The notes below the pieces were generated by a model. The model worked only from the letters and a program-made list of their open reading frames with translations, made no database searches and had not been told where the DNA came from. Below, piece by piece: positions 1-64,000 of a stretch of 64,000 bases of DNA. How positions within the stretch are numbered: the first letter of the stretch is position 1; each line of letters starts with the position of its first letter. Made by a program: the position numbers and the translations under genes. The stretch is from Ganoderma boninense (Eukaryota; Basidiomycota; Agaricomycetes; Polyporales; Polyporaceae): positions 124,001-188,000 of the forward strand of contig PJEW03000015.1 in NCBI GenBank assembly GCA_002900995.3. The letters are read 5' to 3'.

Positions 1-623
1 TCTGTTGCAGTCGATTGTCCTCACAGTCCTCTCTAGCATCCCTGCCATACAAACAGCGTCATTTAATACCTACCAGGCCCTCTGGACAGCATCACAATAC
101 CTACACTTGCCACGGGTTTGGGGATGAGGTTGACGTTAATAACATTGGGGTAATGTCCCGGATCAGAGTAGGTAGTCTCAACCTAACGTGTTTCGTTGAT
201 GGTTTCAATTCAGACGCTATACGCTGACCCTTAGCTGCCGTACGGTCAGAGGGCGGGTCAAGTACCTCCGGATTCTGCACGCCTGCGCTTCTTTAAATGT
301 TTTGCGCCCTCTGAGGACATCTGCAATCACGTTGATAATTAAGACAGTTTTCGTGAGTTATCCGCTGTGTGAAAGACATACCTTAAGTTTGTAGTGCGAT
401 CCTGGGGAACACAAAGCTGCGTGAAGTGTGCGGAAGTGCCTCCTCAACGCCGGGCGTCTGTCTGGCATCTACCCAACCACAACAACGTCTGAGGAATCAG
501 ATAAGAGATCACAATAATATTACCACAACTTATGAGTCTGTTCACTTCTTGCGCCGACGACCACCATCATCGATTGCACCACGTACATCTGTCCACTTCG
601 AATCCACTCATCCCTACCTCGCT
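1..623. other. No gene recognised at window start
   Basis: The short reading frames here are not protein-like, and no repeat, RNA gene or terminal repeat was seen. Part of it is presumably the upstream region of the gene starting at 624. Confidence 0.4.
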
Positions 624-2060
624 ATGGCTAAAAACACCAAAAAATCCCTACCTCGCCCCCAACCCACGCCGGAGCTCATAAATGAAGTCCGAGAATATGC
701 ATCCGAACTCCACTACGCCTTTGAGATGCGGCCAAAGCAAAACCCTTACCTCCGCCTTCGATGGGACCGCCAATTTCACCACATCACCAATCAACTCATT
801 CGGTGTCTTGAACGCGGTCGCTTCTCCTCCCTCCCTCGAGTTGCCATGGGGGCCATTTGGGCCAACAACAAAAACATATTGCTACAAGAGGGTCGCAGTC
901 TTGTGGTACATCCAGCTCGACTGATTAGGTCCGGTACTGATGATGCTTTGTGTAGACCCCTTTCGAAATGGAAACTGTGATCCCGGTCTATGGCACGCAC
1001 GAGTGCCTTGCGCCTCTGGCCCATCTGCGTCACACTGCTCTCGGCGGCATCACACTGGACAACTATGCCCCCGGACTGCAGCTCCTCCCACTGGAGGAGG
1101 TCCGGACCAAATGGTGGGAGCCTTACATCGATCGTACGTATATTACATGTCTTTCCGCTGTCCATATTAACTACTCATTGCTTCCATCCGGTATTTCCAG
1201 AACCTGTTCTCGCAGCACCAAACCCACCCCCGGAACCCGGCCGGGCATCTCCCGAAGAGCATCCGGAGGAGCCCGATGTGGGCACCACATGCAGGGGCCA
1301 CTCTCAGACTGCAGTGGGCAGCACAGGCAGGGGCCGCTCTCAGCCCGGATTTACCAGTGCGCGTGGGGGTTGGTCTCAGACTCATCGAGGGCAGTCCGCC
1401 GAGCGTCCGGGGCATCACTCAGCCCGTCCGGGAACCAGTACGGCAGCGGATGCGCAGTCCGTGGCCTCGGACGGAGAGGAAGAGATTGACGACGTCGAGG
1501 AAGAGCACCCGCAGGTCCTTCGCAAGAGTTCAAGGGCCAAGCGTGCGACGTCCCGAGTCCGCGAACAGCCTAGACGCAAGGCGACGACGGCGTCCCAAGC
1601 TCCAGCTACAAGCTCGGGTGTCAAGGGTAAGCGAAAAGCGGAGGAGGCTCAGGTGGATCATGCACAAGGTCCAGAGGTGAAGCGCAAACGTGCAGCCGGT
1701 GACATGGAGGAGCATAAAGTCCCGTGGAAGTGGTACCTACACGTATTACAGCTTTCCTTACTTTTTATTGGGCTATCAGATGCTGATACTTTGGCTTCGC
1801 AGCTTCGCCCTTGCGATGCGTGTAAGCAGGGCAACCACCCCTGCCACTTTTGCAGCCTGGTCTCGACTTCCTGCCGCAGGTGCATTCTCAAAAAGTCTGC
1901 TTGTTCGCTGACTGTTGCTGGCGGTAATGCCGCCATGGCTTATGTCGGCTATGAGTACTACTACCGCTGTTGCACGGACATCGGGAAGAAGAATATCAAG
2001 CACGCGAAGGTAGTTCCACAGGGCTTTCAGCCTCCGGAGTGGTTCATTGCACAATACTGA
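624..2060 (+). CDS. Hypothetical protein with C-terminal Zn2Cys6-like cluster
   Basis: I read this as three exons, 624-905, 956-1133 and 1201-2060. The introns begin GTACAT and GTACGT and end TAG and CAG, and the phases agree, giving 439 residues. The N-terminal ~150 residues are ordered and tryptophan-containing. The middle (about 160-330) is low complexity and rich in P, S, E, R and K, including a basic stretch like a nuclear-localisation signal. Near the C-terminus six cysteines at about residues 358, 361, 368, 378, 381 and 388 follow C-x2-C-x6-C-x9-C-x2-C-x6-C, the spacing of Gal4-type zinc clusters. Unusually the cluster is C-terminal and short of the usual basic residues. A similar cluster lies near 21475-21572. 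The ATG at 624 was chosen because it opens the ordered part. The gene stops 11 bp before a hAT-like terminus. Function is unknown; a DNA-binding or element-borne role is only inferred. Confidence 0.6.
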
Positions 2061-2071
2061 GCAGCAAATAG

Positions 2072-2215
2072 CAGGGGTGTACCCCTGGGTGTCAAGTATA
2101 GTACCCCTCATCGAACCCTTCAAAAACCCATACCCGCGGGTCAAGGGTCGAGGCGGGTTAAGGGTCGAGGCGCCCGGGGTCACGGGTAACACGGGTACGG
2201 GTCGATCGCAGGTGG
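2072..2215. repeat. Candidate hAT1 terminus with GGGT-rich subterminal repeats
   Basis: The block starts CAGGGGTGTACCCCTGGG and continues with many copies of GGGT, ACCC and CGGGTCACGGGTA-like words. The same composition occurs at 7320-7467 and at 56228-56375, in each case beyond a hAT transposase. CAGGGG is a common start for hAT terminal repeats. The flanking 8 bp here (GCAAATAG) do not match those at the other candidate end, so the boundary is tentative. Confidence 0.4.
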
Positions 2216-2389
2216 TTTCAGGGGTACGATTGGGTGAATACATTTAGTTGGGTTATTGGAACAGAGAAAACCTTTATTTTGGCTACATTCAAACACAGAA
2301 GCATCCAATTGCACAGTAGGAACACGAATACTGCAGGAAAAGTACATGGATACTACTACAAGTCAGAGACTCAGAGTTGGAAGATGTAA

Positions 2390-2821
2390 TCAGATAACAA
2401 TTGCATCCACACAAGCCTGAATGTACACATACAAATGAGGAACTGAGAGGTACCGCAGAACAGCTGCAAAGTTGAAACTCACCAGAAGATTATGCTGAAC
2501 CCATAGCGTGACACTCCGAAGAAGCTCCTCCTGACATTGGCCTACACGGTACAACCAGGGCCCACGTGTCTCAGCGGACGTAACGAGGATGGCCTGGATG
2601 TCTGGCCAGAGGGCACGGAGCTCGTCGCTAGGGTTTCCGGACAGATAGATAAGCATGTTGAGAAAGCCGCGCAATGCAAACAGCTGACTTATGGTCAGGA
2701 GCGGGAGGAGGGGCGAGTTTGTAAAGGTTGTCCAGAATGCGTGAAATGTCGGCCCTGCGTTCTCCATAAGTCGAAGTGTGGTAGGAATCCGAAGCTGCTC
2801 AAGAGTGTCTGTAGTCAGCAA
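2390..2821 (-). CDS. Small hypothetical ORF, 143 aa
   Basis: A single uninterrupted frame of 143 residues, leucine-rich and apparently helical, with no low-complexity sequence. I do not recognise the family. It lies between the candidate left end of hAT1 and the transposase, so it could be element cargo, a remnant of a host gene, or chance. No intron is needed to read it. The ATG is the first in frame. The stretch 2822-3460 after it (toward the hAT1 stop) holds nothing I can support. Confidence 0.3.
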   Translation of the reverse strand: MLTTDTLEQLRIPTTLRLMENAGPTFHAFWTTFTNSPLLPLLTISQLFALRGFLNMLIYLSGNPSDELRALWPDIQAILVTSAETRGPWLYRVGQCQEELLRSVTLWVQHNLLVSFNFAAVLRYLSVPHLYVYIQACVDAIVI

Positions 2822-3460
2822 GATATCAGAAGTTCAAGCTTCAGCGCGCCACCCCCGATCCGAGACTTACAGACTGGGATGTATCAGAACTGTGAATGGA
2901 CAGAATGACGGTCCTTGGACGCGCGGACAGGATCGGGGTGTGCCCGACTAATGCATGTGTGAAGAAAAACCGAGCGCGTCCAGCTGGAATGGCGGGCATC
3001 TCGCCGGTTGGAGGACCCCATGGGTTGTTTGGTGCGAGTCCGTCCATGTGGGACAGATGAGGAGTCTGTCGATGGTGAATGTTGACTGATGAGGAGCCGA
3101 GGTGAGGGACAGAGTGCTGTGATGGGGGGACATTTTGGAGTGGCGTCGGGACTCTGAAATCAGGAGAGGCAGAGAGAGAGTTGAAGGAAGGTGTCGGAGA
3201 CGGACAAGGACGGGATAGAAGCGGAGGGATCAGGGAAATATACGGGGAACGGGGGGGACAGGGAACCCATTTCAAGTCATATGCTCGGTTTTTGGAACAT
3301 CTTTTTCTCCATATGGGCATTTGAGATGCATGTTGCGGATTCGGCGGGTGGTGTAATCTCATATGGGACAACTCGGAGGAGGGAATCGGATGGAGTTCGA
3401 CTTGGGGGCGCGGGCTCGGATCAATGACTCTATACAGGTTGGGCTCACTACGCATTACAT

Positions 3461-6400
3461 CTACGACACGTGGCGCACATCAATGGCATCCCATCTGTCC
3501 TGCATCTTGAAATCTAAGGCATTCCCAGCCGTCTCTCCCATCGCGCACACTTTCAACATATCTTGAACACTGACAAAGCCGGCCTTGGACCATGCACCAA
3601 GGCACAGGATAGCACGCGTCGACTGTACGCTTAGACGGTTGCGTACGTGTGAGAGGACGAGTCTGCCACGGCTGAAAAGCCGTTCAATGTCGGCCGAGGT
3701 GGCTGATGTTGAGGTAGCATGAGCAAATCGGACGGAAGGGTCTGAACACAGGAGACAAGACGAACTTACCGGGGATAGTGAGATAGTCGATGGCCATGCG
3801 TGAAAGATTAGGGTACACTGCGCGTCGGTCGAGCCACCACTTGATAGGGTCCGGGGCATGCTCGGGGCCAACACGAAGATACCTCTCAAGCTCATCTCCG
3901 AGTTCATGAGCTTGAGGAGGCGCTGATATGTCGAGGGCAGCGAAAATGTCCTCGACGATCTGGGAAACATCAGCTCAGTTGACTCGGCAGGTTCAGAGCG
4001 TGAGGCAACACTCACATCATCGTCCTTGGACTCGCTGGAGCTGGACAAGGAGGAGCTGTGGGTGTGCTCGTTGTCATTGTCTTCCTCTTCTATCTCCGCA
4101 TGGTTGTCCTCGTCGTCGGATCGTTCGGCAGCGTCGTTTTCGGAGGTGTTTCCATCTGTCGGTGTGCGTGGTGGGGTTCGTGGGGCCTCGTCGAGTTCAG
4201 AGGGCTCCGGGACGAGACGGTCGCGGTAGTTGAGGTCCCATTCATCCTGGACGAGCTCGAGCGCGACCTTGCGCCACTTTTCCGGCCATTTAAGCTTCTC
4301 GAAATATTGCATCTTGTACCTTGGGTGCATGACTGACAATGAAGATGTTAGCAATGCCGTCGTCGACGGGCGGTGCTCCGCATGCTTACCCATTGCAATG
4401 CGGTACGCCTTGGACATGTCCGTCCGGGAGTAGTACAAGTCGAGTGTCTTCTTGGCCAGGGAGCAGGTGACCTGGATCGGATGGTCGAAGTTCCGGCCTT
4501 GAATGGTGGTCATGAGGAACTTGTCGAGCTGGTCGATCGCGGGGATGACTTTTGCCAGGCTCGGCGAGCCCTCCCGTTCGAAGTAACTCGTTGCGTCTTT
4601 GAAATGCTGGGGGAGGGCAAGCGGCAGGGAGGATGGCGAGCGGCAGGGAGGGCAAGCGACAGGGAGGGCAAGCGGCAGAGAGGGGTTGGAATGAGCAGCA
4701 AGGAATGGATTAAACGAGAAGAAATGAGTGGTAGAGACGGGATTAAACGGTGGGTAAAGGAGCAAACACGTCAGTCAATCGCATACAACCGTTCGAACAC
4801 GTCAGTCAATCGCATACAACCGTTCGAACACGGGGGAAGCCGCAATGCAAGTTCATGGGTTAGAGTTTGAACTTTAAGCGTAAGGTTTAGACCGCAGACG
4901 AACCTTCAAGACGTTCCGAAGCTGCTTGGCCACCCTCCATTCCCGCTTCGATAGCTCGTATCTTCGCAGCCCGTTGGACTTGCTCACCGTCATCTTGTCG
5001 ACGACCTTCCTGTAGTCTACGGCGAACTCGAGCATCCGGTACGTCGAGTTCCACCTGGTGCAAATGTCGCGGGGCATCAACCGCTCGGGTTTACCGCAGC
5101 TCACGCACGCTAACTTCCACGCAGGCAGCAGCTTCGTCGTAGAGTTGATGAGCTTGAAAGAAAGGGTGCGGATCTGCCAGCAAGAGAATGGTGAGTATCC
5201 TCGGTGTTTGTGTGAGGGGAGCGGTAGCTCACCTTCGCCAGCACCAGCTTCACTGGACGGACCTCCTCCAAGAACTCCTCCTTCTCCTCCTCCTCCATTG
5301 CGGCAGTTGCGTCCACGTTGACCTCTACGTTGTTGTCGTCCTCGTCTTCCTCAACGTCCACCTCTTCTTCGGCCTCGTTGTACTCGCTCATCAACTCCGC
5401 GAGCTCATTGAGTGCCTTGTCGGCATGGTTCTCCTCCGCCTGTGTCCCCCCTTTCGACCCGGCCCCCGTGTCGAACTGCTTTATCAAGCTCTTGACGACG
5501 AGATTCAGGATGTGCAGGAAGCACCGAACACGCGCGAGCCGCCCCTCGAAGTCAGGCAGACGAGGATCACCCTCCATCGCGCTAACCATCGTGTCATTAT
5601 TCATCGCGTTGTCGCACGTAACGTTGTGGACCTGCCACTACCGCCTCAGCCCCGCGCACCTCTCAGGACTCGACCCACTGCCTGTGCTCACCTTCACCTC
5701 GATCCCAAAGTCCTCCAACACGTCGCAGAACGCCGCCGCGAGCTCAACACCGGTGTGCGAGCATGCCACCTCTACGACATCGAGGGGGAGCGAGATCTTC
5801 GCGCCTGCATGCTCGAAGTGCACGGAGAATGCAACAAACGCTCGGTGGTTAGGCGTCGTCCAGGTGTCCGTAACGAAGTTCAATTTCCCTTCGTATTCCT
5901 GAAGGTACGTCATCAGAACGAACCAAGCACGCCTGACTTAATGCCATGGCGTCGCTGCCTCACTCACCTGCAGAAGTTTCGCAATGCGCTCACGAGTGCG
6001 CGTGAAGATCTGTTTCACATCGCGCGTGACCGTCGACGGCGAAGGTATATAATAGTTTGGAGGGCCAGTCTTCATCAAGACCAAGAACCCCGGGTCCTTC
6101 ACGATTGCAAACGGCCTCGCGCTCTCGCAGACCCACTTCGCGATCTCGGTGCGCGTCTCTGTGGTGCTATGCGGGCGGTTGCTATACGTCACGGGCCCTT
6201 TCTTGCGCTGGAAATGGGCGGTGATGGACCCTGTGGTCAGGATGGAATCGACGATCTTCTCGCGTGCCTCGTCGCGGTTGAGCACATCCTCGGCGGCCTT
6301 CATGACATTGGCGCCCCAGCACGACGTCGCGTGGCGGCGCATATTCGAAGTCGAGGACACGTCTTTCGTGTCGAGGTATCGGTTGATACGGCGACCACAG

Positions 6401-6873
6401 CCCCTGTTCGCACACTTGAACGCGTGCATGCGACGGCCATCGATCTCTTTGATCTCAGGGAGCGCCTCGTAGAAGGCGTAGATCACCGAATCCCAGCCCT
6501 TCCGCATTCGCTCTGCAAGCCGAAGCCTCACATCAAGACACGTGAAACGCACACTGCGAAAACATGGCACTATACCGAGTTCCTTCTCTGGACTGTCCTC
6601 GTCTGTCCCCACGCCGCCCTCGCCCTCATCCTCGTCGGAACTGGTACTTTCAGCGCCCGAAGGGGCATCACCTTCATCCGGCACTTCTTCGACAGTGGCC
6701 CGAGGACGGAGCCCCTTGCGAATGGCCTTGGGTGCGTTGTCGACAACCTCGAAGCCGTCCGTGTCCAGATCGGCACCATCAGACTCGGTAGCCGCGGTGC
6801 GGGCGGCTTGCTTCGCATTCTTGGGTGCGGCACCGTGAGGCTGCTTCCCCACTGATGACACAACCTCAGACAT
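3461..6873 (-). CDS. hAT-family transposase (hAT1)
   Basis: Cut-and-paste transposase read on the minus strand through several exons: about 6873-5938, 5913-5638, 5604-5110, 5104-4874, 4610-4330 and 4000-3461. The first exon has an acidic N-terminus and then a BED-like zinc finger (CANRGC, then H and C in MRRHATSC). Next come the RNase H-like core (FVTDTWTTPNHRAF, then RVRCFLHILNLVVKS) and a long acidic insert. A block around WPEKWRKVALELVQDEW follows, and the hAT C-terminal dimerisation region ends the protein (SADIERLFSRGRLVLSHVRN). No obvious disabling stop was seen, though exon ends were not all fixed. The intron near 4610-4870 holds tandem repeats. hAT2 in this window is a diverged homologue and serves as the guide for the missing segments. 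A long antisense frame (5188-6855 +) is a shadow of this gene. Confidence 0.8.
4611..4831. repeat. Two short tandem repeats inside a hAT1 intron
   Basis: At 4765-4826 a 31-bp unit starting AACACGTCAGTCAATCGC is repeated twice in perfect tandem. At 4611-4684 a purine-rich unit of the type GGGAGGGCAAGCGGCA recurs several times with small changes. Both fall between two coding blocks of the hAT1 transposase and do not need to be read through. Confidence 0.75.
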
Positions 6874-7319
6874 TCACACAGACAGGCGAGCGTGAGTTCC
6901 GGAACCTACAAGTTTTTGTCTTCGTCTTCTTTGACGGCGGCGAGCGCGTCGCCGTGGCTGTACCGGCCCGCTTCCTTTGCTTTTTCGAGCTCATGATGGT
7001 GTGCAACTTGGACTGAGGAGCTGCCGGAGTGGAACTGCTTGGAGTGTGTGGGAAGGGAAGGAAAGATGGGAGATCTGTTGATAGTCTGGTCGGAATGGCG
7101 GCTTTTCAGTGATTATCGGGTGGCTGGCTAGTCTCTCTCATGGCCAGGTGTGTTCGGAGGCCGCTGACCTCAAATGCCTTCAGAACTATGCAGTACCTGT
7201 ACAGTTTGTATCAGATATGGGAAATCACCAAATATATTCTCTTGGCGTATCAGACACGAGGCTGCTGAGAGAATCTGACCGGAGCCTGTGCACGCGGAAG
7301 TCTGAGCTGCGCCTTTGGA

Positions 7320-7467
7320 CGAGATATTCCGAAGGCCGGGCGTCTAGTACGGGTGGCTGTACCCTTGAGGCGGGTCACGGGTACTGCGCGGGTCAGCGTG
7401 ATGTGACCCTCCACCCGCACCCTTGCATAACACCCTTGAAAACCCCTGGGGGTTGTGCATACCCTTG
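7320..7467. repeat. Candidate right end of hAT1, GGGT-rich subterminal block
   Basis: Dense CGGGTCACGGGTA, ACCCTT and CCCCTGGGGG words, ending ...GTGCATACCCTTG. Read on the minus strand it starts CAAGGGTATGCAC, similar to the left candidate end at 2072. Between 6874 and 7320 no gene is seen; this is presumably the hAT1 transposase upstream region. Confidence 0.4.
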
Positions 7468-7589
7468 GTTTTCGCTGATACCGAGCCATCTCCTCCGACA
7501 AGCGCAAGAAGGGGCCACCATCAGGTAATGTTGGCGCAGTACCCTTTGTGCCCCTTCCGGAGATCTCACTGCCCCCTTCCCCTGTGGAT

Positions 7590-9135
7590 ATGCGACCGGA
7601 CGGTACTGTTGCTGACATTGTAGAGGAGAACACTCCACTAGCATTGGAGGCGTTCCTCAGGAAGCCGAAGAAGACTTCAAACAAAGACGCAGGCGAGGAG
7701 TCCTCCACGGATGCCATGGAGGCTGTGGACGAACAGCCGAAGAAGGCTCTGAAAAACAAGACCAAGGCAGTGCAACAGCACGCAGACCGTCAGACCGCTC
7801 CCAAGCTTAAGATCGACAAGCGCAAGAGGAAGGGACCACCGGGGCTTCACACCCTCCCGGACATGGTTCCCACCACGTCGGTATTGGCTTTTCAGCCTGT
7901 CACGGCTGCCGGGGGTCCAAGCCGTAGTGAGCAAACCCGTGCACCATCTGGTGTTCCGTCCGGCTCACGCCGTGGTCGAGCAGTTGTGCCGGTGTTGCCC
8001 TTACTACCCCCTCGCCGCCGACCTTCTACAACGACAGCAGTACGGTCGGTCTCCGCATCCGGGCATCGCACCCGTTCACGAAGCAGAGCTCCGTCAGACA
8101 GTCCGGCTCGGTCGCGCTCTGCATCGGCAGCCCCATCACCCTCGAGGCCCTCCTCTGCCACCGCCTCCCCGCCTCCTACAACCCCGGCCGCATCATCCGC
8201 TCATCAGGAGGACCACAATATGGACCACCTGGACTCACCTCACTCTGGCGACGACAACGACGACAACGACGACAACGACGACAACAACCCGCAGGCAATC
8301 AAACAAGAACTGCTAGAGCAGGCCCGTTTTGAGGGCACTCTCCCAGATGAACTAGAGTATGCTTCGGATGCCCCGGAGTACACAGAGCAAGAGCACATCC
8401 TTTTTGTGGCGGACGATGTAATGGATGCGGACAACAACAATCTCCTGGGACCGTCTTCACTGCCCGAGAACACCCCGCGCAGACAGCGCAGTCCGTCCTC
8501 GTCCGTCGAAGGCTCTTCACCTCCGACCGAAGTCAAAGGCAAAGGCAAGGCCGCGACACTGCCACCCCGGTTTCATCGTTCCCTAGGCTGGAACTACGAT
8601 CGGCCGCGTCATCGCCGCCAGTCTGAGAGTGTGGAGAGCGTCCGGGCCGTTCAAGCAAAGGATGATTATGACGAAGTACCTCGGTTGAATGGTAAGTGGA
8701 TCGCCTTATGCCCAGTCACCATTATCAGCTAACTCGGATGTGAATACATCATAGGCCCTTGGACCGGTCTACCGTGGCTGACGACGTGGACTGATGAGGA
8801 GCCCCCTTTCTTTCCCGAGGACAGGCCCGCGTCGCTCGAAGATTTCTTAACCTGCGTGGCCTTGTCGATCCCACCGGTCCGGGACCGGAGAGNNNNNNNN
8901 NNNNNNNNNNNNNNNNNNNNNNNNNNNNNNNNNNNNNNNNNNNNNNNNNNNNNNNNNNNNNNNNNNNNNNNNNNNNNNNNNNNNNNNNNNNNCCGGGCCC
9001 GGCAGCCAGCGTTCTGATGAAGATGAGCTTTTGCGGCAGCCTATGCAAGTCAACGAGAATGTGGAGTCAGACAGTTCTTCTTGTAATCACCCTCTCGCCG
9101 AGGACAGCTCACAATCACTTGACTCCCTGCATTAG
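7590..9135 (+). CDS. Low-complexity hypothetical protein, broken by an assembly gap
   Basis: Exon 1 runs 7590-8691 and an intron of GTAAGT...ATAG type runs 8692-8754. The second exon continues in phase into the 100-N gap (8893-8992), and the last stretch ends TAG at 9133-9135. The protein is rich in S, P, R, D and E. It has a lysine-rich segment near residues 30-85, an SR-like run near 160-190 and an Asp/Asn run coded by GAC/AAC triplets at 8251-8284. The exon 2 start, with several tryptophans and prolines, looks more ordered. I do not recognise the family. The start is uncertain: the frame is open upstream to 7548 and the hAT1 end is only about 120 bp upstream, so an original 5' part may have been lost to that insertion. 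Confidence 0.5.
8893..8992. other. Assembly gap (100 N)
   Basis: Exactly 100 N, the conventional unknown-size gap. It interrupts exon 2 of the gene at 7590-9135, so frame continuity across it cannot be judged. Confidence 0.99.
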
Positions 9136-9237
9136 TAGTACTGTGCCCCTTGTTTTTCCGCTACCATACATAAGTGCTTTGCTTAGCAATTGAATGGATG
9201 CATTTGTCTATTCCATAACGCCCAACCCCCCACCCAG

Positions 9238-9349
9238 TGTCATGAACAGGCATTACGAGCTACATATATAGTACCAGCCAAGTGTCAAGCCAAGCTTGAC
9301 ATTGCGTCCTTTTGGCGTAGCTGGTTCAGCGGCTGGTCTGTTCCTAACA
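9238..9349 (+). repeat. TRIM 5' LTR (112 bp)
   Basis: Starts TG and ends CA. As far as I can compare by eye it is identical to the copy at 9623-9734, which points to a recent insertion. Confidence 0.9.
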
Positions 9350-9622
9350 TAATGTCAAGCTTCCAGCAGTCGACGGTTCGACTCCCCTTCTGGCAGAATC
9401 TTTGTTGTCTAGATTTGTCATAGGCTGTGACGTGACTTGGGATGTCACAAGGTCACATGCATGCTTGGCTGTGACAAATAGAGACAAAGAGCAGGATAGG
9501 GGTCCTTCCGAACCGGTCAAAGACTGTCAAGGCTCTGGACCGTCCTGAAGTGGGCGGCTAACCCTTGGGGCCACTAGTATATCTAGTTCCACGTGAGGAC
9601 ACGTGCCTTGGAAGGGGGGTAA

Positions 9623-9734
9623 TGTCATGAACAGGCATTACGAGCTACATATATAGTACCAGCCAAGTGTCAAGCCAAGCTTGACATTGCGTCCTTTTGG
9701 CGTAGCTGGTTCAGCGGCTGGTCTGTTCCTAACA
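9623..9734 (+). repeat. TRIM 3' LTR (112 bp)
   Basis: Second copy of the 112-bp repeat, preceded by the polypurine tract and followed by the CCCAG duplication. Confidence 0.9.
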
Positions 9735-9772
9735 CCCAGTTGTCCTACATTGCGAAGCTACGCGGCCTAGTT

Positions 9773-10603
9773 TCAATTACCTTCCACCCTTGCTAGCACC
9801 TTCTTCAAGTAATCCAGGTACTCTACTTCCAACTCAATGGCCCTTCCCGCCACTAAAGTTGATCGTTGAATGCTCTGCTCTAAGTCTCTTGCATCACTGG
9901 CGAACATCAGCATCGGTGGGGGCTGCATCGCGCTCAAATCAGTGGAATGTTTAAAATGCTAGCAGTTCATAGACTTACCAAAAACTCTGATGGGTTTTCC
10001 CACCATACCGGAGGCAAGGTGTCTTTGTCCACCCCTGTAGATTCGGAGCTGGAAGATCCTCCCGCCGCCTGCAGGGGGAATCGTCGCCTACCATCCCACC
10101 ACCGACAAATTGATTCGCGCTGATTTATGCCTGGCAATACGCCGCAGCCGATGCCTTCGTCCCCATCATACCATTCCATGAGTGAATGGAACTCCTCCCA
10201 ATTGACTGCATCCATGTTGAATCCGATAGACAGGTCGCGCCATGTCACGGCGGGGAACAACATACCCATTGCGGCTCCCACACTGGGAAGTTTGGGGGGC
10301 TCCCGGTCGCTTCTTGGGTAGATTCCGGCCGCAATTCCCATCGCTTGATAAATCGACCACTACAGTACCGTAAACAGTTATCAGTGAGCAGCTGTGGTCT
10401 GGCCGGAGAGGTTGCCGTACCATCTCCTGCGCCATCCCATGGTTCCATCGCCGGCGATTGAGATCGTCCCCATCATTCGGGAGGGCGTTATGGGCGAGGT
10501 GGATTCTCCAAAACCCAGCGGTGATCAGAAGATGCGTCTGCCCTACGCTTCTAACCCTCATGGTGTCGTCAGGGGATAGACCGCTAGAATTGGTAGTAGC
10601 CAT
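9773..10603 (-). CDS. Small tryptophan-rich hypothetical protein beside KDZ1
   Basis: Three coding blocks are read on the minus strand. The first starts at the ATG 10603 (MATTNSSGLSPDD...). The second spans about 10360-9985 with the motif NWEEFHSLMEWYDGDEG and ends with WWENPSEFL. The third is short and ends TGA at 9773-9775, with a helical, charged segment (AIELEVEYLDYLKKVL). The function is unknown. A partial gene at 33553-33989 has the same architecture: a tryptophan-rich segment, WWD-P-E, an intron, then a helical C-terminus. This suggests a small dispersed family. It lies directly downstream of the KDZ1 transposase on the same strand, so it may be element cargo. Confidence 0.5.
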
Positions 10604-10798
10604 GTTGGCGAGGTTGGAATATGGCGAGTTGGGATGAAGGAGGTGCTGCGGTCAAAGCCGCAGCCTTCCCCGCCATTCCTGATCAGAGTTTGACGCCGGC
10701 CGAGTCCCGCGCTGGGGGCGATTGTCTAAGAGGGCCCGTTAGGGCAACACGAGAAAGCTCGCATTTCACCTTGAACGTCAAGAAATTCATTTTCCGCT

Positions 10799-13700
10799 TT
10801 ATGGAAGAAACTTTTGCTGTATAGTAGCAAAAGACCGGGAAGCATGAGCCCTCAGTTCTTCCCACATTGCTGCCTGTAAGGCTGAGCACGGATCCAGCTC
10901 ACTTTGCAGATCGATCCGCAAAATCCGGAGCTGTATCCGCAATGAGCTGTATCCACGGATCCAGCTCATTGCAGCTCCAGATCGCTGCAGCTCTGGATCG
11001 AGGCAACAGGAAAAATCTAGATGATCCGCGGATCGACAAAGTTGTAAACTAGAGCCTTTGAACACCTTCATGCATTAGAATTCTGGATGTTTAGCAGTAT
11101 TTAGGCAAGAAAAGTAGTTAGACAACAAGATATATGTCCGAGACATATGATCTTTGCAAAAAACCTGTAGATTATCCGCGATCCGGATCCATTTGATCCG
11201 GATCCGCACTGATCCGGAGCTGTGGATCATGATCCACACAGCTCTGGATCAAGCCTTAAAAATGCCCTCGATCCGCGGATTCAGCTCTAGATCAGCCATG
11301 GATCGAGCCATGCTCAGCCTTAGCTGCCTGCCTCGCAGCATACGCCTTCTTCCCCGCCATGATACTCTCCGCTCCCCAGGTTTTCCACTCCGTTGATCGG
11401 TACGTGAAAGATTGGACAGTCCACTGCATCTCCAACAGTACAATTTTGACCTCCTCCTCCCACCGACGTTTCCTTGCCAGGGCTCGAAGCCATAACATTT
11501 TTCGGTCTGTTACACTGTTCAAAGCAAGCCAAAACATAAACAGGGTTTGGGACTCACATTGGGACATCCAGCTGTCTGACTGACCGCCGTTCCCTGCAGG
11601 GTCTTCCAGGTTCCAAAACCACGCCGCGTGTTCATTTCGAAGCCCAGGTGTGAATGCCTCCAAAACTGCGGTCAATGCCCGGAGATCGGCGGGCTGTATG
11701 ACACGATACCTTTTGAAGATCGCGTCTCTGCCCAACACGTCATCTGGATCATTGGAGTCATACAGTCGCTGCATCACCGCCCGAGAGGCCATGTATATGC
11801 GGACGAATTTGGTGACCGCTTGTTGCGCCTGCCTCACCTCGTCGTGGCTTCAGAGCCAACTCTGGAAGGACAAGGTGTTTCTAACCTTCCAGCGGAATAG
11901 GAGCGATTTATAGCCGATGCCAGTTCTGATGCCCTGAAGTGAATCGTTCATTTGGCCGACCCGCAAGTCCTTTTCCAACTGTATCAAAGAGAGCAAAGAA
12001 TGTTGCCTTAGGGCATCAATTCCAAAAGATGACGGGAGAGGTAGTGGCCGCATTTCTGGCAGGGATGTTGCCGCCGCTCTGCTTCCGCCGGCAGGTTGCC
12101 TAGGACCTTCCGGGAGGTCTTCCCTGGTGACATGATCCCACTCGCGACCATGTGGGGTCAAATCGTGGGAAAGGGCGAATTCGCCGGACAGAAGGGCTGC
12201 CGGAAGGTAGGAGCTGGCTGTCCTGTAAAATGCCGTGATTGCCGCATCCAGTTTCTCGTGTTGCCGCGCAAGCGCTAGCTTCTGCTCTGGAGAGTCCGCA
12301 TCATGGGATGTTCGACCGGCATGAGAAACAGCCAGCCTGGAGGGAAGCGGTGTCGGTCTGCGACATCGAAAGGATTTCAAAAGTCCCAGCATGCTTACTT
12401 TCTTTCTTCCAGTGCAAGGCCGGAGCTGAGCCAGGTCGCAGCGCCAGTAGAAAGTCCCTGGCGGCCATCAACATCCCGCGCACCGGTCAAGGATAATTCG
12501 ACGTCCTTTCAGCCAGGCACTGTGTAACGCCATTAACTGCCTATTATCGGGGGACCTGCGATGCTATGGCTTATGCATAGTTACCGGCACATTATATATA
12601 TCCATCACCTGGACATCTTGAGAGCGGCAGGCATCCGCTTGATCGGCTTCAGCTTGCCACATTGAACAGCTCTCGGGACCTGCTGCAGCCGAAAGTTCTT
12701 CAAAGGCGGCAGCTGCTGGGCGGCATTCCTTGCATGCTCGGCGCCATTTATTGTTCAATATCGCCGCTAAGGTCAAAGTTTCGGTATGGCAGATTGTCCC
12801 GGGAGAGGTTGACTCACTGATCCTTGTAAGCTTCATCCAATTTGAGTCATTCATGTGATCGTCAATGACTTCCCGGCGATGCGCGGAAGACATTCCCCTT
12901 GTACTCGTTCCAGATGGGTTGATTTTGGCCCATAATGTCTCCAGAATCTCACCATCCTGCATGCCTATGCCGGAGATGAAGTTGCTGGAGAATCTGGGGA
13001 AGCATTGAGTAACATGGCCATGAACGTGAAATTGCCCGATGCCCCGCAGGATTTCCAATCCTTCCGGCATAGACAGATGTGGGCTCTCTTGAAACCGCCG
13101 GACGAAATGAACAAAGTATTGGCACATGATGTCGTACAGAATCAGGATGCGGGTTAATCCGAAGAGGAATGCGAATATCCAATGTACGACGTAGTCCATG
13201 TTTCGTTGCTTGTATGGAAATCAGACTATGCATTGACAACAGACTGACTTGAAAATACCTACGCCTCACCACCCTGGAAATCTACGCAAGCATGCGGAAA
13301 GAAAAAGCCGTGCCTAGAGCATGCTGCCGCACCTATGCCGGTGGATTCAAGCTTCCGGCCACCCAACTCGGAGTTCAACGCAGCACGGTGATCGTTACAT
13401 GTAGCGGTCTGTTGAGATAAAGTCAGAAACCGACCACGTTTCATTTTTAACCGGTGCTATGTTTTTGACCGGAATCCCTTGTCTTTCTGGCCTTCACATG
13501 GGCTCTGCGAAGCTGCCGCCGGCAGACGTTGCGAGGTCATTTTGGAGGACATACCTGCTTTATTTCAACTGCGGTCCTCAGATGGTCTTTGTAGGGCTTG
13601 TCTTTCACCATAAACCCATGGCCGTCAGCCAATGCAACGTCGTCCTCCGGGTTGCGCATTTAGCGATGTTGTGCGCTAAAGTTGCCGTCAAGTACGACCG

Positions 13701-14870
13701 AAACCGTGTACTTCCATCTGATATTGCCTTGTCACCACTGTTATCGAGATGAGGAACATGGGTTAGCTTACCTCTCCTCATCTTCCTCCCAATTATCCGG
13801 CAAATTCACATGCGGCCTGGGACAGCTAGGACAACGCACCGCCAGGTCACCAGGGCCTATAGGATCCTTCCGATGTCCAAAGCCGGCCCACTTCCGAAGC
13901 TTCAAATTTCTCCACTGTCTCGACGCCCGCAAAAGGGCCTTGTACCGGTCCTGAGATTGGTCAATGCTACTGCTTCAACCTCAGGCGAATGCATACTTAC
14001 CGGTACAGTGTGCGGAAATGCGCTGTTGGACTTTCGCCGCAGGTAGTTGTAGTAATTCCTAGGCGACACCTTGCATTCTTTGTTTGTGAGCAGGAAGTCG
14101 TCAAGGACGCGGAAGGTGAAAATTGTCCATGGTCGCCGGCTTGATCCAGGGTAGTAGCCCATGTCTAGAAGCTGGACAGCCTCAGACGGAGCATTGGTAC
14201 AACTACAGAAGACCACTGGGATCTCCTGAATTCCTTCCACATCTATGACCACCACCACGCGAATCGGCAAGGTCTGACTACTGGCGGAATGTGGCAGAGG
14301 CTGATCTCCCCGAGGCCCCACAAATTGGGGAAGGTCGCCGAAGTCGGGGAGCAACCACTCCGGAATATTCTGCCAATCATCCGGGCACCCATCTTCGTCA
14401 TCAAAATCATCCGGATCTTCATCAGCTAGATATTGAGCGACATCTTCATCGTCGTCATCCTCAACTTGTTCATTGCAGTCGTCTTGGGCTTTTGACTCTT
14501 CAACGGCTCCCCTCGCTGGCTGCCCAGAATCAGCGGATAAGTTGCCGCGGGGACATTCATCTCCACGGTGTCTGCAACGTAATTCCAGCCCAGCCAACTG
14601 AAGCGTAGATGGCTTGAAGTGGGACTCGCACCATGTCTCTACGCGGTGCAGAGGGTTTCTGTCATGGATGGCTCAGCAGCAGTCAGTGCAGAACGTTGGT
14701 CGTCCGTGACAAGACAAGCAGCACCAGGTTGCAGAATGACCACAAGTCCCTACTCCGCTTTCTGGTGGGGCCTCTCCCTCTAGTATACGATCCAGATACA
14801 AATCTCTAACCTGCAAAAAATCTCGCTGGTAGTCGTTCTGTGACTGAGAATTTGTTCCGTCAATCAGCAT
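10799..14870 (-). CDS. KDZ transposase with CxC2-type cysteine cluster (KDZ1)
   Basis: KDZ (Kyakuja-Dileera-Zisupton) transposases move large fungal DNA transposons. Coding blocks run down the minus strand from about 14870. First comes the cysteine cluster (CGHSATWCCLSCHG, FCTDCC) and the CxC2-like region (VVVVIDVEGIQEIPVVFCSC, RPWTIFTFRVLDDF) at 14600-14000. Then CPSCPRPHVNLPDNW lies near 13850. The catalytic core at 13199-12830 shows MDY, YDIMCQ, a histidine-rich FHVHGH and GEILETLWAKIN. These hold the two Asp and one Glu expected for the active site (near 13196, 13133 and 12941). The C-terminal helical region (RKRRWEEEVKIVLLEMQW) lies at 11500-11400. The reading frame is broken near its end by a MITE (10877-11322), without which it would run on to the TAA at 10799. 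No other disabling change was noticed. Exon ends are approximate. Confidence 0.85.
10877..11322. mobile_element. hAT-type MITE (copy 2) inserted in KDZ1
   Basis: Non-coding, 446 bp. It is bounded by inverted repeats TAAGGCTGAGCACGG and TAAGGCTGAGCATGG, with a perfect 8-bp duplication GCTGCCTG on both sides (10869-10876 and 11323-11330), as hAT transposases make. The interior is full of GATCCGCGGATC-like palindromes, probably subterminal binding sites. Removing the MITE and one duplication joins the KDZ1 frame from ...AYAARQA to AMWEELRAHASR..., so it went into coding sequence. Confidence 0.93.
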
Positions 14871-15241
14871 GCGCCTCCAGCAATGGTATCATCATTATCT
14901 GACCCGAGATGGTTTTGGCGAGGCGTTGAAATCGCGAAGATTTACTTCCTCTGGGACTTCGCCTTGGGTGTTGGAATCATGCGTTACAGGAGTCACAGAG
15001 ACATCCCCGACTACATGGGTGTTCTTGTTGCTCCTGCCACTTTCATTTTGTTAGTATTGTTGAGGCGTTGGCATGACATTGTCGTACTTGACCTTCTTGG
15101 CAGTGACCTGGACTCCTCGCCTTGTTTGTCTTGTGTGGGGTCTGAATTCTTCGTACTTATCGTGGGGTGGGAGCAGATGCTTCGGAGGCATGATAGGGTT
15201 GCGCTCCTTGCTTGTGGCGAAAGGAGAGTGTTCTATTCTCT

Positions 15242-16593
15242 TTACAATATGGAAGGCAACAAGCACAATTGTACAGTGGGCAAAGGGGGCACGGGGGATC
15301 CACGTTTCTCACATAACGCCTCAGGCACGAACTGGGCAAAACAAAGTCGGTCATTTGTGCACATCGAGACTCCATGTGATACTAGCCGAGATGCCATGGA
15401 CAGCAACGTGCCAGATTCATATGGCACCGAGACCCCGATGTTTTGCAAATCAAAAACTGCCTCCTTCTCATAGGCCCCCATGGTGAGAAGAATGTCATGG
15501 GCCGAGATCGGGGAAGATTTATCCCGATGATAGGGCGTCACGCGATTGGCTATGACCTGGCCCGAAGGGTGAATGAATGGCCAGTCAGCCAACACCGGCT
15601 GGCAGGCGGAATACTTGCTAAAGGTCCACTTGCGGAGCGCGAGCAAATACCGATACTGTTCCGGGTGCGTCACAGCAAGAATACCGTGCAGGAGCATTGC
15701 CAGTGGGTACATTTCCTGCATCCACCACCTTCCGTGCTCTGTAGTGAGCACTGGGCTTGGGGCCGGGTCGAGGTGCTGCGGAAGATGCAATGTTTATCCA
15801 GGTGATTGTGATAACCGGACATCAGGGGGGCTGCAGCGCACCTTGTGGCCTTGCATAAATCCTGCTGACTGTGTGAGAAGCACACCAGCGTGCCATTCAG
15901 TACCGGGCTTGAAATTCCCAGTGTGAGAACGCCATTGTTGAGAAGGATTTGCACCAGGACCTGGCTGCTTGGTGGTTCTTAGCTCTCTTTCCACATGCCG
16001 AGTTGCTCGGAGAGCTTCATCCTGCCATTTGCAGCCAGTCAGCTGCCAATGCACCGGTGGTAAACAACAGGATCATTTACACAATGGTGAGGCAGTATGA
16101 TGCCTGGCAGTATCCATGCTAGGATGCAGCCTCCGTTGTCGGTAATGACCGCGGGACCCTCCAGCAGTCGGCCCACAGTGCCCAGTGGCGCATATGAAGA
16201 AGGGGCTCCAAGAGGTGGAAATCTCTGCCGGAAATCTGCTTCGTCATCTGGAGAGTAATGCATAGATGCCGGGAGTTGCCGCTGGTAATCTGTGACGCTC
16301 CAGGAGAGGGTAACTGAAAGCGGGGAACTATGACTTGGTTTCGGAAAAGCCGGCGACGATGAGCACTCACAAGGCCTACTGAGAGCTTGTGCCAAAATTC
16401 GGGAGATGTGCCGGCAGTCGTCATGTAGCTCTGCTGGAACAGCCGCGCTAGGCGAAGGCAAGGGAATCGGCGTCCACGCTAAATTCTGCTTGGCGGCTAT
16501 TTCCTGTAACTCAAAGCCGTATAGACTGGTGATGTACTGCACGGTAGCCGCAAATGGACAGAGTGCTGGAGCTGGAAGGAGTTTGGGCCCCAT
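15242..16593 (-). CDS. 2OG-Fe(II) dioxygenase, TET/JBP-like, beside KDZ1
   Basis: Read on the minus strand from an ATG at 16593 (MGPKLLPAPALCPFAATVQ). Coding blocks lie at about 16593-16370, 16300-16080, 16054-15800 and 15790-15242. The last block has the dioxygenase signatures: VTPYHRD supplies the His-x-Asp iron ligands. It is followed by HDILLTMGAYEKEAVFDL, SVPYESGTLLSMAS, the distal ligand in RLVSHGVS, and a downstream Arg in NDRLCFAQF that would bind 2-oxoglutarate. In the family the enzyme oxidises a methyl group on a base; here substrate and activity are inferred. Upstream of the KDZ1 transposase on the same strand and divergent from the gene at 16798. Such pairs are known from Agaricomycete KDZ elements. 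The stop and internal introns are approximate. Confidence 0.7.
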
Positions 16594-16797
16594 AGTTGTC
16601 CAAGAAGGGGTGCGAGGATGGTCTCGGGGACGAGATAGCTGTGCAGGCAAAGGTGGAGAGGGAATGTGAGCAGTATGGAAACGCCGAGCGCCAAAAAAGT
16701 GCTCCATAGTTCGCCGAACTTTTTCGCCGAATGGGTTGCCAACGCCTTTGCAACCTCGGCGAACTTGCAACCGCACTCCAACTTTTCATATCTGACT
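16594..16797. promoter_or_regulatory. Likely bidirectional promoter region
   Basis: About 200 bp between the divergent starts of the dioxygenase (16593, minus) and the gene at 16798 (plus). No TATA box or operator was recognised; the call rests on geometry alone. Confidence 0.35.
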
Positions 16798-19700
16798 ATG
16801 TCTCTGATTCCTGCTCTCAACGACGTGGAGGCGAAATATCTGGAGGCGGCGATTGCTACGTACCAATGCGCCTCTGCCGCCGAGAAGGCCACTTTGCTTC
16901 AGAAATACGCGAAACACATCATCTCACTTCGCAAAGAGGACAACGGCAACATCCACGCAATTGAGTTGTATGGCAGAGTAGGTTCAGGTCTCCGAAAGCA
17001 TAATCTACAGGCTGAATGGGTTATGTTTATTCAGTTCGTGAAGGTCTGGTTTTCAAACCGGAAGACGACAAAGGAGTCGAAGCCACCAATTGAAGTCGGC
17101 CAACAATATTTCGGCGAGCGGGTGTATGGCTGCGAGAACAAGGCTGATGTTTCCAAAGCATCTGCAGGCGACACCTTGGCCGAGTGGAATGCGGCCCGGA
17201 AACGTCTGTGGGCCGGTCTGTCAAAGTCGCAGAAGGCAACGTATGATACTATGGCGGAGGATTGGAATAAGAAGGGCCCCAGCAATGAGCAGAAGGCCCA
17301 GTACGTCCGTTTCTTATTTCAGCCATCATTCTCGTGAACATATATTGGATGATTTGCAGGATGGCGCAACGTAGGGGGCCTGGGTGGATGAAGGAGGTGG
17401 TGGGCATGTTTGACAAGCAATGCGGGCTGAACATCATGATCTACGGCCTCTTCAAAACTCCAGAGGGCAAAATTAAGGCCATGAGGTGCGTGAGGTTATG
17501 CTCTGTTTCGCCAATGCATATAACGTTTCCCCCGGTAGTTACGACATTACCGAGTATCAAAAAGATGAGGGCGACAACATCGCTACATACCGGGACACTT
17601 ACCCTGAAGACTGGGACATGGGCTTGAGGGCCAAGTTCTGGGACCACATGCTGCCGCTCATGGATCCGGAGCTCGCTGGGCAATGTGCCATCCAAACCCC
17701 AGGCATTGCACGTAGCAAGAGTGCGCCAGCGCCTTTCCAGTTCGAGACCCATCCAGATGGTGCCCCAATCCTCACCGATGTCGAGAACGGCGTGATGATG
17801 AAGCCAGGGCGAATGTGGGAGGTGCTTCGACTTTATATACGGGACCATTATGGTAAGCCGCAACGGAACCAAGGATAGATTGTGGCTGACCGGGTAACAG
17901 CTTGTGCGTCTGGGATGAGTGTTCAGGCTCCGCCATGGTCCAGGTTGCGCGAAACTCCAGAAAGGTTCTTCGAGGACGGCATGCTTCCCGCCGACTTTCA
18001 GTTCAACGATCCCTCACACATCCGCGACGGCATGATTGTCGACTTCTTTACCCACGTTATGCAGATTGAAGATCCTACCCGGTATGGGCTACAGCAAGTG
18101 GCGAAGCAGTGGCGATTCAGTCACTACCGGGTCAGCACTGGGGGAGGGTCCACGTTCGAGGAGGCAAAATACTTGGGCCCTGCCACGGCGTGGGTGTCGA
18201 AGAAGGAGCGCAACAAACGGGTGACTATTCCTGGGCATGACGGTGAAGACAGCGGGAACGAGTCCGGGAAGGATGGGGAGTCGGCTGCTCCCCGCACCTC
18301 GAGGAGGGGCAGGAAGAATCAATGGGGCCGCAAAGCGTCCGGGAGCACCGCAGGAGATAACGGGAAGGGTAAGGCACGTAAGGGCCGCAGTACGCAATGG
18401 AGAGGCAAGAAGACCATGGTAATCAGCAGCGACGAGGAGCCTGAGGCAGAGTTTTTGGAGGCCGATGAGGAAGACGATGATGAGGTTGCGGAGAAGCGAC
18501 AGGCTCGCTTCCATGGCGACGACGACGACTACGAGGGCGACGGCGGTGCCGAGGACGGCGACAGTGCCGATGACAAGGAGGGCAGCGGCGACAAGGACGA
18601 CGACGAGGACGAGCCACAGGACCCAGACATGCAGGACAGCTACGGGGACGTGGATGAGGCGTTCTACCGGCGTTGTCAGGCAGCAGAGCGTGAAGACTTC
18701 ACTTCCGCCATCGCCACAGTTGGTGGAGTGGATGAGTCTGACGGCGAACAGGATGCTGCCGATGTCTCCGGCGCATTGGGCGCCCCAGAGCGCCGCCGGA
18801 CGTCCGCCACCACACAGCCTGCCGGACAAGACGGCAAGGCGCCTTCCGGGCATCACTCTAAGACGCCGAGCGGGAAGCCTCGATCCAGGATGCCAGAGGT
18901 GGTGATACGCTCGGCACCGAGCGCAAGAGACAAAGGCAAAGCTCCTGCCCCACCTGCCGTTGCTTTTCTGCCCAGGAATTCCGAGAGCAATTACCGTCAG
19001 TATAGGGCCCCTAACACAGCGGAAAATGCTCCCGGTGACCAGGAGAAGTTCCTCAAGGTCCTTCATCAAGACGCGGTATATATGTCGCTGGTCGATGAGG
19101 TGGCAGCATCGGTGGGCATTTCATTCACAATGCTCCTTCCACATTTACTGATTCTCTGAGGTAGCTGGACAATCTGTTACTTCTTTCCAGCGTCGCTCCG
19201 GTGACCTGGGCCACCTGGTCCCAAAGGTCTCCTCATCTTCCGGAGGCCTTACATCGCCGCCGGTCAGCTTTGGAGGGACTCCTCCGGTACCTTTGCAAAC
19301 CTCTGGATCCCACGTCTACGGCTGCAGACATTCAGCGCTATTGTCTAGCCATGGGTATGTGCCTGCGTGACATACATATCGGTCTCGGGCTTTGCCCAGG
19401 CGAGAGGCTCCCTCCCGGAGTCCCGGACTTCTTCGAGGCCAGCTCGACATCCTTCGAAGACGAGAAGGGGTTGTTGGAAGCCTGCAAGGTATCTGTCCAA
19501 CTTCTCAAAGCGCATCCCGCGGTCAGACGTCGTACTGTGCCAAAATCCAGGGGAAAGACGCCGGCGATGCCGTTGGAGCAGCTCATCGATGGTATGTGCA
19601 GCACCATAGGTTCCATTTGATGGATCTGACTGGAGACGGATTTGAATTAGCGGTTGCAGGTGCTGCTCAACAGGGTACTTTGACCCCCGAAGATGCCAGT

Positions 19701-20168
19701 TTCGAGTCGGCGTAATGCCTCAGATAGTAAGCTTATATCTGCGGCATTCCTACCAACATCGGCAACTTAACTTTTTGTACCGGTCCATCTGCAGAAGATG
19801 CTGACAAGAATGTCCTGGAGTCTACCGACGCAATTGGGCAGGCTAGCAAACCTGCGGGGCAGATCCGGCGACAAGGATTGCGGAAGAGGGGTGCAGCTAT
19901 GGCCGCCGTAACTGACATGGGTGACGCGGGTCCTTCGAAGAGGCCGCACCAGCTGAATCCAGCAGTGCCAGCGACGCCCGCCTTCGCTGGCAACATGCAG
20001 GCCGTGCCCCCGCCCCAAAGTCTGGCAGGTCTGTGCAGGCCGGCGCGAGGTGTTCCTGAAAGAAGGGGAGGTCTAGCCGTGGGTAGTGTAGCTGTTGTAG
20101 CATTCAATGTCAGTATACCTCTGGGGCTAGTCGTATGTTGCAGAGAATCGGCATATGCTCTATTATGA
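16798..20168 (+). CDS. Large spliced protein with homeo/HMG-like N-terminus, KDZ1 locus
   Basis: The first exons fit splice rules exactly: 16798-17300, 17360-17485, 17539-17852, then an exon from 17901. The following exons, to about 20168, are approximate. The N-terminal ~170 residues are helical. They contain a homeodomain-like VKVWFSNRKTTKESK and an HMG-like WAGLSKSQKATYDTMAEDWN, but neither is a clean family match. Residues ~180-320 are ordered (WMKEVVGMFDKQCGLNIMIY). From about residue 390 a long acidic and basic low-complexity region follows (runs of D and E, SSDEEPEAEF). A later ordered helical block reads RYLCKPLDPTSTAADIQRY. Proteins of this layout recur in mushroom genomes without known function. 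Divergent from the dioxygenase. The ATG at 16798 was preferred over 16666 because the upstream residues overlap the neighbour and look unordered. The antisense frame at 18089-19069 is a shadow. Confidence 0.55.
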
Positions 20169-20235
20169 CCGTCTGGTACATTGGGTAAGGCGCAAAAGAC
20201 CGCTGTTTGTTCAAGATAAAGAAGTACAAGGTATT

Positions 20236-23200
20236 TTATTGCCCAGAAGGGCCTGCTCCGCACCTCTTCACTTCAGCATCTGCGGCAATGGCCTGTAGAA
20301 CCTCGGCCGTCAGGCTGAACCTTGCCAAATACCTGCCAACTGCATTCTCTTCCCGCTCGAGGCGAGCTACTCGCTGGAGAAGCGAGTTCTGGTTGGCCAT
20401 GGTATTCACCAATGCGGTGGCCAGGGTTGACAGGGGAGGTTGGGCGGTCATCGCGATGGCAGTTACTCGAGTTAATCCTGCGGCATGGTCAAAATCATAC
20501 TCAGGCACATGTGAAAGAGGACACTGACGTTCAAAACCCTCGATTTGTTGCCTAAGCTCACCTGCTGTAGGGTTCGGGGACCCCTCAGGGACATATCCTT
20601 CTGCGGGATCTGAGCAGGCGACATCAACCTGCACACTGCTACCGCCAGAGTCCATCATTCTGCTCTGCCAGGTTTCCCTCGCGGAGGGCAAAGAATCCTG
20701 GAGAGGAGAATGGTTCGGGTCCTCGCGTCCATCGCCACCCTGGACGTTGTCCTCAGTGTTCGTAGTCGCCGGCGAGGTATCCAAGATGTTGACAGCTACA
20801 GTGTCACGATCCTGGCCCTCATCCATGTCGCTGGACGTCCAGGGGCCCGAGATGTCCACATGCCGAGCCAGGAGGCGGGCACTGGCGGATAGGGCGAGCA
20901 TCGCACCCTGTACAGCACCAGTGCTGGAACCTTGGGCGTCGGCGAGGGGAGGGTTCGCCACCGGGAGGCCGTGGAATTGCACCGGTAGGACGCCTTCCAT
21001 GGGGACCACGTTGTCTCCTGCCAGTTTGTCTTCGCACTCGCCTAGTTGCTCGGGATGAAGGGCCTCGCTGGTGGAACCATGGGTATTCGCCCCGGCCGCA
21101 CCTGAAGGCCCAGGAATGTTCTCCGTCGGCATCTCACGCCGGTCAGCATATCTGGCATTGACAGGCATGGCCGCCTCCATTGCACCGCTGTTGCCTCCCT
21201 CTGGTTGCCCTTCCTGGGGCGCTGGAGAATACGGGAGTCTGAAGTGAACATCCCGGTATTTCCGGGCACCTAGTCCATGTTTTCTAGCCTCCTTGGAGTA
21301 TCCGAAACTCCAATTGTAGCAGTTCATGAACCAGAAGGGGACCTTGTTGACGACGGCGTTGATCTTGGCCATGGTGGACACGGTCGCAGGGTAGCGTTCG
21401 GGGTCTTTGCAGTATGTGTACCAAACGAATGCACAGTACCTGGACAAAACCTTGTCACCGTCAAATCAAAGGCTGCATCTCACCTTCGTGTTTGTGCAAT
21501 GCTCGCACACGGATGTTCGGAATGGGGCGACATGGCATGATTGCCTTGCCTTGAGGCAGTTATCGCATGGGCGGCTCTGAAGAAGTCATTCAATGGATGT
21601 AAGAGACGCAACAAGGAGAAACTTACGTGAACGAGCCATTGGTCCTCAAACGGACCCTGGGGCCTAAAAGGGTCGTGGTCAAAAGGCTCGAAGAGCGGCA
21701 TGGTCGGGCTTGTCACTCGGGGCTTCTTCACCACAGGGGCACTGCGAGCACGACCTCGGCCTCTTGAGACCGAGCGACCCCGTTTTTTGGGCAAAGCTCC
21801 CTGAATCGGCATCTGGAGCGTGGAGGCATCTGGGGAACTGGGACGAACCCCTGAGTATGGCGTAGGTATGGTGGAATGGGGGGCGGTACTTTGTGAGCAG
21901 TGGAACTCGTGAGAGTGGAACGAGCGATTACCTTCCATGTCCGGCAGACTCTGCCGGCCTCGACTCTGGGGAGCCCTGTTTGCCTCCGCGGCGACAGCCT
22001 TGCCCGGCGTTGACTTGACCTTTGGCGGTTTCCGCAGGGAAGAAACACCTGGAGATTTTGGCTTATCGCTGCTCCTCCTGGGCGTCGGAGAAGAAACCGG
22101 GAGAGCCGCGGGAGCGGCCTCGGCAAGTAGGCTGTTCCCGCCCGAACCGTCTGCCAAACCAACAGATGGGCCCGCATAACGCGAGGAGTCGCCTTGCTCC
22201 GCCTTCTTCCGCCTACTGCCTTGGCTCGCCGGAAGGACGTCAATTCCGTCTCTTCCAATCGGAGTAGGGGTGACAGGCGCCGGGACTACGGGAGGGAGCG
22301 GATGCGGCGTATTTGAGCTTCCGGATGCTATGGCGGCTGATAGGTTGCTAGATAGGTGAGGCTGCCGTGGACGTGGGTTCGAGATTGACATGTGGGAGTT
22401 TTGCGGTGCTTCTTCCCCGGAGTTGGCGGGGTCATCGGAGTAGATGCCGCCGTCAGGGTGTCTCGAGCGGACGCCGTCGCAGCGACCGGCCGGCGCAGAG
22501 TAGAAGCACCGCCACCGTGACAGAGCGGGTGCGGGATATGGCTGAATAATGCCGGAAGGACATCTGGTCGGACTCTTCCTGCAGGTGTAGGAGTGGCAGG
22601 TGCCCGCAAAACTTGTGAGGCTTGGCCGGAGGAATTGCCAGTCTCCGGTTCCTTGCCTTTGAAGGCGCCCTGCGCTACCACTGAACCCTCGGGACGTTGC
22701 ACGCTCCCGGACGCCGGAGGAATGAAGGGCTCGGTTGTTAAAGGCCATGGCGTTGAGTTGTCTGGCAAAGAAGTGAGACGTTAGCATTTTGAGCAGGGAT
22801 GATGGATTTAACAAACCTGCGCTGAAGTCATCCTGCCACCATGGGTTGGCAGGCCTGTAGCCACTTAGCAATCGCACCGAGCTATGTTCGTGGAGGATGC
22901 AGTGGGCCAGTGATTGGACGTTGGGAACTCCTCGAAAACAGACGTGGCTCGAGGTCCTGATGATCTCAACCAAGTCGAGGTCAAACACGCGGCTGGGGAT
23001 GCAAATAGACTGGTTGTACTCCCAGATGAGGCCTAGCAGGAACCCAGGGAGGGCGCGGAGGCGNNNNNNNNNNNNNNNNNNNNNNNNNNNNNNNNNNNNN
23101 NNNNNNNNNNNNNNNNNNNNNNNNNNNNNNNNNNNNNNNNNNNNNNNNNNNNNNNNNNNNNNNCCACTCTCTCTTTGGGCCGTCAAGCCTGTCCCGCAAC

Positions 23201-23247
23201 CACACAACGAACACGTCCTCACCATTCTTGCCTGTGTTGTAATACAA
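20236..23247 (-). pseudogene. Zn2Cys6-like cluster protein with premature stop
   Basis: Minus-strand coding blocks start near 23247 (NGEDVFVVWLRDRLDGPKREW), cross the N gap, and continue (WEYNQSICIPSRVFDLDLVE, VQSLAHCILHEHSSVRLLSG). An intron lies near 22817-22760, then a long S/P-rich region. After an intron ending at 21571 comes a cluster with C-x2-C-x6-C-x9-C-x2-C-x6-C spacing (CDNCLKARQSC, CEHCTNTKVRC). A TGA follows at 21466-21468, three codons after the last Cys. The same frame stays open from there to 20236, with ordered sequence (RYCAFVWYTYCKDPERYPA) and a helical C-terminus, so the TGA is most simply a mutated CGA. Alternatively a GTGAGA splice donor removes it, but then the downstream phase does not fit. 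It may be the 3' part of the gene at 23300-24687. Confidence 0.55.
23064..23163. other. Assembly gap (100 N)
   Basis: Exactly 100 N inside the first coding block of the minus-strand zinc-cluster gene. Confidence 0.99.
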
Positions 23248-23299
23248 TGAATGTTAGTGCGCTTGACACCCTGTACGGTGTCGCTCACCCGCTCCGTCC

Positions 23300-24687
23300 T
23301 CAGCATGAGTTGCATTGATAGTGTTCGATGGCCCACCCTTGATTGGTGTATTGCCAGTTGACAAGCCTGGAGTCTCTGAAGCTGTATGACTTGTCTGCTA
23401 ACACAACGAGAAGCATCAGCGTGAGGGATACATTTATGTTATGTCACACACGAACCTTTGACTTGAGTTGCACTGACCGGTCACTCTCACCGCGCACAAA
23501 CAAGCGACACAACAGAGTGTCGTCGTCTCCAGGAACAGGCTCAAGCTCATAGCTGTTTGCCTTGTCGCTTTGAAGGTACTTCACGCGTTCATTGGTCGTA
23601 AATGCTGCAACAGACCCGATGTCGACGTGCGAGTCTCCGATCGTACCTCGGCGAGCGAGTCGGCCGTTTGAGTCTAAAAACAGTCAGTGGGAACAAAAAG
23701 CACTGTAAAGAACATACTCACTCTTCATAGGAGTGCTAGCATACTCTAATGCCACAGGAATAAGGTCAGAGAGACGCACGGTGTTGCGTTCCTCGCCCTG
23801 CCTATCACGAACTTGACGAACGAGGCGGCCGGCCCCCGGGACGTGTACTTCATCAACCAGGCCACTGTCATGCTGAAATGCGACGATAACTGGCCGTTTT
23901 GCAGTCAGTCAAGGTAGAAGAACAGAATGAATGATTGCTCACTGTCAGGATTAAGACGAGCGACACCACCATCGTACGACCCTCCTGCAAAGCCAGACAC
24001 CTTCTTAGGTATCTCTGGGAGTATAACCTGCTCATCTCCGTTCGATGTGAGGTCGTCAACGTGAAGCTCATCACGGCTTGTGCTCTTGTGTTCAGTAGAT
24101 AGGATAGGGGTCTCCGGCCTCGATGGCTCGGGTGAGGATTCCCCTTCCTCTGGCTCAGGATCCTCTCCAGCTACAACAATGAGGGAACGAATAAATGCAT
24201 GTGTAAGAAAATACACACCTAGGTCTATAGCAGCCTTTGATATGACGCTTGAGCGAGTAACCCGGCTCTCAAGGCACCTCGTATGGGCAGGAGGATCACG
24301 GGGGATTTCTCTCTCGATGAGCGTCTTCAAAGCGCTGCACAACAAAGCTTGTGAACAACAGACAGCGGGTGAGTGCTGTGTAACGTACCCAGTGGCCGGC
24401 TTAGCGGTCTCCGCTGCCTCAAGCTCCTCCTCCGTCTCCTTCTCCACGCTGCTCTTCGGAACTGCTGATGCATCCTTCCGGTAGGCGAACAGGCCTTGAA
24501 AGCACTTCTCTTTTGCGAGGTCTGGATTGTCCCTGAGGTGTTTTTGGATCCGCTTGACCATCGTATCCTTCCGGTCCTTGGGCTTAAAGATGTCGAGGGC
24601 TATCGCGATCTTGTCGAGTTCTTCTTTCTTCCGCTTGTTATTGATAGGGCCCCAGAGAGTACCAGACTGAGAGGTTTGAGTAGACAT
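23300..24687 (-). CDS. SAP-like hypothetical protein
   Basis: Starts at the ATG 24687 (MSTQTSQSGTLWGPINNK). An upstream in-frame ATG at 24828 is less likely because the extra residues look unordered. The N-terminal ~70 residues (KKEELDKIAIALDIFKPKDR, then MVKRIQKHLRDNPDLA) resemble a SAP-type helix-turn-helix that can bind DNA. An acidic, S/E-rich middle follows. Later blocks near 23900-23750 and 23650-23460 read LVDEVHVPGAGRLVRQVRD and SNGRLARRGTIGDSHVDIGS, and the last ends TGA at 23300-23302. Introns of 50-60 bp separate the blocks; ends are approximate. Only about 50 bp separates this stop from the next coding block at 23247 on the same strand, so the two could be one gene. The function is unknown. 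Confidence 0.5.
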
Positions 24688-25065
24688 GACAGATCGGGGG
24701 GCAACGTAGTGAAGATACACTGGGAGACACTGGATATTGGTGAGAGACAAGGGGCAACATCGACACTCGTCAAGCTCCGCCGTGGTGTGATGAAAAGTGG
24801 TGACAAAGGGTGACAGCCAGTGACACACACCGCCTGAAAATGGCAGCCAGTGGTGACCCGCATGTCACACCATTTCGCGGCGGAAGACAGTGGCTTACAG
24901 TGTATGCCAATTCAAGACTACGACCGGCGCTGAAATGTAATGGGTGTCACAAGCAACGAGACACCGTGACAGTGAGTGTAAGCAAATATCATAACATTGC
25001 GCCGGACTTGGCCGGGGTACTGCCGGAAAATGATGGAGATCGAGCCACTTTATCGCAGATCAGTA

Positions 25066-26467
25066 ATGTACACCGGTGGATGCCACCGTACATCGGTGGT
25101 CACTGACTCTTCCACCTCCGGGCATACTACTCACAATGCTGTAGTCCGCCCGAAGAAACGGGTGCGATACAGGTTGGGCATGCCAGAAGCTATACCTGAC
25201 CCGTCGCCTATAGCTGCAGCATTGTCCGATACCTCCAGCGAGGAGGAGGGGGCCCCACGGAACCCCACCATCCATCAAGCTATTGAAGGCAGGTTCCGGC
25301 AAGATCCAGACTCTGGGGAAAGGAATATTGCTGTAGGAAATGCTGTGAGACCTACGGCCCCAGGTATGTCCGATGCTCCGTACCCCATGAGCAGTTATTG
25401 TGTTCCCTAATCTAACATTTGGTATGGGAGCAGGTGTCGCTGAGGCCTCCCCTGCTGAGACGTCGGAATTGATCGAGGCAGGGACTCCAAGAAGCCCTAT
25501 GCCATTCGGTGATAACCTGGACTCCACTCCAGAGGGCTCGGAAACTGCTGATGCTCCGGCGATGGACGCTGCATTTCTGGTACCCTTCGGAGCAGAGTTC
25601 GAATCGTCTCCGGAGGAATCGGAAGGAGGTGAGGAAAATGCCATGGAGGTCGACCGGGCAGACGTTCCACCGGCCGACTCGTTGCGGGAGTTGGAAACAG
25701 CCGAGTTGCCAGCTGCTAGCTTACAGCAAACCGAAGGCAGCCCCACATATTTACGGAGCGTCTGTGGCTGCGCCATAAGCCAGCCTGCACCTTTCGGCGA
25801 AATTGACTCCACTGATGAGTCCGAAAGCGAAGGTGATCCCAGGTATGGGGCGTCGCGGAAAGGTGCCGATACCGGATCCCAGCGGTGTAAAGTGGAGGCC
25901 AGCCCAGCTGTGAGTTACTTGTCATTGCAAGGAGCCAATAGCGGGAACTCAGCGCGACAGGCTCCTCCTTCGCCTGCCGATATGCATGATGCACAGGCTG
26001 GACCTCAATCGTTGCCGCCAGCAGAGGAAGCTCACCTGCATGACGACGAAAGCTGCAACAGCGAGACGTCCTCCTCAGCATCGTCACCTCCCGCATCTCG
26101 ATCGCCGAGTATTGCCCGTTATCCACCCCCACCCAGGCTTTTGGAACAACTACACTACAGCCGCCGGTGGCTCCGTATGTCTTATGAGGCTGCCGAAGAA
26201 GGGAAAGGCGGACTGCACAATGTCCTTCCTTCATTGCCGGGAAATTGGGATCAGTACTTGGCCACTGTGGCATTGTATGCCAATTATGGCGTCGAATCGC
26301 TCATGGCCTCAGAGTCAAGTGGTGGCAGGGTTCATTTGGAACAGGTGGCAGATATTACCGGTGAGGCGGAGGACCCGTTCCCAGGCGACAGTTGCCACAT
26401 GGACTGGAGAGAGGCGGAGGATGACGATTCCGACGGGATCAATGGAAAGAAAATGGAGGAATGTTAG
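25066..26467 (+). CDS. Hypothetical acidic protein, two exons
   Basis: A first exon reaches 25363, then an intron begins GTATGT and ends CAG at 25433, and a second exon runs to the stop at 26467. The first exon has a basic start (PKKRVRYRLGMPEAIP) and an acidic SDTSSEEEG. The second has a long S/E/P-rich stretch and then an ordered helical C-terminal segment (LEQLHYSRRWLRMSYEAAEE, SLPGNWDQYLATVALYANYG). The last ~40 residues are strongly acidic. I do not recognise the family. It is divergent from the SAP-like gene. The exact start is uncertain. Confidence 0.5.
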
Positions 26468-26715
26468 TTAGATGCATCGAGTGGTCCTGCTTTGCGCGTA
26501 GACTTCTGCAGATATTGCAATGTTGTATGGTAATTGCTAATGGTAATAGTGGAATTCGGTGAGGTTCCCGGCAAGCATGCCTTGCTTCCAGCCAGGGTGG
26601 ACCAATGTTCAAGTGAGGTAAACGGTGTTGAACCCTCCCCGAAGGCCTGCAATCCCCCCTGCAACCTTGCAGTCTTTGCGGAGAGTATGTACCTATCACC
26701 TCCGGCATCGCAGGC

Positions 26716-27110
26716 TCCCCGCTGGCATCTCAGTATGCCCGGCGGCGTCCAATTCTCATCTACAGTGCCTAATCCTCCCGGAGAGCGTCTAACCTTTCCG
26801 GAGAGCGTCTAACCTTCCTGGAGAGCGTCTAACCCTTCCTGCCACCTTCCAATGTTTCCAGGAACCATGTAATATTTCCCGCCAGTGTATACGCCCTCCG
26901 GCAACATTTCCGTCTTTCCAGGAAATGCGTCTGTATTTCCGCAGGCATCTCATTGTTCCCGCCGGCATCTCAGTATGCCTGGCGGCATCCAATTCTCATC
27001 TACAGCGCCTAATCCTCCTGGAGAGCGTCTAACCCACCCCGCTGTGTTCCAATCCTCCCGGTCGGCCTCCAATCCTTCCCGCTCACGTGTAGCCCTCTCC
27101 GTGAGCGCCT
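26716..27110 (+). repeat. Degenerate repeat cluster
   Basis: A segment of about 75 bp (26716-26795: GCTGGCATCTCAGTATGCCC, then a part with TCTCATCTACAGTGCCTAA) recurs with a few changes at about 26961-27036. Between and around the two copies a short unit of the type TCCTGGAGAGCGTCTAACC is repeated in imperfect tandem. No coding frame is convincing. From 26468 to 26716 nothing is seen. Confidence 0.7.
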
Positions 27111-27143
27111 AACTCTCATGTCCAGGCTCCCATCTCCCCGGCC

Positions 27144-27553
27144 ATGCCCGCTGACATTTATACATTGTGGGAAACATACCGCAATTTCCGGGACTCCTCA
27201 TTGCTGGCTCAGTACATCAAGTGGCGCTGCCGCACCTTCCTGGCAGCGGTGTAAATTGCACGGACAGCTCTCAGGGTTGCTGTGATGCCCTGTCGGCCAC
27301 AGGTAACCACTGCACAGGCCGCCTTCACAGCTATTGCCCCCGGCTTCACGGATTGGACAAGGCGCCGGTTAGGGCGCGCGGGCGGTTTTCCAGGCACCTG
27401 GATGAGGGTTTGCAGGGGGCTTTGCTTGTTGTGACCTACAGTTCAAATGTTCGGAATATTGAGGCACTAGTCAGTGATGCAGCGGGGCATGTTCCACATT
27501 ATGCGCTTCGGTTTCGTGTGGTTAGTCTTCTTTACCATGTTGGCTGGTCATGA
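27144..27553 (+). CDS. Possible fragment of a spliced gene
   Basis: The short exon-like frame from the ATG 27144 (MPADIYTLWETYRNFRDSSL) is protein-like but ends after 36 codons. A second protein-like stretch (NIEALVSDAAGHVPHYALRF, VSLLYHVGW) ends TGA at about 27551-27553. I could not find splice sites that join them in phase, so they may be two remnants. The function is unknown. From 27554 to 28038 nothing is supported. Confidence 0.25.
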
Positions 27554-28038
27554 TGCAGCTGAATCCAATGCATGCCGAATAGCGGAAATGTGTTCCAACA
27601 GTGGTCCATCACTATGCCACGTGGGTCCGACAACCGTGGGGGCTTTCGTCGGAAGAGGCATACAGCGTTCTCGGAGATTCTCTTGACTACGTGACGTGTG
27701 GATGGAAGCAGAATGCTGCCAAACATAGTATCGTGGGGAGTCCCAAGAAAGGAACTGTTTCCCCGCGGGGATATTGAAGGGAAGTATTCCTTAAACCTTG
27801 GCCATTTGCTGTCACGCATGTTGTGGTAGACTGAACCCAATGCAATGTCGGCAAGCTTTCTGACCCCCCTGGCCGACGTAGATCGCGGTGTTCCTAAGCA
27901 TTGCGAAAGTGGCATCTCCTGTGGCGCTTGCCAACCGTTTGTATTGTCGGATAGAGACAACGTCATGCCGGTGATTGCAAGTTATGTATTGCTTCGTGAT
28001 GCTTGACCTTCTAGTCCTTCGCCAGTAATTTTTGGTGC

Positions 28039-28473
28039 CCTGGAGCACTCAACTCCGCTGGAAGCTGCCTCGCCTCCCAGAGTACCAACGAGCCGGTCAG
28101 ATAAGAGCCTCACCAGGCGCGGGAGGGGTGCCTGCTTACCGCAACGTCCACCTGCCCCATCTCATAATCATGCTCTGCAAGGTTGCACGCTACTTGTGGG
28201 CTTCAATTTGCTGCCGCGTCGGTAAAAATGTATGTAGCAGCCAAGCTGCATAGCTGACTGTTTACTAGACTAAAATCCTCCAAGTGTTCTGTCGTAGAAC
28301 CCCCTAGTCCTATTATCATCGAATGCACGGAGGAGCGGCGACGCACGTACGTGGAGACAGTGGGCCCCAAGTCCCTAAGAGACCTGGAAGTGGATCGCAC
28401 CCTCGACTACATTGACCACATCATGGCGGAGCTGGAGATGGAAGCTGAGAACAGTGAGGATCTCTGGGAGTAG
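28039..28473 (+). CDS. Possible 3' end of a hypothetical gene
   Basis: Two exon-like stretches were seen. About 28045-28130 encodes LEHSTPLEAASPPRVPTSRS, and about 28294-28473 encodes EERRRTYVETVGPKSLRDLE followed by an acidic helical end and TAG at 28471-28473. The region between is intron-like. No start was found. The function is unknown. From 28474 to 28880 nothing is supported. Confidence 0.3.
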
Positions 28474-28884
28474 AACCCGGCAATCTCGGCACAGAAGGAG
28501 ATCCCCAACCAGAGTGCCTTCCACACCGTAGTAAGTTGCAGTGAAACTGGCCTTAGACAAAATCTGACAGAGGTTTGCCAGTCAGGAGTGGTGTTTCCGC
28601 AGTGTGGCTGTCTACCATGTAGTGCTGATTTCGCTATGCAAGCTGGTTATTGGATGTTCAATTTGAGTCGCAAATGTGTGACAATGTATGGCTCTTACAG
28701 CCTTTGTTTAGACAACCGTAAATGAAACATAGACAAGGTAATTGGTGCTCCCTAGTAAGTCGATAAGGGCATTCAAGAGACCTGCTGGCATGTCCTCCCA
28801 CATATGGGCCTGTTGGCATTGATGGACATCCTTCCTGTCTCATACCGCTAGACATGCGCCGGGGCATCACCAGGGGCAACTGTG

Positions 28885-29195
28885 CACAAGGCACGCCTAG
28901 TCCTGCACATCATTCAGTTGGTTCTCTGCACTGCAGTGTGCCATTGATCGTTGGCGTGTGAGGTGACATCACCCTGGGCAATATCCGGGAACTTTGCTGG
29001 GGGCGAGGCTAGTCCGGCATATCATCCAGCGAGGCTACTCTGGCATATCATCCAGCTGGTTCTCTGTACCGCCCTATGCCCTTACCCATACCCCGGTAGC
29101 TCCTCGACTGTTCAGGCATATTGTAGGGTCAGTTCTCTGCCCTGTCCAGTGCCCTTACCCATGTCCCGGTTGCTCCTGGTGGTCATTTGACAGCG
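28885..29195 (+). repeat. Degenerate direct repeats
   Basis: The words GGCATATCATCCAGC, GGTTCTCTGYACYGC and GCCCTTACCCATRYCCCGGT each recur two or three times in the same order with roughly 65-130 bp spacing. No coding frame stands out. From 29200 to 29539 nothing else is supported. Confidence 0.6.
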
Positions 29196-30026
29196 CCTCC
29201 TCTGCAAAACAAATTCATCTCTGACTAGGCTTATACTGCCAGGAATCTACAGGACGCTGATGCAAAAAATGCTCGCAATGGTGGCTGCCAACAATGGGCC
29301 CTCTCAGTGTAATATACAGTACGTATGAAACACTTTGAAGTGGTTTTCTTCCATGGCGAAGTTTTGCTCCGCTTATTGCATGGGCTCCAGCTGACAAGAG
29401 CAAGAGGAATCGTCAAATAAGAAGCTCTGCATCAGCACGTGTGCTCAGAAGTCGAAGTCTCTACTCGGTTCCCAAGAACTGTATAAAGCCGCCACCCCCA
29501 CATGGGTTGCATGCCATCGTCACCCTTGCCGCTCCATCCATGGCTTCTCAACCGCATCACAATCCCAGCCCTGCCCAACCTGACCCGATCTCCCCTGATC
29601 ACATGGTTGAAGGCCTGGTGCAGCTGCTCACCGAAATTCACGCTCCCGGCTACCGTTACACTGCAGAAAAAGGGCAGATCATTATCGGGGACTTCATGCT
29701 TCGCCTCTAGGGATGCCCACAATTCACTTCCTGCTCCCTAGTCGACCCGTACTTCCACGCCGCCTACAAATACCTCGATGAAAGGCCCGGAGAGCAAAGG
29801 CTCAGTGATGGTGATTTGCACGACTTTTGGGATAAGGCTGAACACGGCTCGAACCGCGGTTGAGCCGGAGCCGTAGCCGCAGTTATCAGTGCTTTGAAAG
29901 GCTCGATCCAGAGCCGCACCTTAACTGCACCGCAGTTTATTATTAACCGCGGTTCAGTTAATATGTAAACCGCGGCTCAATTTATAAACCGCAGGGATGA
30001 TTAGCAGGTGTTAATATAATAGTGTT

Positions 30027-30102
30027 CCAACCGGGGATTGAACCAGAGACCTCAGGGCTCTGCATTCATTCGATCAGGCGTACTAACCACTACACCAACA
30101 GA
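30027..30102 (-). other. tRNA-like segment inside MITE copy 1
   Basis: Read on the minus strand it has a good A-box (TGGTGTAGTGGTTAG) and B-box (GGTTCAATCCC) at normal tRNA spacing. The acceptor and T stems do not pair well, so a functional tRNA is not claimed. It looks like the Pol III head of a SINE. Confidence 0.6.
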
Positions 30103-30234
30103 CCATTACAGCCATTGGTAAGTAATATAATAAGTACTCTTACTTACTGAGATAAGATAAGATAAGATAGATAAGATAAGATAAGGGCCAAAAGGTCGTT
30201 GGTATATGAATATACATATGTATAAGCTCATTAA

Positions 30235-30305
30235 GAGCCCATGGTGCAGTGGTTAGCATGGCTGTTTCAACACACCGGGCCTTTGGTTCAATTCTCGGCC
30301 GGTAC
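30235..30305 (+). other. Second tRNA-like segment inside MITE copy 1
   Basis: On the plus strand TGGTGCAGTGGTTAG and GGTTCAATTCT stand at tRNA A-box and B-box spacing, in the opposite orientation to the first copy. Stem pairing is poor. Shares the A-box region almost exactly with the copy at 30027-30102. Confidence 0.55.
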
Positions 30306-31403
30306 AATAGTATTAAATATGTAAATATTATGTATTTAATATAGCATTGTAAACCACGGTTAAACCGCGGTTTCAAGTGTTCTATTGTACCCTTGATCCG
30401 GAGCCGCAGTTAACTGCACTGCGGTTAACAGTAAACCGCGGCTCATATAACTGCAGCTCAAATTGCGGCTCGGTTAATTGTTAACCACAGTGTTAACTGT
30501 AACCGTGTTCAGCCTTATTTTGGGAAAACTATTGCCACGTTAGTCATCACCGCGCCTTCCAGAATGCTTGCGAGGCCACTCGGCAGGCGTGGACGGAGCA
30601 TAAAATAGTGATGGAGAGATTTTGGAACGTCCAAATTGCCTGTGCCTTAGGGGATATTAATTCAGGAGACGCGGGCTATGATAATCCGGTGGTCGCGCAA
30701 GGCGATAGCTTGAAAACCTCGCAGCAGTGTTGCGAGGCTTGTAAATCTGCCGCGAAAGATTGTACGTATTTTTCATCCAGTGGAATCTGCCCATAAATGT
30801 TAACAATGAGTTTCAGTGGAACCTGTGCGGGCTCACGGCCTGTATCATGACCCCAATGAGTTTGGCGACAGGCCCCTGGTGGACGTGCGTTGGGAAAATC
30901 TGGCAAAGGAGCTGCATCAGTAAGAGTGTTGTTTTTACACAACGTACCATCCAGCTGACAATGTCCAAAGCAATGCCGATCCCCATGGCTCATGCTCTGT
31001 GGCAGACTGAGGAATACGCAGCGTCTGGGTGTTGTCTCTGGGTGTTGTCAGGATGTATCTCACCAACGTAGACCGGGTATAATCTACTGACTAAGCCGCT
31101 AGAAATTTTGAGCATAAGTTCCATGTATCTTGTGTGTGGTTACTAGGCGAAACAAGGACCGAAAATAAACAATTGGTATGCTCATGGGGTTAGTTTGCGC
31201 CTGTCCCGATCTCACCAGCGACTCATGGTTCTGCTGTGCGCCTATGCCGTGGCACGTTCCCCTCCGCCCCGGCGCAATACCCTCGCATTTTGGCCTGTCC
31301 CGCTCTCGCCGGCAACACCTCACTGTGGTCCGTGCGTATGTCGCCGAGCATCATTGTCCTACAGGCAATCGTTGTATGTGTCTGGGCTAATCCCCCCAGT
31401 ACA

Positions 31404-31672
31404 CCGGCCGATCGCTGGTAGCGCGCCCGCTGCACCCAGGTGTAGCGGCCGGCCGGCAGCCAGAAACCTGATGACCCTCCAAAAATGTTTGCGATCTACC
31501 TGAAGGACGGTTTTTGGGCAGAAACCCTTGTTCACTGTCTTCGTGAGCCATGCAGCAAGCGGATCAGTGGCCGCCTAGCAGCTGCGTTTTCCCCGACCGG
31601 TGGCCGATCGCTGGGAGTGCACCAGCTGCACCCAAGTGTAGCGGCCGGCTGGCGGCCAGAAACCTGATGACC
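31404..31672 (+). repeat. Diverged direct repeat pair
   Basis: About 70 bp containing GGCCGATCGCTGG, CTGCACCCARGTGTAGCGGC and CCAGAAACCTGATGACC occurs at about 31404-31473 and again at 31601-31672. Flanking sequence differs. No gene is supported in 30800-31948. Confidence 0.65.
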
Positions 31673-31948
31673 ATCATTATAGGACTCATGTTCTGGACAT
31701 CTCCTCCTCTGAGTCTAACGGTAAATAGTAAGGTATGTCGTGCTTTCTACTATACCTTGTCCTAAATTACATGTGTAGAAGGCAAATCAAGTGCAGGTTC
31801 TGAAGTGCCCGGCCGGTACAGTAATACTATGCCCGCCACTGTCTCCGGCCGGCACCGACTGTCCAGTACTCCTGGTCTTTTGTCAGCGCCGGCTGAACAG
31901 TACTATAGGTAATGTTAGGGGAACACCCTCCCGGGATGACAATACGTG

Positions 31949-32515
31949 TTAGTCTGAGAACCTACGGGCTTGAGCAGCCACGGACGCAGCCTCCGTAAAC
32001 TTAATGAGCTCGCGGTTATACAGCTTGAGCTTGGCCAGGGACATCGTGTACGGCTCATGGTTGAGGGTGGTCACGCCCTGTGTGAAAGCATGCACCGCAG
32101 CGCTGAACTCGACGGACACCTCGGTATGCGCCTCCTGGACACGCTTCAGCTTCTCCATACACTCGTACAGGACGAGCTCCCTGCTCTCCCAGGAATAATG
32201 CTTCCAGAACTCGCGCAAAGTGGCGGGAGAAGGCCAGATGGCCTCCGGCTGCTCAACAAACCACTTGTAAACGGCGCGGAAGTAGGGGTCGATGTCCTGC
32301 GCGTCATACACATGGCCGTCCTGGCCGATCGCTCAGAATAACTGAGCGATGACGGACTGAACATGGGAAAGGCGGTAGACGGTTTGGCCGGAACGAAGAT
32401 CAGCCACCAAGAGACCGAGGGCCTCGCTGAGGGGAATGTCCGGGAGGTCCGACATGTCGGGTCCCGTGGCGACACTCTCGGAGTCATCGGCAGGGCCAAC
32501 AAAGGCATGTATCAT
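31949..32515 (-). pseudogene. Paralogue of the 29540 gene, with premature stop
   Basis: From an ATG at 32515 (MIHAFVGPADDSESVATG) the frame reads PLSEALGLLVADLRSGQTVY and reaches a TGA at 32334-32336. The same frame goes straight on into AIGQDGHVYDAQDIDPYFRA, REFWKHYSWESRELVLYECM and a helical end, with stop at 31949. CGA to TGA is the simplest origin of the stop. It shares DPYF-x-A-x-YK, the FW-x2-Y element and the overall length with the gene at 29540-30796. A short version starting at 32455 (MSDLPD) is also possible. From 32516 to 33552 no gene is supported. Confidence 0.5.
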
Positions 32516-33552
32516 GCTTACGAAAAGAAAAGAGAGTAAGTACATGGCCAGAAGGGATGGCCGGACGACGTACATGTGGGGAGGAGTCCTTGGAAGTGGT
32601 AATGGCAGGAAGGGGTGCTGTTGGGGAACTATAACAATGAAAATGTCAGGATGAGAACACGCACAAGCACAACAGGGCGTACCTTGAGAAGATGAGACGA
32701 GCTTGAGAGCGCAGACCGCTGTAGAGGACAGCAAAACGAGACGGAATTTATATCCTCATGTGCTGCAGTCACCGTGGCATGGCTTCGATTTAAGGACAAT
32801 ATGACAAACCCCTCACACAAGAGAGAACTCCAAATTACCAAGACCAGAAAGAAGTGCCATCCACGAGGCGAGGCTGTAATGCTCGCAGCATCAGCCTCGT
32901 GTGCCGCAGCAAAACCTAAGAAGACAGCGATTAACCTCACTACAAGACATGAGGTGTGAATAGGGAGAAAGAGGAATACCAAACCTGGCAGAGATCACAA
33001 AAACAGCCGGACACTCTACTCGGCTGCGTTGATCCGTGGCGATATGCAGATCGGATATGGCACAGAGGGTGACGAGTCAGCTGCAGCAGGCTGTGAAACC
33101 TGGGAGCGGCTTCAACGCCTGTTGCGGACGCCATCCACGCCCTTCACGACCCTCGACCTTTGTCCTAGGATAACACAGCAATGCTCCCGGCTCTCCCTTC
33201 TTTGCAAAATGCAAGGGACGATGGTGAATCATCCCTCGCATTGTGAGGGTTCAGATCGGAGGTCGTACACGTTATCCTACGTGTTCAGAAGGCAATCCAG
33301 GCCCTCCCCAACAGCCCGGACGCATTGACCGTCCGGAGATGGAACTATTGCCTGGCTCGTGAAATTGTACGTCTATTGATACTGAATTGTCCCAGACTGC
33401 GCAGACTAATCTAGAACGCACGGACAACTAATCAGTGGTTAGTGATACATGCCACCAGAGCTGCTACCACCATAGTGGTCCAGCCTCCATTCAGCTAGAA
33501 GGGTGAAGGCGGCGTCAAATCTTGCCTCCCGCTGTCCATTTTACTATACGCA

Positions 33553-33989
33553 GTGAGATGGAATAGATGCAAAATAGACTTCTCCATAGAGCGCTTAGAT
33601 AGGGAGGCCTTCTTGACAGCTACGGAAAACCTGGACAACAACCTCCCTCCTATGGCGAACCATGCGGGATATATCCAGTGGTGGGAAGTAAACGCCAACC
33701 CATCATCACAGACCCGACGCATGCCAAAGTGGTGGGATGATCCGCTGAAAGAAGCAGTACGTGCTGTCATACGCTTGAGTTGTTCGAGGCTGATTTACGA
33801 TGGTAGGCGCCCCCGATGGCTTACTTCTCAGAAGATTGGGAGGAGTGGAGGGAGACGACGCAGATGCAGATGAACGATATTGCGAAACAGCTGGCATCAA
33901 AGCGTGTCACGCTCAATGAGGTGAATGCCGAGCTGGCGGGTGAGGTGGCTGAGGGGGAAACACCGGAATGCAGCAGTGCCTACGACTGA
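33553..33989 (+). CDS. Partial tryptophan-rich hypothetical gene
   Basis: A first block ends near 33750 with IQWWEVNANPSS, RMPKWWDDPLKEAV. After an intron-like stretch a second block begins about 33815 (EDWEEWRETTQMQMNDIAKQ) and ends TGA at 33987-33989 after a helical, coiled-coil-like tail. The order (tryptophan-rich, WWD-P-E, intron, helical tail) matches the gene at 9773-10603. No certain start; function unknown. Confidence 0.4.
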
Positions 33990-34562
33990 GACACTAAAGC
34001 AGTATCATTGTGTATACATAAATGATTGAGTCCAGGAGTGCATACAGGAAATTTCGTTTCTTGACAATGTATACAATGGATCAGAGTGAATGTTGGGAAA
34101 CATTTGTTTGCAATGATGGTATATAGACAACCACATACGGACCACAAAGAGTAGGCGGCACAGTACCCTGGCCAGGTGGTGTGAGTCAGCTACAACCACA
34201 TATGGACAGCAGGACCAGGCCAGAGGATATCGCGGCCAGGTGGTGCGAGTCAGCTGGGGATGCGCCCAGCCAGATCACACCCCAGAGAGCGCACTAGCTG
34301 GTGGATCAAAATGGGCTGGAAACAGTCCGAGGGTGGCTGCTAGGACAGCACTTCACTGTTGTCGGAGCGGTGCCCCGGCCGAGTGCAATGGTCATCACAT
34401 GGTTGCATGCTGCCCGGACGGCATGTGCCACCATTGCGGGAGCCCGACCGGATGGCACCACAGCACATTACGTTCAGCCCGGCCGGCCCTGGCTGACCGG
34501 CAACAGCATCAATTTACACCCTCCGGGTGCCTGCTACATCTGTGGATTTTAATAGAACACAC

Positions 34563-35003
34563 TCACCTGAGCCATGTCTTCCGGTGCGCGAAGGCAAACT
34601 GCAAGGCCAGACAAGGTGTGCGCCGGTATCTGGACACCCAGGACAGCATGTCGACGTCCAACATGAGATGCCATGTCAAGAAGTGCTGGGGCGCCAAGGC
34701 GCTGGTGCTGGCAAAGTCACTCAGCAACGTCGATGATGCACGCGAGCAGACCTTCAAGAAATTTATGGACGGGGTTCAGCTCACTGCTCACTTCGAGCGG
34801 AGGAAGGGCGCGTGGGTTACCTACCTTCACCGCAACCATACGAAATCCGAGACACGCACAGAAGTCGTCCGGTGGGTCTGTGAGAACGCACGGCCCTTCA
34901 ACATCATGAAAGATCGCGGCTTCTTGAGCCTCATGAAGGCGGGAAGGCCGGGACATTATGTTCCCTCGCCCTCGACAGTCTCTCACGATGTGAAAGTTGT
35001 CTT
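34563..35003 (+). pseudogene. hAT2 transposase, piece A (N-terminal part)
   Basis: Encodes the BED-like zinc finger (FRCAKANC, then STSNMRCHVKKCWG) and the following segment (RTEVVRWVCENARPFNIMKD, YVPSPSTVSHDVKVVF), aligned without gaps to the corresponding part of hAT1. It is cut exactly at 35004 by the TGTTACG end of the chromovirus LTR. The last 5 bp are GTCTT. The continuation (VFAQTRNRIAKILQ...) is on the opposite strand at 52759, where the same 5 bp border the other LTR end. Sequence upstream of about 34560 does not look like hAT, so the 5' end of the element is missing or rearranged. Confidence 0.85.
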
Positions 35004-35463
35004 TGTTACGACTGGCTGTCGAGTAAGATCAGGGAGGAGGCTTACGAGACGAGCAAGGGCGTCGACGAGCACTTGTGCAACAAGAGCGGAGCAGGGCTCG
35101 ACAGTCAGGCTGGAGACAAGGTGTATTGAGCAAGTAACTAACGAGCGAGAATACAGCGAGGCTTACCTGGAGACAAGAGGTCGAAACTGAGGTCTCCAGG
35201 TAGTGAAGTACAGGTCTTATATACATGTAATGGACAATGGGAACCGGGGACAATAGGTAACTATGGACACGGGAACCAGTGGAAGAACAATGGTATGTAG
35301 TACAATGACGACGGGAACAATGAGTAACAGGAGTTATTGTACTGCGAGAACAAGGGACAGGTTTGCTAAACAACGGAGGACAATAAGGACGACGTGGGAG
35401 GCAAACAGTCCAAAAAGGGAAATAGAGACGCCGGGGTAGGTGCCGAGCGTGCCGTTCATGACA
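35004..35463 (-). repeat. Chromovirus 3' LTR (460 bp)
   Basis: On the plus strand it begins TGTTACGACTGGCTG and ends GTTCATGACA. Preceded by the GTCTT target duplication. Confidence 0.93.
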
Positions 35464-35489
35464 ATACCCCCCTCCTAAGGATCGTGTCC

Positions 35490-38400
35490 TCACGATCGAG
35501 TCTTCTTGTTGAGGGGGCCCGGAGCGTCGGGATGTGTCGAATGAAACTTTTGCAGCACTTTTGGCGCATTTGCTAGATCTGACACGTCTTCCCAGCTATC
35601 GTGTTCAGGGCCCCAGCCCTTCCAGTGAACAAGATATTGCAGTTTCTTCCACCGCCCATACCGACGCGACTCCAACACTTCCTCCACTTCATACTCTTCC
35701 TCTCCTTCCACTTCAAGAGCTGCAGGTTCAGGGGGATGCCGACCGGGTAGTTGGCTTTCTTTGTGCGGGTGTAGGAGCGTCACGTGGAACACTGGGTGGA
35801 GCCCCATGTCTTTGGAGAGCTTGAGCTCGTAAGCCAAGTTGCCCACCTTGCGCTTGACAGGGTACGGGCCAGCGTACCGGTCCACCAGTTTCCGAGAGAC
35901 TCCTAGGAACCCGGAAGTTCCTCGTGTCGAGCCACACCTTCTGACCCTCCTTGAACTCTGGAGCAGCAGAGACATAGCGATCGTAGTACTCCTTCATCCG
36001 CTCTGCTGCCAGGTTTAGGGCTGAGGTCGCATCCTCCCTTGCCTGCCGCAACTCCTCTCTTCGTTCATCTGCCGTAGGCACCGTGGTGGATAGCATCGGA
36101 ACGTGGAACTGAGGTTCATAGCCGTACATGAGGTAAAACGGCGAGTACCCTGTGGATGAATGTACGCACGAGTTGAAGCAGTATTCTGCTGTTGGCAGCC
36201 ACTTGACCCAATCGTCGCGGCGCCTTGAGCAGTACATCCGTAGGTACGCCTCTATCTCCTGGTTCCATCGCTCTGACTGTCCATCTGTCTGCAGGTGGTA
36301 GGCTGTGGACAACGCACTGTCTACGTTGAGGCCTTTAAGGATTGCACGGAAGAGCTTGCTAGAGAACTGAGGCCCCCGATCAGAGATGATCTTTCGCGGG
36401 AGTCCATGTAGACGGAACCATTCCCTAATGAAGTTGTCTGCAGTCCCTTCCGTGTTGATCTCCTCGGTGCATGGGATAAGGTGAATCATTTTTCCATGTC
36501 GATCAGCAATAAGCTGGAGCGCGTTGTATCCGTCAACCTCTGGCAGTCCAGTGATGAAGTCACAGGTAACTACTTGGCCTGGGCCGTCCGGGATCTCGTT
36601 AGGTTGAAGAGGACCTTGTGGCTTAGCATGTGAAGTCTTGCCACGGTGACAGGTGTCGCAGGTCTCAACGTAATCCTTAATGAACTTTGCCATGCCCAGC
36701 CACCAGTAGTTCCATGTAACCAATTCCACCGTCTTTGCCTGGCCAGGGTGTCCAGCAGGCGGGAGGTCGTGGTGAATGCGCACTATCTCTGCTAGGAGCA
36801 CGTCGTCTTTGGGGACATAAACTCGGCCGTGGTAGAGCAGCAGGCCTTGTTCTGTGTTCCAGTCCACCAAATCGTTTTGTAGACGTGCTGGCCCTAGCTT
36901 ATCGAGCTTGCTGAGTGCCTCTGCAACCTCCTGCTCATGCTCTCCACATTCTCGAATGCGGCGGAGCAGTGCCTTTTCTGGTACCACTGACATGTGCCCT
37001 CTCTTGGCTGCCAGTACTCGGAAGCGATCGGGTTGCAACATGACTCGGTTCAGGTTGTCATCGGCATCATCCTTCTGGTGATTGGGTCTGCGTGACAGCA
37101 CGTCTGCCCTACCATTGGAGGTGCCTGGCTTGTGTGCAATGACAAAGTCAAACTGCGACAGATAGAGAGCCCATCGTGCCTGCTTGCGTGTGAGGTTTTG
37201 CGCAGCCTTCCAGTACTCGAGGTTCTTGTGGTCCAACTGGATCTCGAACACACTGGGGAGACCCTCGAGGTAGTGGCGCCAGGCCTGCAGGGCACGGATG
37301 ATAGCGAGCATCTCCTTGTCGTAGATCTCATAGTTGCGTTCCGCATCGCTCATTGACTCAGAGTGGAAAGCCACAGGGTGCTATTTGCCATCCTCCCCCT
37401 CCTGAGACAGAACCGCACTGGTAGCATACCTGGATGCATCGACTTCAATGCGGGTTTTGCGGTCTGGGTCATACATGCTCAGGACAGGGCTTTCAGTGAA
37501 ACGACGTTTGAGCTCATCGAATGCTGATTGCTCTTCGGCACCCCATTGCCAGGGAGCATTACCCGTGAGACGGTCAAGGGGTTTGCATACTGCGCTGAAG
37601 TCCTTAATGAACCGCCTGTAGAAATTTGCAAAACCGCGGAACTTCCGTACGTCTGAGGTGTTCTGAGGGACAGGCCATTCTGCAATACCCCTGACCTTTA
37701 CTGGGTCCATCTCCACACGGTTCTCCGAGACGAGCACACCTAGGTACTCAACCTTCGGCTGTTTGAATTCGCACTTCTCTGGCTTGCAGAACAGGTCGTG
37801 CTCCGCCAGACGCTTCAGGACCTCACGCACCAAAGTGCGGTGTTCCTCGATGTCGTTGGTGAATATGAGGATGTCGTCGAGGTAGATAGTGATTTTGCCG
37901 AGTATGATGAGGTCCTTGAAGATGTCGTTCATGAGCGCAGAGAATGTACTGGGCGAGTTAGCCAGTCTGAAGTACATCACGTTCAGTTCGAACAGTCTGC
38001 GATTGGTAACAAAGGCAGCCTTCCATTCATCACCAGTCTTAATCTGCACGTTGTTGTACCCCCAACGGATGTCAAGCTTTGTAAAGTACTTGGCCCTCTT
38101 GAGTCGATCCATCAAGTCTGACACCAACGGTAGTGGGTATCAGTTCTTAATGGTGATGTCATTCAATCGCCGGTAATCCTGTACAGGATGTAGGCTGCCA
38201 TCCTTCTTTTTAACAAAGAAGAACGGCGACGACATCGGTGACTTTGACTCTTGAATATATCCTTTGGCCAAGTTCTCACTAAGGAATTTGTCAAGCTCGA
38301 CCTGCTCGCTGGGCGACAGGGGGTACACCTTGGAATGGAACATCCTAGCATCTGGTACGAGTTCTATAGCGTGGTCATAGGGTCCGTGCTCAGGTAGACG

Positions 38401-39491
38401 TTTGGACACCTCTTTCGAGAACACACGCAGATACTCGTGGTACTGGGGAGGTACAATCTCTTCGACAGGACAGACTTCCTTCTTCTGGTACTCTTGTTCA
38501 GCGAGCTGTTGAGAGTACGTGTAGCTCACCGACACAAAGATCTTAGGGGTACCTCGAAGTCGTCGTCCATCTTCCAGTGCATTGAGAAGAGACTCCTCAG
38601 TGCCATCCCATTCTAGCAGAAAACCTGGTGGTGGAGGCCTATCTTCCTCCTTCTCCTTGACCATTACGGCCGTGCATATCCTACCCATCATCTTTGCCTT
38701 CCACACCCGCCGAGAACCATTGCGCGCCGTAAGCCGTACCTCCGTATCACGTGCTTTGGTCTCAACAGGTTTGGATGCCTTCCGATGGGCCGGACATGCC
38801 TCTGGACATCTCGATAGGCGCAGCGAGCCACATTCCCAATCTACTTCAGGGTTGTGTTCGCGCAGCCAGTCCAGGCCAATGATCACATCCTCTTCTCCTA
38901 TGTCTGTCACCACAAACACCACCTTCTCCTGGTGGTCTCCAATCGCCATATCCAACACAGCGACCTCCGTGATCGTCCCATCACGGTTCTCAGTACCATC
39001 TATGTTGTACAGAGGAATTGGCCTCGCCAGCTTCCTCGTCGTAACCTGGTTCCTCTCTACGAACTGTCTATGTAAAAACTTGGTAGTAGCTCCACTATCT
39101 ACCATTGCTACTATGTCCTTATGTCGCTGCTTGCCGATTAACCGTACTGGTATATGAAAGTGCTGACCACTGTGATTTACTTCATATACAAACGCGGAAC
39201 TCAGTACAGAAAATCGACTATTACTACAAGAGCCGGCACGCGCAGCGTCCAGTGCGGCTCTAATCAGAAACCCTCCTTCTTCTCAGCGGTTGTAAGGGCC
39301 GCGATCTTCTCCTCCATCGCCTTGAGCTGGGCCTGAAGAGCCGCTACTTCCGTGGTCACAGTGGACGAGGAAGCAGCTTGCTGACTCTTCAACCGTGGGC
39401 AGTCATACTTACGATGTCCGGGCTGGCCACAGATGTGACAGTTTCCAGGGAACGGCTTCTTCCCAGTAGCAGCTGCCTTCTCCGTACGCAC
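35490..39491 (-). pseudogene. Chromovirus gag-end/pol polyprotein with two stops and a frameshift
   Basis: From 39491 down: a gag-type zinc knuckle (CHICGQPGHRKYDC), a short helical segment, and a protease with DSGA at the start of the next frame (39105). Reverse transcriptase follows with the YLDD active site near 37880, then RNase H (VDASRYATSAVLSQ). Integrase has the HHCC finger (IHHDLPPAGH, CDTCHRGK) and the Asp-Asp-Glu triad (VTCDF, ISDRGPQFSS, DGQSERWNQEI). A chromodomain is last (QYLVHWKGWGPEHDSWEDV). Defects: TGA at 38140-38142 after DITIKN, where the family has Arg; TAG at 37381-37383 after GEDGK, where the family has Trp; and a one-base shift near 35900-35915 just before the chromodomain. 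The N-terminal part of gag is absent. Chromodomains in such elements steer insertion toward marked chromatin. Confidence 0.92.
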
Positions 39492-40005
39492 TAGATACTA
39501 CTTACAAACATTAATGTAGACTGTGCACCTGGGGCGTGTACGCATCGGACTTGTTGTGGTGGGACGAGATAGTTGTTGGAACGATTGCAATGGACATAAT
39601 ACATTCCGGACTTTCACTCATCTGCATCATACCGTACGACTGACGATGTAATTTACGACAGTTTCTCGTTACACATGAACTGTTTTATTTCACAAGCTAA
39701 CTTCTTTGCTTTCGTCCTCGCTCTGTGCCTCTCGCTTGCCCTTCCGCCGTCTTTCTCTTTGCCAACCGTCGACTTTGCAACACGTTGTGGCTGACACTTG
39801 CCCCGACAGAGGTTGGCACCGTCCTTCACGAGTCGAACACGATCACGGGAGCGCAATATGCTCTTTGGCGGGTTGCTTGCCGTGGGCTGTCTCGACTCTG
39901 GATGCGGCTTCCTGGGCTGGCGACATGCTCCCTCCATCATCTTTATCCTGCGAAAATGGCTGGTCTGCTCCTTCTCGTCGTCGCCCGCCCACCACAAACC
40001 AAGAC

Positions 40006-40585
40006 ATGGCCGATCCCTTTGCTCCTTCGCCTCGTAGGACACGCTCGCGTTCGCGCATCATCTCGGACGACTCAGGCCACCCCGGTCGCAGGACCCGCTC
40101 TCGGACTGTTTCTCAACTCTCGGTGCACGACACACTGCCTGAGCCCGATATGCATATATTGAAGCCTATGCATGCACAGGAGGCCCTTACCTTGGTGGAG
40201 AAGCGGCCGAGGCACAAGATGACAGAGTACCAGCTCAAGAGGCTTGAGGAACTGTATCGAGCGGACACTCATCCCACCAGAAGCACCAAGGAAGCCCTTG
40301 CGACTGAGGTCGGAATGTGAGTGACTACAATTCTTGGGGTGCAATACTTGGAAGATGCAATATCTTGTCCCGCTTCTCAGGAATGTCAAGAGCGTCCTCA
40401 TCTAGTTCCAGAACCGCAGGCAGGACAGGAGCAAGAAGGCCAAGATGATCGCCACCCCTCCGCTGACGAGGACCGTCCGGACACAGGCCCAAGGATGTTC
40501 TGCCTTGGCTTTGTTTCGCTGCCTTTCTCTAGCCTCCCACGCTGTGAGGCGGACTACTTCTGTCAGTACCGGGGTTTCGTGTTAG
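40006..40585 (+). pseudogene. Homeobox gene fragment inside the chromovirus
   Basis: Exon 1 (40006-40316, ATG in MADPFAPSPRRTRSRS) ends with a homeodomain start (EKRPRHKMTEYQLKRLEELY). A GTGAGT...CTCAG intron (40317-40380) leads in phase to exon 2, MNVKSVLI, then TAG (40403-40405), then FQNRRQDRSKKAKM. Every known homeodomain has Trp at the stop position (WFQNRR), so TGG to TAG is the evident lesion. The frame then runs on to 40585. It lies between the two LTRs, antisense to pol, where gag should be. The intron is retained, so it did not come through processed mRNA in the sense orientation. Possible origins are capture by the retroelement, or chance joining during rearrangement. Confidence 0.8.
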
Positions 40586-40763
40586 GAGCTTTCCGCGTAC
40601 TGTACCACTGAGAGTGGCAAGCCTCAGGTTGCGCTGAGACCACGTCCGATAGTGTGACTAGAGCGCGTACTACGCTAGGCCAACACAGAGGATCTAAGTG
40701 CGTACCGTACGAGAAGGAAAGAATGTGGAGTACGCCGGTGCTCGTGTAGAAGTTTCGACCTAA

Positions 40764-41223
40764 TGTTACGACTGGCTGTCGAGTAAGATCAGGGAGGAGG
40801 CTTACGAGACGAGCAAGGGCGTCGACGAGCACTTGTGCAGCGAGAGCGGAGCAGGGCTCGACAGTCAGGCTGGAGATAAGATGTATTGAGCAAGTAACAA
40901 ATGAGCGAGAATACAGCGAGGCTTACCTGGAGACAAGAGGTCGAAACTGAGGTCTCCAGGTAGTGAAGTACAGGTCTTATATACATGTAATGGACAATGG
41001 GAACCGGGGACAATAGGTAACTATGGACACGGGAACCAGTGGAAGAACAATGGTATGTAGTACAATGACGACGGGAACAATGAGTAACAGGAGTTATTGT
41101 ACTGCGAGAACAAGGGACAGGTTTGCTAAACAACGGAGGACAATAAGGACGACGTGGGAGGCAAACAGTCCAAAAAGGGAAATAGAGACGCCGGAGTAGG
41201 TGCCGAGCGTGCTGTTCATGACA
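40764..41223 (-). repeat. Chromovirus 5' LTR (460 bp), inversion junction
   Basis: Same 460 bp as at 35004-35463 and 53205-53664. It is followed at 41224 by the 413-bp segment X, not by the target duplication expected for the insertion in hAT2. Confidence 0.92.
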
Positions 41224-41636
41224 TGTGAGCACAATACAAAGACGACGATCCTAAGGACATTTGCGTACCCCTTGCGTCCTCTCAATGATATCGCCCTTCT
41301 GCTCCAATAGCCCTGCCGGATCGAGACTTTCGGCGGGCTCAACCAGTTCGACACCTGGTTCTGGGTCCTGGTTGAATAGGAGGAACCAGGGAAATTTCTC
41401 TCAGTAACCACAAAAACTGTGTTCCAGAACTGGTTCTGAGGGGCTCGCTTCTTCCCGCGCAGCTCAAGGAAATCGTCGAGGAATTGCCTGAGGTAGTTGT
41501 ACCGCATCAGCGTGAATATTGTGTGTTTGCCCGATTTTCCCCCCTTGACTTTCTGCTTGCGTTTACAGCGGGTGATGGTGACCCTGGACATCACTGGGTG
41601 CGCGACATCCACAATGTCGAAAGCCATGCTGGTGGA
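41224..41636 (-). repeat. 413-bp segment X, copy 1 (inverted duplicate)
   Basis: Read on the minus strand it starts TCCACCAGCATGGCTTTC and ends GTGCTCACA, directly before the LTR. The same 413 bp, nearly identical, precedes the LTR at 53205 on the plus strand. The frame in it (MAFDIVDVAHPVMSRV...) is open in both copies but unlike known proteins. It includes a palindromic CCTGGTTC...GAACCAGG stretch. Interpreted as a duplication made during the inversion. From 41637 to 42040 no gene is supported. Confidence 0.9.
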
Positions 41637-42040
41637 CACGGGGCGTAAGTGATTCGAGGGCGCAGATCTGGGAGGGAGAGACTGGAGGGAGTCTGCAGTG
41701 ACAGTGGGCAGGAGGGTGAGAGAATTGCATGCGCGCAACGAGGTTCCTGCAAGTTCGTCGCGCGGCAAGTGGGAGGAAACCACGTTGGCAATGCCGTGAC
41801 AGTAGGTGTGTCGTGTGATTGGTCTTCTGTGTGCGAACCGAGAACTGGTGGGCGGCCAGCCTGACCGGAGTGCGAGTGCTGGTGCCCGGGGCTATGGCGT
41901 AACCACACTGAGTGACAATTGTCACATGTAACAAGCACACTTACTTAAGTAGGGTACCTCGGGCCTCAGGCCTCAGCCCCCACGGCCGTGGCATCGAGTG
42001 CCTCCCCTCCCACCGTCCCTCCCTCCTCTCTTCCATCATC

Positions 42041-43283
42041 ATGGTAACCGATAGCCTCTGTCGTGATTTCGACGCTACCGCCTTGTCCCTCGGTGACACC
42101 CCTTACTTGGATGACCGTGGTCGAGTCATCCCGATCGGCGCCCCTGAGGATCCCAACATCCCTGACGATGATGTGCCGTTCTACATTGTGTGGTCCGGGT
42201 GCGGTGTTGGTTTGTTCAGAAATTGGTGCAGTTTTAATTTTTTCCCTTCACGCTACTTCAATGTCTCAGTACGATCTCCAGGGGTGTTACGAACGCCATG
42301 GTTAATGGCTTCAGCAGCACGTCATTCAAGCTGTATATCGGCATTTGGAATGCACGCGCGGGTTGGGCAGGCGGCCCCCTTCACACCGGCGCACCAACCT
42401 GGATCCCTCCGAAGCCTCGCCCAGCTGTAACGACACCTAGGCTCCCCCCCTTCCACCGGCACCCACTGAGCATGAGGATTCTGACGGGCTTCAGATGCCC
42501 AGCAATTTCAGCGCCATGCCTCCTGCCCCGATCATCACCTATGAAGTCTCTTCTGAGGACTACGTCGACATTCACAGTGTCCAGAGCGAGGACTCGGAGT
42601 GGCTCCCCCCAGCCCCATTCACTTGCAATCGGAACATGCCTCCTCCCATTTCTTCCATCTCATGCACGTCAGTGCACTCATCGCCATCGTGGATGACTTC
42701 CGGCACCATCTCGGTCCGCAGCCTCGACGACGCACTGGAGCTGTCCGCCTCCCTTTCGAACCTTGCTATGGGAGAAAGGTACACAGCCGTTGACCACGTC
42801 GTGCAAGAGTACATGGCTGCTTTGGCTGACCGCTCTACCAGGCACTCCCCAATCCGCCGCTCAGTCTCGTCGCAAGGCTTGCGCGAACAAATCTCCTCCT
42901 CCCCGGGCCCGTCACGCGCACGTCACCTCCCGCGCCCTGAAGAAACTGCGATCAGCAGCGACACTTTCACCCGCAGCAGTGTCGCTCAAAGGGTGAAGGG
43001 TGACCCAGTGTACGTGGTCGTCAAGGGTGCGCGGCCGGGGGTCTATCTTGACTGGTGCGTCCTCACGCATATCATTCTTCGCTCTCGGCTAACTCCTCCA
43101 CTTCTCAGCGACATCACCCTTCTCGCTGGTGGTAATCTACCAGCGATGAGGGTAATCCGATTCAACTCCCTCAAGTACGCCTGCTTCCATTTCGTGCTGG
43201 AGTACATGGGTGGCAATGTGGGTGTGCCACAATACATTGTTAGTCAGCGCCCTCGCGATGTGGATGAGCGGTTTGAGAAGTGA
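42041..43283 (+). CDS. Protein with two viroplasmin-like (RNase H1 N-terminal-like) segments
   Basis: Four exons fit splice signals and phase: 42041-42225, 42270-42426, 42495-43054 and 43109-43283, giving 358 residues. Two segments look like the small domain shared by caulimovirus viroplasmin and the RNase H1 N-terminus. The first is at about residues 45-95 (VPFYIVWSGCGVGLF, then a helical GFSSTSFKLYIGIWNA). The second is near the C-terminus (DPVYVVVKGARPGVYLD, then FNSLKYACFHFVLEYMGG). In each the helix follows after an intron at the same place. The family domain binds RNA:DNA hybrids or double-stranded RNA. Between them is an S/P-rich linker. It lies inside the KDZ2 unit, probably as cargo. 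Domain assignment is by eye and moderately sure. Confidence 0.55.
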
Positions 43284-43377
43284 CCCTGTACTTACGTGTT
43301 TTCTGTCTGTACTATGCGAACGTGATGAGATATATGTGATGTGCCCGCCAGATACAATAGATCACGTATGTGCTTGA

Positions 43378-43884
43378 TTACATGCCAAGAGTGCTAGAAA
43401 CCGGCAGCATGTCCAGCCAGGCTTCCACAGCTGACATTGCATACATCACCTGAAATGCAACTGATGACGTTTCTTTCCAGAAGTGCGCGACAACCTCTGC
43501 CGAGAGCTGCGCGTACAGATCCCCACCCAAAACCCGGTCAAACTCATTGAGAATCTGGTCACCCTGCAAGATCCATTCCTCCTGGGTGGCAATAAACTTC
43601 GCGACGGCATCTGGATTGTCGGTGCGCAGGGATGTGAATGCGTTTTTCATGCCGCGTTTGAAGTCTGTGGGAGGCCGAAAACCCCATGCATTGAGCATGC
43701 TGTTTACACGGTCGAGCCATGCGAGGAAGTCTCCGTCCACTGTGGGTCCTATCGGGAGACTGAATGGCCCGTGGCTGACGCTGAGAGTGATTGTCAGCGA
43801 TGATTCCATCGACGCAGTCTCGTTCCACTGAAACTTACTGGTGCCACGCAGCGATTGGACGGACATCGGGGGACTCGGAAGCAT
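43378..43884 (-). CDS. Hypothetical protein, 168 aa
   Basis: A single open frame from the ATG 43884 (MLPSPPMSVQSLRGTSKFQW) to 43378. From about residue 40 it is ordered and helical (VDGDFLAWLDRVNSMLNAWG, PDAVAKFIATQEEWILQGDQ). A possible GTAAGT...CTCAG intron at 43781-43838 covers the less ordered residues 16-35, but the phase did not fit. I do not recognise the family. Tail-to-tail with the viroplasmin-like gene, inside the KDZ2 unit. From 43885 to 44403 only the TET/JBP 3' flank is present. Confidence 0.45.
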   Translation of the reverse strand: MLPSPPMSVQSLRGTSKFQWNETASMESSLTITLSVSHGPFSLPIGPTVDGDFLAWLDRVNSMLNAWGFRPPTDFKRGMKNAFTSLRTDNPDAVAKFIATQEEWILQGDQILNEFDRVLGGDLYAQLSAEVVAHFWKETSSVAFQVMYAMSAVEAWLDMLPVSSTLGM

Positions 43885-44403
43885 CTGGCTCGCTGCCGGG
43901 AGTAGCGGTCAAATGTTGGAGCTTGACAGCTTGGGAGGTCCCTTGAGAGCTACGCATGCCCTCGAGCATTTTTTGATCAGGTGCCCAGCCTGTTTGTTGC
44001 CTTTGCAAAATTGTGAGTGGGGTGAAGGCCGTTGAGCAATGCGGATGTACGCACTTTTTATGCTTCTTGTAGTACCTTCAATTGCGAGCTTGACGAAGCA
44101 AACACCTGCGTTCCTAGATATCGACCTGTGGAGGGAGGGATGGAGAAGGACAGTGCACCATGTTCGTAAACAAGTAAGATGCGAGGGCTGGCGGGAGCAG
44201 ACTTGGAGGCGTCTGAACTGTCTGAAATGCAGTGTCGCAGGAGGGCGCCGTCTTAAGGGAGTCTTGCGAACTTCAGACGCCTGACGCGACCATCTGAAAT
44301 GGGCCAGCTAACATTTCCGGCCACCGTCCAGACCAAATAGCATGTCTGGTGCAACAATGTTTACAAAAAGTCATAAATTGCGTACATACATACAGACGTT
44401 GTA

Positions 44404-46165
44404 CTACTCCTCCCCAGGAAACAGGTCAGTCCACTTGCTGAGGAGGCCAATGCCACGCTGCCATCGCTCCTTTGCAGTCTCTTTGAACTGACACCCTGTG
44501 GCCTTGAAGTTCTTCTGACTTTGATACCCGCATTGTACCCACCTAAGAATCCCTCCCGCCGTGTACTGTACAAAAGACTGTCGGACTTCGTTCACGGGAT
44601 CATGAAGCTGAGTATTTGAATGCTTGAGCAGGGCGGATGGTATGAGGATGGTGGAGCCGGGTGGGAACTCGATGATGAGTTTCAGGTCCCACAAGACGAG
44701 GTGGCCGCCGAGCTTGGGGTCGAAGCTCCCGATAGCCGTAATCGCGCACCAGCCAACGGGCATGTTCAAGTGATCCATGTGAGTGTAGGCGACCGTGCAC
44801 AGGCCGACATTGAGCGACGCAGCGGCGAAGGGATTTCCCAGAAAGTTGTGCTGCAAAGAGGGGTCGTGGTTGCACACGTCGTTGAGGGCGGCGTTGTATG
44901 CCTCGAACATGCATGGCGCGAGGAGGCGCATGATGGCTGGAAGTACCCCATCAGTGATCGCCACCGAACAAGGGCGCCGACTACGCACCACTGCTGAAGT
45001 TGGCAATCTGATGTACTGCGCGCTGGCGCATGACCGCGTTTAGCACAGCTTGATTATGCGCGGTGTGCGCAAGGTTGGCAATGCGCTGGGGAATTGTTAG
45101 CAGAAGAGAAGGGGTCAGAGGGGGTCACAACACACCTGTTGGCCACCGCCGTAAGAGATGCCGCACGCCACCGCGCTAAACGCACCCCGACGATGCTCGC
45201 GTTGGGCCTTTGAGAACCTGTAGTGTGTTACAAGGAGCTGAAAGATGGATGTCAGTTGGTCATTGACAGTGTCCCAGTTGTCGTCTGCCGTGCAGCTGCC
45301 AAGTGCCCCCATAACATGTCCTGAGCGGGAGAGAATCGGGCGGCATGACCTGAGCAGCCAAGTCCATATTTCAGAAATCAGACGTGGGGGCAGAGGTGAC
45401 GCACCGGCCATCCCATGCCACGTACTCGAAGCCCATGGGCGCGAACTCCTCCTTTGCCTTCGGCCGCACATCCTCCTCCGTCTGCGTCAACCGCTCGCCC
45501 ACGAACACAGTTGATGCCACGCGAACGTCCTCCATGGCTAACGAGAAGTCCATGAGGATGGGGTCCGCTCCGTAGGGTTGGATGCCACTGTTGTCTTGTG
45601 CTAACATGGTCTTAAGGCTATTGGGAGGCTGGCAGGCAACGTGTTCACCAGCAAACAGTGGGTTGGCTGCCTTCCAATGTCGCACTGCGGCCTTCTTGAA
45701 GGGCTTGGACCCCCCTCGCCCCTTGACCTCCGCGAGTAGTTGGCATTTCGCACGGCGTCGAGCATGGGCGGACTGCTTGGCCTTCGCTTTACTTTTAGAA
45801 GGGGGATGCCGGGCCGCCGATTCTGGCACGGTCACAGGTGTGACAGTGAGCTTTGCCGTGTTCATGCTGTCGAGGGCGTCAAGGGCGTCAAGGGCGTCAA
45901 GGGCGTGTACATCAGGGGGTGGCTCGCTGAACCCAGCGGAGGTCTCTGGTACCGAGACGTGAATGCCGTCCTCTTCTGCACTGCTGTCATTACATCGGCC
46001 AAGTGCGTCTTCATACGCGGCGTCGAGGTCGAAGTCCTGTGGCACGTAAATTAGCGGCCCAGGTTCGGAGACCCATGGCGAGAAGGTCCTGCCTCCATGG
46101 GTCTGATGAACCACTTGGTGAGAACGATGTACGCCGGGGTACATAAATGGAGGCAGGCGTACCAT
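44404..46165 (-). CDS. TET/JBP-family 2OG-Fe(II) dioxygenase, intact
   Basis: Exons at 46165-45405, 45349-45136, 45085-44989 and 44936-44404 obey GT..AG and keep phase, giving 534 residues with no lesion. The N-terminal ~230 residues are partly low complexity (three LDA repeats from a 12-bp tandem) and basic. The core follows: HRRGAFSAVACGISYGGGQQ, IANLAHTAHNQAVLNAVM. His410-Met-Asp412 (YTHMDHLNMPVGWCAITAIG) gives two iron ligands, and GGHLVLWDLKLIIEFPPGST comes next. His463 (LLKHSNTQ) is the distal ligand, and Arg476 (RQSFVQYTAGG) is the expected 2-oxoglutarate binder. In this family the enzyme oxidises 5-methylcytosine or a methylated thymine; substrate here is inferred. Head-to-head with the KDZ2 transposase, the arrangement known for KDZ elements that carry TET/JBP genes. 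Confidence 0.88.
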
Positions 46166-46546
46166 TCAGAAGCCTGTGGGCAGGCTGTCCATCGCTGAAC
46201 CTGTGTGTGAGGTGCATGAGAAAGTGCCGCGGTGTGATGTCAACCGCTGCGAGGATGGCCTGGCACCCTGCGTCCCAAGGGCGAGTCTGGGGGGTACACA
46301 AGACACCAACACTGCGGGGTGAAAACAGAGCTCACTTTGACAACCCTTAGGGGGCCTGGAGAACGGTGGGGTGGGAGGGCGCGCAGGCCAAGTGGCACAA
46401 GCGCCGATGTTTGTGTTCGGTGTCACCCTGGTTCGCCATTGTCACACTCACGGGGCCTGTGACGGAACTCCAATTAGCGTGACTGCCCCATTCCGTACCC
46501 AACTGCCCTATCCCGTACCCAACTGCCCAACCCACTCCTCCGATTC
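46166..46546. promoter_or_regulatory. Divergent promoter region between TET/JBP and KDZ2
   Basis: About 380 bp between the two head-to-head starts. It contains a short tandem duplication (CCCGTACCCAACTGCCC-like, 46490-46532). No TATA box was recognised; the call rests on geometry. Confidence 0.4.
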
Positions 46547-49500
46547 ATGTCCAGGCAAAAGTCCAAACGACCATGTAAATTCGCAGATGCTGCGGACACC
46601 TCCCTTTCTGTCGACTTCGACGTCTCGTCCGCGGAAGCTTTCGATGGTGCCGCTCCCTCCTTGTTTAACGTTGACACTGTCTCGAGCGATCTTCGCCGCC
46701 TATATCGCCATGCTCTTCCCATTCCACCCTCTGGATCCCAGTCTCCGGCCCCCTAGGCTTCCGGAAGTCTTCCAGCTCTTGGTGCCCCGGATTCACATGC
46801 AGAGAGCGGGTTTTTCTTGCCCGACGAGGGCTGGTCAACAGCTGACATGGACCCCGCTAGCGAAGAGCAGGCTGAGCGGCCTCTACGCTATGAGACCTCA
46901 GTACGTATGGCGCAGGTTATTTTTTCAGGCTTCACATTGACACTTTAGCCACCAGGACGAACCTATGAAGCAGTTCATTCCCCAACAACAGTTTTATCTC
47001 GACAAAATGCTGTGATGCGAAGGACGCGGAGATTTTATCAAAGACCGCTGCCCCTACTGCCCAGAACCCGCCCATGTGAATGCGGGGTCCATTCGGTGTA
47101 TGGATTGTTGGCCGGGGCCTCTTTCCTGTCACACCTGTGCTATCGGACGCCACGCGAACTTGCCATTTCACCGTGTTAAGGTAAGCTGAGTGCTCCATGT
47201 ACACAAAATAAGGCTTGACGCATCATTCAGCGTTGGAACGGCGTCAGTTTCGATAAGACCAACCTCAAGGCCATCGGGTTGAGGATGCAGCTCAGCCATC
47301 AGCACAACAGCGCCTCTTGCTCCAATCCCATCCCCGTCTGCGACAATTTCACCGTAGTGCACGTTAACGGCCACCACCCTCTCGCCGTGTCGATGTGCGG
47401 TTGCGACCAGGCGGGGCGCGCAGGCAGCCAGGTCTAGCAACTCTTGCGTGCTGACCTCTGGCCCGCTACAGACGCCGAACCCAACACTTGCTTTTCTTTC
47501 GCGCTCCTCGAGCATTACCACATTGTTAGCCTTCAAGGCAAAATCAGTATGTACGACTACTACCAGGCACTCAAGCGTATGACGGACAACACGGGGACCG
47601 TCAGGATCTTCAACCGATACCACGGATTCATGTGCGTAGTCACCCAATGGTGCCACCTCAAGCTACTGAAGAGGGCCAGGCGTGGTCATGACCCGTCTGG
47701 TGTCGTAGGTACAAAGCCCGGGGAGCTGGCTATCTGATGTCCCGCATGCCCACAGCCCAATATGAACCTCCCAGCGGGGTGGGATGACGCACCTTCCAGC
47801 GAGAAGTACGTGAGCTCAACTTACTTCTCGTGGCCGGCTGGACTTACAAAACTCAACTAGGTTCCTGTACACCGTCCACGTTGCGATTGACACGTGCTTC
47901 CGCCTCAAGCGCCGTGACGTCTCCGACGAGCAGCAGGATCCCATTTTGGGCAGTGGTTGGGGGTACTTCGTTGAGGACGCCGCATACAAGGCTATTTTAG
48001 CGCAGTATGGTGATCAGGAAGATGTGCGTTCGCTTTCTTTCTCCCTCTGGCTCTATCTGACACATGGCAGATGTCCACTTGTACTGGCCTCTCTGCCATT
48101 GATCACGCAAATACGAAGTATTCGAAGGGTTATGCGGCGACAGGAGTTGGAGCGGTTGTGTGTGCGCGCCATGAGTTTTGGCTGCTGAGAGCCATGGGTG
48201 ATTTGCAGAAGGGCGAGCGGTACGTGTTTGTCCAGGGTCTGTAGCTTCTGCATGTGTTCTCAATGGCGACAAGATACGTCAACATGGATTATGTGTTCGC
48301 CTGTGCCATGCAGGATTTTCTGTCCCTCCAAAAACTCGTCAGCTACGATATCGCTTGCTAGTGGTGGAAAGGGCTTCAAGATCGTCTCGCAGTGTTTCCA
48401 TCATATCTCCAAGTCCCTCTCCTGAACGGCTCAATTGCATACGTGATCTCCAAGCTCCACTACGCTAGCCACAAGCCAGAAGGCCATTCGCCATTCTCAC
48501 TGAACTTCCGCCTGGGATCTGGTCACTCCGACAGAGAAGGGATCGAGCGTCGGTGGTGGTGGATCCAACCTGTTGTCAGCAGTACACGGGTGATGGGGCC
48601 GGGCGCACGTCAAGGAGTCCTGGAGGACCAACTGAGCTACTCAAACTGGCGCAAGACTGTAGAGCTACGTGCGTGCTCTCTCTGTGCAATATCTCGCCTC
48701 CGCTAACCTTTTCTGCAGCGACCACTCTTCGCAACCGCCTACGGATTGCATACAAGACCTACTTGGAGCAATGGCAAGTTTTCACGGAGCTTACGGAGTC
48801 GCTCATTCCAGAGAATGTCGCCAAATGGGGGGCAGCAATCCAAGCATAGGAGAAGGACCCCTTCAACCAGGATGACTCTTACGTCGTAACCTCGCAAGGT
48901 GAGTTGAGAACTGTCACAACGTGTTAGCCATTAACTCAAGTCAATCAGGCTTGACCGAAGCGGAGACACTGCACGTGCTCTCGCACGAGGAACAGCAAGC
49001 AAGCGCACGGCTGGGTTACGTCACAATCCACGACATTAGTGCCCTGGGATTCGTAACGATGGGCTTGGAGCTTGAAGCTCAACAGTTAGTTGTGCACCCT
49101 CATCTGGTATTGAAACTTCACTGACCACATTTACTAGGATGTGCTTGCAAGCTGATGTGAAGGATGCCACTCCAGGCAAGGCAACAGAGATTCTTGAACG
49201 CCGTATAGCCATGCGCTGGAAGATTCAGAAATTTCGCGAAGTCCAGAAGGTTTACATGCCCGGCGCAGCTACAATTGTCGAGCAGGATATCAACTGCCAA
49301 ACAACTGTCGAGGACATCGAGAACGTCCGGCTCGCGCTGCCCTCCACCATCAACCCTGCACGCTGGGCTGTTGCGTGCTCCGAACGCATCCAGGAACTGG
49401 AAGCGTGTCTGCGTGAGGCCCAGTGCCGCGATGCCCTGCAGGATATCCGCAACAAACCGCACGCCATCGACCACTTGTATCGCTACAAAAAGCTCCATGT

Positions 49501-50158
49501 ACACCACCAGGGACCCAACACTCGTGCCCGGAATGATATCGCAAACAAGGACAAGCGCAAACTCTGCGCGGTTCAGAAGTACCGCCGAGCGTGCCTGGCA
49601 AAGCTTGCACTCTCGGGCCCTGGCGCATGGGAGAACGAGTTGCGGGTCTTGAACGACAGCGACATCCGTGGCCTGCAAGAGGACGACCCCACTTCTGCGG
49701 CTGCACAGAGGAAGAGGAAGCACCCGAACGACTGGCCGGAGCCCGCTGAGGGAAGGCGACAAATCTCTTGGATATGGCGTGCATCCGACGTCAATGGCAC
49801 GGGCGAGATGGTCGACTCACTTCGCGTCGAATGGCTGAAGGCACGCGCGCATGTTATGCACTGGCAAGAGGAGGTCAAGCTCCTTCTGGAGGAGATGCGG
49901 TGGGTTTTTGCCAGCCACCACTTCCATGAAGGGGCTTGGCTTGCGCAGGTGGACTCACAGGCGGACGTCGGTGCTGCGTTGCGCGAAGGCCTCGTCGCCT
50001 ATGCTCAAAAGCGGGCCAATGTGCAGCGGGCAATGCGGGCCACATTCCGGGCCACATGCTTGGCTGTCGCGCGGATGGCTGATGGCGGTACGGGCAGTGA
50101 GTGGGTGGACGACGGGGTGCCTGGTTCAGTAGCGCCATGCGAGGATGATGAGCACTGA
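46547..50158 (+). pseudogene. KDZ transposase with CxC2 domain, four premature stops (KDZ2)
   Basis: Blocks from 46547 (MSRQKSKRPCKFADAADTS) run through a cysteine cluster at about 47045-47165 (CPYCPEPAHVNAGSIRCMDC, CHTCAIGRHANLPFHRV). The CxC2-like region follows (VVHVNGHHPLAVSMCGC, SFALLEHYHIVSLQGKISMY), then FLYTVHVAIDTCFRLKRRD. The catalytic core has NMDYVFA, YDIAC and REGIERRWWWI. A long helical C-terminus runs from 49139 (EDIENVRLALPSTINPARW, HVHHQGPNTRARNDI, PAEGRRQISWIW) to 50158. Stops interrupt otherwise open family sequence: TGA 47013-47015, TGA 47735-47737, TAG 48359-48361 (after YDIAC, where Gln is usual) and TAG 48847-48849 (where Trp is usual). The introns look normal. The C-terminal exon of 339 codons is clean. 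Confidence 0.85.
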
Positions 50159-50247
50159 GAGTACGACTCCCAGGCCATGTACGAACTAGACGGAGAAGAT
50201 CTAGAGGTAGATCACATGCGTATCTAATGATGTCAATGAACTTCTTA

Positions 50248-50550
50248 TGCCCTGGAAACCCCTGCATGCATCCTGTCGCGTGCCCTCTCACCTGCATGTC
50301 TCAATAAGGAAATGATACGAGGATGAGTGCTGCACCGAGCCGGATGGCAACGCTCGCGAACGCCGTGTGCGCCCTGTACCCGCCACCCGCTTGTTTAGGA
50401 AGGCTGCCGACAAGCCGACGGAGGCCCCCAATAGCCGTACAGCACCCGGAGAACGCCCCGGCGGTTCATAATAAATCATGCCAACAACCGTAAAATGATG
50501 TAAAATGGCCCTAGGATATAACCGTAAGATGATATATCATTATTACAACA
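50248..50550 (+). repeat. 303-bp terminal repeat, left copy (KDZ2 unit)
   Basis: Matches 55304-55606 over its whole 303 bp at roughly nine bases in ten. In the present order the two are direct repeats starting TGCCCYGGAAACC and ending ATTAYACAACA-type sequence. This copy sits in the inverted segment, so before the inversion it pointed the other way and the pair were terminal inverted repeats with outer ends TGTTGTRATAATGATATATC. Its outer end touches hAT2 piece B, its inner end the KDZ2 gene. Confidence 0.85.
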
Positions 50551-52759
50551 GCAGCTGTCGTCGTCGATGCAGTCGTCTGGGGCGGCGTCAAGCTCATCAA
50601 GAATGTCAAAGATGTTCTGCAGTGCGGCAACCATGTTAGTCAGTGTGCAGTGGCGTCCGAGTGAACAGAAACATTAATACATACCCAGTCATCCTTAACC
50701 TTCGGGGCTTCTGCATCCTCATCTTCTGAGGGGTGCTCGTTGTCGTCCGAGCCATGCACTGAGCTGGACGCACGCGAGCTTGTAGTGTGGGTGCTCGGGG
50801 CATGCGAGCTCGCAGGAGCTCACACCGCGCGAACTCGCGGATGGAGTCTCATCGCCACGCTCGTGCTCATCTTGAGTCCTGTTGAAGTGGCCGGCATAGC
50901 ACGCGGCGTACTCCTGCTCGACGAGCTCGCACGCAGTGCGCTGCCATTTGCCAGGCCACTTGAACCTTCGGAAATAATCTAGCTTGTGCTGAGGGTGCAG
51001 GACTGGCGCAAGACGCAAAGGTTAGCAAAAAAACATGGTGGTGCACTGTAAAACTCACCCATGGTGATCCGGTAGGTTGCAGACTCGTCAGTGAGTGAGT
51101 AGTACTTGTCGACAGTCTTCTTGGCCAGGCCGCACGCCATCTGTACCGCATTCGAATATGCTGGGTTGCAGCACGCGTTTGTCAACGTCTCCTCGACGTG
51201 ATTCATGGCCGGAATCACGCGTGCAAGGTTCGGGACGTCACGAGAGAAGTATAGTGTAGCGCTCTTGAAGACCTGTGGGTGATGGGGTGCATGTGGAGGG
51301 TCCGAGTGCCAGGTCGCAGCGATGGTGGGATTCCAGGGTGCAGGTCGAGGAACAGCGTCGGCGCGATGCAGATAAAAGGTGAACCGAGAACCGAGAAAGA
51401 TTGTGGTGAGGAAGCGAGGGTATGGAGCAGTATGGACAGTTGTGGTCACGGCAGAGTGCGTGAGTGTTAGACGGGGTTCACGGTCAGAGGGGGATTGTGG
51501 GCGGACGCCATGGGTTCAATGGCGAGGCGGGGAACCCCGAGGAGAGGATGGCATGGGTGCGAGGTTCATTAGCAAGGTTCAACAGTAGAGTTCAGGCAGC
51601 ACATGAACCTCAAGGACCTCTTGCACCTGTGTTAGCATTGCCCACAACTCATCGTCCTGCTTGTATGCTCGGAGCCCATTCGCCGGTCACATCGTCATTT
51701 TATCGACGACTTCACGATACTCAAGCGCGAAGTTCAGCATATCGAACGTGGAGTTCCACCAGGTTCGGACATCTCGGGGTAGCAAGCGCTCCGGGAGCCC
51801 CACCTCCTTGCACACCCTCTTCCACTCCGGGAGGAGCCTCGTACTGGAGTTGATGATTTTGAAACCCAAGGTACGAATCTGTATTGTCGTCATGAGCATG
51901 GGCGCTGAGATTTTTAACAAACCATGACTAACCTTCGCGATTGCTAGCTTAAACGGCCGTACATCGGTCTCAAATTCCTGCCGCTCCTCCTCCGACGGGT
52001 CCTCCATCGGGTCGATGTCGTCGCCGGTGTTGTCTATGCTCTCCTCGTCCTCATCATCCTCGTCATCCTCGTCCTCGTCCTCTTCCTCTTCCGCTTGTCG
52101 ATCCGCGCACTTGCGCGCATTCCGTTTCTGTTCATGTTCCTGCTCAAACTCTTCAAGGTCAGCAGCAAGTTTGCGAAGCTTGCGCTCCTTGTCGTCCTTG
52201 CCCGGGACGTGCTCCTTTGGCTGCACGTCGAACTCGCAAATCAAAGACTTTACAATCAAGCTCAAGACGTGCAGAAAGCAGCGCATGCGGGACCATTGCC
52301 CATCAAAGAGGGGGAGGTATTCAATGAGCTCCTGGACCATGGTGTCGTTGTTAGAAGTGTTGTTGCAGGTGATGCGGACGCGCTAGATGTTTCAAACATG
52401 AGTAGTCTGAGCGTAGTCTGAGCGTGCGTCGACCGTGCGCACAAGCTGCGTACCTTCTTGCTAATCCCGAACTCTTGCAGGACTGGCGCGAACGCATCCG
52501 TGAGGTGCGCGCCTGTGTGCGATTTTGTGACTTGGACAACTTCGAGGACCATGGTAATCGGCCCGCCCTTGTACTCGAAGTGTACACACAACACGACAAA
52601 GGAGCGGTGATTCGGAGAAGTCCAGGCGTCCGTGGTGAACGCCAGGGACCCTTGGTACTCCTGGAAACCAGTGCACGTCAGAAGATCGACATCTCAACGC
52701 GCGACACCCTCTCTTACCTGCAAGATCTTCGCGATCCGGTTGCGCGTCTGCGCAAAGAC
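50551..52759 (-). pseudogene. hAT2 transposase, piece B (central part)
   Basis: Read on the minus strand from 52759. It begins VFAQTRNRIAKILQ, exactly where piece A stops. It continues TTDAWTSPNHRSFVVLCVHF, MRCFLHVLSLIVKSLICEF, a long acidic run, PRDVRTWWNSTFDMLNFALE, YFSRDVPNLARVIPAMNHVE and FRRFKWPGKWQRTACELVEQ. It ends near 50551 with NIFDILDELDAAPDD. All blocks follow the hAT1 order. It stops at the outer end of the 303-bp repeat, and the remaining C-terminal part is at 55607 on the other strand. The first 5 bp (GTCTT in coding sense) repeat the last 5 bp of piece A. Confidence 0.88.
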
Positions 52760-52791
52760 TGTCATGAACTGCACGCTCGGCACCTACCCCG
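52760..52791 (+). repeat. First 32 bp of the chromovirus LTR
   Basis: TGTCATGAACTGCACGCTCG plus 12 further bases match the LTR start with two changes, then break off at CCCCG where segment X begins. It is the outer tip of the original 5' LTR, still beside its AAGAC (GTCTT) target duplication at 52755-52759. Confidence 0.85.
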
Positions 52792-53204
52792 TCCACCAGC
52801 ATGGCTTTCGACATTGTGGATGTCGCACACCCAGTGATGTCCAGGGTCACCGTCACCCGCTGTAAACGCAAGCAGAAAGTCAAGGAGGGAAAATCGGGCA
52901 AACACACAATATTCACGCTGATGCGGTACAACTACCTCAGGCAATTCCTCGACGATTTCCTTGAGCTGCGCGGGAAGAAGCGAGCCCCTCAGAACCAGTT
53001 CTGGAACACAGTTTTTGTGGTTACTGAGAGAAATTTCCCTGGTTCCTCCTATTCAACCAGGACCCAGAACCAGGTGTCGAACTGGTTGAGCCCGCCGAAA
53101 GTCTCGATCCGGCAGGGCTATTGGAGCAGAAGGGCGATATCATTGAGAGGACGCAAGGGGTACGCAAATGTCCTTAGGATCGTCGTCTTTGTATTGTGCT
53201 CACA
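52792..53204 (+). repeat. 413-bp segment X, copy 2
   Basis: Nearly identical inverted duplicate of 41224-41636, likewise followed by the chromovirus LTR. The join to the 32-bp LTR tip is at CCCCG, which is also present next to X in copy 1 (GCCCCGTG), so a few bases of microhomology mark the junction. Confidence 0.9.
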
Positions 53205-53664
53205 TGTCATGAACAGCACGCTCGGCACCTACTCCGGCGTCTCTATTTCCCTTTTTGGACTGTTTGCCTCCCACGTCGTCCTTATTGTCCTCCGTTGTTT
53301 AGCAAACCTGTCCCTTGTTCTCGCAGTACAATAACTCCTGTTACTCATTGTTCCCGTCGTCATTGTACTACATACCATTGTTCTTCCACTGGTTCCCGTG
53401 TCCATAGTTACCTATTGTTCCCGGTTCCCATTGTCCGTTACATGTATATAAGGCCTGTACTTTGCTACCTGGAGACCTCAGTTTCGACCTCTTGTCTCCA
53501 GGTAAGCCTCACTGTATTCTCGCTCGTTAGTTACTCGCTCAATACATCTTGTCTCCAGCCTGACTGTCGAGCCCTGCTCCGCTCTCGCTGCACAAGTGCT
53601 CGTCGACGCCCTTGCTCGTCTCGTAAGCCTCCTCCCTGATCTTACTTGACAGCCAGTCGTAACA
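53205..53664 (+). repeat. Chromovirus-type LTR, solo, opposite orientation
   Basis: Third copy of the 460-bp LTR, TGTCATGAAC...GTAACA on the plus strand. No internal element sequence follows; the next base starts the gene at 53665. Together with X it forms an inverted repeat with 40764-41636. Confidence 0.92.
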
Positions 53665-55119
53665 TGAGGTCCCGGACGGTGCGGAAATCCTGACGCTCTC
53701 GGATTTGGACATGCCTGAGACCGTACTCCCCTTCCTCAATCGTCTCAGTCCCGAAGTCCGTCGCCAACAGCTCTACTGGTACGGCCTTTCGACTGAATAT
53801 GACCGCAGGTGCATCGCTGCCAGGATCCTCAGAAGTGAGCTGTGTCGCTCTCTCGCCGCTCGGCCTCGACCAAGGTCCTTTCGGCTCAACATCTGCCGCG
53901 GGGCAGAAATCCAAGACTAAGAAGACTAGTAAAGGCAAAAGTTCAGCGAGAACCCCCGCCCAGCCCGATTCCACCTCCCCGAGGAGATCTGCAAGGCGTC
54001 GCGCAACTAAGTCGTCCACTGCGATGAACTCCGGATCGACATCGTCCGCCCCACAAGTGCTCGACACTCCCACGACCACCAATCCCAGCGAGCTGGAGAG
54101 TGGCTCCTCCGCGGCTGATGCGGCGCTTGCAAACGAGCCGGCCTCGCAGACCCTTCTCCTAGGACATGGTCAAGTGGCGCCTACGCCACCCCAAGACGTC
54201 TTTCAAGCTGTTGAGTTGACCCCTGTTCTGGCCCCAGGAGCAGACGGAGCTGCTCCAGCTGACCCCGGTGCTGAGCGTGTCACAAATCTGCCCACTGCCT
54301 CAGTGCAGCCGGCATCAAGTGGCCCCTCGTCAGAAGGCATGGCAGATCAGGTGGGGTCCCCGGCATCCACGGTGTTGTTGCCGTGGATGTTGGATGAGGA
54401 CGGATGGCCTGACTGGTTGAAACATACCTACAACTGGCTCCACAGTTCGCAAGAAGTTCTCGGGCGCGACTTCATGTGTGCCACGGACTGGTGGACAGTT
54501 CTCGAATGCGCGTACAATTGGGAGACCTCTGTGAGTCTTACATGCAACTCATAGCTCGTGTTCAACACTGACATCGAATTAGCCAAAGGGATACGCAACG
54601 CAAAGTCGCCCAGAACAAGTTGCCCATTGGCTGCGTGTCCTTCGCGCAGACGTTGAGAAGATCCCGGTGATTGAAGACACGCAGGAGTATGCGCGCTGCT
54701 GGTGGGAGTGGTGGGGCAATCTTCAGCCAGACTGGCGGCAGCGAGACGCTGCTGGCCATCCCCTCGCGAGCGGAGATGGAGACTTGGACGTGCTGAAGAA
54801 ACCCAGGAAGAACAGCATCCAGATCGTCCTGCTCTCTCTCGCGTGGTGGGGGCTGTTGGTCGCAGACACCCGGCGCAACAGCTACGATGCCGTGGTGCAT
54901 GAGGACTGGTGCGCCGCGGCAAAGGACGTCGCATGGGCGGTCTCGAAGCTCATGTCTTGGGCTGGAAAGAGGTGGGAGCACTCGCGCTGCAGTCTGCCTT
55001 TGTGTCGCTTTATTGATCGGTGGGTTGCAGGAAACGTGGCCTCAGTGAGGATGCAGAAGCAGAGGAAGCCTCCCCACCTGACAAGTGTCGTCGCCGTCAG
55101 TGAGAAGTCCCCTGCATAG
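53665..55119 (+). pseudogene. Hypothetical gene truncated at its 5' end by the solo LTR
   Basis: The coding sequence is open from the first base after the LTR (EVPDGAEILTLSDLDMPETV) with no start, so the 5' part was cut away. Blocks: 53665 to about 53834, about 53907-54530 and 54583-55119; the last intron (GTGAGT...TTAG) fits in phase. The middle is low complexity with a basic KTKKTSKGKSS segment. The C-terminal ~200 residues are ordered and tryptophan-rich (WMLDEDGWPDWLKHTYNWL, WWEWWGNLQPDWRQRD, IVLLSLAWWGLLVADTRRN). Proteins with this WW-x-LQP-x-WR module are common in mushroom genomes; function unknown. It lies next to the right 303-bp repeat and is probably cargo of the KDZ2 unit. Confidence 0.55.
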
Positions 55120-55303
55120 ACACGCTGGCAGCTGGGATGCCAGCCCTTCACTCTCCCGCATCTGCAACCCATCACAGTTCCTGCTTGCGTCTGTCACCCC
55201 CTCTCATAGTTTGCTGTAGCCTGTCGTCGCTGCTCTCGTCTTGGACCTTTCCTTTTAGAGTAGTAATAATGATGACTTAATGTTTCCCATACCCCAGTTG
55301 TAA

Positions 55304-55606
55304 TGCCCCGGAAACCCCCACGCGCATCCTGTTGCGTGCCCTCTCACCTGCATGTCTCAATAAGGAAATGATACGAGGATGAGTGCTGCGCCGAGCCGGA
55401 CGGCAACGCTCGCAAACGCCGTGCGCGCCCTGTACCCGCCGCCCACTCGTTTAGGAAGGCTGCTGACAAGCTGACAGAGGCCCCCAATAGCCGTACGGCA
55501 CCCGGAGAACACCCCAGCGGTTCATAATAAATCACGCCAACAACCGTAAAATGATGTAAAACGGCCCTAGGATATAACCGTAAGATGATATATCATTATC
55601 ACAACA
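55304..55606 (+). repeat. 303-bp terminal repeat, right copy (KDZ2 unit)
   Basis: Partner of 50248-50550. Its outer end (55606) touches hAT2 piece C, its inner end the truncated gene. The 5-8 bp next to the outer ends of the two copies do not match, so no target duplication can be shown. Confidence 0.85.
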
Positions 55607-56033
55607 TATGGTGATGATGAACTGGAACACTACCTCAGCACCCCAACCGAGAAGACCAGCAACGTGATCCAGTGGTGGACAGACCGGTGCAAGATTTATC
55701 CCAACCTCTCGCAGATGGCAATAGATTACTTGACGATTGCCGGTACGTACGCCACAGTGCATCCAGGCCTTTCGCCAGCTCATTCTCCTTGATTGTGCAG
55801 CAACCTCAGTCGACGTCGAACACCTCTTCAGCTGGGGACGCCTGATCTTGTCCCACGTTCGGAACCGCCTGAGTGCGCAGACTACGCGCGCCATTCTGTG
55901 TGTTGGTGCATGGAGTCTCCTCAATCTTATCAAGCTGGAGGACGTGAGGAAGGTCGCTGAGCTCGAGGACCTCGAAGGGGATGACGACGTTGTGCTCGCA
56001 AAGGGGTGGGACCATATCAATCTCAATCAGTAG
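55607..56033 (+). pseudogene. hAT2 transposase, piece C (C-terminal dimerisation part)
   Basis: Begins immediately after the 303-bp repeat with YGDDELEHYLSTPTEK, aligned to GDELERYLRVGPEH of hAT1. It goes on to IQWWTDRCKIYPNLSQMAID and, after an intron, TSVDVEHLFSWGRLILSHVR with the usual hAT end to 56033. It supplies exactly what piece B lacks. The opposite strand to B is explained by the inversion. Confidence 0.88.
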
Positions 56034-56227
56034 TAGCGCCCAAATGTATCTTACATTAGATGGCTGTTTTGTCTCGTCGCGACGTTGTACCTGTGTTCAA
56101 ATGCATGTTCATGTCTGTCTGCACATTTTGCTGGTCACAGAGGTTCCTCGCTGCTTGCTAGAGCTGAGGTCGGCGCACAGAAATAAATGTACATATATTG
56201 AATGTACAACTACAAACATTTTTGCTG

Positions 56228-56375
56228 AAAAACCCGCGGGTACCCAGGAGTTTACCCGTACCCCCTACCCCGCGCTTGTTATACCCCTACCCCCATATAC
56301 CCGGGGGTCGAAGGGTAGGGGTATGGAGGGTAGGGGTAAGGGGTATGACCCAGACACCCGGGGGTGACCCCCCGC
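56228..56375. repeat. hAT2 3' subterminal repeats and candidate end
   Basis: Dense ACCC/GGGT words (CCCGCGGGTACCC, TACCCGTACCCCC). Read from the outer end on the minus strand it begins GGGGGGTCACCCCCGGGTGTC, close to the hAT1 left end GGGGTGTACCCCTGGGTGTC. It borders the Copia gag directly, so hAT2 appears to have inserted into the Copia element. Confidence 0.6.
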
Positions 56376-56381
56376 TATTCC

Positions 56382-57173
56382 CTAGAAGCGGCCGTGTCCT
56401 CCGCGCCTGCCCCGATGGGTTTGCTGCTGCTGCCCCTGAGGGCGCTGCTGCTGATGCTGCTGCTGGCCTTGTGGGCGCTGCTGCTGGCGGAAAGTGGGGT
56501 CTTGCAGCTTGCGCTCAACCACACTGATCTTGTTCACGCTGTCGCATGGCTTCTGCTGGTGGCGCCCCTGGCGCTGCTCCCAGTACATAATGACGCAGTT
56601 GCGAACATCGTTGAAGGTGACTAGACGGACAGCTGGAGTAGTTGCCGTCGGCACGAGGCCTGAGGTGTAAACTTGGATGATGGGGTCCATCGCAGATGGG
56701 AGCTTCGAGAGGAGGATCATCCCCTTGATGTGCTCAGCGACGGTAAACTAGTTGGTCTCAAGGATCTGGAAGTGAGTGCGGAGCTTGTCTATTGCAGGAA
56801 TGGGGTTGGAGTCGCTAGGAATGGTGATGCCCATGGCAGCGCGGAAGTCCTGGTAGACAATCAGGATGCTGGGCTTCCCGTAGGTGTCCTTGAGGTAGTC
56901 CCAGACCTCCTTGGTGGTGGTTTTGGAGTTGATCGCAGTGCCAATGCTGTCATCAACATGGAGACAGATGCTGCCGCAAGCGGCGGTGTCGTCCTCGTTC
57001 CAACCGTCGACCTTGTCCTCATTCGAGCCGTCAGCGGCCAAGGTAGGACAGGTCTTGGTCATGGGCTTGGTCCAATGGCCCGTCGTCTGGAGGTACGCCT
57101 CTATCTTCAGCACCCACTGAAGGTAGTTGGGGCCGGTGAGGAGCAGAACGAGGTTGGTGAGGTTGTTCGACAT
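56382..57173 (-). pseudogene. Copia gag with a premature stop
   Basis: Starts at the ATG 57173 (MSNNLTNLVLLLTGPNYLQW), then typical Copia gag features: YLQWVLKIEAYLQTTGHW, TTKEVWDYLKDTYGKPSILI and, near the end, FTVAEHIKGMILLSKLP. A TAG at 56748-56750 splits the frame between ILETN and FTVAEH. The tail is rich in QQQ and RG (RGRRGGHGRF) and stops near 56382, at the hAT2 boundary. The capsid-like protein would package element RNA. CAG to TAG would explain the stop, but the ancestral residue is not certain. Confidence 0.8.
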
Positions 57174-57483
57174 GGTGATCGATAAGGTGATAGAAGTCTG
57201 ACCAAAAGATATGGTCAGTCACCATTCACAGCAACAAAAAATGAGGAGAGAATGCCAGAAGTGTATACCAGCAGAGGTTCCCCCTCTGTGTAGCATAGCA
57301 GGCAGCGATCAAAGAGATCGTGCCACATCTAAGCCACCATCGTGCATGGACGGCAGCGTATGATTGCGCCAGATCCAATGCCCGGAAGGTCTGCCATAAC
57401 AGTGACAAGAGGTTTGCCAGGCAAGCTGGTGCAGAGTGGAATGCAGCCAGCAATGAGCGGTGCAGTATCCACAACACCGACCA

Positions 57484-57495
57484 GGGCTCATAACC
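57484..57495 (-). promoter_or_regulatory. Copia primer-binding site (half-tRNA iMet type)
   Basis: Directly after the LTR, in element sense, stands GGTTATGAGCCC. This is complementary to the anticodon-loop region GGGCTCATAACC of initiator tRNA-Met. Some Copia elements prime from an internally cut tRNA in this way. Confidence 0.8.
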
Positions 57496-57846
57496 TGTTG
57501 AACATAGTGGGAGACGCCCACTATGGGGAGGGCACTACACGCAGTGTGCACGCATACTCACCTGGCTAGTGTGAGGTAGAGGCTTGTATCGAGTGAGGAG
57601 AAGAGAGAGAAGAGCTGTGTTGATTAGGGCCAATGAGGGCCATATATATACTACAGGATGTACTGTATTACTAAGGCTATACAGTACGGGAATGCACTGC
57701 CAGAGACATCTAGGCAGTGCAGCACATGAGATGATCATGTGGGGTGGCTATACAGTGCATGTGCAGATGGATGAGATATCGGGCTGTGCCGATATCTATG
57801 TACACAGCTATGCCAGGCATGCAGTGCTCGGCTATGCTGTTCAACA
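57496..57846 (-). repeat. Copia 5' LTR (351 bp)
   Basis: In element orientation it starts TGTTGAACA and ends TGTTCAACA, a 9-bp inverted end pair, and is followed by the primer-binding site. Includes TATATATA near 57641, a plausible promoter. From 57847 to 58203 nothing is supported. Confidence 0.8.
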
Positions 57847-58206
57847 TCTGCACTCCCCTAGAAAGTCGACGTCAGGCTGGAAAATGGAGTGTCTGCATGA
57901 TGTGAACACCTGCAAATGTTCTGCCCCATCTGAAAAATAAATGCAGGACCATCGCAGTCAAGGCAGTGGCATGTGTATTTTGCTGATGTGGGGGTGAAAG
58001 AGGGGCCAACCTCTCTCACCCTGCCCCACTAGTGTACCTCATCGCCCTCAATATAGGATGTTGATGAGTTACACCCAGGGCTCGAGAGAGCTCCCTATTT
58101 GTGCTTTACACAAGCTCGCTGCTGAATGTCTCGCTCGTGGTCACTCGCAAGCACTCAGTGGCATTTTGGGATTTTGCTGATGTGTTACCTCTATGTCTGC
58201 ATGTAA

Positions 58207-58865
58207 GGCTCTGTTCAGCTCACGAACGAACTTTTGGTACTTTCGGTATTCCGCCGTTCTGAGGCGATCGGCCTTACTTAATAATGTGACTGATGGTGAC
58301 ATGAAGTGACCTAGCGTGATGCACCTGTTACACTCTGCGCGTAGTCCTTCACGCCATTGGCGGCATCCTCAGTCTCTTGTCTCAAGGACCCCATGTAAGG
58401 ATTTAGAGCCATAAGAATGACATATGGTAAAAAGGCACAACTTTTGGGTTTGTTTATTGGCACGCAGCTTGTCATGTTTGCGCAGCAAAGCGAGCGTAGT
58501 CCAAGGGAACCTGGCGCCAAGCATCTGAGAGTGGAACATCCATCGCACGAGCTCAGATAAGCCCTATTTTCCCCGAAAGCCCATTATTATGTTTTGGTGT
58601 CTTGTTTGATGGTAGCACGCCATGTATCGGGGTGGTCTTATCCTTTTCTTTGACCAGAGCTCATTCACTGAGACTGATGTCGCGCAGACTCGACTGACCG
58701 CGAGGCTCACGCGCCGCCTCGCTCGTGGGTCCCAGTCACACCGGCAAGGAGTGACCGGCTTCCCGAGTCACGTCCTCTTGTTTAGGGAATTAAGCGCCTT
58801 CCGATCCCCTCGGAACGGCGGAATACCGAAAGTACCAAAAGTTCGTACGCGAGCTGAACAGGGCC
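58207..58865. mobile_element. Tourist-like (PIF/Harbinger-type) MITE, 659 bp
   Basis: Terminal inverted repeats of about 65-70 bp start GGCTCTGTTCAGCTC (left) and GGCCCTGTTCAGCTC (right, reverse complement) and share ACGAACTTTTGGTACTTTCG and GGTATTCCGCCGTTC. Both ends are flanked by TAA (58204-58206 and 58866-58868), the 3-bp duplication typical of PIF/Harbinger. The interior has no convincing gene. Confidence 0.9.
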
Positions 58866-59043
58866 TAAATTCGCGTCATGCCCATTCTTCTGTGTTGACT
58901 CATACTAGAGATATATGGGTTCATCGGGATATGTACATGCATTACCTAAGTGGCGGTGTAGGTCATAGTAGGAGTACCTCAGCTGGGATGCCACACAAGC
59001 ATCCCGGTGGCATACAGAACGAGCTACGCGGAAGCGCGGCACT

Positions 59044-59433
59044 GTGCACAAGAAGGCAGTGCCCACTGTCAACTTTAAGGAGGGCGATGGTATCCAAGCG
59101 GGTTCGGGTGATGGGCACGAGGTCTCGAACGGCGGACGCGAGGCCCCAAACAGCGGGCACAAGGCCTTAGATGATGAGCACGACGGATGCGAGGGCTCGG
59201 GCGGCGGACGCGAGGGCTCGGACGACGGACGCGAGGGCTCGGATGACGGACGTGAGGGCTCGGATGATGAGCGCGGGGACTTCAATATTGACATGGGATT
59301 GGAGTCTCAGGAGAGCGACTCGGACTCGGACTCGGACTCAGAGCGAAGCGCAGACAAGATGGATGACGAGCCCTGCGAGGAGGATGGCATCGTAGACACC
59401 GTGTATGCAACAATGGGGTTTGCCCCGCTATGA
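59044..59433 (+). CDS. Small acidic repeat protein (uncertain)
   Basis: An open frame of 129 codons from the ATG 59044 (MHKKAVPTVNFKEGDGIQAG). It contains several GREGSDD repeats coded by a 21-bp unit (59190-59270), a run of SD pairs and an acidic end to TGA at 59431-59433. Low complexity makes it hard to judge. It could be the last exon of a spliced gene whose start lies in or beyond the MITE, or a chance frame through a satellite-like repeat. The antisense frame is also open. Confidence 0.3.
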   Translation: MHKKAVPTVNFKEGDGIQAGSGDGHEVSNGGREAPNSGHKALDDEHDGCEGSGGGREGSDDGREGSDDGREGSDDERGDFNIDMGLESQESDSDSDSDSERSADKMDDEPCEEDGIVDTVYATMGFAPL

Positions 59434-59569
59434 AGTCAGTTCAACGCCCTTGAGCTCTTACTTACCTGCTATGCATTCCCAACCCCCCGCACTCTGCGGC
59501 TACTGGCCTCTGTACCTGGACCGTAAGCTCCATCGCCCTGTATTTTCCTGACACACAACCTACATTGCT

Positions 59570-62216
59570 CTACAACACATTGGCGTACTCGGAGCGAAGC
59601 CTACCTGGCCCCGCAGTGGACTGCCGTGCGCTATCATGTGCGAGGCAAAGCTGTGGGTGAGTCCCGTATCCTTCCGTTCGCTCCAGGATCCTGTAGGACG
59701 GAGCCGGGCCGACAGACTGCTGTAGGCCCATATAGGGTTGAGTAGGGCTCTGCATGCCCTTGGCGTCGTGTTGCGCTTTTGCTGATGCACAAGCAGCGAG
59801 CGCTGCCTGGGCGGTGTTCTGGTCTTCGCGCCCCGTCTTCTCTTGATCTTGGAACCTGATTTCTCGTGGCCTGACGCGCTTGGACGTTCCAGAGACAGCA
59901 GTAGGCGATTCGGTCGAGGAGAGGTCGTCGATATCGAACTTCTCGTCTTCCTCCTCCTCATCCGAGTCTTCGTCCTTTTCGTCAAGTTCTTTTGGAGAGG
60001 GTGCTGACATCTTAGGTGTCTCGTTATGTCGCTTGGCGGTAGGCGTCTCGCCGTCGGGATGTTTGCTTTCCCTTGTAAGTTTGCGCGATTGTCGTGGACT
60101 CTCCTCGACGACGACAAACGACTTCTGCCGTTCGCGCTCGTTCCACTTCAATGTTCGCGAGATGGAGTGGAACCAGTCGCGCGATTGAGATTCGGCACAA
60201 ACGGTCGGGAATGGATATTGCGACGCCGTGACCTTGATATGATTGCCCTCTGCAAGCCACCGGTCAGTTGAATGCAAACGTATGCAGGACTGGCAGACGT
60301 ACGTTTCAGCTCAACACGCCCACGACCGTCAAATGAGGCCCAGGCAGTGCTGCGTGAGTTGAAGGGAACGCATATACGCAGTTCCATGGTATCAGGAAGG
60401 AGCATGGGACGGAATGATAACGTGTGAGGACAGAGAGGAGTAATGAGCATCGCCGGAATCTCGGGATGTACGAGGGAGCCTCCGGCCGATAACTGGTGGA
60501 CGATGAGCACCCGATCACTCCGCTTTGAGGGACTATCACTCACTGAATAAGCTGTAGAACCGGTGGGCGTGGAGACGCACAGGCCGTCGGCTTGCACGGT
60601 TGTGAGGTGGTGCTCGTCGCCTACAAACCCTGGCATGAGAGGGGTCGAAAGAGCATGGGACGACGGTGCTCACCGAACAACTCCAGCAAGCTGACGTACG
60701 GGCTTGGTCCCCGATCGACCACCAGATCGTTCAGTACCTCGAAGGACTCCACCGGTCTTGTTGAAAAACACATGATCTCCTTGTCCTTCGCACCACACCT
60801 GCCTGTAGATATCACTCCGCTCTCGAGGGCCTCCCATCCGAGGTCCTCGAGGTTACGCATCAGGATCTCGCCCGTGTCGCCCCTCTTGATCGCGCGAAGC
60901 GTGTTGGAGTTCTTCTCGGGCGAGATCGCGCGGTAGACGGTGCATGTAAACCGCATGCGCAGGTTGACGCGAACACCCTCATCGATCGCGCTATCCATGA
61001 CCTTCTTGTGGTCCGCGAAGTCGAAGTTGGTGAGGAAACCGAGCGAGCCGAGCGCGAAGGGGAGCACGGGGGGCACGATGCGCTGAAAAAGCCATGAAAT
61101 GAAGAGCACTGTGCCGTCACCACCAAGCTGGAATGCATATAGTGTATCAATGACCACATTGCGACCCCCGCCGACGTAATAAAACTCACCGTGACCACGA
61201 AATAGAAGAGATGCGGGCTCTTGTTGCACATCTCGGCCGTCCAGTAGCGTAGCTGACCCTCCGCCGGCGGTTGGTGATCGGTACCAGTCTGCACTTTGGT
61301 CATTGCCAAGTGTAGAGACGACGAGCTTGATGTGCGGCGTTTTGGGAACGCAACAAAGAACTCTGGGTGTTCATGGGCAAGGCCGGCCGCATCGAATCGC
61401 CGAGAGGTTTTGAGCTGGGCGTCGACGTAACTTCGCGGCGCACGCATACAGTCAGCATCCTCGTGTCCCCGGACGGCGGCTTCAATAGTGACGACTTACA
61501 CAATCATTCCACGGTCCTTGTCCCCCTTCTTCTTCATGAGGTAGATGGCGAGCTCGCGGGTGAGCTTGATAAGGTGGTTGTCGCGAGCCTTGGTCACGAT
61601 GAGCACGCTCTGGATGTTTGACTGAACGCGTCTGCGACCTGGATGCGGCATGAGAATGGGGCCTCGGGGCGAGGGCGAGATGCATCGCGCGCAAGCCAAG
61701 GAGGGGCAGGGGTGGGGGTATGAAGCAAGACGACGACTACGAACCAAGCTTTTTGCTCATTTCCCGGGCGCTGATCGCCGTCTCCGCGAGCTCTTTCGTG
61801 AAGCTGCGTGCGTACGCGCGACCCTCCTCGTCGTCTCCGTCGCTGTAGTCGGACACGGTGCCATCGGGGTAAGTGTATTTCTCTTCTCGCGCGCTGCGCT
61901 CGATGTGATTGGGGTGCGGCGAAATCGAGCGGAGGCGGCCCATGAGGGACTCGCCTTGGAGGTTGGAGTGGACAAAACAGGGAGAGGCGATGGGAGCGAG
62001 CTGCGGGGGGAAGTGATGGGTAATTGTAGGCGTGTTTCCGACGGCCGAAGACCCGTCGTGGGGGACGGCAATGCCATTCGCCTTGGTAGTGCCGTTGACC
62101 AACGTGGACGCAGTCGAGATTGGTGTACCCGATCGGCCTTTCGCACCCACAGCGAGCTCCGGAGATTGCTGAGGGTCAAGAACGAGGTTGGGCGTCCAGT
62201 CGGAGGAGTTGTGCAT
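59570..62216 (-). CDS. NAD kinase (ATP-NAD kinase family)
   Basis: Phosphorylates NAD to NADP with ATP, the only route to NADP and so to NADPH. Seven exons fit signals and phase exactly: 62216-61745, 61638-61500, 61430-61190, 61127-60674, 60629-60544, 60492-60303 and 60249-59570, giving 753 residues. The N-terminal ~200 residues are poorly ordered. The catalytic domain starts near [16 protein letters not shown]. It has the diagnostic GGDGT at the start of exon 4 (61127), [14 protein letters not shown], and PTGSTAYS in exon 5, with [19 protein letters not shown] after the next intron. A ~220-residue acidic and basic tail follows. The start at 62216 was preferred to 62345 because the upstream residues are unordered. 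No signal or transit peptide is evident, so it is probably cytosolic. The only clear core gene in the window. Confidence 0.93.
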
Positions 62217-62529
62217 GATGTGGAGGTTGGGCGGGCGGCTGGAGGAGAGGCTTAGAGCGAGAGGGACGCATCGCGAGCCCGTGTGAGCGTGCGCAAACGG
62301 GAGGATGATGGAGAGGGAAGGTGCAGAGTACAGGTGGTGAGACACTCGGGTGCTCTATAAGCTAGGAGCCTGCAGGTCAAATAGAGGCGGGAATAGAAAC
62401 AGGGTGCGAGGAAGAGAGAGATGGTGATATGAAAGATGATGAGGGAAGGCAAGAGACGGTGAGAGATGACGAGGGGGCACACGGAGCCGATGCAACTTGA
62501 AGGATGAGCAAAGCTGCATTCAAGGGATG

Positions 62530-63794
62530 CTATCGAGGCTTAAACGCAAACGCAGCCGCGGAAGGCCGAGTAAAGACAAGTCTGCGAGGCAGGGGACTTG
62601 GAATAAGACAGGTGTGTACTGATAGAATGGTGCTCTCTGTACGAACACAAAGAGGACGATAAGAGTGCATATGAACGGCGAGAGGATCTGATGCTAATCT
62701 AGGCGGTGAGATGGACAGGTCCTGCGACAGAGACAGTGATGATTGGGCGATCGCACCGTTATAGAGGCTTGATGTCGGAGTGGTGGCGGGTGCGCGATAG
62801 GATAGCGTACGGATAGAGCGGGTGAGGAAGGTAGGAGGGTGCGTGGTCCAGTGTTGTCGAACAGACGTGAAGATGGTGCGCACGGTGTGCGTGGCCTGAT
62901 GTGGTACGCGTGCGGGCTCAAGAATGGGGCAGAGCGGGTCTTGACGGAGCATCTCGAACCAGCCATGGGTGAGAGAGGGGTAGGCGTCGACATCATAGAA
63001 GGCCAGTTCGATAGATGAGGGGCGTCAGAACACAACTTGCGGTCGCGATAGCGAGTACACGAGACGACATGAAGGGGGGAGCGACCTCGAGGAGGAGTGA
63101 CATCAAGGAGGTGGCTGATCTTTTCGCCGATAAAGGTGGTGTTGTAGGCGAGGACGTTTGTGAAGGTGGCAGCGGTGGCGATAAAAGCCTTGTCGAGAGT
63201 GACGAACTTGTTGCGCGCCCAGCCGTCCAAGAAGTCCGACAAGGGCTTGACGATCCCAGGGGTTGGGTAGAGCTCCCAGCAAATCCGTGGACCAGCAGAA
63301 TGTCGACCTTCGAACGACACAGGCCCTCTTCGAGGGCGCGGAAGGGCCGTCAACAGAGCTCCTCGGAACAGGTGACGGAACGGAGAATTCGACATCGTCG
63401 AAGATCAAGTTGGTCTTGAATTGATGGTGTGGCGATAGGAGGGGGTGTACCTGGGGGGGCTTGCAGGCAGTCTAGAGACGACGGTGACCATAAGAGTTGC
63501 CGTTGTTGGACAGTATCGAAGTGTAGCGGGGAGTTATTCAAGGCGAGTGACACGATCGAAATGTGATAGAGGTCTGGACGAGCATGGGGTGGTGAGCATG
63601 TAACACCATAGACACAACCCGGTTGGAGGCGGTTGATACAATACATGGATGGCCTTGAACGAGGGGAGAGGGCGCATGTTGGAGAGGAAATGCTGAAGGA
63701 GATGCCACTCACGGGTCGGGGCTGAAAAGCTGGGGACGCAACGATTTGGAGGTGCCACCGACGATGGTAGGGTGGCAGGCACCGTAGTCGTCAA
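62530..63794 (-). CDS. Unrecognised conserved-looking protein upstream of NAD kinase
   Basis: Same strand as the NAD kinase, ending about 62530. The best block, about 63340-63090, reads ICWELYPTPGIVKPLSDFLD, NKFVTLDKAFIATAATFTNV and AYNTTFIGEKISHLLDV. After an intron-like stretch it continues ELAFYDVDAYPSLTHGWFEM, LRQDPLCPILEPARV. This looks like an ordered soluble or weakly membrane-linked protein; the family is not recognised. The 3' part (62900-62530) is S/T/P-rich and less convincing. The 5' exons are uncertain; one candidate starts at the ATG 63794 (MTTTVPATLPSSVAPPN). From 63795 to 64000 nothing further is supported. Confidence 0.35.
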
Positions 63795-64000
63795 AACAAG
63801 AGCAGGAAGGATGGCGTTGGAACGTTATAAAATTGGGCTTACCTGTCCCTACGACCCGACGTTCATCCCCCATCCTTCGCCCATCCCCCTTCTCCCCTCC
63901 CTGGTCATCTCGTCATCTCGTCAATGCATCGTGGATTGCGAAAGTGGGTCTCATGATGTCGCGTATTTGTGAAGCTGGCCCAGATCTAGGAGTCGTACAC

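What the first reader, a model, noticed from the sequence alone, without database searches (positions are those of the whole stretch)
34563..56033. One hAT gene in three pieces on two strands records two insertions and an 11-kb inversion
Piece A (+, ends DVKVVF at 35003), piece B (-, begins VFAQTRNR at 52759) and piece C (+, begins at 55607) are consecutive parts of one transposase; joined, they follow hAT1 without gap or overlap. The chromovirus end at 35004 is preceded by GTCTT. The LTR tip at 52760 is preceded by AAGAC, the reverse complement. So the chromovirus once sat between A and B with a normal 5-bp duplication. The now mismatched flanks (GTCTT/TGTGA) arise because the segment between about 41.2 and 53 kb was turned round by recombination between its 5' LTR and an oppositely oriented LTR copy in the downstream KDZ unit.
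Basis: partly seen in the sequence, partly recalled or inferred. Interest (0 to 1): 0.88.

Follow-up and report, generated by a model that had tools for sequence, protein, structure and literature searches.

The report
Split and flipped jumping-gene fossil
A dead fungal jumping gene was interrupted by two other mobile elements, and a stretch of about 11.7 thousand bases was then flipped, most likely by faulty DNA repair between two copies of the same repeat; it is a clear fossil of a known kind of rearrangement, with one extra twist, a small duplication that a simple swap between repeats does not explain.

Summary
An uninterrupted hAT copy elsewhere in the genome (C12) aligns in one run to piece A (95.0%), piece B reversed (95.0%) and piece C (97.0%). 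A and B overlap by exactly 5 bases, the chromovirus target duplication; B and C by 8 in the alignment, that of the KDZ (Kyakuja-type) element. The KDZ ends, inverted in two relatives (C7, C1), are direct here. hAT order, KDZ ends and target duplications all show the inversion.

The proposed mechanism is half right. The chromovirus 5' LTR looks like a mosaic: its tip matches the KDZ-borne LTR, its interior its own 3' LTR. But the other junction is not the reciprocal product: 32 nt of LTR tip are joined, with 1 shared base, to a second copy of 413 nt of KDZ sequence, followed by an unrecombined LTR. One side closed by homology, the other without it, leaving an inverted duplication.

The hAT copy also lacks its first ~0.96 kb, and the KDZ-borne LTR stands where both relatives have ~1.3 kb more. 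Each component is a known kind; reads could not be checked. Interest: modest.

The parts
34566..35003 (+). hAT piece A, 5'-truncated; ends with GTCTT (34999-35003), first copy of the chromovirus target duplication
   Evidence: 95.0% to L009 3397-3834; left junction to a repeat also found on C7
35004..41223 (-). Chromovirus (Ty3/Gypsy with chromodomain): 3' LTR 35004-35463, RT/RNaseH/integrase/chromodomain frames, 5' LTR 40764-41223
   Evidence: Pfam RVT_1, RT_RNaseH, Integrase_H2C2, rve (31.6 bits, just under its 32.6 cut-off), Chromo; LTR coordinates
41009..41195 (.). Interval of the exchange inside the chromovirus 5' LTR (sense positions 29 to 215; to 233, i.e. 40991, if the LTR'-private site 215 is a later change): tip side like the KDZ-borne LTR, inner side like its own 3' LTR
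   Evidence: diagnostic sites; 0 of 25 other LTR copies carry T29
41224..41636 (-). X1: KDZ flank of the KDZ-borne LTR, left copy, still joined to its natural neighbour at 41637
   Evidence: X-Y continuity in C7 and C1 relatives
41637..50557 (.). Inverted part of the KDZ (Kyakuja-type) element; KDZ transposase domain on + at 48074-48646, weak TET/JBP match on - at 44404-45036; outer end CAGCTGCTG (read on -) at 50557
   Evidence: colinear with C1 and C7 units
50558..52759 (-). hAT piece B, inverted; carries KDZ target duplication at its 50558 end and AAGAC (52755-52759) at the other
   Evidence: 95.0% to L009 3830-6082
52760..52791 (+). 32-nt tip of the original chromovirus 5' LTR (C at position 29, as in its 3' LTR and 25 of 25 other copies)
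52792..53204 (+). X2: second copy of the 413-nt KDZ flank; novel junction at 52791/52792 with 1 nt shared
   Evidence: 3 mismatches, no gaps against X1; junction context
53205..53664 (+). LTR' borne by the KDZ element, tip to tip, no matching target duplication (TCACA / TGAGG)
   Evidence: 11 and 13 differences of 460 from the chromovirus 5' and 3' LTRs
53665..55613 (.). Uninverted part of the KDZ element with outer end ...CATATGGT(G)
55613..56384 (+). hAT piece C: begins with the second KDZ target duplication (GATGATGA, or ATGATGA if 7 bp), hAT dimerisation domain at 55619-55756, ends in the hAT 3' TIR
   Evidence: 97.0% to L009 6075-6844; PF05699; TIR

Best explanation
Ancestral order: hAT piece A, chromovirus (minus strand), piece B, KDZ (Kyakuja-type) element carrying a solo-like LTR (LTR'), piece C. 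Shown by sequence: both insertions with their target duplications, and the inversion of about 11.7 kb. Shown, though on few sites: the chromovirus 5' LTR is a mosaic with LTR', so homologous exchange between the two inverted LTRs made the left junction. Shown: the right junction is a non-homologous join of 32 nt of LTR tip to the start of a 413-nt segment that is now present twice in inverted orientation. Inferred (about 0.4 on its own): one event, in which a break in the chromovirus 5' LTR was repaired by invasion of LTR', copying through the KDZ and piece B, then a second switch or end joining with 1 nt of microhomology back beside LTR'. The confidence given is for the history and the two kinds of junction, which the first two rivals share; they differ only in the inferred step.
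For: hAT order and 5- and 8-base overlaps against C12. KDZ ends direct here, inverted with perfect target duplications in C7 and C1. KDZ interior order Y-X-Z in C7 and C1. LTR mosaic: positions 11 and 29 equal LTR'; positions 215, 233, 249, 259, 260, 307, 332, 443 equal the 3' LTR; T29 in 0 of 25 other copies; A260 only in the two chromovirus LTRs, 0 of 25 others. Detached 32-nt tip has chromovirus-type C29 and AAGAC. X1-Y continuous in both relatives; X2 begins at a new junction. Published precedent for junction 1 in inverted repeats by break-induced replication and junction 2 by microhomology or end joining: PMC4352052, passages.
Against: Only two sites place the LTR' side of the mosaic, and one of them (A11) is also in 3 of 25 other copies; in positions 1-214 the 3' LTR and LTR' differ at only those two sites, while the 25 others differ from either by 5 or more. 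Of the eight inner sites, 215 and 443 are private to LTR' and may be later changes. Reads were not available, so an assembly error is not excluded. The order of events at the two junctions cannot be read from the sequence: staggered breaks, or a plain crossover followed by a second repair, leave the same product. The KDZ target duplication in the window is imperfect (6 of 8, or 5 of 7, bases).
Confidence: 0.84

Rival explanations
1. Plain reciprocal crossover between the two inverted LTRs, with the 413-nt duplication added later by a separate repair event in the right-hand LTR. Same history as the best explanation, different route.
For: Left junction is exactly the product expected. A later break at LTR position 32 repaired by copying LTR tip and X from the left copy, then end joining, would give the present right junction.
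Against: Needs two independent events in the same 460-bp LTR, the first leaving no trace of its own on the right: no chimeric right LTR is seen.
Confidence: 0.25
2. Staggered single-strand breaks around X and LTR', filled in to give two copies, with the left end joined by LTR homology and the right by end joining. Same history, different route.
For: Inverted duplication of non-repeat sequence flanking both ends of an inversion is the staggered-break signature in Drosophila (PMC5080602 passages) and is used as a sign of end joining in cod (PMC12368964 passages). X is present once in each KDZ relative and twice here.
Against: Staggered breaks closed by end joining at both ends do not predict a mosaic LTR, which is seen.
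Confidence: 0.25
3. Assembly error: the orientation or the duplication is an artefact of repeats or of a fold-back read.
For: The same assembly has a palindrome of at least 9.2 kb on C9 whose arms differ mainly by 1-nt gaps (half alignment: 16 mismatches and 48 gap events in 4651 columns), which looks like an uncorrected fold-back read.
Against: The window arms differ by substitutions only: 3 of 413 for X, 11 of 460 for 5' LTR against LTR', no gaps. The unique 32-nt-tip/X junction and the mosaic LTR are not products of merely choosing the wrong orientation.
Confidence: 0.07
4. Pieces A, B and C come from different hAT copies brought together by chance.
For: hAT relatives are numerous in this genome: at least 43 matches to PF05699.
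Against: A, B and C share 95-97% identity to one copy while the next long relatives are near 67-70%; the boundaries overlap by exactly the lengths of the two target duplications.
Confidence: 0.02

Closest known systems
Inversion by ectopic recombination between inverted transposable elements
   Same: Oppositely oriented LTRs of one family at both ends; one LTR is a mosaic of the two
   Different: Only one chimeric repeat, not two; the other junction is non-homologous with an inverted duplication of non-LTR sequence
Staggered-break inversions described in Drosophila
   Same: Inverted duplication (413 nt plus LTR) at both ends of the inversion, from one ancestral breakpoint
   Different: The left end was closed by LTR homology rather than end joining
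DUP-TRP/INV-DUP two-step rearrangements at inverted repeats (PLP1, MECP2)
   Same: Junction 1 inside inverted repeats, junction 2 with 1-nt microhomology
   Different: Here the inverted segment remains single; only 413 nt plus LTR are duplicated; the event is old and in a fungus
Kyakuja (KDZ) transposons carrying TET/JBP genes in Agaricomycotina
   Same: KDZ transposase domain, ends that can be read as 5'-CA..TG-3', target duplications of 7 or 8 bp, weak TET/JBP match
   Different: Its two ends are alike over ~300 nt at 92-93%, whereas the two Laccaria Kyakuja families are described without TIRs (PMC12730594 passages)

Membership tests
TE-mediated ectopic-recombination inversion | Related elements in opposite orientation at both ends | tested here: met
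   881-nt inverted arms 40757-41637 / 52791-53671, 98%
TE-mediated ectopic-recombination inversion | Chimeric element copies at both junctions | tested here: not met
   Left LTR is chimeric; right junction has a 32-nt tip and an unrecombined LTR'
Staggered-break inversion | Inverted duplication of unique ancestral sequence at both ends | tested here: met
   X1/X2, 413 nt, matched once in C7 and once in C1
Staggered-break inversion | Both ends closed by end joining | tested here: not met
   Left end lies inside a mosaic LTR
hAT transposon (one copy in three pieces) | Colinear alignment of pieces to one uninterrupted copy | tested here: met
hAT transposon (one copy in three pieces) | hAT dimerisation domain and TIRs | tested here: met
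   PF05699 in piece C; 3' TIR present, 5' TIR lost
hAT transposon (one copy in three pieces) | 8-bp target duplication (length as in PMC12730594 passages) | tested here: not met
   No shared 8-mer at the two ends of the C12 copy; the window copy has lost its 5' end, so it cannot be tested there
Chromovirus | Ty3/Gypsy pol with C-terminal chromodomain and 5-bp target duplication | tested here: met
   RVT_1, RT_RNaseH, Integrase_H2C2, Chromo over cut-off, rve just under; GTCTT/AAGAC
Kyakuja (KDZ) | KDZ transposase domain | tested here: met
   PF18758, 84.2 bits, cut-off 26.6, one stop inside
Kyakuja (KDZ) | 7-bp target duplication and 5'-CA..TG-3' ends | tested here: inconclusive
   Window, C7 and C1 fit 7 or 8 bp; of 10 related end pairs 5 show 7 bp, 1 shows 8, 3 show none, 1 is a palindrome (read by eye)
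Kyakuja (KDZ) | TET/JBP gene on board | tested here: inconclusive
   18.8 bits in window, 19.5 in C1, both below the 34.9 cut-off

The most novel reading that the evidence does not exclude
The locus preserves a single replication-based repair event in a fungal nucleus: break-induced copying that began by LTR-LTR homology, ran about 11.6 kb backwards through two nested transposons, and switched back with 1 nt of microhomology beside its starting template, giving an inversion with a 413-nt inverted duplication.
Probability: 0.4. Interest if true: 0.45.

Novelty: new member of a known kind. Interest (0 to 1): 0.36.

Why it matters
Nested target duplications, relatives of all three elements and LTR diagnostic sites let one small inversion be resolved to the base on one side and to within about 200 bases on the other. 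It shows homologous and non-homologous joining together, a combination that simple two-way tests (chimeric repeats versus inverted duplications) could misclassify. It also warns that KDZ or hAT fragments on opposite strands need not be separate copies.

Tried and rejected
Reversed-end (aberrant) transposition of the KDZ element was considered and rejected: both KDZ ends still sit at hAT sequence with a near-matching target duplication, so neither end seems to have been recut.

An allelic or second uninverted copy of this locus was sought: X/Y, Z and piece B have no near-identical place in the assembly outside the window, apart from the C12 hAT and 57 nt on C9. Those searches score only the best candidates. 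The uninverted arrangement was thus tested only through relatives of each element.

Relative dating was tried: the two chromovirus LTRs differ at 6 of 246 inner positions (7 of 278 with the detached tip); X1 and X2 plus 29 LTR-tip positions differ at 3 of 442. This suggests that the inversion is younger than the insertion, but the Fisher test gives p = 0.051 (0.086 without the tips), so it is only suggestive. In the inner LTR the two chromovirus LTRs are no closer to each other than to some other copies; that they belong to one element rests on the continuous body and on A260.

The C7 1.3-kb stretch missing beside LTR' has no match in the window beyond a 35-nt stretch of simple sequence. I infer a deletion, perhaps by recombination between two LTR insertions, but did not show it.

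Pfam scans of the other KDZ-region frames gave no domain over its cut-off (apart from KDZ itself).
Full report
Setting. The window is C15:124001-188000 of an unnamed 55.6-Mb genome in 74 contigs. I compared each piece of the finding with other copies in that genome, pieces kept apart.

The hAT copy. An uninterrupted relative lies on C12 (L009). Window 34566-35003 matches L009 3397-3834, window 52759-50558 (reverse) matches 3830-6082, and window 55613-56384 matches 6075-6844. Identity is 95.0%, 95.0% and 97.0%, without a step in 200-base bins. The next long relatives are near 67-70%. In L009 the pieces overlap by exactly 5 and 8 bases. The 5 bases correspond to GTCTT (34999-35003), whose reverse complement AAGAC stands at 52755-52759. 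Among the 25 other LTR copies read, 8 same-contig pairs could be matched by eye: 7 have identical 5-bp flanks and 1 (L042/L050) does not; 2 solo LTRs also have identical flanks. The hAT element in L009 has 19-nt terminal inverted repeats near 2432 and 6845 but no shared 8-mer outside them. The window copy keeps the right TIR but starts only at L009 3397, so its first 0.96 kb is gone, and its left neighbour is a repeat also found on C7. A second copy on C9 is 99.2% like C12 over 1456 bp but ends 57 nt into piece B. Pfam finds the hAT dimerisation domain in piece C and nothing of hAT in the scanned frames of A and B.

The KDZ element. Window 48074-48646 holds two stretches of a KDZ transposase domain and 44404-45036 a weak TET/JBP match below its cut-off; a C1 relative shows the same pair, TET/JBP again below cut-off. 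Its two ends, CAGCTGCTGTTG and (C)ACCATATGTTG, lie at 50557 and 55612/55613, both read on the minus strand. In the C7 and C1 units the same two ends face each other, flanked by perfect duplications GTATGCGC and GTACGCAC. For C7 the window itself provides the empty site, near 32123. In the window the duplications are GACGACGA and GATGATGA, differing by two C-to-T changes. Related shorter elements, 10 end pairs fetched, show 7-bp duplications in 5, 8 bp in 1, none in 3, and 1 is a palindrome. Passages of PMC12730594 give Kyakuja 7 bp with CA..TG ends and Zisupton 8 bp; the element is best called Kyakuja-type, not settled. In C7 and C1 the interior runs Y-X-(1.3 kb)-Z, and the window has Y and X turned round against Z.

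The LTRs. Three 460-bp LTRs are involved: 35004-35463 (3'), 40764-41223 (5') and LTR' 53205-53664. The 5' LTR equals LTR' at positions 11 and 29 and the 3' LTR at positions 215, 233, 249, 259, 260, 307, 332 and 443. T29 occurs in 0 of 25 other copies, and A260 in 0 of 25. Sites 215 and 443 are private to LTR' and may be later changes. Three further sites are private to the 3' LTR (343, 382, 384) and three set the 5' LTR apart from both others (322, 325, 347, of which 322 varies elsewhere), so they do not inform. The detached tip 52760-52791 has C29, like the 3' LTR and all 25 others. So the outer part of the chromovirus 5' LTR was replaced by LTR' sequence, with the switch between 41195 and 41009 (or 40991). 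A weakness: in positions 1-214 the 3' LTR and LTR' differ only at the two sites 11 and 29, against 5 or more for the others.

The right junction. The 413 nt beside LTR' (X2, 52792-53204) recur as X1 at 41224-41636, with 3 mismatches and no gaps. X1 continues into sequence that aligns through in both C7 and C1, so that side is ancestral. X2 starts abruptly after 32 nt of LTR tip, sharing one base. A simple reciprocal crossover would leave one chimeric LTR there and no second X. The product therefore combines homologous joining on the left with non-homologous joining, or a template switch, on the right.

Mechanism (inferred). The shortest account is one event: an end broken in the chromovirus LTR invades LTR', is copied backwards through X, Y, the KDZ end and piece B, reaches 32 nt into the original LTR, and switches to X beside LTR'. 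PMC4352052 (passages) describes this two-step pattern for human inverted repeats, with 1-4 bp microhomology in 14 of 16 second junctions. PMC3102749 (passages) reports Ty1-mediated rearrangements in yeast consistent with template switching, one with a microhomology junction. PMC5080602 and PMC12368964 (passages) set out the staggered-break and ectopic-recombination signatures; this locus shows parts of both. PMC9674265 (passages) reports an inversion involving hAT copies in the mushroom Marasmius oreades, so transposon-linked inversions are known in such fungi. The alternatives leave the same sequence and I cannot exclude them.

Artefact check. The assembly is not free of doubtful inverted structures: C9:2407054-2416300 is a palindrome whose half-alignment (4651 columns) has 16 mismatches and 48 gap events, 43 of one base and 35 of those in runs of two or more. 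The window arms differ by substitutions alone, which argues against the same cause, but reads were not available.

Verdict. What changes is the mechanism, the truncated 5' end, and a KDZ-borne LTR without target duplication. It is a well-resolved example of a known kind of event.

Noticed in passing
L083 (C9:2407000-2416300): Palindrome of at least 9.2 kb around a KDZ-type 2.6-kb element; arms differ mostly by single-base gaps, which looks like an uncorrected fold-back read in the assembly.
   Followed up: partly
L084 2249-3165 (C9:2368748-2369664): Two LTRs of the chromovirus family abut in opposite orientation, 98.6% alike over 919 columns.
   Followed up: partly
53205-53664: KDZ-borne LTR' has no matching 5-bp flanks and stands where both KDZ relatives carry about 1.3 kb more, suggesting an earlier deletion, perhaps between two LTR insertions.
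   Followed up: partly
31931-34566: Repeat 95.6% and 96.4% identical (86.6% at 34204-34566) to sequence on both sides of the C7 KDZ element; the window holds the empty site of that insertion and the repeat abuts the truncated hAT.
   Followed up: partly
L010 (C9:3701800-3711700) 5998: The C9 hAT copy, 99.2% like the C12 copy over 1456 bp, ends abruptly 57 nt into piece B; cause not examined.
   Followed up: no
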